Origin: Oscillospiraceae bacterium
Lineage (GTDB): Bacteria > Bacillota > Clostridia > Oscillospirales > CAG-272
Length of the DNA: 46,835 bases
Assembly: GCA_015065455.1 (NCBI GenBank)
Contig: SVQI01000013.1
Coordinates: forward strand, 1-46,835
Reading direction: 5' to 3'
Part shown: one piece after another, positions 1 to 46,835 of the stretch
Layout of the letters: every line of letters begins with the position of its first letter
How positions within the stretch are numbered: the stretch's first letter is position 1
Made by a program: the position numbers and the translations under genes
Notes under the pieces: model-generated
What the model saw: the letters and a program-made list of their open reading frames with translations, nothing else
The model's database searches: none
Told to the model about the DNA's origin: nothing

Positions 1-145
1 ACAAGGGGAGGAGAGTTCCGATCCTCCCCTCCCCTCGACCCCTCTCTTTCAAACGGCCGAGGGCGTTCCTCCCTCGGCACCCTCCTTTTGTTCGCAGAAA
101 TGGTATTGCCAGATTGGTAGGGACAGGCGTCCCCGACTGTCCGTT
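1..145 (-). repeat. Dispersed mosaic repeat, copy A (truncated by window start)
   Basis: Read on the minus strand, this stretch matches the central module of the larger repeat blocks near 10.2, 22.7, 29.7 and 36.4 kb. It has the CCTACCAA...GGCAATACC lead-in, then a G-rich hairpin with stem GCCGAGGG/CCCTCGGC, then the CGTTTG end. An extra stem-loop GGACAG/CTGTCC sits at about 122-142. It is the only copy in the opposite orientation, and its far end lies outside the window. No gene is seen here. Confidence 0.7.
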
Positions 146-191
146 ATGCAAAAGATTTATTATCTTTTATATGTTTTCTAAGAATCGGTAG

Positions 192-1493
192 TCATTTTAT
201 TTTTATATTTTTTGTGGCAGGGTTATCAATAAGTCTGCCGTTTTCGTTAAATCTTGAACCGTGGCAGGGACAGTCCCACGTATGCTCGATTGGATTCCAT
301 TTTAATGCACACCCAAGATGTGAACAACGCTTTGTCGTCGGAGTCAGTAGGTTTACTGTTGCTTCAAACGCGTTAACTGCCAACTGAGGATGCAACATAC
401 TTCTTGACGGAGAGAACACCTCGCTGTACGGATTTTTCTTTCCCTGAACCATATCACATAAAATCATTGCAGAAACCATTGACGAGGTCATACCCCATTT
501 ATTAAATCCCGTCGCAACGTACATATTTTCGGTACTGCCCGAATATTCGCCGATATAGGAAATACCGTCAAGCGTCATACAGTCCTGGGTTGCCCAATGA
601 TACTTTTCTTTTGCGCTTGGATAGTAGGTTGAAACAACACCTCTCAGCTCTTGCCAGTTCCCACCCTCTTTTCCAGTTCGATGGCTTCCTCCGCCCAAAA
701 GCAACATATTCCCATAATTACGAAAAGATAAGCCTTTCTTGTCCTCGTCTACGTACATTCCGTTTACGTCGGCGGCATTCTCAAGCGCAATCACGTAGGA
801 ACGGTGCTGATACATTTTCAAAAAATAACTTCCGTGTTTATTAATAAATGGAAAATGGGTTGCCACTATTAATTTTTTGGCAGTTATTTTTCCGTAGTTG
901 GTGTAGGCAGTTGTTCCAACTAATTCATTTACTGTCGTATGCTCATATATATTTAACCCTTTTGATATTGACTGAACAAATTCAAGAACGTTGAACTGAG
1001 CTTGGTTTTTAAATCTCACAGCCCCTGCAACACCAAACGGCAAAGATGTTTTTGACACAAAATCTGCTTTATACCCTATTTTTTCGAGAGCTTTTATCTC
1101 TTTTTCAATCTTTTTTCGGTCATTGAGAGAATAGACGTAGTTATCCTTATTCTCAAAATGGCAGTCGATATCCTTGCACATCTCACGGTATTTATCTATT
1201 GCCTGCAAGTTTATATCAAGATACTGCCTTGCTTTCTCAACACCGTAATTATTTATAATTTTATCATATATAAGCCCGTGCTGAGCCGTAATCTTTGCCG
1301 TCGTATTTTTTGTCGTACCGTTACACAAGGTCTGCGATTCGACAAGTATATAATCTACCCCTTTCTGTTTCAGCATATATGCGCACAATATTCCCGCCAA
1401 GCCTCCGCCTATAATAAGCACGTCGGTTTTTTTATCGCCTTTTAATCTTTCAAAGCTGTTTACTTCAACCGACTCTTCCCACACAGATTTCAT
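192..1493 (-). CDS. FAD-dependent oxidoreductase with C-terminal Rieske [2Fe-2S] domain
   Basis: About 433 residues. The N-terminal half is a DAO-type FAD/NAD(P)-binding fold with the dinucleotide motif GGGLAG at residues 29-34 and an acidic residue after the second strand (VES). The last 45 residues are a Rieske domain with CSHLGC and CPCHGSRF, which supply the two Cys and two His ligands of a 2Fe-2S cluster. This architecture is known from the YhfW/PuuB-like family. The substrate cannot be read from sequence, but electron transfer from an amine-type substrate or a role in redox stress is plausible. I chose the ATG at 1493 because GGGAGGG lies just upstream; the open frame extends 25 codons further without a good ribosome site. 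The gene follows dnaJ on the same strand but is separated from it by a hairpin, so it is probably a separate unit. Confidence 0.9.
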   Translation of the reverse strand: MKSVWEESVEVNSFERLKGDKKTDVLIIGGGLAGILCAYMLKQKGVDYILVESQTLCNGTTKNTTAKITAQHGLIYDKIINNYGVEKARQYLDINLQAIDKYREMCKDIDCHFENKDNYVYSLNDRKKIEKEIKALEKIGYKADFVSKTSLPFGVAGAVRFKNQAQFNVLEFVQSISKGLNIYEHTTVNELVGTTAYTNYGKITAKKLIVATHFPFINKHGSYFLKMYQHRSYVIALENAADVNGMYVDEDKKGLSFRNYGNMLLLGGGSHRTGKEGGNWQELRGVVSTYYPSAKEKYHWATQDCMTLDGISYIGEYSGSTENMYVATGFNKWGMTSSMVSAMILCDMVQGKKNPYSEVFSPSRSMLHPQLAVNAFEATVNLLTPTTKRCSHLGCALKWNPIEHTWDCPCHGSRFNENGRLIDNPATKNIKIK

Positions 1494-1576
1494 AAAACCC
1501 TCCCGATAAATAAAAATCTTTTGTTTTATTGTCCCCTGTGTCTGCATTTTTATTACAAATTTACACATAAAAAGTA

Positions 1577-1612
1577 ATCCCCGACAGATAAAAATCTGTC
1601 GGGGGTTTAATT
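1577..1612 (-). terminator. Terminator after dnaJ
   Basis: A perfect stem CCCGACAGAT/ATCTGTCGGG with an AAAA/TTTT loop lies just past the dnaJ stop. T-rich sequence flanks it on both strands, so it can end the heat-shock transcript and possibly also act in the other direction. Confidence 0.75.
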
Positions 1613-1622
1613 TTTTACCGTA

Positions 1623-2759
1623 TTATTTATCTTTTCCGAATATCTTTTTCATAAAGGATTCTTTTTTAGTGTAGTTAGAATTTCCGCAAAGCTCGGCAAA
1701 GTTCTTCAGAGCGTCCTTTTGAGTATTTGAAAGTCCTTTTGGGACTTCAACAATAACTCTGAATATCAAATCTCCCTTATTCTTTGAACGGGGACTCTGG
1801 ATACCCTTACCGCGAAGTGTAAATCTTGTATCCGTCTGCGTTCCCTCGGGGATAGTATACTTTATCTTTCCCTCGAGAGTCGGAATATCTATCTCTGCGC
1901 CCAAAGCAGCTTCAACAAACGTTACGGGAACGTCGCAGTAAATATCATATCCGTTACGTTCAAAAACAGTGTGAGGTCTAACAGATACTGTAACGTATAG
2001 GTCACCGTAGCCACCGCCGTTACGTCCTGCATTACCCATATTTCTGACTATAACAGTATTTCCGTCATCAATTCCGACGGGAATTGAAACTTCAACGTTT
2101 TTCTTAACTCTGACATAACCCGTTCCGCGACAGTTTGTACAAGGGCTTTTGATAATCTTACCCTTTCCTCCGCACGCATCACACGTTTTTGTCGTCTGGA
2201 ACATACCGAGTGCCGTTCTTTGAGTAACTCTTACCTGACCGCTTCCACCGCAGGTCTTACAGGTCTCAGCTGACGTACCCTTCTGCGCACCGCTGCCCGA
2301 GCAATCCTCGCACATTTCTATTCGGTTATACGTTATTTCCTTCTTGCAACCAAAAACAGCCTCTTCAAAAGAAATTGTCAAATGAGCGCGAAGATCATCT
2401 CCTCTTTCGGGCGCATTTCTTCTTGAATAGGACGACTGACCGCCACCGAAAAAGCTACTGAATATATCACCGAAATCAAAACCGCCAAAGCCACCGAAAT
2501 CACCGTATCCACCGCCACCCATATTGGGATCGACACCCGCGTGTCCGTATTGGTCGTAACGTGCCTTTTTCTCGCTGTCACTTAATACAGCGTAAGCTTC
2601 GTTGATTTCTTTAAACTTCTTTTCTGCTTCCTTGTCCCCGGGGTTCATATCGGGATGGTACTGTTTTGCAAGCTTTCTGTACGCTTTCTTTATGCTCTGT
2701 TCGTCTGACGACTTGTCAACCCCAAGCACCTCATAGTAATCCCGTTTATTATCCGCCAT
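1623..2759 (-). CDS. dnaJ: Chaperone protein DnaJ
   Basis: 378 residues, the full family length. The J domain at residues 1-70 carries the HPD motif (35-37) that stimulates the DnaK ATPase. A Gly/Phe-rich linker follows (about 75-115). Then come four CxxCxGxG zinc-binding repeats (CEDCSGSG, CKTCGGSG, CDACGGKG, CTNCRGTG) and the C-terminal substrate-binding region. Type I DnaJ works with DnaK and GrpE in protein folding in the cytoplasm. It is the last gene of hrcA-grpE-dnaK-dnaJ, 72 bp after dnaK. A stem-loop in that gap may set its level relative to dnaK. Confidence 0.98.
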   Translation of the reverse strand: MADNKRDYYEVLGVDKSSDEQSIKKAYRKLAKQYHPDMNPGDKEAEKKFKEINEAYAVLSDSEKKARYDQYGHAGVDPNMGGGGYGDFGGFGGFDFGDIFSSFFGGGQSSYSRRNAPERGDDLRAHLTISFEEAVFGCKKEITYNRIEMCEDCSGSGAQKGTSAETCKTCGGSGQVRVTQRTALGMFQTTKTCDACGGKGKIIKSPCTNCRGTGYVRVKKNVEVSIPVGIDDGNTVIVRNMGNAGRNGGGYGDLYVTVSVRPHTVFERNGYDIYCDVPVTFVEAALGAEIDIPTLEGKIKYTIPEGTQTDTRFTLRGKGIQSPRSKNKGDLIFRVIVEVPKGLSNTQKDALKNFAELCGNSNYTKKESFMKKIFGKDK

Positions 2760-2791
2760 ATATTACCTCTTTTATTTTATGTAACAAACAT

Positions 2792-2819
2792 ACTGTTGGC
2801 AATAAAAATTGCCAACAGT
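2792..2819 (-). other. Stem-loop between dnaK and dnaJ
   Basis: A perfect 12-bp stem ACTGTTGGCAAT/ATTGCCAACAGT with a four-base loop sits between the dnaK stop and the dnaJ ribosome site. On the transcribed minus strand it is not followed by a clean U-run. It is therefore more likely an mRNA processing or stability element, or a weak attenuator, than a full terminator. Confidence 0.65.
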
Positions 2820-2831
2820 TTTGTAGTTTTA

Positions 2832-4664
2832 TTACTGATTTGTCTTGTCCTCATAATCAGCGTAGAAGGTGTCACCCTGCTGTCCGCCGTTATTGCCGCC
2901 GTTGTTTCCTGCGCCGGCATCACCCTGAGGAGCCTGCTGTGCATAAAGCTTTTCGCTAAGCTTATAGAATGCCTGCTGAAGAGCTTCTGTATCAGCCTTG
3001 ATATTTTCTGTATTATCAGTCTTAACTGTTTCTTTAAGCTTTTCAACAGCCGCCTTAACGTCAGCCATATCGGATTCGGGAAGCTTATCGCCTACTTCGT
3101 TCATTGTCTTTTCAGACTGGAAGATAAGGCTTTCTGCCTGGTTCTTAACTTCAACAGCTTCTTTAAGCTTCTTGTCTTCTTCAGCATACTTTTCAGCTTC
3201 TTTAACTGCCTTTTCAATATCTTCCTGACTCATATTTGTGGAAGACGTGATAGTAATATGCTGTTCTTTTCCTGTTCCCTTATCTGTTGCAGTAACGTTT
3301 ACGATACCGTTTGCATCAATATCGAAAGTAACTTCGATCTGCGGAACGCCTCTGGGAGCAGCGGGAATGCCGTCAAGGATAAATCTGCCGAGAGTTGTGT
3401 TACCCTTAGCCATATCTCTTTCACCCTGAAGAACGTGAATTTCAACCGATGTCTGTCCGTCAGCTGCAGTTGAGTAGATCTGGCTCTTCTTTACGGGGAT
3501 AGTTGTATTTCTGTCAATAATGCGGTTAAATACGCCGCCGAGTGTTTCAATACCGAGTGAAAGGGGTGTTACGTCGAGAAGGAGAAGGTCTTTTACTTCG
3601 CCGCCGAGTACGCCTGCCTGAACAGCAGCACCGATAGCAACACATTCATCGGGGTTAATGCCCTTGAAAGGCTCTTTTCCGATAAAGTTCTTAACAGCTT
3701 CCTGAACTGCAGGAATTCTTGTAGAACCGCCAACAAGAAGAACCTTGTCGATCTGTGAGGGCGAAAGTCCTGCATCGGAAAGTGCTCTCTTTGTGGGAAC
3801 CATTGTAGCTTCAACGAGGTCTGCTGTAAGCTCGTTAAACTTAGCTCTTGTCAAAGTTGCATCAAAGTGCTTGGGACCTGTAGCATCTGCTGTAATAAAG
3901 GGAAGGTTAATGTTTGAAGAAGCCATACCGGAAAGCTCAATCTTAGCCTTTTCTGCAGCTTCCTTGAGTCTCTGAAGTGCCATCTTATCCTGACGGAGAT
4001 CAATTCCGTTTTCTTTCTGGAACGTATCTGCAATCCAGTCGATAACTCTCTGGTCGAAGTCATCGCCGCCGAGCTTATTGTTACCTGCTGTTGCCAATAC
4101 TTCAAATACGCCATCGCTGATTTCAAGCAATGATACGTCGAAAGTACCGCCACCAAGGTCGAAAATCATAATCTTCTGTTCTTCTTCCTTATCCATACCG
4201 TAAGCAAGTGCTGCAGCTGTAGGCTCGTTGATAATTCTGAGAACTTCAAGACCTGCGATCTTACCTGCATCTTTTGTTGCCTGACGCTGTGCATCTGAGA
4301 AGTATGCGGGAACTGTAATAACTGCCTGAGTTACGGGTGTTCCGAGGTATGCTTCTGCATCAGCCTTAAGCTTCTGAAGAATCATAGAAGAAATTTCCTG
4401 AGGTGAATATGTCTTATCGTCCACCTTTACTTTGTAGTCAGAACCCATTTCTCTCTTAACGGACATAATAGTTCTGTCGGGGTTTGTAATACCCTGTCTT
4501 TTTGCAACCTGACCTACCATTCTTTCGCCGGTCTTAGAAAAAGCAACAACCGAGGGAGTAGTTCTCGCACCTTCGGGATTGGGTATAACAATAGGCTCTC
4601 CGCCTTCATATACTGCTACACAAGAGTTTGTTGTTCCTAAGTCAATTCCAATAATTTTTGCCAT
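2832..4664 (-). CDS. dnaK: Molecular chaperone DnaK (Hsp70)
   Basis: 610 residues. The N-terminal ATPase domain carries [14 protein letters not shown], the [10 protein letters not shown] phosphate motif and [14 protein letters not shown]. The substrate-binding domain and helical lid follow, ending in a flexible Gly/Asn-rich tail. Like other Gram-positive DnaK proteins it has the shorter nucleotide-binding domain. It binds exposed hydrophobic segments in an ATP-driven cycle with DnaJ and GrpE. It is third in the heat-shock operon, 48 bp after grpE, with GGAGG close before the ATG. A 225-codon open frame on the opposite strand is a shadow of this gene. Confidence 0.99.
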
Positions 4665-4712
4665 AATAGTTTTTCCTCCGTATATATGTTAGTTTTATAT
4701 TTTTCAAAAATA

Positions 4713-5273
4713 TTAGTTTGCAACCTTGACCATTGCATATCTTATGATCTTGTCGCCTTTTTTATATCCTTTGCTGAACGTTTCAACAACCATATTTTCA
4801 CCAAAATTTTCATCTTCTATGTGCATTACTGCATTATGAAAATTGGGATCAAATTCTTTATTGTCGGTTTCTATTTCTTCGACTCCCATCTTTGCAAAAA
4901 TATCTTTCATCATATTGAGAGTCAAATTAACCCCCTCGCCGAGATTTCCGCTGTCAGCAAAACTTACCGCGCGTTCAAGATTGTCAAGAATGGGAAGTAA
5001 TTCCTTTACAGCGTCTACGTAAGCGTCGCTGTATATTCCCTCTTTTTCTTTTGCAACTCTTTTTCTGAAATTGTCGTATTCAGCTACAACGCGAAGATAT
5101 TTGTCTGTTTGTTCTGCAAGCTTTTCGTTTGCAATTTCGAGCTCTTTTTTCATCTCGTCAATTTCTTTTTTGGAGCACTTCTTTTCCTTTTTCTCGGAAT
5201 TGTTTTTATTTTCCTTTTCAGTATCCTCGTTCTCCAAGATTTCCTCTACTGTTTCATTCATCTGCTCAGCCAT
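4713..5273 (-). CDS. grpE: Nucleotide exchange factor GrpE
   Basis: About 186 residues from the chosen start. The N-terminal 60 residues are highly charged (Glu/Lys rich), followed by the long helix that dimerises GrpE and the C-terminal beta domain (NPNFH-like region and GY..GDKIIRYAMVKV). It releases ADP from DnaK. I prefer the ATG at 5273 over the one seven codons upstream because GGAGGAG lies four bases before it. That ribosome site is inside the end of hrcA, and the two genes overlap by 8 bp, so their translation is probably coupled. Confidence 0.97.
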   Translation of the reverse strand: MAEQMNETVEEILENEDTEKENKNNSEKKEKKCSKKEIDEMKKELEIANEKLAEQTDKYLRVVAEYDNFRKRVAKEKEGIYSDAYVDAVKELLPILDNLERAVSFADSGNLGEGVNLTLNMMKDIFAKMGVEEIETDNKEFDPNFHNAVMHIEDENFGENMVVETFSKGYKKGDKIIRYAMVKVAN

Positions 5274-6348
5274 TTTCTCCTCCGTTTTTACCATCAGGCA
5301 AGCTGTTCTGATTTATATCAAACATGCCTCTTATATTTTCTGACAAAAGATCAAGTGTCGTTACTACCTTTGAATAGTCCATTCTGCGAGGACCGATTAC
5401 GCCGATAGCGCCCACTACCTTGTCGTTTGCTGTTATCGTCTTAAAAATAATTGTTGAATTGCTCATAATATCAACAGAATTTTCTTTTCCGATAAGTATA
5501 TTTATTATATCCTTCTGGGAATTGCTTATTAAGTCTATAATATCTTCTTTTTGTTCAAGCATTCCGATAAGTGAACGAAGCTCAGAACGGTTTGAATACT
5601 CGGGAAACTCAAGCAATCTGTTTACCTGCTCTACCTTTACGTCGCCTCGGTCTATTTCCTTTACCGTATCGTAAATACACTTGATTATCGGTTCTACGAT
5701 AGCCTCGTATCCAAACATACATTTCTGTATTTCAAGTATCGATGAATACGATAGCTCATCTATTTTTATTCCCGCAACGTGTGTATTCAATAGCTGACTC
5801 AGACGATCTGTTACATTTACGTTTATTTCAACAGACGTCTTTATAAGCTTTGTATTGGCAACACCCGTATTAGATACCATAACGAGCACGAAGCTGTGAC
5901 TGTCAACGAAAACAGTATTGAAATTTGTAATAACTACCTGGACGGGTCTCGGCTTAACCGTTATTGCCGTATAGTTCGTTATGCTTGAAAACAATCTGCC
6001 CGCCTGCTCAATTATTCTGTCCAATTCGGCTTCCTTCGAGCTCTTCAATGCATCAAGCTGGTCAAGCTCATCTCGTGTAAGTCTGTATCGTTCCATAAGA
6101 GAATCTACGTAAAATCTGTAACCAAGCTCGGACGGTATTCTTCCCGCCGACGTGTGAGGCTGTTCTAAGTATCCAAGCTCTTCAAGCTCTGCCATCTCGT
6201 TTCTTATGGTTGCTGATGAGAAAGCGATATCGTTATTCTGTGTGAGGTATTTTGAACCGACAGGTTCTCCTCTGTCTATATGCGCATCAATAATGGCGCG
6301 GAGTATTTTCTTTTTTCTTTCACTGAGTCCGTCGCCCTTGCCGTACAT
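5266..6348 (-). CDS. hrcA: Heat-inducible transcription repressor HrcA
   Basis: About 360 residues. An N-terminal winged helix starts with LSERKKKILRAIIDAHI and contains SSATIRNEMAELEELGYLEQPHTSAGRIPS, the family's most conserved stretch. A GAF-like dimerisation region follows. HrcA binds CIRCE operators and is kept active by GroEL in characterised species. I chose the ATG at 6348, preceded by GGGGGAAGG; a GTG five codons upstream would lie before that ribosome site. It is the first gene of the operon, directly downstream of two CIRCE sites, so it should repress itself along with grpE, dnaK and dnaJ. Confidence 0.97.
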   Translation of the reverse strand: MYGKGDGLSERKKKILRAIIDAHIDRGEPVGSKYLTQNNDIAFSSATIRNEMAELEELGYLEQPHTSAGRIPSELGYRFYVDSLMERYRLTRDELDQLDALKSSKEAELDRIIEQAGRLFSSITNYTAITVKPRPVQVVITNFNTVFVDSHSFVLVMVSNTGVANTKLIKTSVEINVNVTDRLSQLLNTHVAGIKIDELSYSSILEIQKCMFGYEAIVEPIIKCIYDTVKEIDRGDVKVEQVNRLLEFPEYSNRSELRSLIGMLEQKEDIIDLISNSQKDIINILIGKENSVDIMSNSTIIFKTITANDKVVGAIGVIGPRRMDYSKVVTTLDLLSENIRGMFDINQNSLPDGKNGGENG

Positions 6349-6387
6349 ATATCCTTCCCCCACTTTCTTTTGTATTTTTCTACCAAT

Positions 6388-6414
6388 TTAGCACTCAGAT
6401 ACAACAAGTGCTAA
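6388..6414 (-). promoter_or_regulatory. CIRCE operator 1 (hrcA 5' leader)
   Basis: TTAGCACTC, nine bases, AAGTGCTAA. It matches the CIRCE consensus (TTAGCACTC-N9-GAGTGCTAA) except for one base. It lies between the predicted transcription start and the hrcA ribosome site, so bound HrcA would block elongation or initiation. Confidence 0.93.
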
Positions 6415-6425
6415 ACGATATATAC

Positions 6426-6454
6426 AATGTACCATTATCACTCGCGATTGTCAA
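6426..6454 (-). promoter_or_regulatory. Sigma-A promoter of the hrcA-grpE-dnaK-dnaJ operon
   Basis: On the minus strand a perfect -35 box TTGACA (6449-6454) is followed after 17 bases by TACATT (6426-6431). The -35 box lies inside CIRCE site 2, and CIRCE site 1 lies just downstream of the expected start. Confidence 0.8.
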
Positions 6455-6461
6455 GTGCTAA
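6435..6461 (-). promoter_or_regulatory. CIRCE operator 2 (overlaps -35 box)
   Basis: TTATCACTC, nine bases, AAGTGCTAA, with two departures from the consensus. It covers the -35 hexamer of the operon promoter, so HrcA binding here would block RNA polymerase directly. Confidence 0.85.
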
Positions 6462-6604
6462 AGCATATATTATTGTTAATATTTTATTAAATTTCCACAT
6501 TTTCCGTAAAAAAAGGATTATAATACACCTATAAATAAATTTTTATCATATTTATATATACGTTTATTACATTTTTTGACAACAATAGCGGAGAAACAGT
6601 AAAA

Positions 6605-8329
6605 ATGAAAACGATGTTAAAATACCTGATACCGTTAAGGAAACGTATGACGGTCGGATTTATAATCAAATGCTTAGGCACTATGATTGAGCTTTTGATT
6701 CCCTACATACTTACACATATACTGAAAAACGTCGTCGTTACGGAAAATCTTTATAAAGTTCTTTTCTGGGGTATGCTTATGCTTGCATGCGCCGGTTCTG
6801 CCTGTGTATGTAACGTTGTTGCAAACAGAATGGCTGCAAGGGTTTCAAAAATATTCTCCGAAAGAATGAGAAAAGACCTGTTTGAAAAAACAATGAAGCT
6901 TTCAGCCAGTCAGACAGACAAGTTTTCAATTCCGTCGCTTGAATCAAGAATAACAACGGATACGTATAACGTACATAACTTTATCGGTATGATGCAAAGA
7001 ATGGGAGTAAGAGCTCCTATACTTTTGCTCGGCGGAATTATTATAACGATGATTATGGACAGCTTCCTTTCGCTCGTTATGATTGCAATATTGCCATTTA
7101 TATTCGTTACTGTTTTTACTATTTCAAAAAGAGGTGTACCCTTGTACGCGGGAGTTCAACGCTCGGTTGACGGTATGGTGCGCGTTGTAAGAGAGGATAT
7201 GCAGGGTATACGCGTAATAAAAGCATTGTCAAAAAACAATTACGAAAATCAGCGTTACGATAAAGTAAATCTTAAGCTTTCAAAAGACGAACGCCGCGCG
7301 GGAACTATTATGGGCGTTGTAAACCCAATTATGACTATGCTTATGAACTTCGGTATAACAGCCGTAGTAGCAATGAGCGCTTTACGTGTTTCAAAAGGAT
7401 TATCATCTCCTGAAACGGTTATTGCTTTTATGCAATATTTCACATTGATTTCGATGGCTATGATGTCGGTTTCAAGAATGTTCGTTATGTATACCAAATG
7501 TGCCGCATCTGCAAACAGAATTGCCGAGGTGCTTAATACACCCGTTGATTTAGAGGTAATGGGAGCTGACGACACTGCGGTCATTGATACGGATAAACAT
7601 ATTGTTTTTAAAGACGTATGCTTTTCATATCTCGGAAAAACAAATCAGCTTGAAAACATCAGCTTCTCTCTTGAGAGAGGCGGAACGCTCGGTATAATCG
7701 GAGCTACGGGAAGCGGTAAATCGACTCTCGTAAAACTGCTACTGCGTTTTTACGATACGACAAGCGGTCAAATTTATATAAACGGAAGAGACATCCGCAC
7801 TATTGACAAAGACGAGCTTACAAGTATGTTCGGAGTAGCTCTTCAGAACGACTTTTTGTATGCCGATACAATTGAAGAAAATATTATTTTCGGACGCGAT
7901 TTATCACATGAAGACGTGGTAAGTGCGGCAAAGATTGCGCAGGCAGACAGCTTTATAACCTCATTCCACGACGGGTACGAACATCTTCTATCACCAAAAG
8001 CTACAAACATTTCGGGCGGTCAGAAGCAACGCGTTCTGATATCGAGAGCAATAGCCGCGCGCCCCGATATTCTTATACTCGACGACAGCTCATCTGCTCT
8101 TGACTATAAGACAGACGCAAATCTCAGACTTGCTCTGAAAGAAAATATGAAAGAGTCTACCATAGTAACTGTTGCGCAAAGAGTAAGCTCTATCAAGGAT
8201 TGCGATATTATAATCGTACTTGACCACGGCAAGATTATTGGAATCGGCAAGCACGAACATCTGCTTGACACCTGCCCGGAATATAAAGAAATAAGCGATT
8301 CACAGATGGGGGGTGCTTTGATTGACTAG
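6605..8329 (+). CDS. ABC exporter half-transporter, subunit with degenerate ATP site
   Basis: 574 residues: a six-helix exporter membrane domain (about 1-310) fused to an ATPase domain. The Walker A motif GATGSGKST is near residue 365. The signature NISGGQ (near 468) is canonical. However, the catalytic Glu after Walker B is Asp (LILDDSS, near 492) and the switch His is Gln (AQR). In characterised heterodimeric exporters (TM287/288, BmrCD, TmrAB types) such changes mark the non-hydrolysing site. It overlaps the next gene by 8 bp, so the two are made together. The substrate is unknown; drug, lipid or peptide export are all possible. A -10 box TATAAT lies at 6519-6524 with a poor -35. GGAG precedes the start. 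Confidence 0.93.
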   Translation: MKTMLKYLIPLRKRMTVGFIIKCLGTMIELLIPYILTHILKNVVVTENLYKVLFWGMLMLACAGSACVCNVVANRMAARVSKIFSERMRKDLFEKTMKLSASQTDKFSIPSLESRITTDTYNVHNFIGMMQRMGVRAPILLLGGIIITMIMDSFLSLVMIAILPFIFVTVFTISKRGVPLYAGVQRSVDGMVRVVREDMQGIRVIKALSKNNYENQRYDKVNLKLSKDERRAGTIMGVVNPIMTMLMNFGITAVVAMSALRVSKGLSSPETVIAFMQYFTLISMAMMSVSRMFVMYTKCAASANRIAEVLNTPVDLEVMGADDTAVIDTDKHIVFKDVCFSYLGKTNQLENISFSLERGGTLGIIGATGSGKSTLVKLLLRFYDTTSGQIYINGRDIRTIDKDELTSMFGVALQNDFLYADTIEENIIFGRDLSHEDVVSAAKIAQADSFITSFHDGYEHLLSPKATNISGGQKQRVLISRAIAARPDILILDDSSSALDYKTDANLRLALKENMKESTIVTVAQRVSSIKDCDIIIVLDHGKIIGIGKHEHLLDTCPEYKEISDSQMGGALID

Positions 8330-10136
8330 AGCGCAATATAACGCAAAGCATAATACAAAACTGGATGGCAAGACCACAAGACACATTATTGTAAGACTCG
8401 GAAAATATGTGTTTAAGCATTGGTATCTGTTTATCCCCGCGATTATTTTTACACTTACCTCAAACCACCTTTCGCTTATGGGCCCTACCTTTTCGGGTAA
8501 AGCCATAAACGCTATCGCAAACAAAAACGGCGTTGATTACCCTGTCGTTTGGGACAGCGTAATAAAAATGCTTATTTGTTATTTTTTCTCTGCTATTTTG
8601 TCATATTGTCTTGCCGTAATAATGGTACACCTCAGCCAGAGAATAGTTTACACTATGCGTAAACAGCTTTTCCAAAAGCTGAACACTCTACCCGTTACGT
8701 ATTTTGATAAAACACCGGTTGGCGATATAGTAAGCCATATTTCCTATGATATTGATACAATAAACAGCACCCTGTCACACGACTTGGTTCAGGTTATGGC
8801 AAGCTCGTACACTGTTTTGGGTTCACTTATTTTTATGTGGCATATATCAAAACCGATGCTCCTTGTTTTTGCCATAACTGTTCCGATATCAATTTGGTTT
8901 ACAAGATATAAGTCAAAAAAGGTTAGACCTCTGTTCAGAGAAAGGTCAAGGAAGTACGGAGAACTAAACGGTTACGCAGAGGAAATGCTTTCGGGTTGTC
9001 CTTCAATAAGAGCTTACGGCAAGGAAAATGTTATATGCGGCAGATTCAATAACCGAAATACAGAAACAATGAACGCATATTACAGAGCCGAATATCACGG
9101 CGCTGCATTAGGTCCTTCGGTAAACTTTATAAATAACCTTTCTATATCTCTTGTAACCATTCTCGGCGGAATACTTTATATGTATTCACAGAGCGGAGCT
9201 ATTGCAGCAGGAACTTTGTTCTTCATTTCGCTCGGTAACGTTGCCGAATTTGTTCAGTACTCAAGAAAGTTTGCAGGTCCTATAAACGAATTTGCAAATA
9301 TACTGCACGAATTTCAATCAGCTTTTTCTGCGGCGGAAAGAGTTTTCAGAATACTTGACGAGCCGTCAGAACCCAAGGATAAAGAAAACGCTGTTGAACT
9401 AAAAAAAGTGAATGGCAGAGTTGATTTTGAAAACGTTTGCTTTGGTTATACCGTAAACAAACAGATTCTTAATAACGTTTCAGTTAAGGCTGACCCCGGT
9501 AAGACTATTGCCATTGTAGGTCCGACGGGTGCCGGTAAGACTACGATAATAAATTTGCTTATGCGATTCTATGACGTTAATTCGGGTGAAATCAAGCTCG
9601 ACGGCGTTAAGATAACAGATATTAAGAGATACGACCTCAGAAAAGCGTATACTATGGTTTTGCAGGATACGTGGTTGTTTAACGGTACAATTTTTGACAA
9701 TATCGTTTACGGAAGAGAAAACGCAACTCAAGAAGAAGTCGAGCAGGCGGCAAAGGCTGCAAGAATTGATAAATATATAGAGAGTCTGCCCGATGGATAT
9801 ATGACTAAGATATCCGACGACGGAGTAAATATTTCAAAGGGACAGCGTCAGCTTATTACGATTGCAAGAGCAATTCTCTCAGATGCGCCTATGCTTATTC
9901 TTGATGAAGCTACGTCTAACGTTGACTCAAGAACCGAAATGAAGATTCAGGAAGCATTGAACGAGCTTATGAAAGGCAGAACGTGCTTTATAATCGCACA
10001 CAGACTTTCAACGATTCAGAATGCCAACTGTATACTTGTTTTGCAAAACGGTGAGATTACAGAACAGGGTACACACGACGAACTTTTGAAAAAAGGCGGA
10101 TTTTACAGTACACTGTATAATTCTCAGTTTAATTAA
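8322..10136 (+). CDS. ABC exporter half-transporter, subunit with catalytic ATP site
   Basis: 604 residues: an exporter membrane domain followed by an ATPase domain with Walker A GPTGAGKTT (near residue 400), intact Walker B LILDEATS with the catalytic Glu (near 525), and switch His (AHR). Its signature is NISKGQ rather than SGGQ. It therefore supplies the altered signature to the degenerate site formed with the upstream subunit, while the other site is complete. The start is a TTG with GGGGGG eight bases upstream, inside the end of the preceding gene. The only near alternative in another frame stops at once. Both genes together form one heterodimeric pump. Confidence 0.93.
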   Translation: MTRAQYNAKHNTKLDGKTTRHIIVRLGKYVFKHWYLFIPAIIFTLTSNHLSLMGPTFSGKAINAIANKNGVDYPVVWDSVIKMLICYFFSAILSYCLAVIMVHLSQRIVYTMRKQLFQKLNTLPVTYFDKTPVGDIVSHISYDIDTINSTLSHDLVQVMASSYTVLGSLIFMWHISKPMLLVFAITVPISIWFTRYKSKKVRPLFRERSRKYGELNGYAEEMLSGCPSIRAYGKENVICGRFNNRNTETMNAYYRAEYHGAALGPSVNFINNLSISLVTILGGILYMYSQSGAIAAGTLFFISLGNVAEFVQYSRKFAGPINEFANILHEFQSAFSAAERVFRILDEPSEPKDKENAVELKKVNGRVDFENVCFGYTVNKQILNNVSVKADPGKTIAIVGPTGAGKTTIINLLMRFYDVNSGEIKLDGVKITDIKRYDLRKAYTMVLQDTWLFNGTIFDNIVYGRENATQEEVEQAAKAARIDKYIESLPDGYMTKISDDGVNISKGQRQLITIARAILSDAPMLILDEATSNVDSRTEMKIQEALNELMKGRTCFIIAHRLSTIQNANCILVLQNGEITEQGTHDELLKKGGFYSTLYNSQFN

Positions 10137-10147
10137 ATTTTTAAAGT

Positions 10148-10173
10148 GCGACCTGAATTCAGGTCGCCTTTTA
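10148..10173 (+). terminator. Terminator of the ABC exporter operon
   Basis: Stem GCGACCT/AGGTCGC with loop GAATTC, followed by CTTTT, 11 bp after the stop codon. Confidence 0.85.
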
Positions 10174-10197
10174 AAATACCATAAATTAATTATTTTC

Positions 10198-10860
10198 TCT
10201 CCCTCAGTCATTTTCTAACGAAAATGCCAGCTCTCTCGTCAGATGGAGCTAAAAAGTTAGATTATTTCGGGAAAACGGACGTATAGCAAAAAAACGACAC
10301 TACAATTTTAGGGTTTATTGTCTTAGCCGCGTGTTCGATTGTCATCCTTGAGCAAGCCGCCGCGAGATTCTTCACTACGCTCGAGAATGACAACGCGGCG
10401 GCGCAGCGAAGGATCCCGAACATGCAGTTTATTATATGCGCCGTTCCCTACCAAATTAAGCAATATCGTTTCTGCTAACAAAGGGGGAACCGAAGGGGGT
10501 GTCCCCCTCGGTCGTTTGTGGGGTAGGGGTTTATAGGGGCGGGGGAATCGAAACCCCTGCCCCTATATGCCTTCTTTGGTTACTTTCTTGGCACGCAAGA
10601 AAGTAACGTAAAAAAAGAAAAGACATTATTATTTAGATAAATAATACGTCTTAGAAAAAGAAAAAAGCTATCGCTTTTTTTAGGGAGTACATACTATCAG
10701 GAGCTTCGCTCCCGAACCCACACAAAAGGAGCGCTTTTAAAAAAGCCCCCTCTTGACTCCCCCAAAACTTTTAACAAAAAATTTTATATTGTTTTTCTAA
10801 AATAATATTTAAATTGCGCTTTTTGAAAAAAGCCCATTTAGAAACCGCAAAAACTTTAAT
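10198..10860 (+). repeat. Dispersed mosaic repeat, copy B
   Basis: About 660 bp between the convergent ABC exporter and uvrA genes. Modules in order: (1) CTCTCCCTCAG with CATTTTC/GAAAATG and GCTC/GAGC stems; (2) a 210-bp unit with a long hairpin GCCGCCGCG/CGCGGCGGC (10342-10414); (3) a G-rich stem, the stem TATAGGGGC/GCCCCTATA (10532-10567) and the stem GTTACTTTCTTG/CAAGAAAGTAAC; (4) an AT stem ending in GTCTTAG; (5) GGAGCTTCGCTCC followed by two tails ending CAAAACTTT. No gene-like coding is seen; short open frames in it are hairpin-driven. Confidence 0.85.
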
Positions 10861-10865
10861 AAAAA

Positions 10866-10893
10866 ACCTCTCCATTTTTTGTGGAGAGGTCTT
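10866..10893 (-). terminator. Terminator after uvrA
   Basis: Stem ACCTCTCCA/TGGAGAGGT with U-runs on both sides, so it can work in both directions. It lies four bases past the uvrA stop. Confidence 0.85.
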
Positions 10894-10896
10894 TTT

Positions 10897-13725
10897 TTAT
10901 TTAAGCATTTTTTTAAGGAACATACCCGTGTATGACTTTTCATTTTTTGCAACGTCTTCAGGTGTACCAAACGCAACAATTTGTCCGCCTTTGTCTCCGC
11001 CCTCGGGACCAAGGTCGACAATGTAGTCGGAAACCTTTATTACATCAAGATTATGCTCAATTACAATAACCGTGTTACCCTCGTCAACAAGTCTGTTGAG
11101 TATCTGTATAAGCCTGTCAACGTCAGCCGTATGAAGTCCCGTCGTAGGTTCGTCAAGAATGTACACAGTTCTGCCCGTGCTTCTCTTAGCAAGCTCCGTT
11201 GCGAGCTTCACTCTCTGCGCTTCACCGCCCGAAAGCGTCGTTGACGACTGCCCTATTCTGATATATCCAAGTCCTACGTCATACAACACCTGAAGCTTGT
11301 TCTTTATCCTCGGTATTCCCTGGAAGAACTCAAGTCCTTCTTCAACCGTCATATCGAGCACGTCAAATATGCTCTTGTTCTTATATTTAACCTCAAGCGT
11401 ATCTCTGTTGTATCTCTTTCCGTGACAAACGTCGCACGTTACGTACACGTCGGGAAGAAAATGCATTTCAATTTTCTTAACGCCGTCGCCCTCGCAAGCC
11501 TCGCATCTTCCGCCTTTTACGTTAAAAGAAAATCTTCCGGGGCCATATCCCCTCTGCTTTGCATCGGGGGTCTTTGCAAACAGATCGCGTATATCGGTGA
11601 AAAGTCCCGTATAGGTTGCAGGGTTCGAACGGGGCGTTCTTCCAATGGGGCTCTGGTCTATCGCAATAACCTTATCAAGATTTTCTATACCCTCAATACT
11701 TTTATATTTTCCGGGATAGGTATAGGCTCTGTTAAGCTCGTGCGCCAAAACCTGATACAATATTCCGTTTACAAGAGACGATTTTCCCGAACCCGATACA
11801 CCCGTAACGCAGTTCAACACTCCAAGCGGAAAGCATACGTCTATATTTTTAAGGTTATGCTCGCAAGCTCCCTTTACTTTTATATATTTGCCATTCCCCT
11901 TTCTTCTCGTTTTTGGAACGGCAATCTTCTTTCTTCCCGAAAGATAATCACCCGTTATAGAATCGGTATTATTCATTATTTCCTCGGGCGTTCCCTGAGC
12001 AACTACTCTACCGCCGTGAATACCTGCGCCGGGGCCTATATCCACAATGTAATCGGACGCCATCATAGTTTCTTCATCATGCTCAACTACAATAAGGCTG
12101 TTACCCGTATCCCTGAACTTTTTCAAGGTTTCTATCAGCTTATAGTTATCCCTTTGGTGAAGACCTATACTGGGCTCGTCAAGAACGTACATAACACCCA
12201 TAAGTGAAGATCCTATCTGTGTCGCAAGTCTTATTCTCTGAGCCTCACCACCCGAAAGACTTCCCGCCTTTCTTGTCAACGTCAGATACTCAAGTCCCAC
12301 GTTTTCAAGAAATCCGAGTCTCGATTTTAATTCTTTTATAATTTCCCTTGCGATATTATATTCCATATCGGTAAATTTAAGCTGTTTTACAAATTCCAAC
12401 GCTTCCGATATCGACATCGAACAAAATTCGTGTATATTCTTTCCGCCGACAGTAACCGCCAAAGGCTCTGCCTTAAGGCGCCTTCCGTGACACTTAGGAC
12501 ATACGATATTCTCCACAAACTGATCGTAATATTCAGTCTGAATAACGTCGCTTCTCTGCTGAATAATATTTACAAAACCATCAAACTTTATAATCTGATG
12601 CTTTACGACACCCTGATATGCTCTTGTCACGTCGTACACGTCATCCGAGCCGTAACAAAGCACCTCAAAAGCTTTCTTGGAGTAATCCTTAATGGGAGTA
12701 TCAAGAGTAAAGCCGTACTTTTCGCCGACCGCAATAAACAAAGGGCCCATCCAGGTATCCTCGCCAATACTCTTAAACCCGTTACATACTATTGCTCCAT
12801 CTCTTAAAGACAGACTCTTGTCAGGGATAAGCTTGTCAACCGACATACTTCTCATTTCACCAAGCCCGGCGCACACATCGCAAGCGCCCGAGGGGTTGTT
12901 GAAAGAAAACATAGGGGGCGACATTTCTCCCATACTGATATTATGCTCTTCGCAGGCATAATTTGTTGAGTAGGCAATATCCTCGTCTTTCTGTCCGTCT
13001 CTGCCCATAATTGTAATTATTATATTTCCGTCAGCAAGTGACAAAGCATTTTCGACCGAATCGTTAAGTCTTGATCTTATGTCATCGCGCATAGCAAGAC
13101 GGTCAACTACTATATCAATATTATGCTTTTTATTTTTGTCAAGTGAAATATCTTCCCCAAGGTCATAGATTTCTCCGTCTATTCTAACTCGGACGTACCC
13201 GCTTTTTCTTGCCGATTCAAGCGTCTTTTCGTGCATACCCTTTTTGGCTCTGACGACGGGAGCCATAACCATAAACCTTTTCCCTTCAGGGATACACATA
13301 ATATTGTCAATTATCTGGTCAACCGTTTGCTGCCTTATCTCTTTACCGCATACAGGACAGTGAGGAACGCCAACTCTCGCGTACAAAAGTCTTAAATAGT
13401 CGTATATTTCCGTTACCGTTCCAACGGTCGAACGGGGGTTTTTTGACGTCGTCTTCTGGTCGATCGATATAGAAGGAGAGAGCCCCTCTATTGAATCAAT
13501 ATCAGGCTTATCAAGCTGACCTAAAAACATTCTTGCATACGACGACAAAGATTCAACAAATCTTCTGTGTCCCTCGGCATAAATCGTATCAAAGGCAAGT
13601 GATGACTTTCCCGATCCCGAAAGTCCCGTGAATACAACGAACTTATCGCGCGGAATTGTAAGATCAATATTCTTCAGGTTGTTTACCCTGACACCCTTAA
13701 CGGTTAGTTTTTTCTCTTCAGCCAT
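10897..13725 (-). CDS. uvrA: Excinuclease ABC subunit A (UvrA)
   Basis: 942 residues, the usual length. It has two ABC ATPase modules: Walker [17 protein letters not shown] with signature [17 protein letters not shown], and Walker [16 protein letters not shown] with [19 protein letters not shown]. The zinc-binding pairs are [16 protein letters not shown] and CEACEGDG...CDVCHGKR. UvrA finds bulky DNA lesions and loads UvrB. It overlaps the end of uvrB by 8 bp and shares its transcript. A 261-codon frame on the opposite strand (11422-12207) is a shadow. Confidence 0.99.
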
Positions 13726-15691
13726 TTTTCTTCTCTTTCTGCATATTTACAATAGTATCACGTAAATACGCTGCCCTTTCAAAATCAAGCCGCTTTGCGC
13801 ACTCTTTCATTTCTTTTGTCAATTCTTCAATGACCTTGTCGTAATCCTTCTTTGGTATCTTCTTTTTCTTCGGCTTTCCGTTTTCGTCATCCTTCATACC
13901 GATATCAATAACGTCAAGCACTTTCTTTTTTATCGTCTTTGGCGTAATTCCGTTCTTTTCGTTATACGCCATCTGAATCTTTCTTCTCTTTTCCGTTTCG
14001 TCAATGGCAAGACGCATAGACCTCGTTATATTATCTGCATACATAATAACCTTGCCGTTTGCATTTCTTGCCGCTCTGCCTATCGTCTGTATAAGAGACG
14101 TTTCCGAACGCAAGAATCCCTCTTTATCTGCATCAAGAATTGCAACGAGCGACACCTCGGGAATATCAAGCCCCTCTCGAAGCAAATTTATTCCAACAAG
14201 AACGTCAAATACACCCATTCTGAGATCGCGAACTATCTCCATTCGTTCAATGGTTTCTACGTTGTGGTGTATATATTTTACCTTTATCATATTGCACGAA
14301 AGGTATTCAGTAAGGTCCTCCGCCATTTTCTTTGTAAGGGTGGTAACGAGTACCCTTTCTCCCTTTTCGGCGCGTTCTCTTATCTCACCCATAAGGTCGT
14401 CAACCTGCCCCTTTATCGGTCTTACCTCAACTGAGGGATCAACGAGCCCCGTCGGTCTTATAAGCTGTTCAACAATATTCTCCGAATGTTCTTTTTCATA
14501 TTCGGCGGGAGTTGCCGATACGTAAATGACCTTATCAAGCTTCTTTTCAAATTCATCAAAAAACAAAGGTCGGTTATCATATGCCGAAGGAAGTCTAAAG
14601 CCAAATTCAACAAGATTCTGCTTTCTTGCCCTGTCACCGCCGCTCATGCCCCTTACCTGAGGCAAAGTAACGTGCGACTCGTCAACAAACAGCAAGAAAT
14701 CATCGGGGAAATAATCAAGCAACGTATACGGAACGGATCCTTCCTCTCGTCCCGATAATACTCTCGAATAGTTTTCTACCCCGTGGCAAAAACCTATCTC
14801 ACGAAGCATCTCAAGGTCGTAACGTGTTCTTTCTTCTATTCTCTGCGCCTCTATCAGCTTACCCTCTGACTGAAAGAATTTTACCCTTTCAATCATTTCT
14901 TCTTCTATCTGCGACAAAGCTGCCTCGCGTTTTTCGGGAGTCATAGCATAGTGCGATGCGGGGAATATTGACACGTAACTGAGTCTGCGAAGCAGTTCTC
15001 CCGTTACAACGTTAATTTCTGAAATTCGGTCGATTTCATCATCAAAAAACTCAACCCTTATCGCCTTATCCGACGACGATGCGGGGAATATTTCAAGAAC
15101 GTCGCCTCTTACGCGGAACTTGTTTCTGACAAAATTAATATCGTTTCTGTCATAGTTCATATCTATCAAGGCGGAAATGACTTTGTTTCTGTCTGCAATC
15201 ATTCCCGGTCTTAGTCCGAGCACCATTTTCTGATACTCGGCAGGGTCACCGAGAGAATAGATACAGGAAACGCTCGACACTATTATTACGTCTTTTCTTT
15301 CAAAAAGCGACGAGGTCGCGCTGTGTCTTAATTTATCTATTTCATCATTAACAAGTGCGTCTTTTTCAATATATAGATCTCTGCCGGGGATATAGGCTTC
15401 CGGCTTATAGTAATCATAGTAGGATACAAAAAATTCAACTGCATTTTCGGGGAAAAGCTCGCGGAATTCCGAGCATAACTGCGCGGCAAGAGTTTTGTTA
15501 TGAGCGAGGACAAGTGTAGGCTTGTTTACTTTTGCAATTATATTAGCCATTGTAAAGGTCTTACCCGAGCCCGTAACGCCGAGAAGCGTCTGCTGTTTTG
15601 CGCCGTTTTTTATTCCGTTGACTAATTTTTCAATAGCTTCAGGCTGGTCTCCCGTCGGCTTGTACGACGATATAAGCTTGAATTTGTCCAT
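13718..15691 (-). CDS. uvrB: Excinuclease ABC subunit B (UvrB)
   Basis: About 657 residues. It has helicase motif [13 protein letters not shown], the beta-hairpin region [15 protein letters not shown] that opens damaged DNA, motif II DESH, the REGLDIPEV and QTIGRAARN helicase motifs, and a C-terminal UVR coiled coil ([10 protein letters not shown]) that contacts UvrC. The ATG at 15691 has AAAGGGGAG just upstream; an upstream TTG would lie before that site. It is first in a two-gene uvrB-uvrA operon. A TATAAT box lies near 15775 on the minus strand, with no convincing -35. No LexA-type operator was recognised. Confidence 0.98.
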
Positions 15692-15823
15692 ATTTCTCCC
15701 CTTTCTGCTTTTTTTCAATTATATATTAAGTATTTTTTAACTTCTCCCCAAAGATCCAAAAATAATCAAAATATATTATACCACACTATATCAAAAAACA
15801 AAAGCCAATTTAAAAACATTTCT

Positions 15824-16570
15824 TCAAGTATGTTTTTTTCTGTATTCTTTAGGTGTAACGTCGTACACACCCTTAAACACCGCGGTAAATTTTCCAGCAT
15901 TTTCATACCCTACAGTCCTCGATATTTCGGCTATGCTGAGCGAAGTGGTTGTAAGAAGCTCCGCCGCTTTCTCTATTCTGTGCTGTTTTACGTGCGTTGC
16001 AACCGACGTGCCGTACATACTTTTAAAAAGCTCTTTTATAGTAGTAGTATTTATATGATACTTCTTTGACAGGTCCTCAATCGTAATACGTTTATCAAGA
16101 TTTTGTACCAGATACTCGTGAATATTCTCCATTATGCCAATATGCTCTGCATCTTTTACGTCGCTTTTTTCATTTTTGCAGGCGCTTGCGTGTTCTTCAG
16201 CGTTTGTTTTTGGACACGATACTTCCATTATTTTTTCAACTGCTTTATCAAGATAACGGTTTTCCTCTATGTCAGCCGCCTTGTAATATACTTCTTTCCC
16301 AACTCGTCTGCTGATAACAAGTCCGCTTTCCTTTAACGCTCTCAAATGATGGGAAACGGCGGGACTCGACATATCCACCATCGACGAAATATTTATAACA
16401 CATTCTTCACAGTGGCACAACAACCAATAAATTTTGAGTCGACTGCTGTCGCCAAGCTGTTTAAATATATTTGCAACCGTATAAAAATTTTCACTGTTCA
16501 TCAGCTCGTCAATCATTTTTTCGGCTATTTTTACGTTTCCGTGCTGATGCGGCAACTGTCTTTTACTCAT
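15824..16570 (-). CDS. Metal-responsive ArsR/SmtB regulator fused to an AraC-type DNA-binding domain
   Basis: 248 residues. Residues about 20-110 are an ArsR/SmtB winged helix with LLCHCEEC (Cys52, Cys54, Cys57), which sits where CadC-type sensors have their Cys-x-Cys metal site. The N terminus has HQH, another likely ligand region. The recognition helix is SSPAVSHHLRALKESGLV. Residues about 145-248 are a complete AraC/XylS double helix-turn-helix ending GYENAGKFTAVFKGVYDVTPKEYRKKH. One chain thus carries two different DNA-binding units. It is divergent from a metal efflux operon and has an operator in its own promoter, which suggests autoregulation. AGAGGA lies before the ATG. Confidence 0.9.
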   Translation of the reverse strand: MSKRQLPHQHGNVKIAEKMIDELMNSENFYTVANIFKQLGDSSRLKIYWLLCHCEECVINISSMVDMSSPAVSHHLRALKESGLVISRRVGKEVYYKAADIEENRYLDKAVEKIMEVSCPKTNAEEHASACKNEKSDVKDAEHIGIMENIHEYLVQNLDKRITIEDLSKKYHINTTTIKELFKSMYGTSVATHVKQHRIEKAAELLTTTSLSIAEISRTVGYENAGKFTAVFKGVYDVTPKEYRKKHT

Positions 16571-16611
16571 TCTTTTTCCTCTAGGTAACTTTTATTTTTC
16601 TATTCATAAAA

Positions 16612-16640
16612 AGTATATCACCCATCATACAATTAAACAA
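16612..16640 (-). promoter_or_regulatory. Promoter of the ArsR-AraC gene
   Basis: On the minus strand, -35 TTGTTT (16635-16640), 17 bases, -10 TATACT (16612-16617). The -35 box is inside operator 1. Confidence 0.7.
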
Positions 16641-16651
16641 GCGTTTAATTG
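16630..16651. promoter_or_regulatory. ArsR-type operator 1
   Basis: A perfect palindrome CAATTAAAC-AAGC-GTTTAATTG. It covers the -35 box of the regulator's own promoter and shares the core ATTAAACAA-CGTTTAA with the second operator near 16760. The form and core resemble known CadC/ArsR sites. Confidence 0.8.
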
Positions 16652-16714
16652 TTAATTTCTTTAATCCAAAAAGAAATTAAAATAATCCTAAAAGAAGTAA
16701 CTTTTTAAAACAGA

Positions 16715-16743
16715 TTGACCGATTATGCAAATAATAATATACT
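16715..16743 (+). promoter_or_regulatory. Promoter of the HMA protein/P-type ATPase operon
   Basis: -35 TTGACC (16715-16720), 17 bases, -10 TATACT (16738-16743). The expected start is just before operator 2. Confidence 0.78.
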
Positions 16744-16752
16744 ATTGTCGAA

Positions 16753-16774
16753 CGATTAAACAAACGTTTAAACG
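16753..16774. promoter_or_regulatory. ArsR-type operator 2
   Basis: CGATTAAAC-AAAC-GTTTAAACG, a near-perfect palindrome with the same core as operator 1. It lies at the predicted transcription start of the efflux operon, where a bound repressor would block initiation. Confidence 0.8.
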
Positions 16775-16794
16775 ATACATAAAGGGGAAACACA

Positions 16795-17013
16795 ATGAAA
16801 AAGACATACAAAATTGAAGTTGACTGCGCAAACTGCGCAAATCTTATGGAAGAAGCTACGTCTAAAGTTAATGGGGTTGCAAAAGCTACCGTTAATTTTA
16901 TTATGCAGAAAATGACCGTTGAATTTGCAGAAAACACCGACGTTGACTCGGTTATGAAAGCAGTTTCAAAGGCTTGCAGAAAAATTGAGCCCGATTTTGA
17001 AATCGAACTCTGA
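16795..17013 (+). CDS. Heavy-metal-associated (HMA) domain protein
   Basis: 72 residues forming one ferredoxin-like HMA domain. The metal site is DCANC (Cys11, Cys14), as in the N-terminal domains of CadA/ZntA-type pumps, rather than the copper-type MxCxxC. It probably hands the metal to, or regulates, the ATPase encoded 22 bp downstream, which lacks its own HMA domain. In effect the usual N-terminal domain is a separate gene here. GGGG precedes the ATG. Metal choice (Zn, Cd or Pb) is an inference from the family. Confidence 0.93.
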   Translation: MKKTYKIEVDCANCANLMEEATSKVNGVAKATVNFIMQKMTVEFAENTDVDSVMKAVSKACRKIEPDFEIEL

Positions 17014-17035
17014 TCAAACGGAGAATTTTGTTTAT

Positions 17036-18910
17036 ATGAATAAAAAACAAAAGAAAATACTGATACGTATTCTTATCACTGTATTTCTTTCGGCTATGCT
17101 GTTACTTGTTCCGTTTTCGAATTTAATAAACGGTATATTGTCAGTAATCACCTATTTTATAATAGGATACGACGTCTTAAGAAAAGCATTCAGGGGGATA
17201 CTCAACAGAAGAATATTTGATGAAAATTTTCTTATGGCAGTAGCCACGTTAGGTGCAATTTTTCTCGCTATATACACCAAGAGCGGTGATTATTTTGAAG
17301 CTATCGCAGTTATGCTGTTTTATCAGATAGGCGAACTGTTTCAGAGCTACGCTGTCGGCAAAAGCAGAAAAAGTATAACTTCACTTATGGATATAAGACC
17401 CGACTATGCCAATATAGAAAAGAACGGTACACTTGTTTCTGTTGACCCTGATGAAATATCAGTCGGCGACGTGATTATTGTTCAGCCGGGTGAAAGGGTA
17501 GCTATTGACGGCATTGTAATTGAGGGAAAAAGTACGCTTAATACAAGCGCGCTAACGGGTGAAAGTATGCCCCGCGATATTACCGTTGGAGAAAAAATAT
17601 TCAGCGGATGTATAAATATGACGGGTGTACTCAAAGTGCGCACGACAAAAGAATTCGGTCAGTCAACTGCATCAAAAATACTTGAGCTTGTGGAAGAATC
17701 GGGCTCCAGAAAATCGGTTACCGAAAACTTTATATCAAAATTTGCAAAATATTATACTCCCATAGTTTGTTACAGCGCTTTGGCTTTGGCGCTTCTGCCA
17801 CCCGTATTTAATATGCTTATAGGCAACACCGCGTCATTTTCAGTATGGGTGTACAGAGCGCTCACGTTCCTCGTTATAAGCTGTCCTTGCGCATTGGTTA
17901 TAAGTATACCTCTTACTTTCTTTGCGGGAATAGGGGGAGCCAGCCGCGACGGAATACTTATAAAAGGCTCAAACTTTATTGAAGCGCTTTCAAAAACAAA
18001 ATCCGTCGTATTTGACAAAACAGGTACGCTTACCAAGGGAGTTTTTGAAGTCAGAGAAATCAAAACAAATAATATATCAAAAGAATTATTACTCGAATAT
18101 GCCGCACATGCTGAATGTTCGTCCTCTCACCCAATAAGCAAAAGTATAATTAAAGCGTATGAAAAAGACATTGACCGAAAACGCGTGCAAAACATTGAAG
18201 AAATAAGCGGACAGGGTGTTGTTGCCATAATTGACGGAAAGAAAATTTCTGTCGGTAATGACAAGCTGATGAAAAAACAGCCGATAGATTATAGCGAATG
18301 TGAACACGACGGTACTGTTATTCACGTAGCTATCGACGGAGCATATTCGGGATATATAGTTATATCAGACGTTGAAAAACCAACCTCTAAAACAGCAATT
18401 GAAGACTTAAAAGCTTGCGGTATTGATAATATTGTTATGCTTACGGGTGACTCAAAAGCCGTGGCCGAAAAAGTTGCCTCAAATCTCGGTATAAAAGAAT
18501 GTTCCTACGAGCTTTTACCGACCGACAAGGTTACGGAATTAGAAAAGCTGATTTCAAAAAATGATAAAAAAACGACCCTTGCATTTGTCGGTGACGGTAT
18601 AAACGACGCTCCCGTACTCGCAAGAGCCGACGTAGGTATCGCTATGGGAGCTATTGGCTCAGACGCGGCAATCGAAGCGGCTGACGTGGTGCTGATGGAC
18701 GATAATCCCGAAAGAATAGCAAAAGCAATAAAAATATCCCGCAAGTGTATGAGAATTGTACGCCAAAATATAGTATTTGCGCTTGGAATTAAATTTGCTT
18801 GTCTGTTGCTTGGAGCTTTGGGCATTTCGAATATGTGGTTTGCCATATTTGCTGACGTCGGAGTAATGATAATTGCCGTAATTAACGCCATCAGAGCATT
18901 GAAAATATAA
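17036..18910 (+). CDS. P1B-type heavy-metal-translocating ATPase (Zn/Cd/Pb type)
   Basis: About 624 residues. It has membrane helices at both ends, the transmembrane metal motif SCPCALVIS (near 282), the phosphorylation motif DKTGTLTKG (near 326), the SSHPIS motif of the nucleotide domain and the hinge GDGINDAPVLARADVGIAMG (near 519). The Cys-Pro-Cys and the flanking sequence fit the CadA/ZntA group, which exports Zn, Cd or Pb. There is no N-terminal metal-binding domain; that part is the preceding small gene. I chose the ATG at 17036 with GGAG 12 bases upstream; an open frame begins earlier but overlaps the HMA gene. The operon ends at a strong terminator. Confidence 0.95.
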   Translation: MNKKQKKILIRILITVFLSAMLLLVPFSNLINGILSVITYFIIGYDVLRKAFRGILNRRIFDENFLMAVATLGAIFLAIYTKSGDYFEAIAVMLFYQIGELFQSYAVGKSRKSITSLMDIRPDYANIEKNGTLVSVDPDEISVGDVIIVQPGERVAIDGIVIEGKSTLNTSALTGESMPRDITVGEKIFSGCINMTGVLKVRTTKEFGQSTASKILELVEESGSRKSVTENFISKFAKYYTPIVCYSALALALLPPVFNMLIGNTASFSVWVYRALTFLVISCPCALVISIPLTFFAGIGGASRDGILIKGSNFIEALSKTKSVVFDKTGTLTKGVFEVREIKTNNISKELLLEYAAHAECSSSHPISKSIIKAYEKDIDRKRVQNIEEISGQGVVAIIDGKKISVGNDKLMKKQPIDYSECEHDGTVIHVAIDGAYSGYIVISDVEKPTSKTAIEDLKACGIDNIVMLTGDSKAVAEKVASNLGIKECSYELLPTDKVTELEKLISKNDKKTTLAFVGDGINDAPVLARADVGIAMGAIGSDAAIEAADVVLMDDNPERIAKAIKISRKCMRIVRQNIVFALGIKFACLLLGALGISNMWFAIFADVGVMIIAVINAIRALKI

Positions 18911-18927
18911 AAATAATTTATAAAAAT

Positions 18928-18966
18928 GCGCTCGATAAAGTAAAGTTTATCGAGCGCTGTTTTTTT
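18928..18966 (+). terminator. Terminator of the metal efflux operon
   Basis: A 12-bp perfect stem GCGCTCGATAAA/TTTATCGAGCGC followed by TGTTTTTTT. It lies between convergent genes. Confidence 0.93.
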
Positions 18967-19682
18967 CAATTATTTCTGTTATTCTTTTTAATTCTTCTGA
19001 TATCAAAAAGCATTTTTATTGCATCACGTATCATTCGCACCTTGGATTCACTGTTGTCGTTATTTATGATTTTTACAGGCATTTCGCAAATTTTGTAGCC
19101 CTTGGCCTGAGATTTCATCAATGCCTCTAAATCAAATGCGAAACTGTCTATCTGACACTCGGAAAATACGTCGTGTCCCGCCTCTTTTTTAAAGCATTTA
19201 AATCCGCACTGCGAATCTGATAGTTTAAATCCGGAAGCTAATGAAATAATCCTGAAGTACACCTTAGACATTATTTTTCTTGTAAAAGTATACCCCTCGT
19301 AGCTTTCCGAATCAATATTCCTTGAGCCGATGACAACGTCGCATTCACATTCTTCAAACACGTCAATCGCCCTCTTTATCACCTCAGTACCGTAAGCAAG
19401 ATCACAGTCGGTAAATACCACGTAATCTCCCGTCGACGCTAAAACGCCGCATCTCACAGCACTTCCCTTACCTTTGTTTACATCGTAACCGATAGCTTTT
19501 ATTTTCGGATTATTTCGGCTGATCTCATCTAAAATTTTCGGTGTTGAATCCACACTTCCGTCATTAGAAAAAATTATCTCATAATCCTCGACAATCGTTT
19601 TTAAAAACGAATCAAGTACTTCCGACGTCTCTTTTATTCTTTTTTCTTCGTTGTAAACAGGTATAACAACGGAAAGCTTCAT
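18966..19682 (-). CDS. Glycosyltransferase family 2 (dolichyl-phosphate-glucosyltransferase-like)
   Basis: About 238 residues. A GT-A fold starts MKLSVVIPVYNEEKRIKET, with the nucleotide-sugar region SNDGSVDST, the acidic motif FTDCDLAYG (DxD-like) and IGSRN, SQCGFKCFK motifs typical of the Alg5/DPG-synthase-like branch. No C-terminal membrane helices are seen, so it is probably a peripheral enzyme that uses a lipid-phosphate acceptor; the sugar and acceptor are not known. I chose the ATG at 19682 because AAGGA precedes it; the longer open frame runs into the sortase gene. It follows the sortase closely and is probably co-transcribed with it. Confidence 0.85.
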   Translation of the reverse strand: MKLSVVIPVYNEEKRIKETSEVLDSFLKTIVEDYEIIFSNDGSVDSTPKILDEISRNNPKIKAIGYDVNKGKGSAVRCGVLASTGDYVVFTDCDLAYGTEVIKRAIDVFEECECDVVIGSRNIDSESYEGYTFTRKIMSKVYFRIISLASGFKLSDSQCGFKCFKKEAGHDVFSECQIDSFAFDLEALMKSQAKGYKICEMPVKIINNDNSESKVRMIRDAIKMLFDIRRIKKNNRNN

Positions 19683-19702
19683 ATTTTTATTTCCTTTTTC
19701 TT

Positions 19703-20797
19703 TTACTTTTCGACAGAAACCAGTCTCGCGTGAAGTGAATATCTTTCCGTAACGTAAGCTCCCGTACACGTCGAAAGGGTCAGTATTCTTGTCCCTGACA
19801 TAAAGTCTTCGCCGTCTATATGATGAAGAGAATTACTCTCTATCTCGTTACACCAATCCACAAACGAGTCTTCCGAGGTAAACAAAAGCTGTGTATAGTT
19901 ATATCCCGCATGGGTCTGATATACCGAGAAAATTTCGTACTTGTATATTCCGTCAACGGTGTATATCGTGATATATCTGTTGGCTTCAAAAAATGACTTG
20001 TCAAGAAATTTCTTTACTTGACTGAACATCTGTCCGATAAACGACGAGTTATGTCCGTACAAAACCAGATTAGCATTATCAAGCATAGCATCCTTGCACG
20101 CATAATCGGCAAAGATCGCTCCGTGAACGTTAAACTCTTTTGTTGCAGTATGGTCAAGATAGAATTGGTTATCATTTCCCTTTACACAAGCATAGCTGAT
20201 GTTTGTTCCGTCAACCTGTATCCAACCAAATATCTCGGAATTCTTTTCTTTCAGCTCAAGCAAATTCTGTTTGTATTGTTCGATAAGCGGATTATTTGTG
20301 TCCTTCACAGTGTAGTCCTTGTTGTACATTGAACCTCTGTCCCCGAAAAATTCAGGTGTAGGAGTGTCTATCAAAGCCGGCTTAAGAAATGACATAAGAT
20401 CCGTTCTGTCAACGTCAGAGAAAAATTCTTCTGTAAGCTGTGAGTTTATCTTATCTGAAGTATATCCGTCAACCAACGTTGATATTATCATATACAAAGA
20501 AATGACAAATATCCCTAAAAATAATGCGATCAGAAATATTCTGAGCCCTGAAGTCAGTTCAATTTTTTTTCTTTTCTTTTTCTTTTTTTGAGGAGCAGAC
20601 GGGTCAGACTGCACCCCTATTTCATCCAAAGAAGAGAGGAAAGCGTCAACAGACGTCAATTCTTCCACGTTTTGATTTTCCGACTTTGTTTCATCGGAAA
20701 CGCATTCCGAAAAATCGGATTCTATTCTGTTTTCCGCATCCGTCTTTTCTTCAACGCCGTCAGTATCGAAAGATTTGTTTTCGCTTTCGTTGCTCAT
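19703..20797 (-). CDS. Class B sortase
   Basis: 364 residues. A long acidic cytoplasmic tail (about 1-68) and a KKKKKRKK patch (71-78) precede one membrane helix (about 84-108). The extracellular sortase domain has catalytic His249 (YGHNS), Cys344 (TLSTCTG) and Arg352 (TERYS), the class B arrangement. Sortases cut a sorting signal and join surface proteins to peptidoglycan or pilin. No substrate with a sorting signal is seen in this window. It lies 46 bp after gpmI and 20 bp before the glycosyltransferase. The 70-residue charged cytoplasmic tail is longer than in the best-known SrtB proteins. Confidence 0.92.
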   Translation of the reverse strand: MSNESENKSFDTDGVEEKTDAENRIESDFSECVSDETKSENQNVEELTSVDAFLSSLDEIGVQSDPSAPQKKKKKRKKIELTSGLRIFLIALFLGIFVISLYMIISTLVDGYTSDKINSQLTEEFFSDVDRTDLMSFLKPALIDTPTPEFFGDRGSMYNKDYTVKDTNNPLIEQYKQNLLELKEKNSEIFGWIQVDGTNISYACVKGNDNQFYLDHTATKEFNVHGAIFADYACKDAMLDNANLVLYGHNSSFIGQMFSQVKKFLDKSFFEANRYITIYTVDGIYKYEIFSVYQTHAGYNYTQLLFTSEDSFVDWCNEIESNSLHHIDGEDFMSGTRILTLSTCTGAYVTERYSLHARLVSVEK

Positions 20798-20843
20798 ACT
20801 CTCTTCCTTTCTTTTATTTTTTTGTTCTTTTGCTAATGTTTAA

Positions 20844-22490
20844 TTACTTAAGTTCGATTACAGATTCGTCCCAAGCCTCAGGCTTTTCATACCCGAGAAG
20901 ATTTACAACAGTAGCCGCAACATTGGAAAGACCGAATTTACCTTCCTTTACAGTGTAAGCATTAGCATAGTTGTTATCATAAATAATCATCGGAACAGGA
21001 TTAAGCGTATGGCTTGTCTTTGACTTCAAAGAACCGTCTTTGTTTGTCTTAGCATTTCCTGCCTTATCCATCTCATACATTTCATCTGAGTTTCCGTGGT
21101 CAGCTGTAATGATTGCAGTACCGCCAACACTGTCAAGAACAGTAAGAATACGCTTAATGCAAAGATCGAGCGCTTCAAGGCTTATCTTTGTTGCGTGGAA
21201 GTTACCTGTGTGACCTACCATATCTCCGTTGGGAAAGTTAACTCTGAGAACCTTGTATTTTTTGCTTTCAAGCGCTTCAATAAGTCTATCTGTGATTTCA
21301 GCACACTTCATCCAGGGGCGCTGTTCAAAAGGAACTACGTCAGAGGGAATCTCAACGTACGTTTCAAGATCTTCGTCAAACTTACCGCTCTTGTTTCCGT
21401 TCCAGAAATACGTAACGTGTCCGTACTTCTGAGTTTCGGAAAGTGCAAACTGAGATATACCTGTGTTTGCAAGATATTCACCCATTGTCTGTGTGATTTC
21501 GGGCGGATTAACAAGATATCTTGAAGGTATATGAAGGTCGCCGTCATATTCAAGCATACCTGCATACATAACATCGGGTACGCGTACTCTGTCAAACTTG
21601 TTGAATACTTTATCGTCAAATGCCTTTGAAATTTCAATAGAACGGTCGCCTCTGAAGTTGAAGAAAATTACACTATCCTTATCTTCAATAGTGCCTACGG
21701 GCTTACCGTTTTCTGCAATTACAAAGGGAGGAAGATCTTGGTCAATTACGCCTGTTTCCTGTCTGTACGTGTTTATAGCCTCGGCTGCTGATTCAAAGTA
21801 TCTGCCTTCGCCGAGAACGTGAGTTTTCCATCCTTCTTCAACCATAGCCCAGTTTGCTTCGTATCTGTCCATGGTAATCTTCATTCTGCCGCCGCCGGAT
21901 GCAATCTTGATATCGAAAGAATCAGAACGCAAGCCTGCGATAAATGTTTCAAAAGGTTCAACATATTCAAGAGCAGAAGTTTCTCCTACGTCTCTTCCGT
22001 CAAGAAGGATATGTACTCTTACCTTTGCAATTCCGATAGTCTTTGCCTGTTCGATCATTGCTTTAAGATGGTTGATATGTGAGTGAACGTTTCCGTCGGA
22101 GAAAAGTCCAAGGAAGTGCAATGTGGAATTATTGTCAATAACGTTCTTTGTAAGAGCCTGCCAAGTTTCACTTGCAAACATTTTTCCGCTTTCAATGGAT
22201 TCGGAAACCAATTTTGCGCCCTGACTGAAAACCTGTCCCGAACCGAGCGCGTTATGTCCAACCTCAGAGTTACCCATATCGTCATCACCGGGAAGACCAA
22301 CTGCTGTTCCGTGAGCCTTGAGTACGAGTGTCGGATATTCTTTCATAAGTCTGTCAAGAGTGGGTGTATAAGCCTTTGCAAAAGCGTTTCCGTCTGTGTC
22401 GGGAGCAATTCCCACACCGTCCATTACTATTTCAAGTATCGGACCTTTTACTCCCTCAAATTTTTCAGATTTCTTCAAAATATTTGCCAT
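20844..22490 (-). CDS. gpmI: 2,3-bisphosphoglycerate-independent phosphoglycerate mutase
   Basis: 548 residues. Alkaline-phosphatase-superfamily motifs are MDGVGIAP at the N terminus, DDDMGNSEVGHNALGSG with the phosphorylated Ser, LLDGRDVGE, FFNFRGDR and TADHGNSDEM with metal ligands. It interconverts 3- and 2-phosphoglycerate in glycolysis with Mn. It is somewhat longer than the classic 510-residue enzyme, with an insertion near AKTNKDGSLKSKT before the C terminus. GGAGG precedes the ATG. It has its own promoter and is followed on the same strand by the sortase and glycosyltransferase. Confidence 0.97.
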   Translation of the reverse strand: MANILKKSEKFEGVKGPILEIVMDGVGIAPDTDGNAFAKAYTPTLDRLMKEYPTLVLKAHGTAVGLPGDDDMGNSEVGHNALGSGQVFSQGAKLVSESIESGKMFASETWQALTKNVIDNNSTLHFLGLFSDGNVHSHINHLKAMIEQAKTIGIAKVRVHILLDGRDVGETSALEYVEPFETFIAGLRSDSFDIKIASGGGRMKITMDRYEANWAMVEEGWKTHVLGEGRYFESAAEAINTYRQETGVIDQDLPPFVIAENGKPVGTIEDKDSVIFFNFRGDRSIEISKAFDDKVFNKFDRVRVPDVMYAGMLEYDGDLHIPSRYLVNPPEITQTMGEYLANTGISQFALSETQKYGHVTYFWNGNKSGKFDEDLETYVEIPSDVVPFEQRPWMKCAEITDRLIEALESKKYKVLRVNFPNGDMVGHTGNFHATKISLEALDLCIKRILTVLDSVGGTAIITADHGNSDEMYEMDKAGNAKTNKDGSLKSKTSHTLNPVPMIIYDNNYANAYTVKEGKFGLSNVAATVVNLLGYEKPEAWDESVIELK

Positions 22491-22569
22491 GTCTTTATAC
22501 CTCCGCTGAATTTAATCAGTTTATTATTTTTCAATATTTGTTTTTTTATTCAAAACACCATACACAGTT

Positions 22570-22598
22570 ATTATACTACAACTGTAAAAAATAATCAA
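22570..22598 (-). promoter_or_regulatory. Promoter of gpmI
   Basis: On the minus strand, -35 TTGATT (22593-22598), 17 bases, -10 TATAAT (22570-22575), about 80 bases before the start codon. The rest of 22599-22689 is AT-rich with nothing recognised. Confidence 0.7.
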
Positions 22599-22689
22599 TC
22601 TATTTTATATTATATAATTAATTAAGTTCTATTTTTTGATTAAATTGTAAAACATAATAGAACATTATATTAAACATAAAATAAAAAAA

Positions 22690-23285
22690 TGGGGCGTCGG
22701 GGAAGGGGTTCCCCGAACCGCACAAAGTAAGGTTTGGGGGTTCTCGTGGGCGTCGCCCCCTACCAAATTAGGCAATACCACTTTTGCAAACCAAGGGGGG
22801 TACCGAGGGAGGAATTTTTTTATAAAAAACAAAAAGTATAACCAAACCTTCCATCTTTCGCAAACGATGGGGGTGCAAAGGGGGTAATCCCCCTTTGTCG
22901 TTTGCGGGGTAGGGGGTTACGGGGGTGGGGGAATCGAAACCCTCACCCCCCGTATGCCTTCTTTGGTTACTTTCTTGGCACGCAAGAAAGTAACGTAAAA
23001 AAGAAAAGACAATATTATCTGTTTGAAACGTTTGCTTTTCTCTCCCTCAGTCATTTTCTAACGAAAATGCCAGCGTCTACTGCGGTTCGGTCACGGCTCG
23101 GCTCTGACATCACACCGTGATGTCATTCACTCCCTCGCCGCCGCTTCGCTACCTCGTCAGATGGAGCCGAGAATTACGCGCTTCACGCGTAAAAAGGCAC
23201 AGAATGTCAGCTTCTTCGCTCCCGAATATATGACCAAAGGTGCTTTTTGAAAAAGCTCCTTTGGAATCCGCAAAAACTTTACAAA
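22690..23285 (+). repeat. Dispersed mosaic repeat, copy C
   Basis: About 600 bp between gpmI and a lipoprotein gene. It holds the lead-in CCTACCAAATTAGGCAATACC, two tandem G-rich hairpin units, the stem TACGGGGGTG/CACCCCCCGTA, the stem GTTACTTTCTTG/CAAGAAAGTAAC, module 1 split by a 78-bp insert (about 23075-23152), a GCGCTTC/GCG stem and a tail ending CAAAAACTTTA. The order differs from copy B: module 1 lies after, not before, the G-rich units. Short open frames here are not supported as genes. Confidence 0.85.
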
Positions 23286-23396
23286 TATAATCGTATATTT
23301 TAAATATGCTCTTATAAAAATCAGGGCGGATAAATATCCGCCCCTATATATTCGGCATTTATTATCTCTCAGGATAATAATAACACATCTATAACG

Positions 23397-23921
23397 TTAG
23401 TTTTCTGACGTTTTAAAGCTTGAAAACGTCATGTTTATTTCGTTTCCGTTAATTGACGTTTCAATTCTTATGGGCAAGGAATTTTCTGCCGAAACGTACA
23501 CTACCGTATCTATGGTTTCTTTACTAAATTTTTTGGTATTAACCTTTACGCCGTTAAACATCTCATCTTTATCCGATACAAGATTCTCTTTTGCCATACT
23601 AAAAACCTCGGTCATATCTGCAACCAGGTTTGTTCCGTTTTTTATCGGTATCTGCACGTTACCTACCGAATACACTACATTTTCTCCATTTTTCTCAATA
23701 AATACACCTTGCAAATTTTCGGGAGAAAGAAACGTAATTTTATATGTATCGGGCGCTGACTTTACAATATTTACAGAATATTTATCCGAGTTGATTTCAA
23801 GCGTTGCTTCCGCTTCAAAATTGCTGTTCTGATATTCAAGAAAAGTCTCGGGCTTACTTGAACAACCAAATAATATAATCGCCATAACCAAAATAATCGA
23901 TGCAATTATTTTTCTTTTCAT
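23397..23921 (-). CDS. Predicted lipoprotein of unknown function
   Basis: 174 residues. An N-terminal signal peptide (MKRKIIASIILVMAIILFGC) has a lipobox ending at Cys20, so the mature protein should be anchored to the outer face of the membrane. The rest is beta-rich with alternating patterns such as YKITFLSPENLQGVFIEKNGENVVYSVG, reminiscent of LolA/LppX-like folds, but I cannot assign it to a family with confidence. GGAG lies before the ATG. It stands alone between a repeat block and the divergent ACT/PFL operon. Confidence 0.8.
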   Translation of the reverse strand: MKRKIIASIILVMAIILFGCSSKPETFLEYQNSNFEAEATLEINSDKYSVNIVKSAPDTYKITFLSPENLQGVFIEKNGENVVYSVGNVQIPIKNGTNLVADMTEVFSMAKENLVSDKDEMFNGVKVNTKKFSKETIDTVVYVSAENSLPIRIETSINGNEINMTFSSFKTSEN

Positions 23922-24013
23922 AACTTACACTCCTATATTTTTATTACTGATTCATACTATTCAAATATAGCTGTAAATATTCTAAAAACATTGTAATAAT
24001 GCCCCTCTCGGTG

Positions 24014-24042
24014 TTGACAATATATCAAAAATAAGATATACT
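24014..24042 (+). promoter_or_regulatory. Promoter of the ACT/PFL operon
   Basis: -35 TTGACA (24014-24019), 17 bases, -10 TATACT (24037-24042), a near-consensus sigma-A promoter. Confidence 0.85.
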
Positions 24043-24079
24043 TAAATGTAATTATATATACAATTTTGGAGGAATAATT

Positions 24080-24349
24080 ATGCAGGCTGTAATCAGTGTA
24101 ACAGGAAAAGACAATATAGGTATTATTGCTAAGACCGCAAACATTTGCGCGGAATATAACGTAAATATTGCAGACGTTTCTCAAACGATTCTTCAGAACT
24201 ATTTTGTAATGATTATGCTTGTTGATATTGACAACATAAGCATTAACTTTAACGACTTCGTTGACATTATGTCCGACATGGGCAAGAAAAACAACCTTGA
24301 AATACATACGATGCACGAAGATATTTTTAATTCCATGCACAGAATATAA
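24080..24349 (+). CDS. ACT domain protein (UPF0237 family)
   Basis: 89 residues, a single ACT domain with the opening pattern AVISVTGKDNIGIIAKTANICAE typical of small-molecule-binding regulatory domains. It is of the UPF0237 family, which almost always sits before a PFL-family gene, as it does here (13 bp apart). It probably senses an amino acid or similar ligand and regulates or partners the downstream protein; the ligand is unknown. GGAGG lies eight bases before the ATG. Confidence 0.93.
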   Translation: MQAVISVTGKDNIGIIAKTANICAEYNVNIADVSQTILQNYFVMIMLVDIDNISINFNDFVDIMSDMGKKNNLEIHTMHEDIFNSMHRI

Positions 24350-24362
24350 CAGGTGAATAAGT

Positions 24363-25721
24363 ATGATAAATATTCAGGATATTCAAGAAACTATAAATAT
24401 GATACGCGACGAGAATCTCGATATCCGTACGGTCACTATGGGTATTTCGCTTTTCGACTGCGTAAGTGATGACGAAAACAGACTCAACGACAAGATTTAC
24501 GACAAGATTACTAAAACTGCCGAAAACCTTGTTTCAGAGGCTGAAAAAATTGAAAAACAATACGGTATTCCGATAATAAACAAGCGTGTATCTCTCACGC
24601 CTATCTCTCTTATCGGCGGCGCTATATCCCCCGACGGATACGTAAGAATAGCGCATACACTCGATAAAGCGGCAAACACGCTCGGCATTAACTTCATCGG
24701 AGGCTTTGGCGCTTTGGTGGAAAAGGGTATGACTCTCGGCTCTGCTAATCTTATTGAAGCTATTCCTCAGGCGCTTGCCGAAACAAACCTCGTTTGTTCA
24801 TCTGTAAACGTAGCCTCCACAAAGGCAGGTATAAATATGGACGCCCTTGCAAAGATGGGCGGAATAATCAAAAAGGCAGCTTACCTCACAAAAGATAAAG
24901 ATTCTATCGGTTGTGCAAAATTTGTTGTATTTGCAAACGTTCCTCAGGACAATCCCTTTATGGCTGGCGCTTTTCACGGAATAGGCGAAAACGAAAAGGT
25001 AATCAACGTCGGTGTATCAGGCCCCGGAGTTGTAGCAAGTGCCATCAAGCGCGCAGGCGATTGCAGAATCGATGAGCTTGCAGAGGTTATTAAAAAGACA
25101 GCATTCAAGATTACAAGAGTAGGTCAGCTCGTTGCTCACGAGGCATCAAGAAGACTTAACGTTCCTTTTGGTATCGTTGATTTGTCATTGGCTCCTACTC
25201 CCGCTGTCGGCGACTCTGTTGCATATATCCTCGAGGGTATGGGTCTTGAAAAGTGCGGCGCACACGGAACAACAGCAGCTCTTGCTATGCTTAACGATGC
25301 TGTTAAGAAAGGCGGCGTTATGGCTTCCTCACACGTTGGCGGTCTGTCGGGCGCATTTATTCCCGTATCGGAAGATGCAGGTATGATAAGCGCTGCGGCT
25401 TGCGGTGCTTTGACACTCGAAAAGCTTGAAGCTATGACAGCTGTTTGCTCGGTTGGTCTTGATATGATAGCAATTCCCGGAGATACTCCCGAGGAAGTTA
25501 TCTGCGGCATCATTGCTGACGAAATTTCAATCGGTGTTGCAAACACAAAAACAACTGCCGTCAGAGTTATCCCCGCGTATGGCAAGAAAGAGGGCGACAG
25601 CGTTGTATTCGGCGGTCTTCTCGGTGAAGCTCCCGTTATGCACGTCAACACAAATTCTCCCGCAAGATTTATCAATCGCGGCGGACGTGTTCCCGCACCC
25701 ATTCACAGCTTGAAGAACTAA
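24363..25721 (+). CDS. PFL family protein (UPF0210/DUF711)
   Basis: 452 residues, full length for UPF0210. It matches the family from [30 protein letters not shown] to the C-terminal [13 protein letters not shown]. The family has a fold related to pyruvate formate-lyase, but the Gly-radical signature is not evident and no reaction is established. The constant pairing with the ACT protein suggests that the two work together. A strong terminator follows. Confidence 0.95.
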
Positions 25722-25746
25722 GTTATTTTAATTACATAAGCAATAA

Positions 25747-25786
25747 AACTCCCGCAAACCTAATAATTGGTTTGCGGGAGTTTTTT
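25747..25786 (+). terminator. Terminator of the ACT/PFL operon
   Basis: Stem AACTCCCGCAAACC/GGTTTGCGGGAGTT followed by a T-run. It lies between convergent genes and has A-rich sequence on the other side, so it may serve both. Confidence 0.93.
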
Positions 25787-25798
25787 ATAACTTTATTT

Positions 25799-26647
25799 TT
25801 AGAATGTCATTGTATGTACTGCGTTAAAAGTCTTTCCTGCTTCAAGCTTCTGAATAGCGTATTTATTTTCAAAAATATAATCGCTGTCCACAAAATCGTG
25901 AAGTCCAAACCAAGGCTCAACGCAGAGATAAGGAGCTCCGGGAATTGTCCAAAGAACCAAATTCTGAAATCCCTTGAAGTCTATTCTTACGTTGGGTGTT
26001 CCATCGTTTTTCTTAATAGTTACAGCATCAAAATCAATGTCCTTGAAAATAAGAGCATCTATCTTAAAATAGTCATTCTTAAGGGGAAGAATATTGCTGT
26101 TTTCAATAATTCTTTCTGTTTCGTGTCTGATAATAGGACCTTCAACAACGTGAGCGTCAAGAGTTACGTTCTTATCAAATTCGATATAGTAATTCTCAAT
26201 TCCGCCCTCGCACATATAACCTTCGTGTCCGCCTACCGAGAAATACATCGTCTTATCATTTGTGTTCTTTATGATATATTCAGTGTCGATCTGTCTGCCT
26301 CTGAGTGTATATTTGATTTTAAACACAAAGTTAAAGGGGTAGTCCTTCAATGTTTCTTCTGTTTCTGTAACGGAAAACGTTACTGAAGTATCGGTCTTTT
26401 CTTCAACCTCATATTCCATAAATCTTGAAAAACCGTGGCTGAGAAGCGTGTATTCTTTGCCCTCATATATGTACTTGTTATCTCTGAGTCTTCCGCAAAT
26501 GGGAAAAAGGTGGGGAGCTCTGCCCTTCCAGAACTTTTCGTCGCCGTTCCAGATACCCTGTTTGCCCTCTTTGGTTTCAACGGATACTATTTCTCCGCCG
26601 ATTTCTTTTAATTCAACCTTGAGTTCTTCATTCTGCAAATATACCAT
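25799..26647 (-). CDS. Aldose 1-epimerase family protein (LacX-like)
   Basis: 282 residues of the galactose mutarotase-like fold. It has GIWNGDEKFWKGRAPHLFPICGRL with the sugar-contact Arg, HGFSR with the catalytic His region, GGHEGY and the acidic C-terminal WFGLHDF. It interconverts alpha and beta anomers of a sugar in the cytoplasm; the closest named relatives are LacX-type proteins, whose substrate is uncertain. AGAGGA precedes the ATG. It appears to be a single-gene unit. Confidence 0.92.
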   Translation of the reverse strand: MVYLQNEELKVELKEIGGEIVSVETKEGKQGIWNGDEKFWKGRAPHLFPICGRLRDNKYIYEGKEYTLLSHGFSRFMEYEVEEKTDTSVTFSVTETEETLKDYPFNFVFKIKYTLRGRQIDTEYIIKNTNDKTMYFSVGGHEGYMCEGGIENYYIEFDKNVTLDAHVVEGPIIRHETERIIENSNILPLKNDYFKIDALIFKDIDFDAVTIKKNDGTPNVRIDFKGFQNLVLWTIPGAPYLCVEPWFGLHDFVDSDYIFENKYAIQKLEAGKTFNAVHTMTF

Positions 26648-26753
26648 AGCAATTATCCTCTTTTTTTATTTATAATTTACGTTATTTGTGTACTTTATTA
26701 TATCATTATTTTTAGTGTTTTGTCCATATAATTGTAAATTTTATTCTAATTTA

Positions 26754-26783
26754 TTGAAATATATTTGGCAAAGGTAGTATAAT
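26754..26783 (+). promoter_or_regulatory. Promoter of the LRR lipoprotein gene
   Basis: -35 TTGAAA (26754-26759), 18 bases, -10 TATAAT (26778-26783). Confidence 0.7.
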
Positions 26784-26823
26784 ATGTGTAATCAAAAACA
26801 AAAGAACATATAAAAGGTGCATT

Positions 26824-27741
26824 ATGAAAAAAACATTTTCCCTATTTTTATTGATTACGTTATGTACTGTCTGTATTCTTTCGTCCTGCGGAAACAAATC
26901 GGGTTTTACCTATGCCAAGGTAGAAGGCGGTATAGCAATAACGGGATATACGGGCGAAAATATGGATGTAATTATCCCCGAGGAAATTAACGGAAAACCC
27001 GTAATTGAGATTGCAAGCAAAGCTTTTGACACATCACTCATTAAAAGCATAGTAGTCCCCAAAACAGTTACAAAAATAAATTCCTACGCTTTCAGAAGAT
27101 GCCCAAATCTTACGTCGGTTGAAATTCAGGGTTCTATTACAGAAATTGCTGACGGAATGTTTAACTTTTGTCCGTTGTTAAAGGAATTTACTATTCCTGA
27201 AGGAGTAGAAAGAATCGGAAATAACGCTTTTGGAAGCTCTGCAATTACGTCGATAACACTTCCCGATTCGGTAAAAACAATTGACGATTACGCTTTCTAT
27301 GGTTGCAAATCGCTGACGTCATTCAAAGCAGGCAAAAATCTTGAAATCATAGGAAATAACTCTTTTGCAGGATGCATAGCCTTGAAGGACATATCATTAT
27401 CCCAAAATATAAAACAAATCGGAGAATATGCATTTTCCTACTGTACAGCTATTGAAAGTATTGAGTTCCCCGAATCTGTAAAGAAGCTGTCTATGGGAGT
27501 TCTTTCTGGAACAAATATAACTGAGATGTACGTTTCAAGCGGAGTAACTACCATTGATGCATTCGCTTTCTCTGTCTGTGAAAAACTCGAAAAAATATAT
27601 ATTCCCGAAAGCGTAACTGAAATTAACTACGAAGCTTTTAAAGATACTAAAAAGATTACTATTTACGGAATATCCGATTCGGAAGCTGAAATCTTTGCAG
27701 ACACATACGGATTCAAATTCCAAAAATACGAGTTTAATTGA
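26824..27741 (+). CDS. Leucine-rich repeat (BspA/LRR_5-type) lipoprotein
   Basis: 305 residues. The signal peptide ends in the lipobox LSSC (Cys22). The rest is about ten tandem repeats of roughly 23 residues with the pattern I..I...AF..C..L..I.IP..V, the BspA-type leucine-rich repeat. Such proteins form an elongated surface solenoid that often binds host or neighbour-cell ligands. A membrane-anchored surface protein is the likely form. It has its own promoter and a strong terminator, so it is a single-gene unit. Confidence 0.93.
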   Translation: MKKTFSLFLLITLCTVCILSSCGNKSGFTYAKVEGGIAITGYTGENMDVIIPEEINGKPVIEIASKAFDTSLIKSIVVPKTVTKINSYAFRRCPNLTSVEIQGSITEIADGMFNFCPLLKEFTIPEGVERIGNNAFGSSAITSITLPDSVKTIDDYAFYGCKSLTSFKAGKNLEIIGNNSFAGCIALKDISLSQNIKQIGEYAFSYCTAIESIEFPESVKKLSMGVLSGTNITEMYVSSGVTTIDAFAFSVCEKLEKIYIPESVTEINYEAFKDTKKITIYGISDSEAEIFADTYGFKFQKYEFN

Positions 27742-27756
27742 ATTACAAAAACAATA

Positions 27757-27805
27757 ACACAAATACCCGTAACGGATACACGTTACGGGTATTTGTGTTT
27801 AATAT
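27757..27805. terminator. Bidirectional terminator between LRR lipoprotein and symporter genes
   Basis: An 18-bp perfect stem ACACAAATACCCGTAACG/CGTTACGGGTATTTGTGT with a six-base loop, followed by TTTAATATAATTTTT on the plus strand. It separates convergent genes. Confidence 0.9.
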
Positions 27806-27813
27806 AATTTTTA

Positions 27814-29235
27814 TTACTCAAGCGAGTTCTGTTTATTTGTTTTTGAAATTTCCTTAACCATCTTGCCCAATGCAAAGAGTGCTATAACGTTGGGGATTAC
27901 CATAAGGTTATTGAACATATCTGTCAAATCCCAAACGAGTGTGTTTGAAAGGATAGAACCTGTGAAGATGAATGCGATTGAAATGATTGAATATACGATA
28001 TTAAACTTCTTACCAAAGAGGTAAACAGCATTGATTCTACCGAAGAGGTTCCAACCGATAATTGTAGAGAATGCAAAGAAGAACAAGCAGATAGCAACAA
28101 AGATGTTACCGATGTTTGCATTACCGAAGGCAATACCGAATGCCTGCTGAGCAAGGTTTGTGTTTTCAAGGCCGTTTGCAGCTGCAACGTCGGCAAGAAC
28201 TGCTCCGTTGAAGTTTGCGGGGTTGAGCGCGCCTTCACCTACAAAGAACGTTGAAATAACGATAAGAGCTGTAAACGTAAGAACAACGAAAGTATCGATA
28301 AACAAACCGATCATAGCGCAAACACCCTGATCGTGAGGCTTTGCAACGTTAGCCTGAGCATGCGCGTGAGGTGTAGAACCCATACCTGCTTCGTTAGAGA
28401 AAAGACCTCTTTTTGCACCCTGTGTCAATGCTACGTAAATTGCAGCACCAACGCTACCGCCAAGGGCTGCTTTTGCATTAAATGCATACTTAAAGATCAT
28501 ACCAAATGTTTCGGGAATGTGCTTAAAGTTTACACCGAGAACCATAATACCGCCGATGATGTAGAGAGTTGCCATAAAGGGAACCATCTTTTCAACAACA
28601 GCACCGATACGCTGTACACCGCCGATGAAAATAAATGCGCAGATCGCAGAAACAATAAGACCAGTAGCCCACGTGGGAATGCTAAATGCTGTCTTGCATG
28701 ACTGTGCAATTGAGTTTGACTGAACCATCGAACCCATAAAGCCCAACGCGAGAACTGCCGCGATAGCAAAGAATATTGCAAGGAACTTACCGAATTTGCC
28801 CTTGAATACGCTTGTTATGTAGTAAACGGGACCACCCTTTACTGTTCCGTCTTCAGCAACTACACGTGTTTTCTGAGCGAGAACTGCTTCTCCGTAAATT
28901 GTAGCCATACCGAAGAATGCAATTATCCACATCCAGAATATAGCGCCGGGACCACCGATAAGAATAGCACCGCAGGCACCTACGATGTTACCTGTACCAA
29001 CCTGAGCTGCAATAGCTGTTGCGAGAGACTGGAATGAGCTCAAGCCGCTCTTGTGTTTTTCTCCGTCCAATGAGAAGTTTCCTATTGTTCTTTTCCAACC
29101 TTCCTTAAAGCAACGAATCTGAACAAAACGGGTTGCTATTGTGTAGTAAAGACCTACACCAACCAAAAGAATAATAAGAATGTAGTTTGATAAATAAGTG
29201 TTTACGTTAGCGACAATTTTTGAAATGTTGTCCAT
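27814..29235 (-). CDS. Sodium:alanine/glycine symporter (AGCS family)
   Basis: 473 residues with about ten membrane helices. Family hallmarks are IATRFVQIRCF near the N terminus, ATAIAAQVGTGNIVGACGAILIGGPGAIFWMW (substrate and Na+ region) and GLFSNEAGMGSTPHAHAQA. It imports alanine or glycine with Na+. The upstream tandem glycine riboswitch points to glycine as the physiological substrate. Some Clostridia use such uptake to feed glycine cleavage, but no cleavage genes lie in this window. The ATG is preceded by AGGAGG. Confidence 0.96.
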   Translation of the reverse strand: MDNISKIVANVNTYLSNYILIILLVGVGLYYTIATRFVQIRCFKEGWKRTIGNFSLDGEKHKSGLSSFQSLATAIAAQVGTGNIVGACGAILIGGPGAIFWMWIIAFFGMATIYGEAVLAQKTRVVAEDGTVKGGPVYYITSVFKGKFGKFLAIFFAIAAVLALGFMGSMVQSNSIAQSCKTAFSIPTWATGLIVSAICAFIFIGGVQRIGAVVEKMVPFMATLYIIGGIMVLGVNFKHIPETFGMIFKYAFNAKAALGGSVGAAIYVALTQGAKRGLFSNEAGMGSTPHAHAQANVAKPHDQGVCAMIGLFIDTFVVLTFTALIVISTFFVGEGALNPANFNGAVLADVAAANGLENTNLAQQAFGIAFGNANIGNIFVAICLFFFAFSTIIGWNLFGRINAVYLFGKKFNIVYSIISIAFIFTGSILSNTLVWDLTDMFNNLMVIPNVIALFALGKMVKEISKTNKQNSLE

Positions 29236-29340
29236 AAACTCCTCCTAAAAAATAAAAAAATGCAAAGCTAAATTAAAACACGATAACAGCTCTGCAACAT
29301 CAATTAAAACTATGCATAAATATATGCATAATTAAATATT

Positions 29341-29530
29341 GTGCTCCGTCCTTTTGCCTGAGAGATTAGCGGTTCTTTTAAAACCGTTTACACCTTCGGC
29401 ACCCAAAGCCCTATTGGACTAAAGGATTCTCCAGAGTGCTATCTGTTTACAGTCGCATCTAAATGATTCCTGAGAGATTTACTCCTTCGGCACGGTTAGA
29501 AACCGACTTTCCTGCAAACTTCATTTAGCC
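29341..29530 (-). promoter_or_regulatory. Tandem glycine riboswitch
   Basis: Two aptamers lie head-to-tail in the symporter leader. Each has the conserved core GTGCCGAAGG followed by ATCTCTCAGG. The second ends with the classic CAGGCAAAAGGACGGAG. Glycine riboswitches of this form usually switch on export, cleavage or symporter genes when glycine binds. About 100 bases of A/U-rich leader separate it from the start codon, and I did not find a clear terminator stem in them, so the mode (translation or transcription) is open. Confidence 0.95.
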
Positions 29531-29553
29531 TATATTTAATTGTTAATGGACTC

Positions 29554-29581
29554 ATTATACCACAACATTCATAAAAATCAA
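29554..29581 (-). promoter_or_regulatory. Promoter before the glycine riboswitch
   Basis: On the minus strand, -35 TTGATT (29576-29581), 16 bases, -10 TATAAT (29554-29559). Transcription would start just before the first aptamer. Confidence 0.75.
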
Positions 29582-29703
29582 GGGGTTTTTCTAATTATTT
29601 TCAACAAAAAAAGTGTTTTTTTTCACATTTTCTAAAAAAACTCGTACCATAAATGTGAAACTTAACTATTATTAACAAAAAGTAGGTATACAAACTTTGA
29701 CCA

Positions 29704-30190
29704 CCCTCCTCAGATGGAGGAAAAAAATAAATTTTTTAAAAAACGGGAGGAGCAAGCCCTCCCCTACTAAATTAAACAATACCGTCTCTGCAAACGATGG
29801 GGGGGTACCGAGGGAGGAACGCCCTCGGTCGTTTGCGGGGTAGGGGTTTATAGGGGCGGGGGAATCGAAACCCCTGCCCCTATACGCCTTCTTTGCTCCA
29901 CTTTCTTTGCGCAAAGAAAGTGGTAAAAAAGAAAAAGACAATATTGTTTTATCAAACAATTTGTCTTAGAAAAAGAAAAAAGCTATCGCTTTTTTCAAAG
30001 GAGTACATACTGTCAGGAGCTTCGCTCCCGAACCCTTGACCAAAGGCGCTTTTTGAAAAAAGCTCCTTTGGAATCCGCAAAAACTTTAAATAGATAATCA
30101 TTTATTATTTTTCTATATTATTTTTTAAAAATAATATTATAATTGCGCTTTTTGAACAAAGCGCCTTTGGATGAACGCAAAAACTTTTAA
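29704..30190 (+). repeat. Dispersed mosaic repeat, copy D
   Basis: About 490 bp. It opens with CCTCCTCAGATGGAGG, then the G-rich hairpin ACCGAGGG/CCCTCGGT, the stem TATAGGGGC/GCCCCTATA and a variant stem CCACTTTCTTTG/CAAAGAAAGTGG where the other copies have GTTAC.../...GTAAC. Next are an AT stem ending in GTCTTAG, GGAGCTTCGCTCC, and two successive tails ending CAAAAACTTT, an arrangement shared only with copy B. No gene is seen. Confidence 0.85.
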
Positions 30191-30240
30191 TAAATAGCAT
30201 TTAATATATGTTGGTTCTTGTAAAAACAAGCGGACAAATT

Positions 30241-30270
30241 AAAAAAAGACTTTTTAAAGAGTCTTTTTTT
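30241..30270 (-). terminator. Terminator after the ECF S-component gene
   Basis: Stem AAAAAAAGACT/AGTCTTTTTTT, symmetrical, with U-runs on both strands, five bases past the stop codon. Confidence 0.75.
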
Positions 30271-30275
30271 GTTAT

Positions 30276-30815
30276 TTACATTTTTATTAAATCCGTAAGA
30301 TTTGTTTTCTTCATTATCTTGATAATTAAAACAGACAGAACTACCCCCGCCAATGCCTGCATTGTATTTGCAGGAACACCGATAAGCGCCGCCGCAAAGT
30401 TAATTCCCGGCAGTGCCGTTTCATACATAAGATATCCCAACACCATAATCACTTCACCAATAGCGGCGGCTACAGTTATCGGAATTAGCTTATAATCATT
30501 TTTATTTTTCGATAAAAGTCTATATATCATACAGGAAACAAATGCCATAAGAAATTTTATAACAAACGTTCCGGGAACGTATATTATATGCGCATACCAA
30601 GCGTCACCCAAGGCACAGCCAATTCCCGCCGCCAGTCCGCCATATATAGGTCCGAGCAATAATCCGCTTGCCAAAACCACACAATCACCAAAGTTAACGT
30701 ATCCCGTAGCACCCGGACCGGGTATGTGTATGTGTATAACTACCGTTGCCACAAAAGCAAGCGCCGCAAACAATGCAGTATACACTGTCCTTCTTATCAC
30801 TTTCGTGTTTTTCAA
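30276..30815 (-). CDS. ECF transporter substrate-binding (S) component
   Basis: About 179 residues with five to six membrane helices. FGDCVVLASGLLLGPIYGGLAAGIGCALGDAW is typical of ECF-type vitamin-transporter S components, and the early helix VYTALFAALAFVATVVI contains the usual small-residue pattern for contact with the T subunit. It captures a vitamin or cofactor precursor and uses a shared EcfAA'T energising module, which is not in this window. The substrate is not clear from sequence or from a riboswitch. GGAG directly abuts the ATG at 30824, leaving no spacing, so the TTG three codons later (30815) is the more likely start. Confidence 0.85.
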   Translation of the reverse strand: MKNTKVIRRTVYTALFAALAFVATVVIHIHIPGPGATGYVNFGDCVVLASGLLLGPIYGGLAAGIGCALGDAWYAHIIYVPGTFVIKFLMAFVSCMIYRLLSKNKNDYKLIPITVAAAIGEVIMVLGYLMYETALPGINFAAALIGVPANTMQALAGVVLSVLIIKIMKKTNLTDLIKM

Positions 30816-30839
30816 AGCAATCATCTCCGTAATTTCATA

Positions 30840-30880
30840 ACTTTCGTACTTTATTATACACCCCGAAAGTCAAATTGCAA
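30840..30880 (-). promoter_or_regulatory. ECF gene promoter flanked by an inverted repeat
   Basis: On the minus strand, -35 TTGCAA (30875-30880), 16 bases, -10 TATAAT (30853-30858). Inverted copies of ACTTTCG (30840-30846) and CGAAAGT (30864-30870) bracket the -10 box, as an operator would. Confidence 0.6.
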
Positions 30881-30899
30881 TACCTGAATTTTAAAAAAA

Positions 30900-31691
30900 T
30901 CATATCTTTTCATATTCAGTAATCAAAAATTCAACCCTTGTTACAAGATCATTATAACCGTCAAGCTTATGTATATCTTTTTGCGAGGTATTATAATAAT
31001 ATGGAGTCATTTTAAAAAGCGAAATAATATCCTCATTTGTTTCGAGATTTATCTCGTATTTAACCTCTTTTTGCGATTTTATTACAAAGCCATCTCTTGA
31101 CGGCTCAACGTAGGCGTTTGTATAAGGATTATCGTATACCGCTTTTTTTAGCTCCATAAGGTGATTTTCCATAGGCGTAACCATGATCAGTCTGCCGTTC
31201 GGCTTTATCAATCTAAGATACTCCGACGGACTGTCGGGCGCAAAGATGTTCACCACTACGTCAACCGACTCATCACAAAGCGGTATATCATATATACTCG
31301 CTACGGCAAACCTCGCATTTTTACATTTTCTTGCGGCGATTTTCAACGCTTCTTTTGAAATATCAATTCCAAAAACGTCGTTATTTTCGGAAAAACACGA
31401 GGTGTAATACCCCTCTCCGCAACCCGCATCAAGCAAAACGTTGCCTTTGCCGATTATAAATTCAATTTCATCCCTCAGCTTGCCGTAATATCCCTTTTCA
31501 AGAAAGGACTGTCTTGCTTTCACCATAAGCTTATCATCGCCGTGAGTTCCCTGCTTGTTTGAAATAAGCAAATTAACGTAACCCTGCTTCGCTTTGTCAA
31601 AGCAGTGATTTTTTGGACAGGTAAACGATTTTTCTTCTTCTGAAAGCGGCAAACTGCATACGGGACAGAAAAACTGCGTTTGATTAGACAT
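30900..31691 (-). CDS. rlmA: 23S rRNA (guanine-N1)-methyltransferase RlmA-like
   Basis: 263 residues. The N-terminal zinc site is Cys9, Cys12, Cys25, His29 (CPVC...CPKNH), followed by CFDKAKQGYVNLL, the RlmA signature. The methyltransferase domain has LLDAGCGEGYY (S-adenosylmethionine binding) and VDVVVNIFAPDSPSEYLRLIKPNGRL. RlmA I methylates G745 and RlmA II methylates G748 of 23S rRNA; Gram-positive members are often the G748 type, which affects tylosin and telithromycin response. I cannot decide which from sequence. It lies 16 bp after the DUF4317 gene, probably in one operon. Confidence 0.93.
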   Translation of the reverse strand: MSNQTQFFCPVCSLPLSEEEKSFTCPKNHCFDKAKQGYVNLLISNKQGTHGDDKLMVKARQSFLEKGYYGKLRDEIEFIIGKGNVLLDAGCGEGYYTSCFSENNDVFGIDISKEALKIAARKCKNARFAVASIYDIPLCDESVDVVVNIFAPDSPSEYLRLIKPNGRLIMVTPMENHLMELKKAVYDNPYTNAYVEPSRDGFVIKSQKEVKYEINLETNEDIISLFKMTPYYYNTSQKDIHKLDGYNDLVTRVEFLITEYEKI

Positions 31692-31707
31692 AATTAAACC
31701 TCAGAAT

Positions 31708-32835
31708 TTATTTAATATCGATATCTATTCCGTTCAGCATAACCCCGCCGTCTGCTCTGATCATAATATATTTTACTCCGTTTATGATCTGGGTCGAAAC
31801 AAGGTCTTTTCTTTCGGGATTTACCTTTATTGAAACGTCTGCCGTCTCAAGCTGAAATTTATTTACGTCAACAATACTCTTTGGAGCAATTTCTGCATTT
31901 TTTCCAAACTGCTCATCAAACTTTTCTCCGAAATCATCAACCTTTTGCTGTTCGATTCCGCAAAAACCAAGAATATTCTTCAACGTATCCTTCGAAAGAG
32001 AAAGAGGTTCGTCGTCTTTTGAATTTTTATGCTCCTCAATAAGCTCCGCCACCTGCTCGTGTACGCTTCTTACTACCTCAAAATCGCACTCTTCCGACAA
32101 GGTATCCTTTAAACAGCAGCCGAAATTTTCTTTCTGTTCAGCCGCCGACATAGGAAGGTCTACATTAAATATATTCTGTATAAATTCCGCGTGAACATTT
32201 GAAACGTCGTGCGTATAATAAAGCGCACTGTAAATATTCGCCGCTCTGTTATCAAACGAAGGAAACATAAAGCCCATTTCCGTAGCTCCAAGCACAGTCT
32301 GTAACGAAACAGAACGGAAAAGCTTGTCTGCATCCTTAAAATAGAGTCCATTGTTTATCGGTTTTATAGGACAGATACTGCATATTATGTACGAAAACAT
32401 CTGCGAGGACAAATCGTCCTTATCTCCACTCTTTGAATATGTGAAAACGTCGTACGTATCGTACGCAAGCAAAATTGCATAACCGCATTCAAACTTAACA
32501 CTCTCAATAACCTTTGAATAAAACTTATTCAAAATCTCTTCGTCTTTCAGTTCAGTTGAACGAAGTTCCGAAAGAAGCTTATGCTCCTCACTGCTTTCTA
32601 CCTGTTTGGTGCTGAAGTTCATACTGAGAAGATTCGTTCCCTGCCCTCCCGAGAGGGATTTTTTCATTATTGCAAGAAACTTTTCGGATTCCTCGGTCGA
32701 CGTCGAGGCAAGAGGCTGAGAAAAATGAGACACGATTCTCTGTTCTGTGTTAACTATACACCCTTTTATCGTGGTAATATTATTCTTATCGGGGCGAAAA
32801 CGTCTTCGTATTTCGCGTAAATCTTTATCTGTCAT
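31708..32835 (-). CDS. DUF4317 family protein
   Basis: About 375 residues from the chosen start. The N terminus MTDKDLREIRRRFRPDKNNITTIKGCIVN matches the DUF4317 family of Clostridia. No catalytic motif or membrane segment is seen, and the function is not known. The C-terminal third ends with an isolated basic/beta stretch (VSTQIINGVKYIMIRADGGVMLNGIDIDIK). I chose the ATG at 32835 because GGAG lies six bases upstream; the longer frame starts in the promoter. First gene of a probable two-gene unit with rlmA. Confidence 0.88.
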   Translation of the reverse strand: MTDKDLREIRRRFRPDKNNITTIKGCIVNTEQRIVSHFSQPLASTSTEESEKFLAIMKKSLSGGQGTNLLSMNFSTKQVESSEEHKLLSELRSTELKDEEILNKFYSKVIESVKFECGYAILLAYDTYDVFTYSKSGDKDDLSSQMFSYIICSICPIKPINNGLYFKDADKLFRSVSLQTVLGATEMGFMFPSFDNRAANIYSALYYTHDVSNVHAEFIQNIFNVDLPMSAAEQKENFGCCLKDTLSEECDFEVVRSVHEQVAELIEEHKNSKDDEPLSLSKDTLKNILGFCGIEQQKVDDFGEKFDEQFGKNAEIAPKSIVDVNKFQLETADVSIKVNPERKDLVSTQIINGVKYIMIRADGGVMLNGIDIDIK

Positions 32836-32866
32836 AATGTTCTCCATATCATTTTTATTAAAAATA

Positions 32867-32895
32867 ATTATATCACTTTTCGTTACCAAAAACAA
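32867..32895 (-). promoter_or_regulatory. Promoter of the DUF4317-rlmA unit
   Basis: On the minus strand, -35 TTGTTT (32890-32895), 17 bases, -10 TATAAT (32867-32872). Confidence 0.7.
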
Positions 32896-32941
32896 TAGGT
32901 AAAATTTTTATGCTATTTTTGTCGAAAATTAAAAATCTATG

Positions 32942-32969
32942 TTGAATAATTGTGAAAAGGATGTATAAT
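32942..32969 (+). promoter_or_regulatory. Promoter of bcp
   Basis: -35 TTGAAT (32942-32947), 16 bases, -10 TATAAT (32964-32969). Confidence 0.65.
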
Positions 32970-33003
32970 TATAATGTCAAGTTTTTTTCAGGAGGAATTA
33001 TTT

Positions 33004-33456
33004 ATGATAGAAACAGGAATGAAAGCACCTGATTTTACGTTACCCGACAAAAACGGCGATATGGTTTCTCTTTCTGATTTTTTAGGAAAAAAGGTCGTTT
33101 TATACTTTTATCCAAAAGATAACACTCCGGGATGCACTCGCCAAGGCTGTGCGTTTGCTCAAAACTATAATGAATTCAAGAAAAGAAATATTGAAATCAT
33201 TGGCATAAGCCGCGACAGCATCACCTCACACGTAAAATTTGCTGAAAAATATAATCTTCCGTTTATTCTTTTGTCCGATACCGAATTACAGGCTATTAAA
33301 GCTTACGATGTGTGGCAGGAAAAGAAAATGTGCGGAAAAGTCGGTATGGGCGTCGTTCGTACAACGTTTATTATTGACGAAAACGGAAATATCGAAAAAG
33401 TAATGCCAAAAGTAAAACCCGACACCAACGCTGCTGAAATTTTGCAAAGCCTATAA
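33004..33456 (+). CDS. bcp: Thioredoxin-dependent thiol peroxidase (Bcp/PrxQ type)
   Basis: 150 residues. The peroxiredoxin motif is YPKDNTPGCTRQGC, with peroxidatic Cys44 and likely resolving Cys49, the atypical 2-Cys PrxQ spacing. Arg in VVRTTFIID completes the active site. It reduces H2O2 and organic peroxides using thioredoxin. I chose the ATG at 33004 with AGGAGG eight bases upstream, inside the longer open frame. It is followed after 33 bp by the ZIP transporter gene and may be co-transcribed with it. Confidence 0.95.
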   Translation: MIETGMKAPDFTLPDKNGDMVSLSDFLGKKVVLYFYPKDNTPGCTRQGCAFAQNYNEFKKRNIEIIGISRDSITSHVKFAEKYNLPFILLSDTELQAIKAYDVWQEKKMCGKVGMGVVRTTFIIDENGNIEKVMPKVKPDTNAAEILQSL

Positions 33457-33489
33457 AAAATATATCTATCTAATGAGGTACAAAAATAT

Positions 33490-34248
33490 ATGGAAATAGT
33501 TATACTGACCGCTTTTGGCGTCGGCGGTGCAACCGTTATCGGCGCACTTATCGGGTTTGTATTTAAAAAAACGAGCCATAAATTTAACGACTACGTTCTT
33601 GCTTTTGCCGCAGGCGTAATGCTTGCAGCAGCGGTATTCGGTCTTATAAGCGAGTCACTCGAGCTTGGTGGAGAATACCCGTTACTCACTATGATCATCG
33701 GTGTTTTGTGCGGCGCATTGTTCGTTACTGCGATGGACAAGGTTGTTCCTCACCTGCACAGACTTACGGGGATAGACATAGAATCGCATTCAGGAAAAAA
33801 CGATAAGATAAATAAAGTATTGCTCTTTATCATAGCCATCGCAATACATAATCTGCCCGAGGGCCTTGCCGCAGGAGTCGGATTTGGAACAGGTAACACG
33901 GCTGAGGCTCTTACAATTGCAGGCGGAATAGCACTTCAGAATATCCCCGAGGGTATGGTGATTATTGCTCCTATGCTTTCTGCAGGTGTAGGCAAAGGCA
34001 GAACATTCTTTATTGCTATGGTCACAGGACTTGTTGAGGTTGTCGGTACGCTTATCGGTTATTTTGCAGTTACCGTTTCAAACGCGATACTTCCCTTTGC
34101 TCTTGCTTTTGCGGGTGGAACAATGCTTTACGTTATAAGTGATGAAATGATTCCCGAAACACATTCGCACGGTAACGAGACGGGAGCAACTTATTCTCTT
34201 GTACTCGGATTTTGTCTTATGCTCGCGTTTGATACAATTATTGCATAA
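33490..34248 (+). CDS. ZIP-family divalent metal transporter
   Basis: 252 residues, about eight membrane helices. The conserved helices IAIHNLPEGLAAGVGFG and GGIALQNIPEGMVIIAPML carry the HNxPEG and QNxPEG motifs that form the binuclear metal centre. A charged, His-containing loop (HLHRLTGIDIESHSGKND) lies between helices 3 and 4. It moves Zn2+, Fe2+ or Mn2+ into the cytoplasm. It is close to the ZupT/GufA group; metal choice is not readable. A terminator follows. Confidence 0.94.
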   Translation: MEIVILTAFGVGGATVIGALIGFVFKKTSHKFNDYVLAFAAGVMLAAAVFGLISESLELGGEYPLLTMIIGVLCGALFVTAMDKVVPHLHRLTGIDIESHSGKNDKINKVLLFIIAIAIHNLPEGLAAGVGFGTGNTAEALTIAGGIALQNIPEGMVIIAPMLSAGVGKGRTFFIAMVTGLVEVVGTLIGYFAVTVSNAILPFALAFAGGTMLYVISDEMIPETHSHGNETGATYSLVLGFCLMLAFDTIIA

Positions 34249-34272
34249 TACTGATTATAATTATATAAAGAA

Positions 34273-34306
34273 AAACGCATCTTTTAGCCAAAAGATGCGT
34301 TTTTTG
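34273..34306. terminator. Terminator between ZIP gene and small membrane protein gene
   Basis: A 13-bp stem AAACGCATCTTTT/AAAAGATGCGTTT followed by a T-run. It can serve the convergent genes on both sides. Confidence 0.88.
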
Positions 34307-34552
34307 TTATTCTTCTTTGATTGCCATATCTGCAACAAGCGCTCCGCAAAATATAAGAGTAAAGCTCATAACCGCGCTTTCAAGCATCGTATATGCCGTA
34401 TAGCTTATCCATGCCCTTTCGTCGTTCGGCGTATTCAATATAAATAACAATATGTACGTAAATACAAACGTGATAAGCGGCATACCGATTCTTAATATCA
34501 AAGTAGGAAGCCGTTTCATTTTCGGTATTTTTATATTCAATTTACTTCTCAT
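34307..34552 (-). CDS. Small membrane protein of unknown function
   Basis: 81 residues with two predicted membrane helices (about residues 20-42 and 55-75) and a short polar link (NTPNDERAWISY). No family recognised. An AAAGG lies 11 bases before the ATG, which is weak, but a good promoter lies upstream and a terminator just downstream. This makes a real single-gene unit more likely than chance. Confidence 0.6.
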   Translation of the reverse strand: MRSKLNIKIPKMKRLPTLILRIGMPLITFVFTYILLFILNTPNDERAWISYTAYTMLESAVMSFTLIFCGALVADMAIKEE

Positions 34553-34592
34553 TGTTGGTACTGCCTTTCTATTATATTTTTCTCACATATTG

Positions 34593-34621
34593 ATTATACA
34601 ATATATTATTGCTTGTGTCAT
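34593..34621 (-). promoter_or_regulatory. Promoter of the small membrane protein gene
   Basis: On the minus strand, -35 ATGACA (34616-34621), 17 bases, -10 TATAAT (34593-34598). The rest of 34622-34806 is without recognised features. Confidence 0.6.
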
Positions 34622-34806
34622 TGGTGAGTTTAAGGTCAATTTAGAGTATTTTGCCAAAAAAGTTTTCGACACTTTTCGACAAAGTTGCGGAAAAGTTTTT
34701 ATATATACGCGCAATATGTCAACACACGTTGAAAAAGACTTTCAAAAAGCGACAAAAAACAGCATAAACAGCTTATTATTTGTCGAAATTTTGAATTAAA
34801 ATTTTC

Positions 34807-34835
34807 TTTACAATTCGTTCTTTTAATAGTATAAT
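34807..34835 (+). promoter_or_regulatory. Promoter of the DUF6514-like gene
   Basis: -35 TTTACA (34807-34812), 17 bases, -10 TATAAT (34830-34835). Confidence 0.75.
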
Positions 34836-34839
34836 AAAA

Positions 34840-34877
34840 AACCCCAGTAAAGCCGTCGGCTTTATACTAAAAGGGTT
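34840..34877 (+). other. Structured leader at the 5' end of the DUF6514-like mRNA
   Basis: Starting at about the expected transcription start, an outer stem AACCC/GGGTT encloses a perfect inner stem TAAAGCC/GGCTTTA with loop GTC. It ends 16 bases before the start codon, upstream of AGAGG. It could protect the 5' end or tune translation. No known riboswitch is recognised. Confidence 0.55.
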
Positions 34878-34893
34878 TATAAAGAGGTACAGA

Positions 34894-35142
34894 ATGGAGT
34901 GTATTACATATTACTTAAGATGCGAAAAATATCTTACTGACAACGGAGAATATTGTATTTCGTACGGAATAGCCGCGGGAACGTTTGAAGACGGCGTACT
35001 ATGCGTAATGGATTCAGCATCAAACGTCTCACCCGATAGAATTCAGGTAGAAAGACTTGTTGATTTATTTAACAGTCAGAACCTTTCCCTTACACACTTC
35101 CGCGATGTTCTTGACGATATGCTGAATTTTTATATTTATTAA
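34894..35142 (+). CDS. Small DUF6514-like protein
   Basis: 82 residues, soluble, beginning with a beta-rich part (ITYYLRCEKYLTDNGEYCISYGIAAG) and ending with LVDLFNSQNLSLTHFRDVLDDMLN. The YGI and L...HFRDVLDD features resemble the DUF6514 family of Clostridia. The function is unknown. It has a near-consensus promoter and a structured leader, so it is probably well expressed. AGAGG precedes the ATG. Confidence 0.75.
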   Translation: MECITYYLRCEKYLTDNGEYCISYGIAAGTFEDGVLCVMDSASNVSPDRIQVERLVDLFNSQNLSLTHFRDVLDDMLNFYIY

Positions 35143-35209
35143 TTTTGGATACCCTCTCCTGATTATTAAACAGGAATAGAGTTTACACACACTCTCTATG
35201 GGTGAAATA

Positions 35210-35246
35210 CAAAATAAAATATCCCTGTAATTAAAATCACAGGGAT
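35210..35246 (-). terminator. Terminator after the membrane glycosyltransferase gene
   Basis: Stem ATCCCTGT/ACAGGGAT followed on the minus strand by ATTTTATTTTG. Confidence 0.75.
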
Positions 35247-35268
35247 ATTTTACTATCACTTATTATTT

Positions 35269-36225
35269 TTATTCTTGCTCATCATCACTTAGGTTTTTCT
35301 CAATTATAAATCTCGGTCTTTCCTTGGTTTCAAGATAGATTTTTCCGATGTATTCTCCTATTACGCCGATAGAAAGCATTATTAGTCCTCCGATTGCCCA
35401 GAGAGAGCATATCAGACTCGCCCAACCAGAAACCGTTTCGCCAATTGCCCAACGGCTTATAAAATAGATTATCATAATCAAGCTTATGACAAATATCATA
35501 AATCCCGTAAAGGTGATGTATCTTATCGGCTTGGTACTGAGAGATGTTATTCCTTCAAATGCAAACGAAAGCATTTTTTTGAAGGGATATTTACTCTCGC
35601 CCGCAAAACGCTCTTCGCGCTCGTAGTAGACGTTTGACGACTTAAAGCCTATCATGGGCACTATACCTCTTAAAAACAGGTTGACCTCTTTGAAATCAGC
35701 TAAAGCTTCAACCGCTCTTTTTGACATCAATCTGTAGTCGGCGTGGTTGAATACCGTTTCTGCTCCTAAAAAATTCATTATCTTATAGAAGGTTTCGGCA
35801 GTAAAACGCTTGAAAAATGAATCCTTTTTTCTTTTTGAACGAACACCGTATACGATGTCGCAACCGTTGTAATATTCGTCAATCATTTTGTCGACAGCGT
35901 TAATATCATCCTGCAAGTCAGCATCCATTGAAATTGTTACGTCAGCATAGTTGACAGCGGTAAGAAGCCCTGCAAGAAGTGCGTTCTGATGACCTCTGTT
36001 ACGGCTTAAATTTATTCCTGTAAACAGCGGGTCCTCTCGGTGAAGCTGTTCTATTAATTCCCACGTTTTATCCTTAGAGCCGTCGTTTACAAACATAACG
36101 CGGCTTTTTTCACTTATTTTATTTGCTTCTATTAAAAAATTAAGCTTTTGTTTCAGTCGCTTTGCAGTTTCGGGTAAAACCTCTTCCTCGTTGTAGCAAG
36201 GAACCACTATATAAAGCTTGTCCAT
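35269..36225 (-). CDS. Membrane glycosyltransferase family 2 (GtrB/DPMS-like)
   Basis: 318 residues. The GT-A domain (about 1-230) has VPCYNEEEVL, FVNDGSKDKTW, SRNRGHQNALLAGL, the metal motif MDADLQDD and ADYRLMSKRA. Two C-terminal membrane helices follow (about 232-255 and 266-292), then a cytoplasmic tail. This is the GtrB/YkoT-like layout, in which sugar is moved from a nucleotide donor to undecaprenyl phosphate for wall or teichoic-acid decoration. No flippase gene lies next to it. GAGGAG precedes the ATG. Confidence 0.93.
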   Translation of the reverse strand: MDKLYIVVPCYNEEEVLPETAKRLKQKLNFLIEANKISEKSRVMFVNDGSKDKTWELIEQLHREDPLFTGINLSRNRGHQNALLAGLLTAVNYADVTISMDADLQDDINAVDKMIDEYYNGCDIVYGVRSKRKKDSFFKRFTAETFYKIMNFLGAETVFNHADYRLMSKRAVEALADFKEVNLFLRGIVPMIGFKSSNVYYEREERFAGESKYPFKKMLSFAFEGITSLSTKPIRYITFTGFMIFVISLIMIIYFISRWAIGETVSGWASLICSLWAIGGLIMLSIGVIGEYIGKIYLETKERPRFIIEKNLSDDEQE

Positions 36226-36351
36226 TTTTTAACAACTCCTCATTCGGCTTTTTATTTGCCGATTTTTTATATACGTAAAATTTATATTCTAATTATATCA
36301 TACCATATTTTTTTGTCAACATAACAGTAATGACTGTAAAATCCAATCTGT

Positions 36352-37043
36352 AATGTAATTCACTCCCTCGCCGCCGCTTCGCTACCTCCTCAGATTGAGC
36401 TAAATAGTTAGATTATTTCGGGAAAACGGACGTATAGCAAAAACGCCTCTACAATTTTAGGGTTTATTGTCTTAGCCGCGTGTTCGATTGTCATCCTTGA
36501 GCAAGCCGCCGCGAGATTCTTCACTACGCTCAAGAATGACAACGCGGCGGCGTAGCGAAGGATCCCGAACATGCAGTTTATTATATGCGCCGTTCCCTAC
36601 CAAATTAGGCAATACCATTTTTGCGAACAAAGGGGGGGCCGAGGGAAGAGCATTTTCATAAAAAAACAAAAAGTATAACCTAACTTTCCATCTTTTGCAA
36701 ATGATGGGGGTGCAAAGGGGGTAATCCCCCTTTGTCGTTTGTGGGGTAGGGGTTTATAGGGGCGGGGGAATCGAAACCCCTGCCCCTATACGCCTTCTTT
36801 GGTTACTTTCTTGGCACGCAAGAAAGTAACGTAAAAAAGAAAAGACAATATTATCTGTTTGAAACGTTTGCTTTTCTCTCCCTCAGTCATTTTCTAACGA
36901 AAATGCCAGCTCCCTCGTCAGATGGAGCCGAGAATTACGCGCTTCGCGCGTAAAAAGGCACAGAATGTCAGGAGCTTCGCTCCCGAACCCACACAAAAGG
37001 AGCGCTTTTAAAAAAGCGCCCTCTTGACTCCCCCAAAACTTTA
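36352..37043 (+). repeat. Dispersed mosaic repeat, copy E
   Basis: About 690 bp between a glycosyltransferase and an SDR gene. Order: a CACTCCCTCGCC...CTACCTCCTCAG piece that also occurs inside copy C; module 2 with the stem GCCGCCGCG/CGCGGCGGC, nearly identical to copy B; two tandem G-rich units as in copy C; the stem TATAGGGGC/GCCCCTATA; the stem GTTACTTTCTTG/CAAGAAAGTAAC; an uninterrupted module 1 (36880-36929); a GCGCTTCGCGC stem; GGAGCTTCGCTCC; and the tail CCCAAAACTTT. Read against copies B and C it shows that modules have moved. The 36226-36351 stretch before it is AT-rich with nothing recognised. Confidence 0.85.
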
Positions 37044-37057
37044 TAAAAGCATTTAAT

Positions 37058-37711
37058 TTATTCTTTCCAGATAAAGTGATAGTTTATTGATTCTCCGCCG
37101 TCTACAAGTATATTTTGTCCCGTGCAGAATTTGTTTTGTACTGTAAGAAAATACGCCCATTCTGCAATTTCTTCGGGGGTTGCCCACCTTTTAAGCGGAG
37201 TTTCTTCCATAATTTGTTCCCACAACTCAGGATCGTTTATAACACAATCATTGAGAGGCGTCAAAACTCCCCCGGGGTCAAGACTATTACAGACAGCGCC
37301 GTATTTTGCAATACGCATAGCAACATTTTTCGTGTATGCCAAAATACCGCCTTTGCTTGCGCAGTATTCGGGAAACTCTGCTCCCGTGTGGGCGCTTGCA
37401 GAACCGATATTTAAAACAGCGCTTATATTTTCCTGAACACCGTACTTTTCTGTAATATGAATGAGCGCTTTCAAGTTTACGTCAATATCGTCTTCATTTT
37501 GGGTTCCTGCATTATTTACCAGAATATTTACCCCGCAAATATCGGGCAGGTTATCATAATCTCGTATATCAAGCTGATAATGTGTGTAATTTTGATTTTG
37601 AATTCCACTCTTTTGTCTGTCTATACCGATTACCTCGTGCGACTGATTCAAAAAATATTCGGCTATCGCCTTACCTATTCCCTGCGATGTTCCCGTTATT
37701 AAAACCCTCAT
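37058..37711 (-). CDS. Short-chain dehydrogenase/reductase (SDR) family oxidoreductase
   Basis: 217 residues, classical SDR. The cofactor motif TGTSQGIG is at 6-13, NNAG stabilises the central sheet, the catalytic Ser is in NIGSASAH and the catalytic Tyr/Lys in YCASK. The usual PGG-V/T stretch follows, and the C terminus FCTGQNILVDGG is typical. The Asp-Arg after the second strand (GIDRQ) suggests NAD(H) rather than NADP(H). Its start overlaps the VUT transporter stop (TAATG), so the two are translationally coupled. The shared transcript is under a preQ1-like riboswitch, which hints at a role in handling a 7-deazaguanine, but that is inference only. Confidence 0.93.
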   Translation of the reverse strand: MRVLITGTSQGIGKAIAEYFLNQSHEVIGIDRQKSGIQNQNYTHYQLDIRDYDNLPDICGVNILVNNAGTQNEDDIDVNLKALIHITEKYGVQENISAVLNIGSASAHTGAEFPEYCASKGGILAYTKNVAMRIAKYGAVCNSLDPGGVLTPLNDCVINDPELWEQIMEETPLKRWATPEEIAEWAYFLTVQNKFCTGQNILVDGGESINYHFIWKE

Positions 37712-38463
37712 TATTTCTTCCCCCTATTTATATAGGCTAAATATTCTTGCCCGACGTTATGTTTCTTCCACTTATTAACGATACGGTATCCAAACGGAGA
37801 AAATATAATCTCCATAATCAGTTCCGCCACAGCTCCCGTCAGGGCACATACTGTGCATTGTAATGCCGTCCAACTAAATCCATTCCAGAATATCGGTGCA
37901 AAACATACGAATACTATAACCGAAAATATCAGATTATCCATAAACTGACCTATAAATGTTGATATGTACGTACGCGCGGCAAATGCAAGCTTTCCGTCAG
38001 GATTTTTGTGAAACGCTTTGCCTATCGTCCAATTGAGAACGTTGTTAATGACTGCGGATATTAAAAACGCTATTGTGCTTCCCAATAGAATAAACCACGT
38101 TCCGCCGAGAATATTATCGAGTGGCGTATAATCATTTGCATTTGACGAAATGATACTTGCTATATAGAAAATCAGACAGGTAAGCAGATTTATTGCTGAT
38201 GCCAATACCGCAATTTTATTCGACGCTTTTGGACCGAAATATTTTGTAATAATATCCATACAAATAAAGGACAGCCAGGATATTAATATTCCACCGTCAA
38301 GAGCAATCCAATGGGTCTGCACGAGCGTTTTGTTGGCAAGCAGGTTCATACATATAACACTGACGACAAACAAAGAAACAACCGTCGCGGGTATACATCT
38401 TAACAGTGTTGCCGTTTCTTCTTTTTCTTTTTTTATTAGTTCTTTTAGTTTTATTTTTTGCAT
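37711..38463 (-). CDS. VUT family transporter (YhhQ-like, queuosine-precursor type)
   Basis: About 250 residues with a charged cytoplasmic start (KELIKKEKEETATLLRC) and six predicted membrane helices. The GGILISWLSFICMDIITKYFG segment and the helix with AARTYISTFIGQFMDNLIFS match the VUT_1/YhhQ family. YhhQ imports preQ0/preQ1 for queuosine tRNA modification in E. coli. The preQ1-I-like riboswitch upstream supports the same role here. I chose the ATG at 38463, with GGAG nine bases upstream, rather than an earlier start inside the leader. It is the first gene of a two-gene unit with the SDR. Confidence 0.9.
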   Translation of the reverse strand: MQKIKLKELIKKEKEETATLLRCIPATVVSLFVVSVICMNLLANKTLVQTHWIALDGGILISWLSFICMDIITKYFGPKASNKIAVLASAINLLTCLIFYIASIISSNANDYTPLDNILGGTWFILLGSTIAFLISAVINNVLNWTIGKAFHKNPDGKLAFAARTYISTFIGQFMDNLIFSVIVFVCFAPIFWNGFSWTALQCTVCALTGAVAELIMEIIFSPFGYRIVNKWKKHNVGQEYLAYINRGKK

Positions 38464-38516
38464 ATTTTTTCTCCAAAATAAAAGGGCTGTTCTGCAAAAC
38501 ACAATACTACACCCAT

Positions 38517-38544
38517 AAAAAAAGGCTCTGCAAAACGCAAAGCC
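38517..38544 (-). terminator. Attenuator terminator of the preQ1-type leader
   Basis: On the minus strand the stem GGCTTTGC/GCAGAGCC is followed by TTTTTTT. It lies between the aptamer and the VUT start codon, so it is the natural expression platform: ligand binding would favour termination. Confidence 0.85.
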
Positions 38545-38573
38545 ACTATTATCACATTATTATGAATAGTAGT

Positions 38574-38614
38574 CCTGGTTTTGTTTAATGACAGGATGGT
38601 ACAAGCGAACTGTC
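38574..38614 (-). promoter_or_regulatory. PreQ1-I-like riboswitch aptamer
   Basis: On the minus strand P1 is GACAG/CTGTC, enclosing a loop that starts TTCGC and contains ACCATC. P1 is followed by an A-rich tail ATTAAACAAAACC ending in AGGAC. This is the compact preQ1-I design, with TTCGC, ACC and AACAAAAC.AGG as in known class I examples. It begins at the predicted transcription start, precedes a terminator stem, and is followed by a VUT-family transporter, a known preQ1-riboswitch target. Confidence 0.83.
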
Positions 38615-38621
38615 GATTGAT

Positions 38622-38650
38622 ATTATATACCAGAAAAACAAAAAATACAA
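38622..38650 (-). promoter_or_regulatory. Promoter of the preQ1-VUT-SDR unit
   Basis: On the minus strand, -35 TTGTAT (38645-38650), 17 bases, -10 TATAAT (38622-38627). Transcription would start at the 5' edge of the aptamer. Confidence 0.78.
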
Positions 38651-38793
38651 GTACTTTAACGAAAATCTGTATTTATCAAGAAATAAACGGTATATTTTGT
38701 TCTTTAGATATAGAAAAAAATACGGTTATATGATATAATCAGTCAGGTATAGTCGTTTAAATGCTGACCACCGATATACATAGGGGGAATAAA

Positions 38794-39543
38794 GTGAACG
38801 AATACTTAAAGAATCTTGAAAAGATAGAATTTGTTGTTACTTACGCGTGCACGGGAAAATGCAAACACTGTTCAGAGGGTGAACATAGTCTTCGAGGCAA
38901 ACATATCCCCCCCGATTCAGCCGCAAATGCCGTAAGAAAAATTGCATCGGAATATACTATCAAAACAGTTATGACGTTTGGCGGAGAACCTTTACTCTAC
39001 CCCGATACAGTTTACGAAATACACAAGACCGCAACAGAATTGGGTATTGCAAAACGTCAGGTTATTACGAACGGTTATTTTTCAAATGATATTTCACGTA
39101 TACGCGAAATTGCAGTCCGTCTTGCCGAATGCGGAGTAAACGACGTGCTTTTGTCGGCAGATGCCTTTCATCAGGAAAGCATCCCTTTTGAAACGATAAA
39201 AATATTTGCCAATGAAGCAAAAAAAGCAAATCTGCCTATACGTATACAACCCGCGTGGCTTTTAAGTAAAAATGATGATAACCCTTATAATTTGAAAACC
39301 AAAGAAATTCTTCGTGAATTTTACAAGCTTGGAATTGAAGAAAACGAGGGTAATATTATCTTTCCCGAGGGAAATGCAAAAAAATATCTTGCAGATTATT
39401 TTATCGATAGCGTTAACGAAAATCCTTACGTTGAAAATCCAAAAGACGTAAAATGTATATCGTTTGACCCTAACGGAAACGTTCTTAACGGCAATTTTTA
39501 CAGTCAGGACATTATGGATATTATCGATAAATATACGCCGTAA
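38794..39543 (+). CDS. Radical SAM protein of unknown substrate
   Basis: About 249 residues. The 4Fe-4S/SAM motif is CTGKCKHC (Cys19, Cys23, Cys26 from the chosen start). It also has the GGE motif (TFGGEPLLYP) and a TIM-barrel pattern to about residue 200. The C terminus is short, with a single Cys (DVKCISFDPNGNVLNG), so there is no full SPASM domain. The reaction is unknown. It is divergent from the riboswitch-controlled VUT gene, about 330 bp from its start codon. I prefer the GTG at 38794 (GGGGG six bases upstream); the ATG at 38761 has no ribosome site. A TATAAT box lies near 38737. Confidence 0.85.
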   Translation: MNEYLKNLEKIEFVVTYACTGKCKHCSEGEHSLRGKHIPPDSAANAVRKIASEYTIKTVMTFGGEPLLYPDTVYEIHKTATELGIAKRQVITNGYFSNDISRIREIAVRLAECGVNDVLLSADAFHQESIPFETIKIFANEAKKANLPIRIQPAWLLSKNDDNPYNLKTKEILREFYKLGIEENEGNIIFPEGNAKKYLADYFIDSVNENPYVENPKDVKCISFDPNGNVLNGNFYSQDIMDIIDKYTP

Positions 39544-39596
39544 AAACAAAATTTGACAATTTGATATAGAAGACAAAGTATAAAATTAAAAGAAAG

Positions 39597-39622
39597 AGGC
39601 GGCTCGTATGAGTCGCCTTTAA
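39597..39622 (+). terminator. Terminator after the radical SAM gene
   Basis: Stem AGGCGGCTC/GAGTCGCCT (one G-U pair) followed by TTTAAT. It lies between convergent genes. Confidence 0.8.
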
Positions 39623-39645
39623 TATTATATATGCATATCTTACAG

Positions 39646-40329
39646 TTATGAAGACTGCCTTTTCTTCATTTTCTGCCAATTGACAAAACCGTAAATGTCG
39701 TTAAAAAGAAACGCCACAAAACACACTACAACGGAAATATATCGTATATCAGATATGCTTGCCAATACCCACAGAACAATTAAAACAATATCGTTTACAG
39801 CGTACGCCAAAGCATAAAAAGGACTTCTGCGAAAGGTCAGATACACCGCCATAAAGCTGGTTGTTACCGAAAATGTGCTCGGTACAAGGTTTGCCGTATT
39901 AAAGTATTCTAAAACAAAGTAAAAAACAACAGTTACAATAGTGCTTAAAATACACATTATAGCAAAATCTGTCTTTCCGATTCTGTTTACTTTTACTTCG
40001 GATTTATTGCCGTTGTATGGATTTTTTAACCAAGATATCAGCGCTAATACAGCCATTGGCATCGACATACCGAGATAGGTTACCATTTCGCCGTAATATG
40101 CAAATGTATATGAAATATAGCCATAAAACAGACTAAAAATTATTATCAGAACTTGCCCTAATGGATTTCCTTTGGCGCAAAATATAAGTGCAGTTATTCC
40201 TATAAGTGATGCAAGCAGAGTCATTATATTCTCTCTGTCAAAAGCTAAAAATGATACAACTATCAACAAAACAGACGACATCCAAAGTATAAGCTCAAAT
40301 TTTGAAAAGCAGCCGATAAGTTTTTTCAT
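39646..40329 (-). CDS. PnuC-family transporter
   Basis: About 227 residues with seven to eight membrane helices. Conserved PnuC features are the NPLGQVLIIIFSLFYGYISY helix, the loop ISWLKNPY and the late NDIYGFVNWQKM (the NxxYxxxNW motif). PnuC proteins take up nicotinamide riboside; related PnuT and PnuX carry thiamine and riboflavin. The substrate cannot be fixed here. The ATG at 40329 follows GGGGG by five bases. That ribosome site lies right after the terminator U-run of the leader, so terminated transcripts end before it. Confidence 0.88.
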   Translation of the reverse strand: MKKLIGCFSKFELILWMSSVLLIVVSFLAFDRENIMTLLASLIGITALIFCAKGNPLGQVLIIIFSLFYGYISYTFAYYGEMVTYLGMSMPMAVLALISWLKNPYNGNKSEVKVNRIGKTDFAIMCILSTIVTVVFYFVLEYFNTANLVPSTFSVTTSFMAVYLTFRRSPFYALAYAVNDIVLIVLWVLASISDIRYISVVVCFVAFLFNDIYGFVNWQKMKKRQSS

Positions 40330-40339
40330 AGATACCCCC

Positions 40340-40396
40340 AAAAAAGAAACATCCGCAGACACATCTTCTAAGACCTAACGATGTGTAAACGGATGC
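40340..40396 (-). terminator. Attenuator terminator in the pnuC leader
   Basis: On the minus strand the nested stem GCATCCG...ACACATC/GATGTGT...CGGATGT is followed by TTCTTTTTT. Its 5' arm GCATC can instead pair with an upstream GATGC (minus strand, 40404-40408), giving a competing antiterminator. Confidence 0.8.
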
Positions 40397-40427
40397 TTTA
40401 TTTGCATCTCACTACCCGGTGGCAGTT
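40397..40427 (-). promoter_or_regulatory. Candidate regulatory RNA element in the pnuC leader
   Basis: From the predicted start the RNA forms a hairpin ACTGCC/GGTAGT (40411-40426), then a GATGC/GCATC stem that is mutually exclusive with the downstream terminator. The layout is that of a riboswitch or other attenuator about 100 nt long. It does not match any riboswitch class I can recall, including TPP and the known NAD-type motifs. Ligand unknown. Confidence 0.55.
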
Positions 40428-40433
40428 TTTGTT

Positions 40434-40462
40434 ATTTTACCATAGCTTTCAGCAAATGTCAA
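40434..40462 (-). promoter_or_regulatory. Promoter of pnuC
   Basis: On the minus strand, consensus -35 TTGACA (40457-40462), 17 bases, -10 TAAAAT (40434-40439). Confidence 0.85.
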
Positions 40463-40522
40463 CGCAGTATCAGACTAAACTCCGCAAATATATTTTCTAT
40501 ATAATTGTTTTGGGTAGCAAAT

Positions 40523-42463
40523 TCAAATTAATTCATTCAAGACATTGGTTGGCGGAAGACAACTGTGACCTCGGCACACATAATAGGTGGTCTTGTTATT
40601 TTTGAGGGAATACTCATTTGTTGGTTGGGTCAAAAGAATAGCCATAGCATCAGTCGGAAATGCAAGGGGTATTTGGCTTTTGTCTGTCTGTTCATCAATT
40701 ACAACTGTTATTTTCATTGGTGGTTCGGTGTATTCAAGCAGCGCTCTTAAAAACATTGCATGGCTCGTGGGATATTGCACGGCGTTTTTTGTCAAAAAAT
40801 CTATCTGCCGTTCTGAAATGTTTTTGTATTTCTCTTTATCTGTAAGGAAAGACAGACGGACAAGATTATAAGACATAATAGAGTTTCCGCTTGGAATAGC
40901 TCCGTCATAGGTTTCTTTGGGACGCAGGATCAGTTCTTCGTGCCCGTTACCGTACATATAAAACCCACCAGTATCGTCAGCAAAATCCGATATAACTTTA
41001 TCGCACAAACTTTCTGCGCATTTTAAATACTTATTTTCCAACATGGCGCGGTACAATGATAGCTTTGCAAAGATATACAACGCGTAATCGTCCAAAAAAC
41101 CTCTTACACCCCTTTTCCCCAAATGAAAGCTAACATAGAGACAGTCTCCGTCGTACAGATTTTTCTCTATATAACTGTCAGCATTTTTTGCAGCTGAAAG
41201 AAATATTTCCTTTTTGCTGACAAGATACAGCTCACACATAGCGGCAATCATCAGGCTGTTCCATGACGTCAAAATCTTCTCGTCACGGTGAAGCGAGTAC
41301 CTTTTTTTACGATAATTATCAAGAACAGATAAAAAAGGCTCTAATGTTTTATCTAAATCACCACTTTTTAAGAGATTAGGAATATTTTTCCCTTCAAAAT
41401 TACCGCCTTCGGTAATGTCAAAATGCCGGTTAAAACGTTTGCCGTTATTTTGTCCCAATACCTCAATGATTTCCGTAGGTGTAAAAAGATAATATTTTCC
41501 CTCTTCACCCTCACTGTCGGCATCCTGAGAACTAAAAAAACCCCCTTCGGCAGAGGTCATTTCGCGAAGAATATAGTTTGCCGTTTTTTCTGCGACTTCA
41601 AGATATATATTCTTTTTTGTTACAGTATACGCTTTACAATAGGCGAGAATCAAAAGCGCATTGTCATACAACATTTTTTCAAAATGGGGAACAAGAAACT
41701 TTCTGTCAGTGGAATAGCGGCAGAAACCAAATCCGATATGGTCAAACATTCCGCCGCGATACATTGCAAGAAGCGTATTCTCTGCCATATTCAGACAAAA
41801 GTCTGTTTTGTAACGCTTGTAGTAATCAAGCAAAAATAATAGGTTGTGCGGAGTCGGAAACTTTGGCGCCCGTCCGAACCCGCCGTGTTTTTCATCATAG
41901 ATGCGTGAATAATGCTTAACTGCCAAATGTGTAAGATCAATATCTGCTGCATCAGACATATTCTCTGCTCTATTTAAATGCTTGATTATGTCGTGGGATT
42001 GTTGTATCAATATATCGCGGTCAGATACCCATTTTTCATGTATGGCAAGCAGAAGTTCGCGGAAACCTATCATACCGCCGCGCGAGGTTTTGGGAAAATA
42101 TGTTCCCGCAAAAAACGGCTTTTGGTCTGCTGTCATAAATATACTTGTGGGCCATCCACCGCTTCCCGTAAAGGCTTGGCAGACCGCCATGTAGACGCTA
42201 TCAATATCGGGTCTTTCCTCTTTGTCCACCTTGATCGATATATAATATTTGTTTAATAGATCAGATATTTCCTCGTCTTCAAAGCTCTCGTGGGCAAGCA
42301 CGTGACACCAATGACACGCGCTGTATCCAATGCTTAAAAAAATGGGTTTGTCTTCCCTTTTTGCACGTTCAAATGCCTCGTTTCCCCAAGGATACCAATC
42401 AACAGGATTGTCCTTGTGCTGAAGTAAATATGGACTTGTTTCATTTGCCAATCTATTGCTCAA
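40523..42463 (-). CDS. YyaL/DUF255 thioredoxin-like domain protein
   Basis: About 646 residues. The N-terminal 160 residues are a thioredoxin-like DUF255 domain with [22 protein letters not shown] and SACHWCHV (Cys50-Cys53). The C-terminal part is an (alpha/alpha)6-like barrel as in N-acylglucosamine epimerases ([29 protein letters not shown]). The family includes YyaL and human SPATA20; its reaction is not established. The start is a TTG at 42463, with GGAGGTG eight bases upstream; the longer frame begins before that ribosome site. It stands between pnuC and a small divergent gene. Confidence 0.93.
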
Positions 42464-42591
42464 TATTTGTTCACCTCCGTTATCTTTTTTATTTTGAGTA
42501 TAATTAACGTAAATTATGCGAGAAATTGGCATGTATATAATTCAAGGTTAAGTGCAAATACTATTTGTATTATTTAATAGGAGGTGAAAAA

Positions 42592-42786
42592 ATGGAAAAA
42601 GGTGAAATGCCCGTAGGATTTGCTATGGCATTGGCAATGAATCCCGAGGCGATGCAGCATTTTTCAATGCTTAGCGAAGATAAAAAACAGCAGATAATTG
42701 CAGGTACACACTCGGTCAGATCAAAAAAAGAGATGCATCAATATGTAAATGACCTTGTTTTAAATAAAGTTATTGATAACAAATGA
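42592..42786 (+). CDS. Small conserved-type cytoplasmic protein of unknown function
   Basis: 64 residues, no membrane segment. The N-terminal part MPVGFAMALAMNPEAMQHFSMLSEDKKQQII is followed by a helical AGTHSVRSKKEMHQYVNDL. I recall similar short proteins in Clostridia but no named family. The ATG is preceded by a strong AGGAGGTG, and codon use looks normal, so I believe it is real. It is divergent from the DUF255 gene, with a terminator downstream. Confidence 0.8.
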   Translation: MEKGEMPVGFAMALAMNPEAMQHFSMLSEDKKQQIIAGTHSVRSKKEMHQYVNDLVLNKVIDNK

Positions 42787-42866
42787 TAAACTATGTTATC
42801 GGTAAGTTTATTTGTTATTATAAAGTAATATAATGGCTAAACCAGAATAAATTTTCAATAAACTAA

Positions 42867-42910
42867 AAATTCCCCCGACATGGTATACCCACATCAGGGG
42901 AATTTTCGTT
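42867..42910. terminator. Terminator-like hairpin
   Basis: Stem AAATTCCCC/GGGGAATTT with a 21-base loop, followed by a T-rich end. It lies downstream of the 64-residue gene and also faces the CFI-box remnant on the other strand. Confidence 0.65.
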
Positions 42911-42932
42911 ATGTGTATGCTAACTTGTTAGA

Positions 42933-43196
42933 TTAATATTCGTCATCATAAGGGGTATTTTCAAAACCTTTATTTCGCAGCCTGCAAACTATTTTATCTA
43001 ACGTTAATCTACAAATACAAACAAACCAATTATAATGACCAAACCATTTTACAAAGGTTGGACTTAAGATGTAATATATTTTTATAAAAGCTCTACCCAG
43101 ATAACTCTTTGAAAGCTTATTATCGCGAAATCTCCCTAACACCCAAACTTTACATTTTATAGGTGACCTCCTTAAATAGATGAGTTTTTTTATCAC
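42933..43196 (-). pseudogene. Decayed CFI-box C-terminal domain protein (remnant)
   Basis: The readable frame encodes about 75 residues that match the tail of the CFI-box-CTERM family: VWVLGRFRDNKLSKSYLGRAFIKIYYILSPTFVKWFGHYNWF, then a C-terminal FENTPYDDEY. The family's opening CxIATAVYGS and its Cys-Pro pair before VW are missing. A perfect AAGGAGGT lies inside the frame but is followed by ATGTAA, an immediate stop. The only in-frame start is a GTG before that site. I read it as a gene shortened by deletion rather than a working small protein. Confidence 0.7.
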
Positions 43197-43257
43197 TTCT
43201 TAATAAAAATTTCAAGCACTTGCCATTTTTTCACCACGACACATAAATAAAAAGGGA

Positions 43258-43286
43258 TTGAACGAACAATAGAAATATGATATAAT
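43258..43286 (+). promoter_or_regulatory. Promoter of the TipAS-domain gene
   Basis: -35 TTGAAC (43258-43263), 17 bases, -10 TATAAT (43281-43286). Confidence 0.75.
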
Positions 43287-43318
43287 AAATTGTAATTATC
43301 ATTATTGCAGAGGTTAAT

Positions 43319-43690
43319 ATGAACAACTACTACGAAATTGAAGCGCGTGAACGCTATGGCAATACCGATGCCTATCATGAGCAAGCAGAAAAAACGAAGA
43401 ATTATACTAAAGAAAAATGGGCAGAGGCGAATGATGGCTTGATGGTTATTTTTGCCGAGTTTGCCACGTGTAAAAACAAAGGTGCTGTTGCCGATTCTAC
43501 GAAAGCACAGACGCTTGTTGCAAAGCTTCAGGCACACATTACCGAAAACTACTACACCTGCACTGACGATATCCTCGCAGGTCTTGGTGAGATGTACGTC
43601 TCCGACGAAAGATTTAAAAAGAATATCGACAAATACGGCGAAGGAACCGCAGAATTTGCAGCAAATGCAATCAAGTTTTTTACACAGTAA
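43319..43690 (+). CDS. TipAS antibiotic-recognition domain protein (stand-alone)
   Basis: 123 residues that match the TipAS domain, the globin-like drug-binding half of MerR-type TipA regulators (AYHEQAEKTKNYTKEKWAEAN and YGEGTAEFAANAIKFF). No MerR helix-turn-helix is present. A promoter and AGAGG lie directly upstream of this ATG, so it is a stand-alone domain, not a fragment in its present form. In TipA-S this domain binds thiopeptides. Stand-alone copies may act as drug sequestrants or partner regulators; that is inference. Confidence 0.85.
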   Translation: MNNYYEIEARERYGNTDAYHEQAEKTKNYTKEKWAEANDGLMVIFAEFATCKNKGAVADSTKAQTLVAKLQAHITENYYTCTDDILAGLGEMYVSDERFKKNIDKYGEGTAEFAANAIKFFTQ

Positions 43691-43705
43691 AATGAGGTTC
43701 TAATC

Positions 43706-43846
43706 ATGGATGATTATCATGCATTTAATAGTACAAAGGCAAATGACTCCGGTAGTCGAGGCGGGTGCTTTCCTTGGAAGACTATTGTCATTTTGGCTAT
43801 TATTTATGAAATATTGACTTTGATAGGTCAATGCAAATATGGGTGA
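43706..43846 (+). CDS. Small single-pass membrane protein
   Basis: 46 residues: a polar N-terminal half (MDDYHAFNSTKANDSGSRGG), then CFPWKTIVILAIIYEILTLIG as one probable membrane helix, then a short CKYG tail. GAGG lies eight bases before the ATG. Small proteins with a Ser/Gly linker and one helix are common in Clostridia, but the function is unknown. It lies 15 bp after the TipAS gene and 5 bp before the next small gene, so the three probably share a transcript. Confidence 0.65.
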   Translation: MDDYHAFNSTKANDSGSRGGCFPWKTIVILAIIYEILTLIGQCKYG

Positions 43847-43851
43847 TAAAA

Positions 43852-44046
43852 ATGAATATTTTGACAAAAGACGAGTTAAACAAAAAGCTTTATGAGTATT
43901 ATATAAATCATTACGGCGAAAAGGATACAGATATTTGGCATGAGCAACCCGCAGTGAACGTATGGGTGTTTAAGCGAGATGATAAATTCATCTCTTTAAA
44001 AGCCCATATTTTGACGGGTGAAGTTGAAGAGTTTATTGAGTGTTAA
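43852..44046 (+). CDS. Small soluble protein of unknown function
   Basis: 64 residues, starting MNILTKDELNKKLYEYYINHYGEKD and ending FISLKAHILTGEVEEFIEC, an alpha-beta pattern. No family recognised. The ATG follows GGGTGATAAAA, where GGGTGA also holds the stop of the previous small gene. This suggests coupled translation with it. Confidence 0.65.
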   Translation: MNILTKDELNKKLYEYYINHYGEKDTDIWHEQPAVNVWVFKRDDKFISLKAHILTGEVEEFIEC

Positions 44047-44254
44047 CATAGGTAACTATAAAAAACAAGATCATCACTTTTTTGGGGTGAGCTTCGCTGT
44101 ACGTATGTTTACTTTGAATTACAACTTTGTCAAGGGCTTTAGGGATTGTTGCGATTTTTGTAACAAAGCCGATTATATCCATGTGGGCAAACTTATTGGT
44201 ACCCACGTCAACAGTTGCCCCACAGTAGACAAAGAATAGGCAACAGCGCGTTGC
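44047..44254. other. Intergenic stretch without recognised genes
   Basis: About 210 bp with no gene-like frame. It contains imperfect inverted pieces, such as GTGGG...CCCAC near 44180-44205 and TTGCC(CC)AC at 44215, that may be a decayed element. Nothing firmer can be said. Confidence 0.4.
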
Positions 44255-44283
44255 TTGTGATTTTCATAGAAGTCTGCTATAAT
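44255..44283 (+). promoter_or_regulatory. Promoter of the XRE/zinc-ribbon regulator
   Basis: -35 TTGTGA (44255-44260), 17 bases, -10 TATAAT (44278-44283). Confidence 0.72.
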
Positions 44284-44313
44284 AAAAACATAGAAATCAA
44301 AGGCGGTGTTTTT

Positions 44314-45078
44314 ATGGAAACAAAAGATATCATTCTTGAACTCAGAACGAAAAAAGGACTCTCCCAAGAGGAGCTTGCTGAAAAGGTATTCGTCACTCGT
44401 CAGGCGGTCAGCCGTTGGGAGAACGGCGAAACGGTGCCCAACACCGAAACGCTGAAGCTTCTTTCCAAACTCTTTGACGTTTCGATCAATACGCTCCTTG
44501 GCTCTCCGAGAAATCTAATCTGCCAATGCTGCGGAATGCCGCTTGAAGATGGCAATATAAGCCGTGAAACCGATGGATTTTTCAATGAGGAATATTGCAA
44601 GTGGTGCTATGCCGACGGTGAATATATGTATCATGATATGGACGATCTGATAGAGGTCTGTGTAGCGCATATGGCAAACGAAGCGTTCCCCTCAGAGCAA
44701 GTTCGCGCATATATGAAAGAAATGCTCCCCAAGCTCGACTATTGGAAGAAATATAAAAATCTTGACGACGGCGGCAAGTTTGAAGAATTCAAGCGTAAGC
44801 TGATCGACGAGATCAACGCCTTTGGTGTTGAAGGAATGCCGAAGGTCGAAAAGCTTAACGCGCTTGTGGGCGGCTACGTCAATCTTGAATACCGTCTCCC
44901 AAACGGAAAGACCGTCAAATTCCTTGACGATAACGCCACCTATCTGGGAAATCAGCTGGAGTGCGAATTCGGCACAGACCGATGCTTCGGCATCGTCGCC
45001 AATATGGACTTCATTCTTATCTGCACCTACGAAGAAAACGGCGAAAATCCCGAGCTTGTTATTTATAAGAAAAGATAA
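44314..45078 (+). CDS. XRE-family regulator with zinc ribbon
   Basis: About 254 residues. Residues 1-62 are a lambda-repressor-like HTH (LRTKKGLSQEELAEKVFVTRQAVSRWENG). Residues about 68-150 are a zinc-ribbon domain with Cys70, Cys72, Cys73 and Cys95, Cys98, followed by DLIEVCVAHMANE. The C-terminal region (about 165-254) has LNALVGGYVNLEYRLPNGKTVKFLDDNATYLGNQ and resembles no regulator domain I can name. GGCGGTG precedes the ATG; a longer frame starts upstream of the promoter. Base use here is more G+C-rich than in the left part of the window. The target genes are unknown; the next genes are not in an obvious operon. Confidence 0.88.
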   Translation: METKDIILELRTKKGLSQEELAEKVFVTRQAVSRWENGETVPNTETLKLLSKLFDVSINTLLGSPRNLICQCCGMPLEDGNISRETDGFFNEEYCKWCYADGEYMYHDMDDLIEVCVAHMANEAFPSEQVRAYMKEMLPKLDYWKKYKNLDDGGKFEEFKRKLIDEINAFGVEGMPKVEKLNALVGGYVNLEYRLPNGKTVKFLDDNATYLGNQLECEFGTDRCFGIVANMDFILICTYEENGENPELVIYKKR

Positions 45079-45083
45079 AAATT

Positions 45084-45120
45084 GCCGCTGAGATGGATCT
45101 CTCCACCTCAGCGGCTTTTA
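45084..45120. terminator. Terminator between XRE and GNAT genes
   Basis: Stem GCCGCTGAG/CTCAGCGGC with a 14-base loop and TTTTA after it. It lies between convergent genes. Confidence 0.88.
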
Positions 45121-45123
45121 CGT

Positions 45124-45777
45124 TTACCTGACAACAGATGAATGACTGTAAATATAGAATTCCTCTTGGCTTGGCATCCACTTCTTTTCCTTGGGGGCAA
45201 ACGTTGTGTCGAAGGCTTCCACGGCGGCGATGTCCTCACAGCAGTCTGCGGCGGTGGAGGGGATATACATCCACTTTTTGCCCTCAAGCGCTCCCTCGAC
45301 AAGCTCGCAAACAAGCAATGCTGTTGGATAATTTCCTTCCACTACAAAGCTCACGTTCTTCTTTTTACAGCTTACAAACCCACGGCTGACGTAGTTTCCG
45401 GGATTGCCAAAGTTTATGTTCACATCATAACCCATCTTACGTGCCACCTCAAAGGAATGCTCAATCAGTAGTTTGCCGAGCTTCTGCCTTTGGTATTTCG
45501 GTGCAACGCAAAGCGGTCCAAAGGAAAGAATCTCCTTGCGGTTTCCGTCCTCATCCTCAAGCCACGCTTTTGTGTACATGATGTTGCCGATGATCTCTCC
45601 GTTTTTTTCAAGCACAAAAGCAAGTTCGGGAATGAAATCGGGGTGATTTCGCATCATGTGTACGTAGTAGTGCTCATCAGCACCGGGCTTGTAGACGTTC
45701 CAAAACGCCTCGCGGGTCAATTCTTCTACTGCTCTATAGTCTTTTTCTGTTTCTAAACGTATCGTCAAATTTTCCAT
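45124..45777 (-). CDS. GNAT-family N-acetyltransferase
   Basis: 217 residues. The GNAT fold begins LTIRLETEKDYRAVEELTREAFW, and the acetyl-CoA motif A is LCVAPKYQRQKLGKLLIEHSFEVARKMG (QxxGxG-like). NINFGNPGNYVSRGF is the later conserved segment. It belongs to the predicted small-molecule acetyltransferase group with a longer C-terminal extension (about residues 150-217). The substrate is unknown. AAAGG lies seven bases before the ATG. Between its promoter and the start codon lie a 34-codon open frame and an inverted repeat. Confidence 0.92.
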   Translation of the reverse strand: MENLTIRLETEKDYRAVEELTREAFWNVYKPGADEHYYVHMMRNHPDFIPELAFVLEKNGEIIGNIMYTKAWLEDEDGNRKEILSFGPLCVAPKYQRQKLGKLLIEHSFEVARKMGYDVNINFGNPGNYVSRGFVSCKKKNVSFVVEGNYPTALLVCELVEGALEGKKWMYIPSTAADCCEDIAAVEAFDTTFAPKEKKWMPSQEEFYIYSHSSVVR

Positions 45778-45812
45778 TTTTAAATCCTTTCATAAATCGT
45801 TGACGCGCGTAA

Positions 45813-45850
45813 TACGAGAGGATCGCGAGAATGTATTGCGAAACCTCTCG
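45813..45850 (-). other. Inverted repeat in the GNAT leader
   Basis: ACGAGAGG and CCTCTCGT form an 8-bp stem, with CGC/GCG pairing further inside. It falls within the transcribed leader and overlaps a short open frame (45790-45894) that ends 12 bp before the GNAT start. A regulatory leader is possible; not proven. Confidence 0.45.
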
Positions 45851-45930
45851 TTTACAATACAATCTCCAAGGTGTTGTTTTTCTTCAAACAGCATTCTCCA
45901 AAAAATAAATTCAGCTTTCACCGTATGGTT

Positions 45931-45959
45931 ATTGTACCACAAAACCGGCGATATTGCAA
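45931..45959 (-). promoter_or_regulatory. Promoter of the GNAT gene
   Basis: On the minus strand, -35 TTGCAA (45954-45959), 17 bases, -10 TACAAT (45931-45936), giving a leader of about 145 nt. Confidence 0.7.
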
Positions 45960-45996
45960 CCTGTCCGTATGCACCGCAGTAAAAAAAGAAAAAGGG

Positions 45997-46034
45997 GTTG
46001 AGAAAAGACATGAAAAATGGTATAATAATCTCAA
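45997..46034 (+). promoter_or_regulatory. Promoter of the TauE/SafE gene flanked by an inverted repeat
   Basis: -35 TTGAGA (45998-46003), 17 bases, -10 TATAAT (46021-46026). GTTGAGA (45997-46003) and TCTCAAC (46028-46034) form an inverted repeat around the promoter, so it could be an operator. Confidence 0.65.
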
Positions 46035-46064
46035 CGATAAATAAGAAGTTAATGGAGATATATT

Positions 46065-46835
46065 ATGGAAGATATTCTGATAAAAATACTTGTTTGTTTT
46101 CTCGCAGGAGCAGGGGCAGGTATCGGCACAGGATTTGCCGGTATGAGTGCTGCCGCCGTTATTGGCCCTATGCTGATAACGTTTTTGGGTGTGCCTGCTT
46201 ACGATGCGGTGGGGATCGGACTGATCAGCGACGTTTTGGCAAGCCTTATCAGCGCATATACCTATAAGAAAAGCGGAAACCTTGATGTTAAAAACAGTTT
46301 GCCGCTGCTCGTGAGCGTTCTGATCGTAACGACGATCGGAAGCTTTGTCGCAAGCTTTCTGCCCGAGCAAGCCATGAGTAGCACGATGCAGATAGCATTG
46401 ATTATCATCGGATTGCGTTTTATTTTAAAGCCGGTAAACAAGACGAGAGAACAGTTGGAAGCAGGTTCTCCCAAGAGCAGACTGATCAAGGCGATCGTCG
46501 GCGGCATTTTCGTTGGCTTTATCTGCGGCTTTGCAGGCGCGGGCGGCGGAATGATGTTGCTTCTTGTTCTGACTACTTTCCTCGGATACCCGATGCATTT
46601 GGCAGTCGGCACAAGCGTGTTCATTATGGCGTTCACGGCTCTTACGGGAGGCATCAGCCACTTTATGATCGGTGGAGTTCCCGATATGCTTTCCCTTGTA
46701 CTGTGCGTGGTGTTTACTCTGCTGTGGGCAAGAATTGCTGCGAAAATCGCCAACAAGTCTAACGCAAAAACCTTAAATCGTGTGGTCGGCGTTGTTATGA
46801 TCGTTACGAGCATTGTGATCCTGGCGGTTAATTAT
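46065..46835 (+). CDS. TauE/SafE-family membrane permease (3' end outside window)
   Basis: 257 codons are open to the last base with no stop, so the gene continues past the window. The two conserved TauE/SafE halves are visible: LAGAGAGIGTGFAGMSAAAVIGPMLITFLGVPAYDAVGIGLISD near the N terminus and GGIFVGFICGFAGAGGGMMLLLVLTTFLGYPMHLAVGTSVFIM in the second half, with about eight membrane helices. Members export or import sulfite, sulfoacetate or related anions; the substrate here is not clear. GGAG lies about nine bases before the ATG. It has its own promoter. Confidence 0.9.
   Translation, partial: MEDILIKILVCFLAGAGAGIGTGFAGMSAAAVIGPMLITFLGVPAYDAVGIGLISDVLASLISAYTYKKSGNLDVKNSLPLLVSVLIVTTIGSFVASFLPEQAMSSTMQIALIIIGLRFILKPVNKTREQLEAGSPKSRLIKAIVGGIFVGFICGFAGAGGGMMLLLVLTTFLGYPMHLAVGTSVFIMAFTALTGGISHFMIGGVPDMLSLVLCVVFTLLWARIAAKIANKSNAKTLNRVVGVVMIVTSIVILAVNY

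Follow-up and report, generated by a model that had tools for sequence, protein, structure and literature searches.

A dispersed bacterial repeat with a three-strand sequence code predicted to fold as a triple-helix pseudoknot

Introduction

Palindromes dispersed through bacterial genomes are usually regarded as simple hairpins whose use is unknown. Whether such hairpins are kept for their folded form, and as which nucleic acid, is the question raised by a repeat in an Oscillospiraceae bacterium. The stretch of DNA analysed here (the window) is the whole of contig SVQI01000013.1, 46,835 nucleotides long and contig 5 of a genome of 1.54 Mb in 30 contigs (G000 hereafter). A sequence-only reading of the window had found compensatory base changes in three hairpins of the repeat and had taken them as a sign that the folded form, as RNA or as cruciform DNA, matters. 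It had proposed a covariation test over all copies and had named gene conversion between the arms as the alternative. Here we follow the hairpins, termed H1, H2 and H3 from 5′ to 3′, through the genus and across bacteria.

Results and Discussion

Copies of the repeat in the window

Copies B, C, D and E lie on the plus strand at about 10450–10640, 22750–23010, 29740–29960 and 36580–36860, respectively. Copy A lies on the minus strand at the contig start, where the contig edge truncates it and leaves it without H3. Positions below are on the plus strand unless stated. The G-rich stem H1 reads GCCGAGGG/CCCTCGGC in copy A (56–78, minus strand), ACCGAGGG/CCCTCGGT in D (29807–29829) and CAAAGGGGG/CCCCCTTTG in C (22876–22897) and E (36713–36734), as had been described; copy B (10490–10511), which that description did not list, carries a third plus-strand version, CCGAAGGGGG/CCCCCTCGG, with a bulged A. 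The arms of H2 are TATAGGGGC/GCCCCTATA in copies B (10532–10545 and 10554–10567, with the loop AATCGAAA), D (29849–29862 and 29871–29884) and E (36755–36768 and 36777–36790). H2 of copy C (22918–22931 and 22940–22954), which is TACGGGGGT, differs from them at the three pairs already reported and has in addition one extra C in its 3′ arm. Copy A has another H2 arm type (2–38, minus strand), with its H3 cut off where the contig begins. The H3 stem is GTTACTTTCTT/AAGAAAGTAAC in copies B, C and E and CCACTTTCTTT/AAAGAAAGTGG in D, where two pairs are changed, as had been noticed, and the outermost G-C pair is also lost.

Variation within the genus

We counted 53 sites with the pattern CTTTCTT..AAGAAAG in the genome, as compared with two for the reversed control pattern, and TTCTTTG-N-CTTTCTT occurs four times in the window against 0.01 expected. 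A 486-bp repeat query gave 90 BLAST matches in G000 and 3, 5, 22 and 2 in four genomes of the same genus. From five genomes we collected 55 distinct three-hairpin cores, of which 52 were aligned; a copy at the edge of a contig, a truncated one and one from another genus were omitted. H1, H2 and H3 assort independently, one H1 type being found with several H2 types and vice versa, and each hairpin acts as a recombining cassette. The number of independent events is therefore the number of types, which is small (eight for H2, parsed in 54 of the 55 cores, and five for H1), so that a covariation test within the genus is unconvincing. Our own tree-aware test follows the plan of R-scape: the substitutions of each branch are re-dealt over the columns, and pairs are scored by a G-statistic with average product correction. 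For 51 distinct rows of the window's family, 12 of 4560 column pairs reached E < 0.05. They were mostly markers that distinguish types, with one clear stem pair (columns 68 and 106), and a few further stem pairs fell at E of 0.06–0.24. Compensatory change within the window's own family thus proves little.

Exchanging arms between types, each type being used once, supported H2, where only 2 of 40320 permutations paired as well as the true partners did. The arms of H2 fit their own partners better than swapped ones. The corresponding value for H1, 8 of 120 permutations, makes its arm pairing, including that of the copies in the window, weakly supported.

H2 has a further strand. A G-rich stretch on its 5′ side mirrors the purine arm: read backwards, it places G at the G-C pairs and either A or T at the A-T pairs. 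In copy B this third strand is GGGGTAGGGG at 10520–10529 (the whole feature spanning 10520–10567); in copy C it occupies 22906–22916 (22906–22954) and in copy E 36743–36752 (36743–36790), and in copy D a G-rich third strand likewise precedes the arms (29839–29884). These assignments follow from the sequence and the tests on types. Over the eight H2 types, 12 of 40320 permutations obeyed the purine triplex code as well as the natural combinations, or 2 of 5040 when one natural recombinant was left out. Plain mirror identity was weaker (542 of 40320 with all eight types and 16 of 5040 without the recombinant). A direct repeat was rejected, with 18636 of 40320 permutations as good by identity and 6468 of 40320 by the code (677 of 5040 without the recombinant). 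The four G-tracts at H2 would also allow a G-quadruplex. H2 would be built on a plan similar to that proposed below for H3, with a purine third strand, as a DNA-type triplex or a G-quadruplex, and its purine code suits DNA better than RNA.

A three-strand code in H3 across bacteria

The core pattern of H3, TTTGGTTACTTT-N-AAAGTAAC with all letters outside the fixed core left free, was found in 45 stretches in IMG/VR and in at least 118 in GTDB genomes. H3 with a real stem occurs in at least six phyla, as judged by us from the organisms that the record titles name: Pseudomonadota, Bacteroidota, Bacillota, Desulfobacterota, Fusobacteriota and Lentisphaerota. A Nitrospirota match had a poor stem and a Saccharibacteria match none. 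After eight rows without a stem extension were dropped and near-identical rows collapsed, the 153 parsed rows left 127. Outwards from the TTT, the upstream letters equal those of the downstream arm and then turn into their Watson–Crick partners. The upstream strand (L1) mirrors the first arm of the stem (S2a) at 371 of 508 positions inside the stem, against 203.4 in shuffles (maximum 235), T standing opposite T at 261 of 300 positions and C opposite C at 92 of 114; among T/C positions in the first six there were 260 TT, 11 TC, 8 CT and 90 CC. Beyond L1, a run of at least four letters complementary to the hairpin loop (S1) was present in 65 of the 127 rows, against 7.8 in shuffles (maximum 16). 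By its letters, this is a pyrimidine third-strand code (T.A:T and C.G:C), after which comes a second stem formed with the hairpin loop. Such an arrangement, 5′-S1a-L1-S2a-S1b-L3-S2b, is that of an H-type pseudoknot, in which L1 is predicted to lie in the major groove.

As the code was first spotted on this set, it was tested on others. A held-out set, with T.G in place of T-A at the third pair, comprised 22 stretches giving 20 distinct rows, 18 of them with a stem; L1 mirrored S2a at 59 of 81 positions against 33.1 (maximum 50), and S1 was present in 12 of 18 rows against 2.2 (maximum 7). When the base of S2 was left free, 38 of 53 rows paired at three or four of the four positions against 13.3 (maximum 21), through variants such as GTTA/TAAC, CCTA/TAGG, ATTA/TAAT, CTTA/TAAG and GGTA/TACC, and 24 of the 53 had an S1 of at least four pairs against 4.4 (maximum 14); a few loci of this set also belong to the first. 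Within a single high-copy genome (G050), 24 loop types kept the mirror at 96 of 96 of the first four positions (at most 88 in shuffles) and S1 in 16 of 24 (at most 15), and none of 5000 shuffles reached either value. In the tree-aware test on 120 H3 rows, 10 of 351 column pairs reached E < 0.05, and none fell outside the columns of S2, the third strand and S1. They comprise five pairs of S2, favoured by the choice of rows, third-strand positions 1 and 2 with both of their partners, and one S1 pair with its register shifted by one. Third-strand positions 3 to 5 and the remaining S1 pairs did not fall below E < 0.05 in this test.

In the window, H3 of copy B (10568–10607) consists of S1a TGCC (10568–10571), L1 TTCTTTG (10572–10578), S2a (10579–10589), S1b GGCA (10590–10593) and S2b (10597–10607), as given by the sequence and the pan-bacterial code. 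Copy C (22955–22994) has the same S1 (TGCC at 22955–22958 and GGCA at 22977–22980), with L1 at 22959–22965, S2a at 22966–22976 and S2b at 22984–22994. Copy D, of the other type (29885–29923), has S1a CGC (29885–29887), L1 (29888–29895), S2a (29898–29908), S1b GCG (29909–29911) and S2b (29913–29923). Copy E (36792–36830) has an S1 of three pairs only, GCC (36792–36794) with GGC (36813–36815), with L1 at 36795–36801, S2a at 36802–36812 and S2b at 36820–36830. Since S1 has only 3–4 bp in these copies and L3 is short, the knot may be marginal there. Of 55 candidates in the genome as a whole, 50 were retained as copies, including two on contig C16 that are a different sequence. S1 was GTGCC with GGCAC in 30 of the 50, ATGCC with GGCAC (4 bp) in 11, ATGCC with GGCAT in one and ACGCC or ACTCC with TGCGCA in four. 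In a relative (G003), S1 was ACACC with TGTGCA in 3 of 19 copies. The evidence for the H3 fold, which is strong, is convincing only in the pan-bacterial sets. The claim that the folded form matters is supported there and by the H2 arm swaps, rather than by the window copies on which it was first based or by H1. The three hairpins are present as described; they are not plain, in that H3 carries a third strand and a putative pseudoknot stem and H2 a third strand.

Genomic position and spread

Gene orientations were taken from mechanical open reading frames, not from annotation. Of the 47 G000 copies with a callable neighbour (from the 50 that include the two of different sequence), 42 point the 3′ side of H3 at the 3′ end of a gene. 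The same holds at 74 of 112 pan-bacterial loci, in a set where 35 of 159 rows fall within an ORF and may be spurious. The gene on the 5′ side showed no sense bias across bacteria (54 versus 50), and the plus strand is therefore not regularly a 3′ UTR. Among 21 rows from G050, of which six fall within an ORF and may likewise be spurious, 13 face a gene end and in 7 of these 13 the stop codon is 1–8 bp from H3.

The repeat is numerous in some genomes and absent from their relatives. Thirty genomes chosen for having H3 contained up to 231 matches each (the control had none in all 30); G050 had 150, and 20 relatives drawn had none. One strict H3 pattern was present in 2 of 391 genomes of the class, the window's own among them, so the family is patchy. 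A single site can also be with or without the repeat between species: at the pgm locus, which has copy C in G000, G003 (whose Pgm is 97% identical) carries different short modules and lacks H1-H2-H3. H3 looks like a passive mobile element.

No partner gene emerged from the searches made. The Y1 (RAYT-type) transposase PF01797 was absent from G000, G003, G042, G050 and G068 and present in 7 of 15 genomes searched, and reverse transcriptase PF00078 was absent from G000, G003, G042, G050 and G047 and present in 4 of 15; both were rejected as partners, neither being common to the high-copy genomes. Among 1079 ORFs at 234 loci no neighbouring gene recurred over phyla, and the largest clusters (nine and eight loci) all came from the viral set. 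Blocks in G042 bounded by two outward-facing H3 copies have frames of at most 238 codons that differ between copies, and we judged them to hold no gene. A plasmid search with one Xanthomonas-type copy returned 14 records, with no annotated feature under any match.

Comparison with known systems

By their letters, both H3 and H2 belong to the general kind of intrastrand triplex motif, in which a third strand obeys a Hoogsteen or reverse-Hoogsteen code on a hairpin stem of the same strand. The intrastrand triplex repeats PIT, BoxC and TM_ECO have G/C-rich purine motifs (5′-CCCTCNCCC..), and the TM_ECO DNA triplex has been demonstrated in vitro (PMC4666352). Like the present repeats, they are dispersed and intergenic, with one strand able to form a hairpin and a third strand, and H2 shares their purine code. 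H3 differs from them in its pyrimidine code and its putative pseudoknot stem; the main text of PMC4666352 describes no such stem, and the words pseudoknot, covariation and GGTTAC are absent from it. The second loop of H3 in copies B, C and E has 7 nt, against the 1–6 nt allowed in the search described in that text. The TM_ECO/PIT/BoxC pattern, CCCTCNCCC-N3-6-GGGNGAGGG-N3-GGGNGAGGG, had no match in the window.

Triple-helix H-type pseudoknots of riboswitches such as SAM-V (PMC6061858) have the strand order of H3 and the major-groove triple helix, of L1 on S2, that is predicted for it. H3 departs from them in lacking a fixed ligand-type core, in its number (up to 231 matches in a genome) and in its place next to the 3′ ends of genes. 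The assignment of H3 to triple-helix H-type pseudoknots derives from the sequence code, and S1, S2 and the L1-S2 triples of the molecule are predicted. REP and BIME elements are likewise dispersed palindromes that adjoin gene 3′ ends in mosaics. We know of no third strand or pseudoknot described for them, and they differ in that the window's genome is without the REP-type (Y1) transposase. The RNA pseudoknots of type III antitoxins differ in standing in repeats that precede a toxin gene. Those of CptIN and ToxIN (PMC4627078) are, like H3 as predicted, short bacterial H-type pseudoknots. A toxin-antitoxin role with a ToxN partner was rejected, as none of 16 genomes had a match above the ToxN cut-off and one weak match was seen, in G047.

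At gathering score, Rfam 15 placed no family over H3 in the window or at 37 other loci (17 and 20), and matches below that score were judged to be chance. The main text of a survey of bacterial stem-loop repeats (PMC2267715) is without the words pseudoknot, triple and GTTAC. We found no description of H3 or its motif letters in the open-access papers searched. Given the lack of an Rfam match, of the TM_ECO pattern and of a literature description, we place H3 in no named family; the nearest repeats described so far are the intrastrand triplex motifs PIT, BoxC and TM_ECO.

The folding strand and the nature of the molecule

Wobble pairs tell the strands apart, as G.U on one strand is A.C on the other. 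Viral stretches with T.G at the third S2 pair number 22, and there are none with C.A; the free-base set, counted by eye, has ten rows with G.T and one with A.C; and among 29 distinct H2 hairpins 27 have G.U on the plus strand and two on the minus strand. Counts were neutral for S2 extensions (3 and 3) and S1 runs (9 and 7) and leaned the opposite way for H1 (1 and 5), and at the second S2 pair the sole real-stem case is C.A, with no T.G. On balance, the plus strand folds alone. Of the two forms first proposed, cruciform DNA is therefore disfavoured by most of these counts, and the RNA form is favoured by the neighbourhood of H3 described below.

Three features are demonstrated as patterns of letters: the stem S2, a loop L1 that mirrors S2a (T set against T-A pairs, C against C-G pairs) and a stem S1 that joins the hairpin loop to the letters beyond L1. 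We infer that H3 repeats act as RNA, are mobile and have a function. The explanation that we prefer, with slightly better than even confidence, is that H3 is a dispersed repeat whose plus strand is transcribed and would fold in the cell as a triple-helix pseudoknot, acting as RNA and spreading passively. REP hairpins and triple-helix RNAs resist 3′-to-5′ decay or transcription running in. The H3 fold may similarly resist 3′-to-5′ decay or transcription entering from the neighbour, and the repeat would spread as a passive mobile element by machinery encoded elsewhere. Three-way covariation indicates which extra strand and second stem matter, so that the fold and its effect could be tested by scrambling L1 or S1 alone, and the family may provide many natural triple-helix sequences for structural work.

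The strongest competitor, which we consider unlikely, is action of the fold in single-stranded DNA: on the plus strand, during replication or transfer, an intrastrand triplex or the end of a mobile element would form and be recognised by a transposition or repair protein. H2 obeys the purine triplex code, which DNA forms well, and the related TM_ECO triplex forms as DNA in vitro (PMC4666352). Patchy occurrence at high copy number and presence or absence at one orthologous site agree with it, as does the absence of a steady transcription sense, and all 29 G050 rows have a purine directly after H3, as a target preference might leave. Against it, the Y1 transposase is absent from the window's genome, G042, G050 and G068 and reverse transcriptase from G000, G042 and G050, and the adjoining TwoAYGGAY hairpins and their link to CsrA point to RNA.

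It is improbable that the paired changes arose with no selection on the fold, through cassette recombination and arm-to-arm template-switch repair of imperfect palindromes. Independent assortment of the hairpin types and the weak within-genus test would fit such an origin. Gene conversion between the arms can make complementary arms but would not make a mirror-image third strand. Template switching likewise produces neither this strand nor the border between L1 and S1, where mirror gives way to complement, and in H3 the third strand and S1 are independently linked to the stem. Cruciform DNA, with hairpins of conserved shape extruded by both strands, agrees with the long, well-paired intergenic arms and the two neutral wobble counts, but it predicts a strand symmetry that several counts contradict, gives no reason for L1 or S1, and is very improbable.

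TwoAYGGAY hairpins and CsrA beside H3

Returning to H3 as a transcribed pseudoknot, its 5′ neighbourhood provides the argument for RNA, as the H2 purine code and the absent steady transcription sense provide that for DNA. TwoAYGGAY (RF01731), an orphan RNA motif of two AYGGAY-loop hairpins, lies on the same strand 5′ of H3 in some genomes (PMC2864571, PMC4333381 and PMC11701678 for the motif), and its Rfam model leaves H3 uncovered. It has been proposed to bind CsrA (PMC4333381). The repeats in the window have no AYGGAY hairpin: RF01731 had no match there at gathering score, and none of the hairpins occurred in the 300 nt before the 50 G000 copies. A CsrA gene is present in all five genomes with AYGGAY hairpins and in 2 of 11 others (Fisher's exact test: p = 0.005), a difference that lineage may explain. 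H3 may add a second domain to TwoAYGGAY and link this RNA to CsrA. In the wider reading, to which we give a little less than even chances, H3 would be an RNA domain present in high copy number across bacteria: a triple-helix pseudoknot with a simple three-strand code whose geometry is kept across phyla while the letters change. It would be joined to varied 5′ parts (G-rich triplex hairpins here, CsrA-type TwoAYGGAY elsewhere), spread passively, and serve as a protective end or a sponge scaffold. In two Pseudomonas genomes (loci L173 and L219), about 70 nt separate the end of TwoAYGGAY from an H3 that follows it on the same strand. Of 171 H3 copies, 28 have a hairpin with an AYGGAY loop no more than 150 nt away on their 5′ side, and two have one on their 3′ side.

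Neighbours of H3: AYGGAY hairpins and a phage gene

Among 171 copies of H3, the repeat's hairpin with a pan-bacterial core, AYGGAY hairpins lie 5′ of H3 in 28 and 3′ of it in two. The gene for CsrA, a protein that TwoAYGGAY RNA has been proposed to bind (PMC4333381), was found in all five genomes that have AYGGAY hairpins near H3, and in two of the 11 other genomes. Two loci with H3 carry the orphan Rfam RNA motif TwoAYGGAY (RF01731) on the same strand as H3 (L173, positions 2610–2775; L219, positions 4286–4448), and in both H3 follows about 70 nt 3′ of it.

In nine loci of viral contigs (L128, L139, L368, L373, L378, L384, L386, L388 and L402), H3 lies near one conserved phage gene, at a median distance of about 1.5 kb. 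As a guess, this gene could be a terminase.

Arrangement of repeat copies and modules

Repeats stand at or close to assembly contig ends, as at position 1 of the window and on contigs C7, C14, C18, C20 and C25. The counted copy numbers are therefore likely underestimates.

On the 5′ side of copy C, at 22692–22760, lies a G-rich hairpin module. Inspection by eye places the reverse complement of this module within the second hairpin, H2, in several further copies, such as those on C6, C7 and C21 of the window's genome; it looks as though modules insert into each other. Additional repeat modules, with the sequences TCTCTCCCTCAGTCA..., GGAGCTTCGCTCC... and TTGTCATCCTTGAGC... at 10290–10496, form a mosaic with H1–H3 at 10193–10250, 23036–23167 and 36872–36990. 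Copy D adjoins a glycine riboswitch (RF00504; 29336–29444, minus strand), which is on the same strand as an AgcS-type amino acid carrier gene (27814–29235).

In the Oscillospiraceae MAG G042, blocks of about 0.73, 0.92 or 1.0 kb are often flanked by two H3 copies facing outward. Such H3-bounded blocks occur on contigs C13, C35, C41 and C44 (loci L471, L472, L475, L476 and L484) and on C20 and C27 (L473 and L474); no open frame common to these blocks (~0.73–1.0 kb) was found. In G050, another genome with H3, a purine directly follows the H3 3′ end in all 29 rows (18 A, 11 G), and the flank past that purine varies by eye among the rows.
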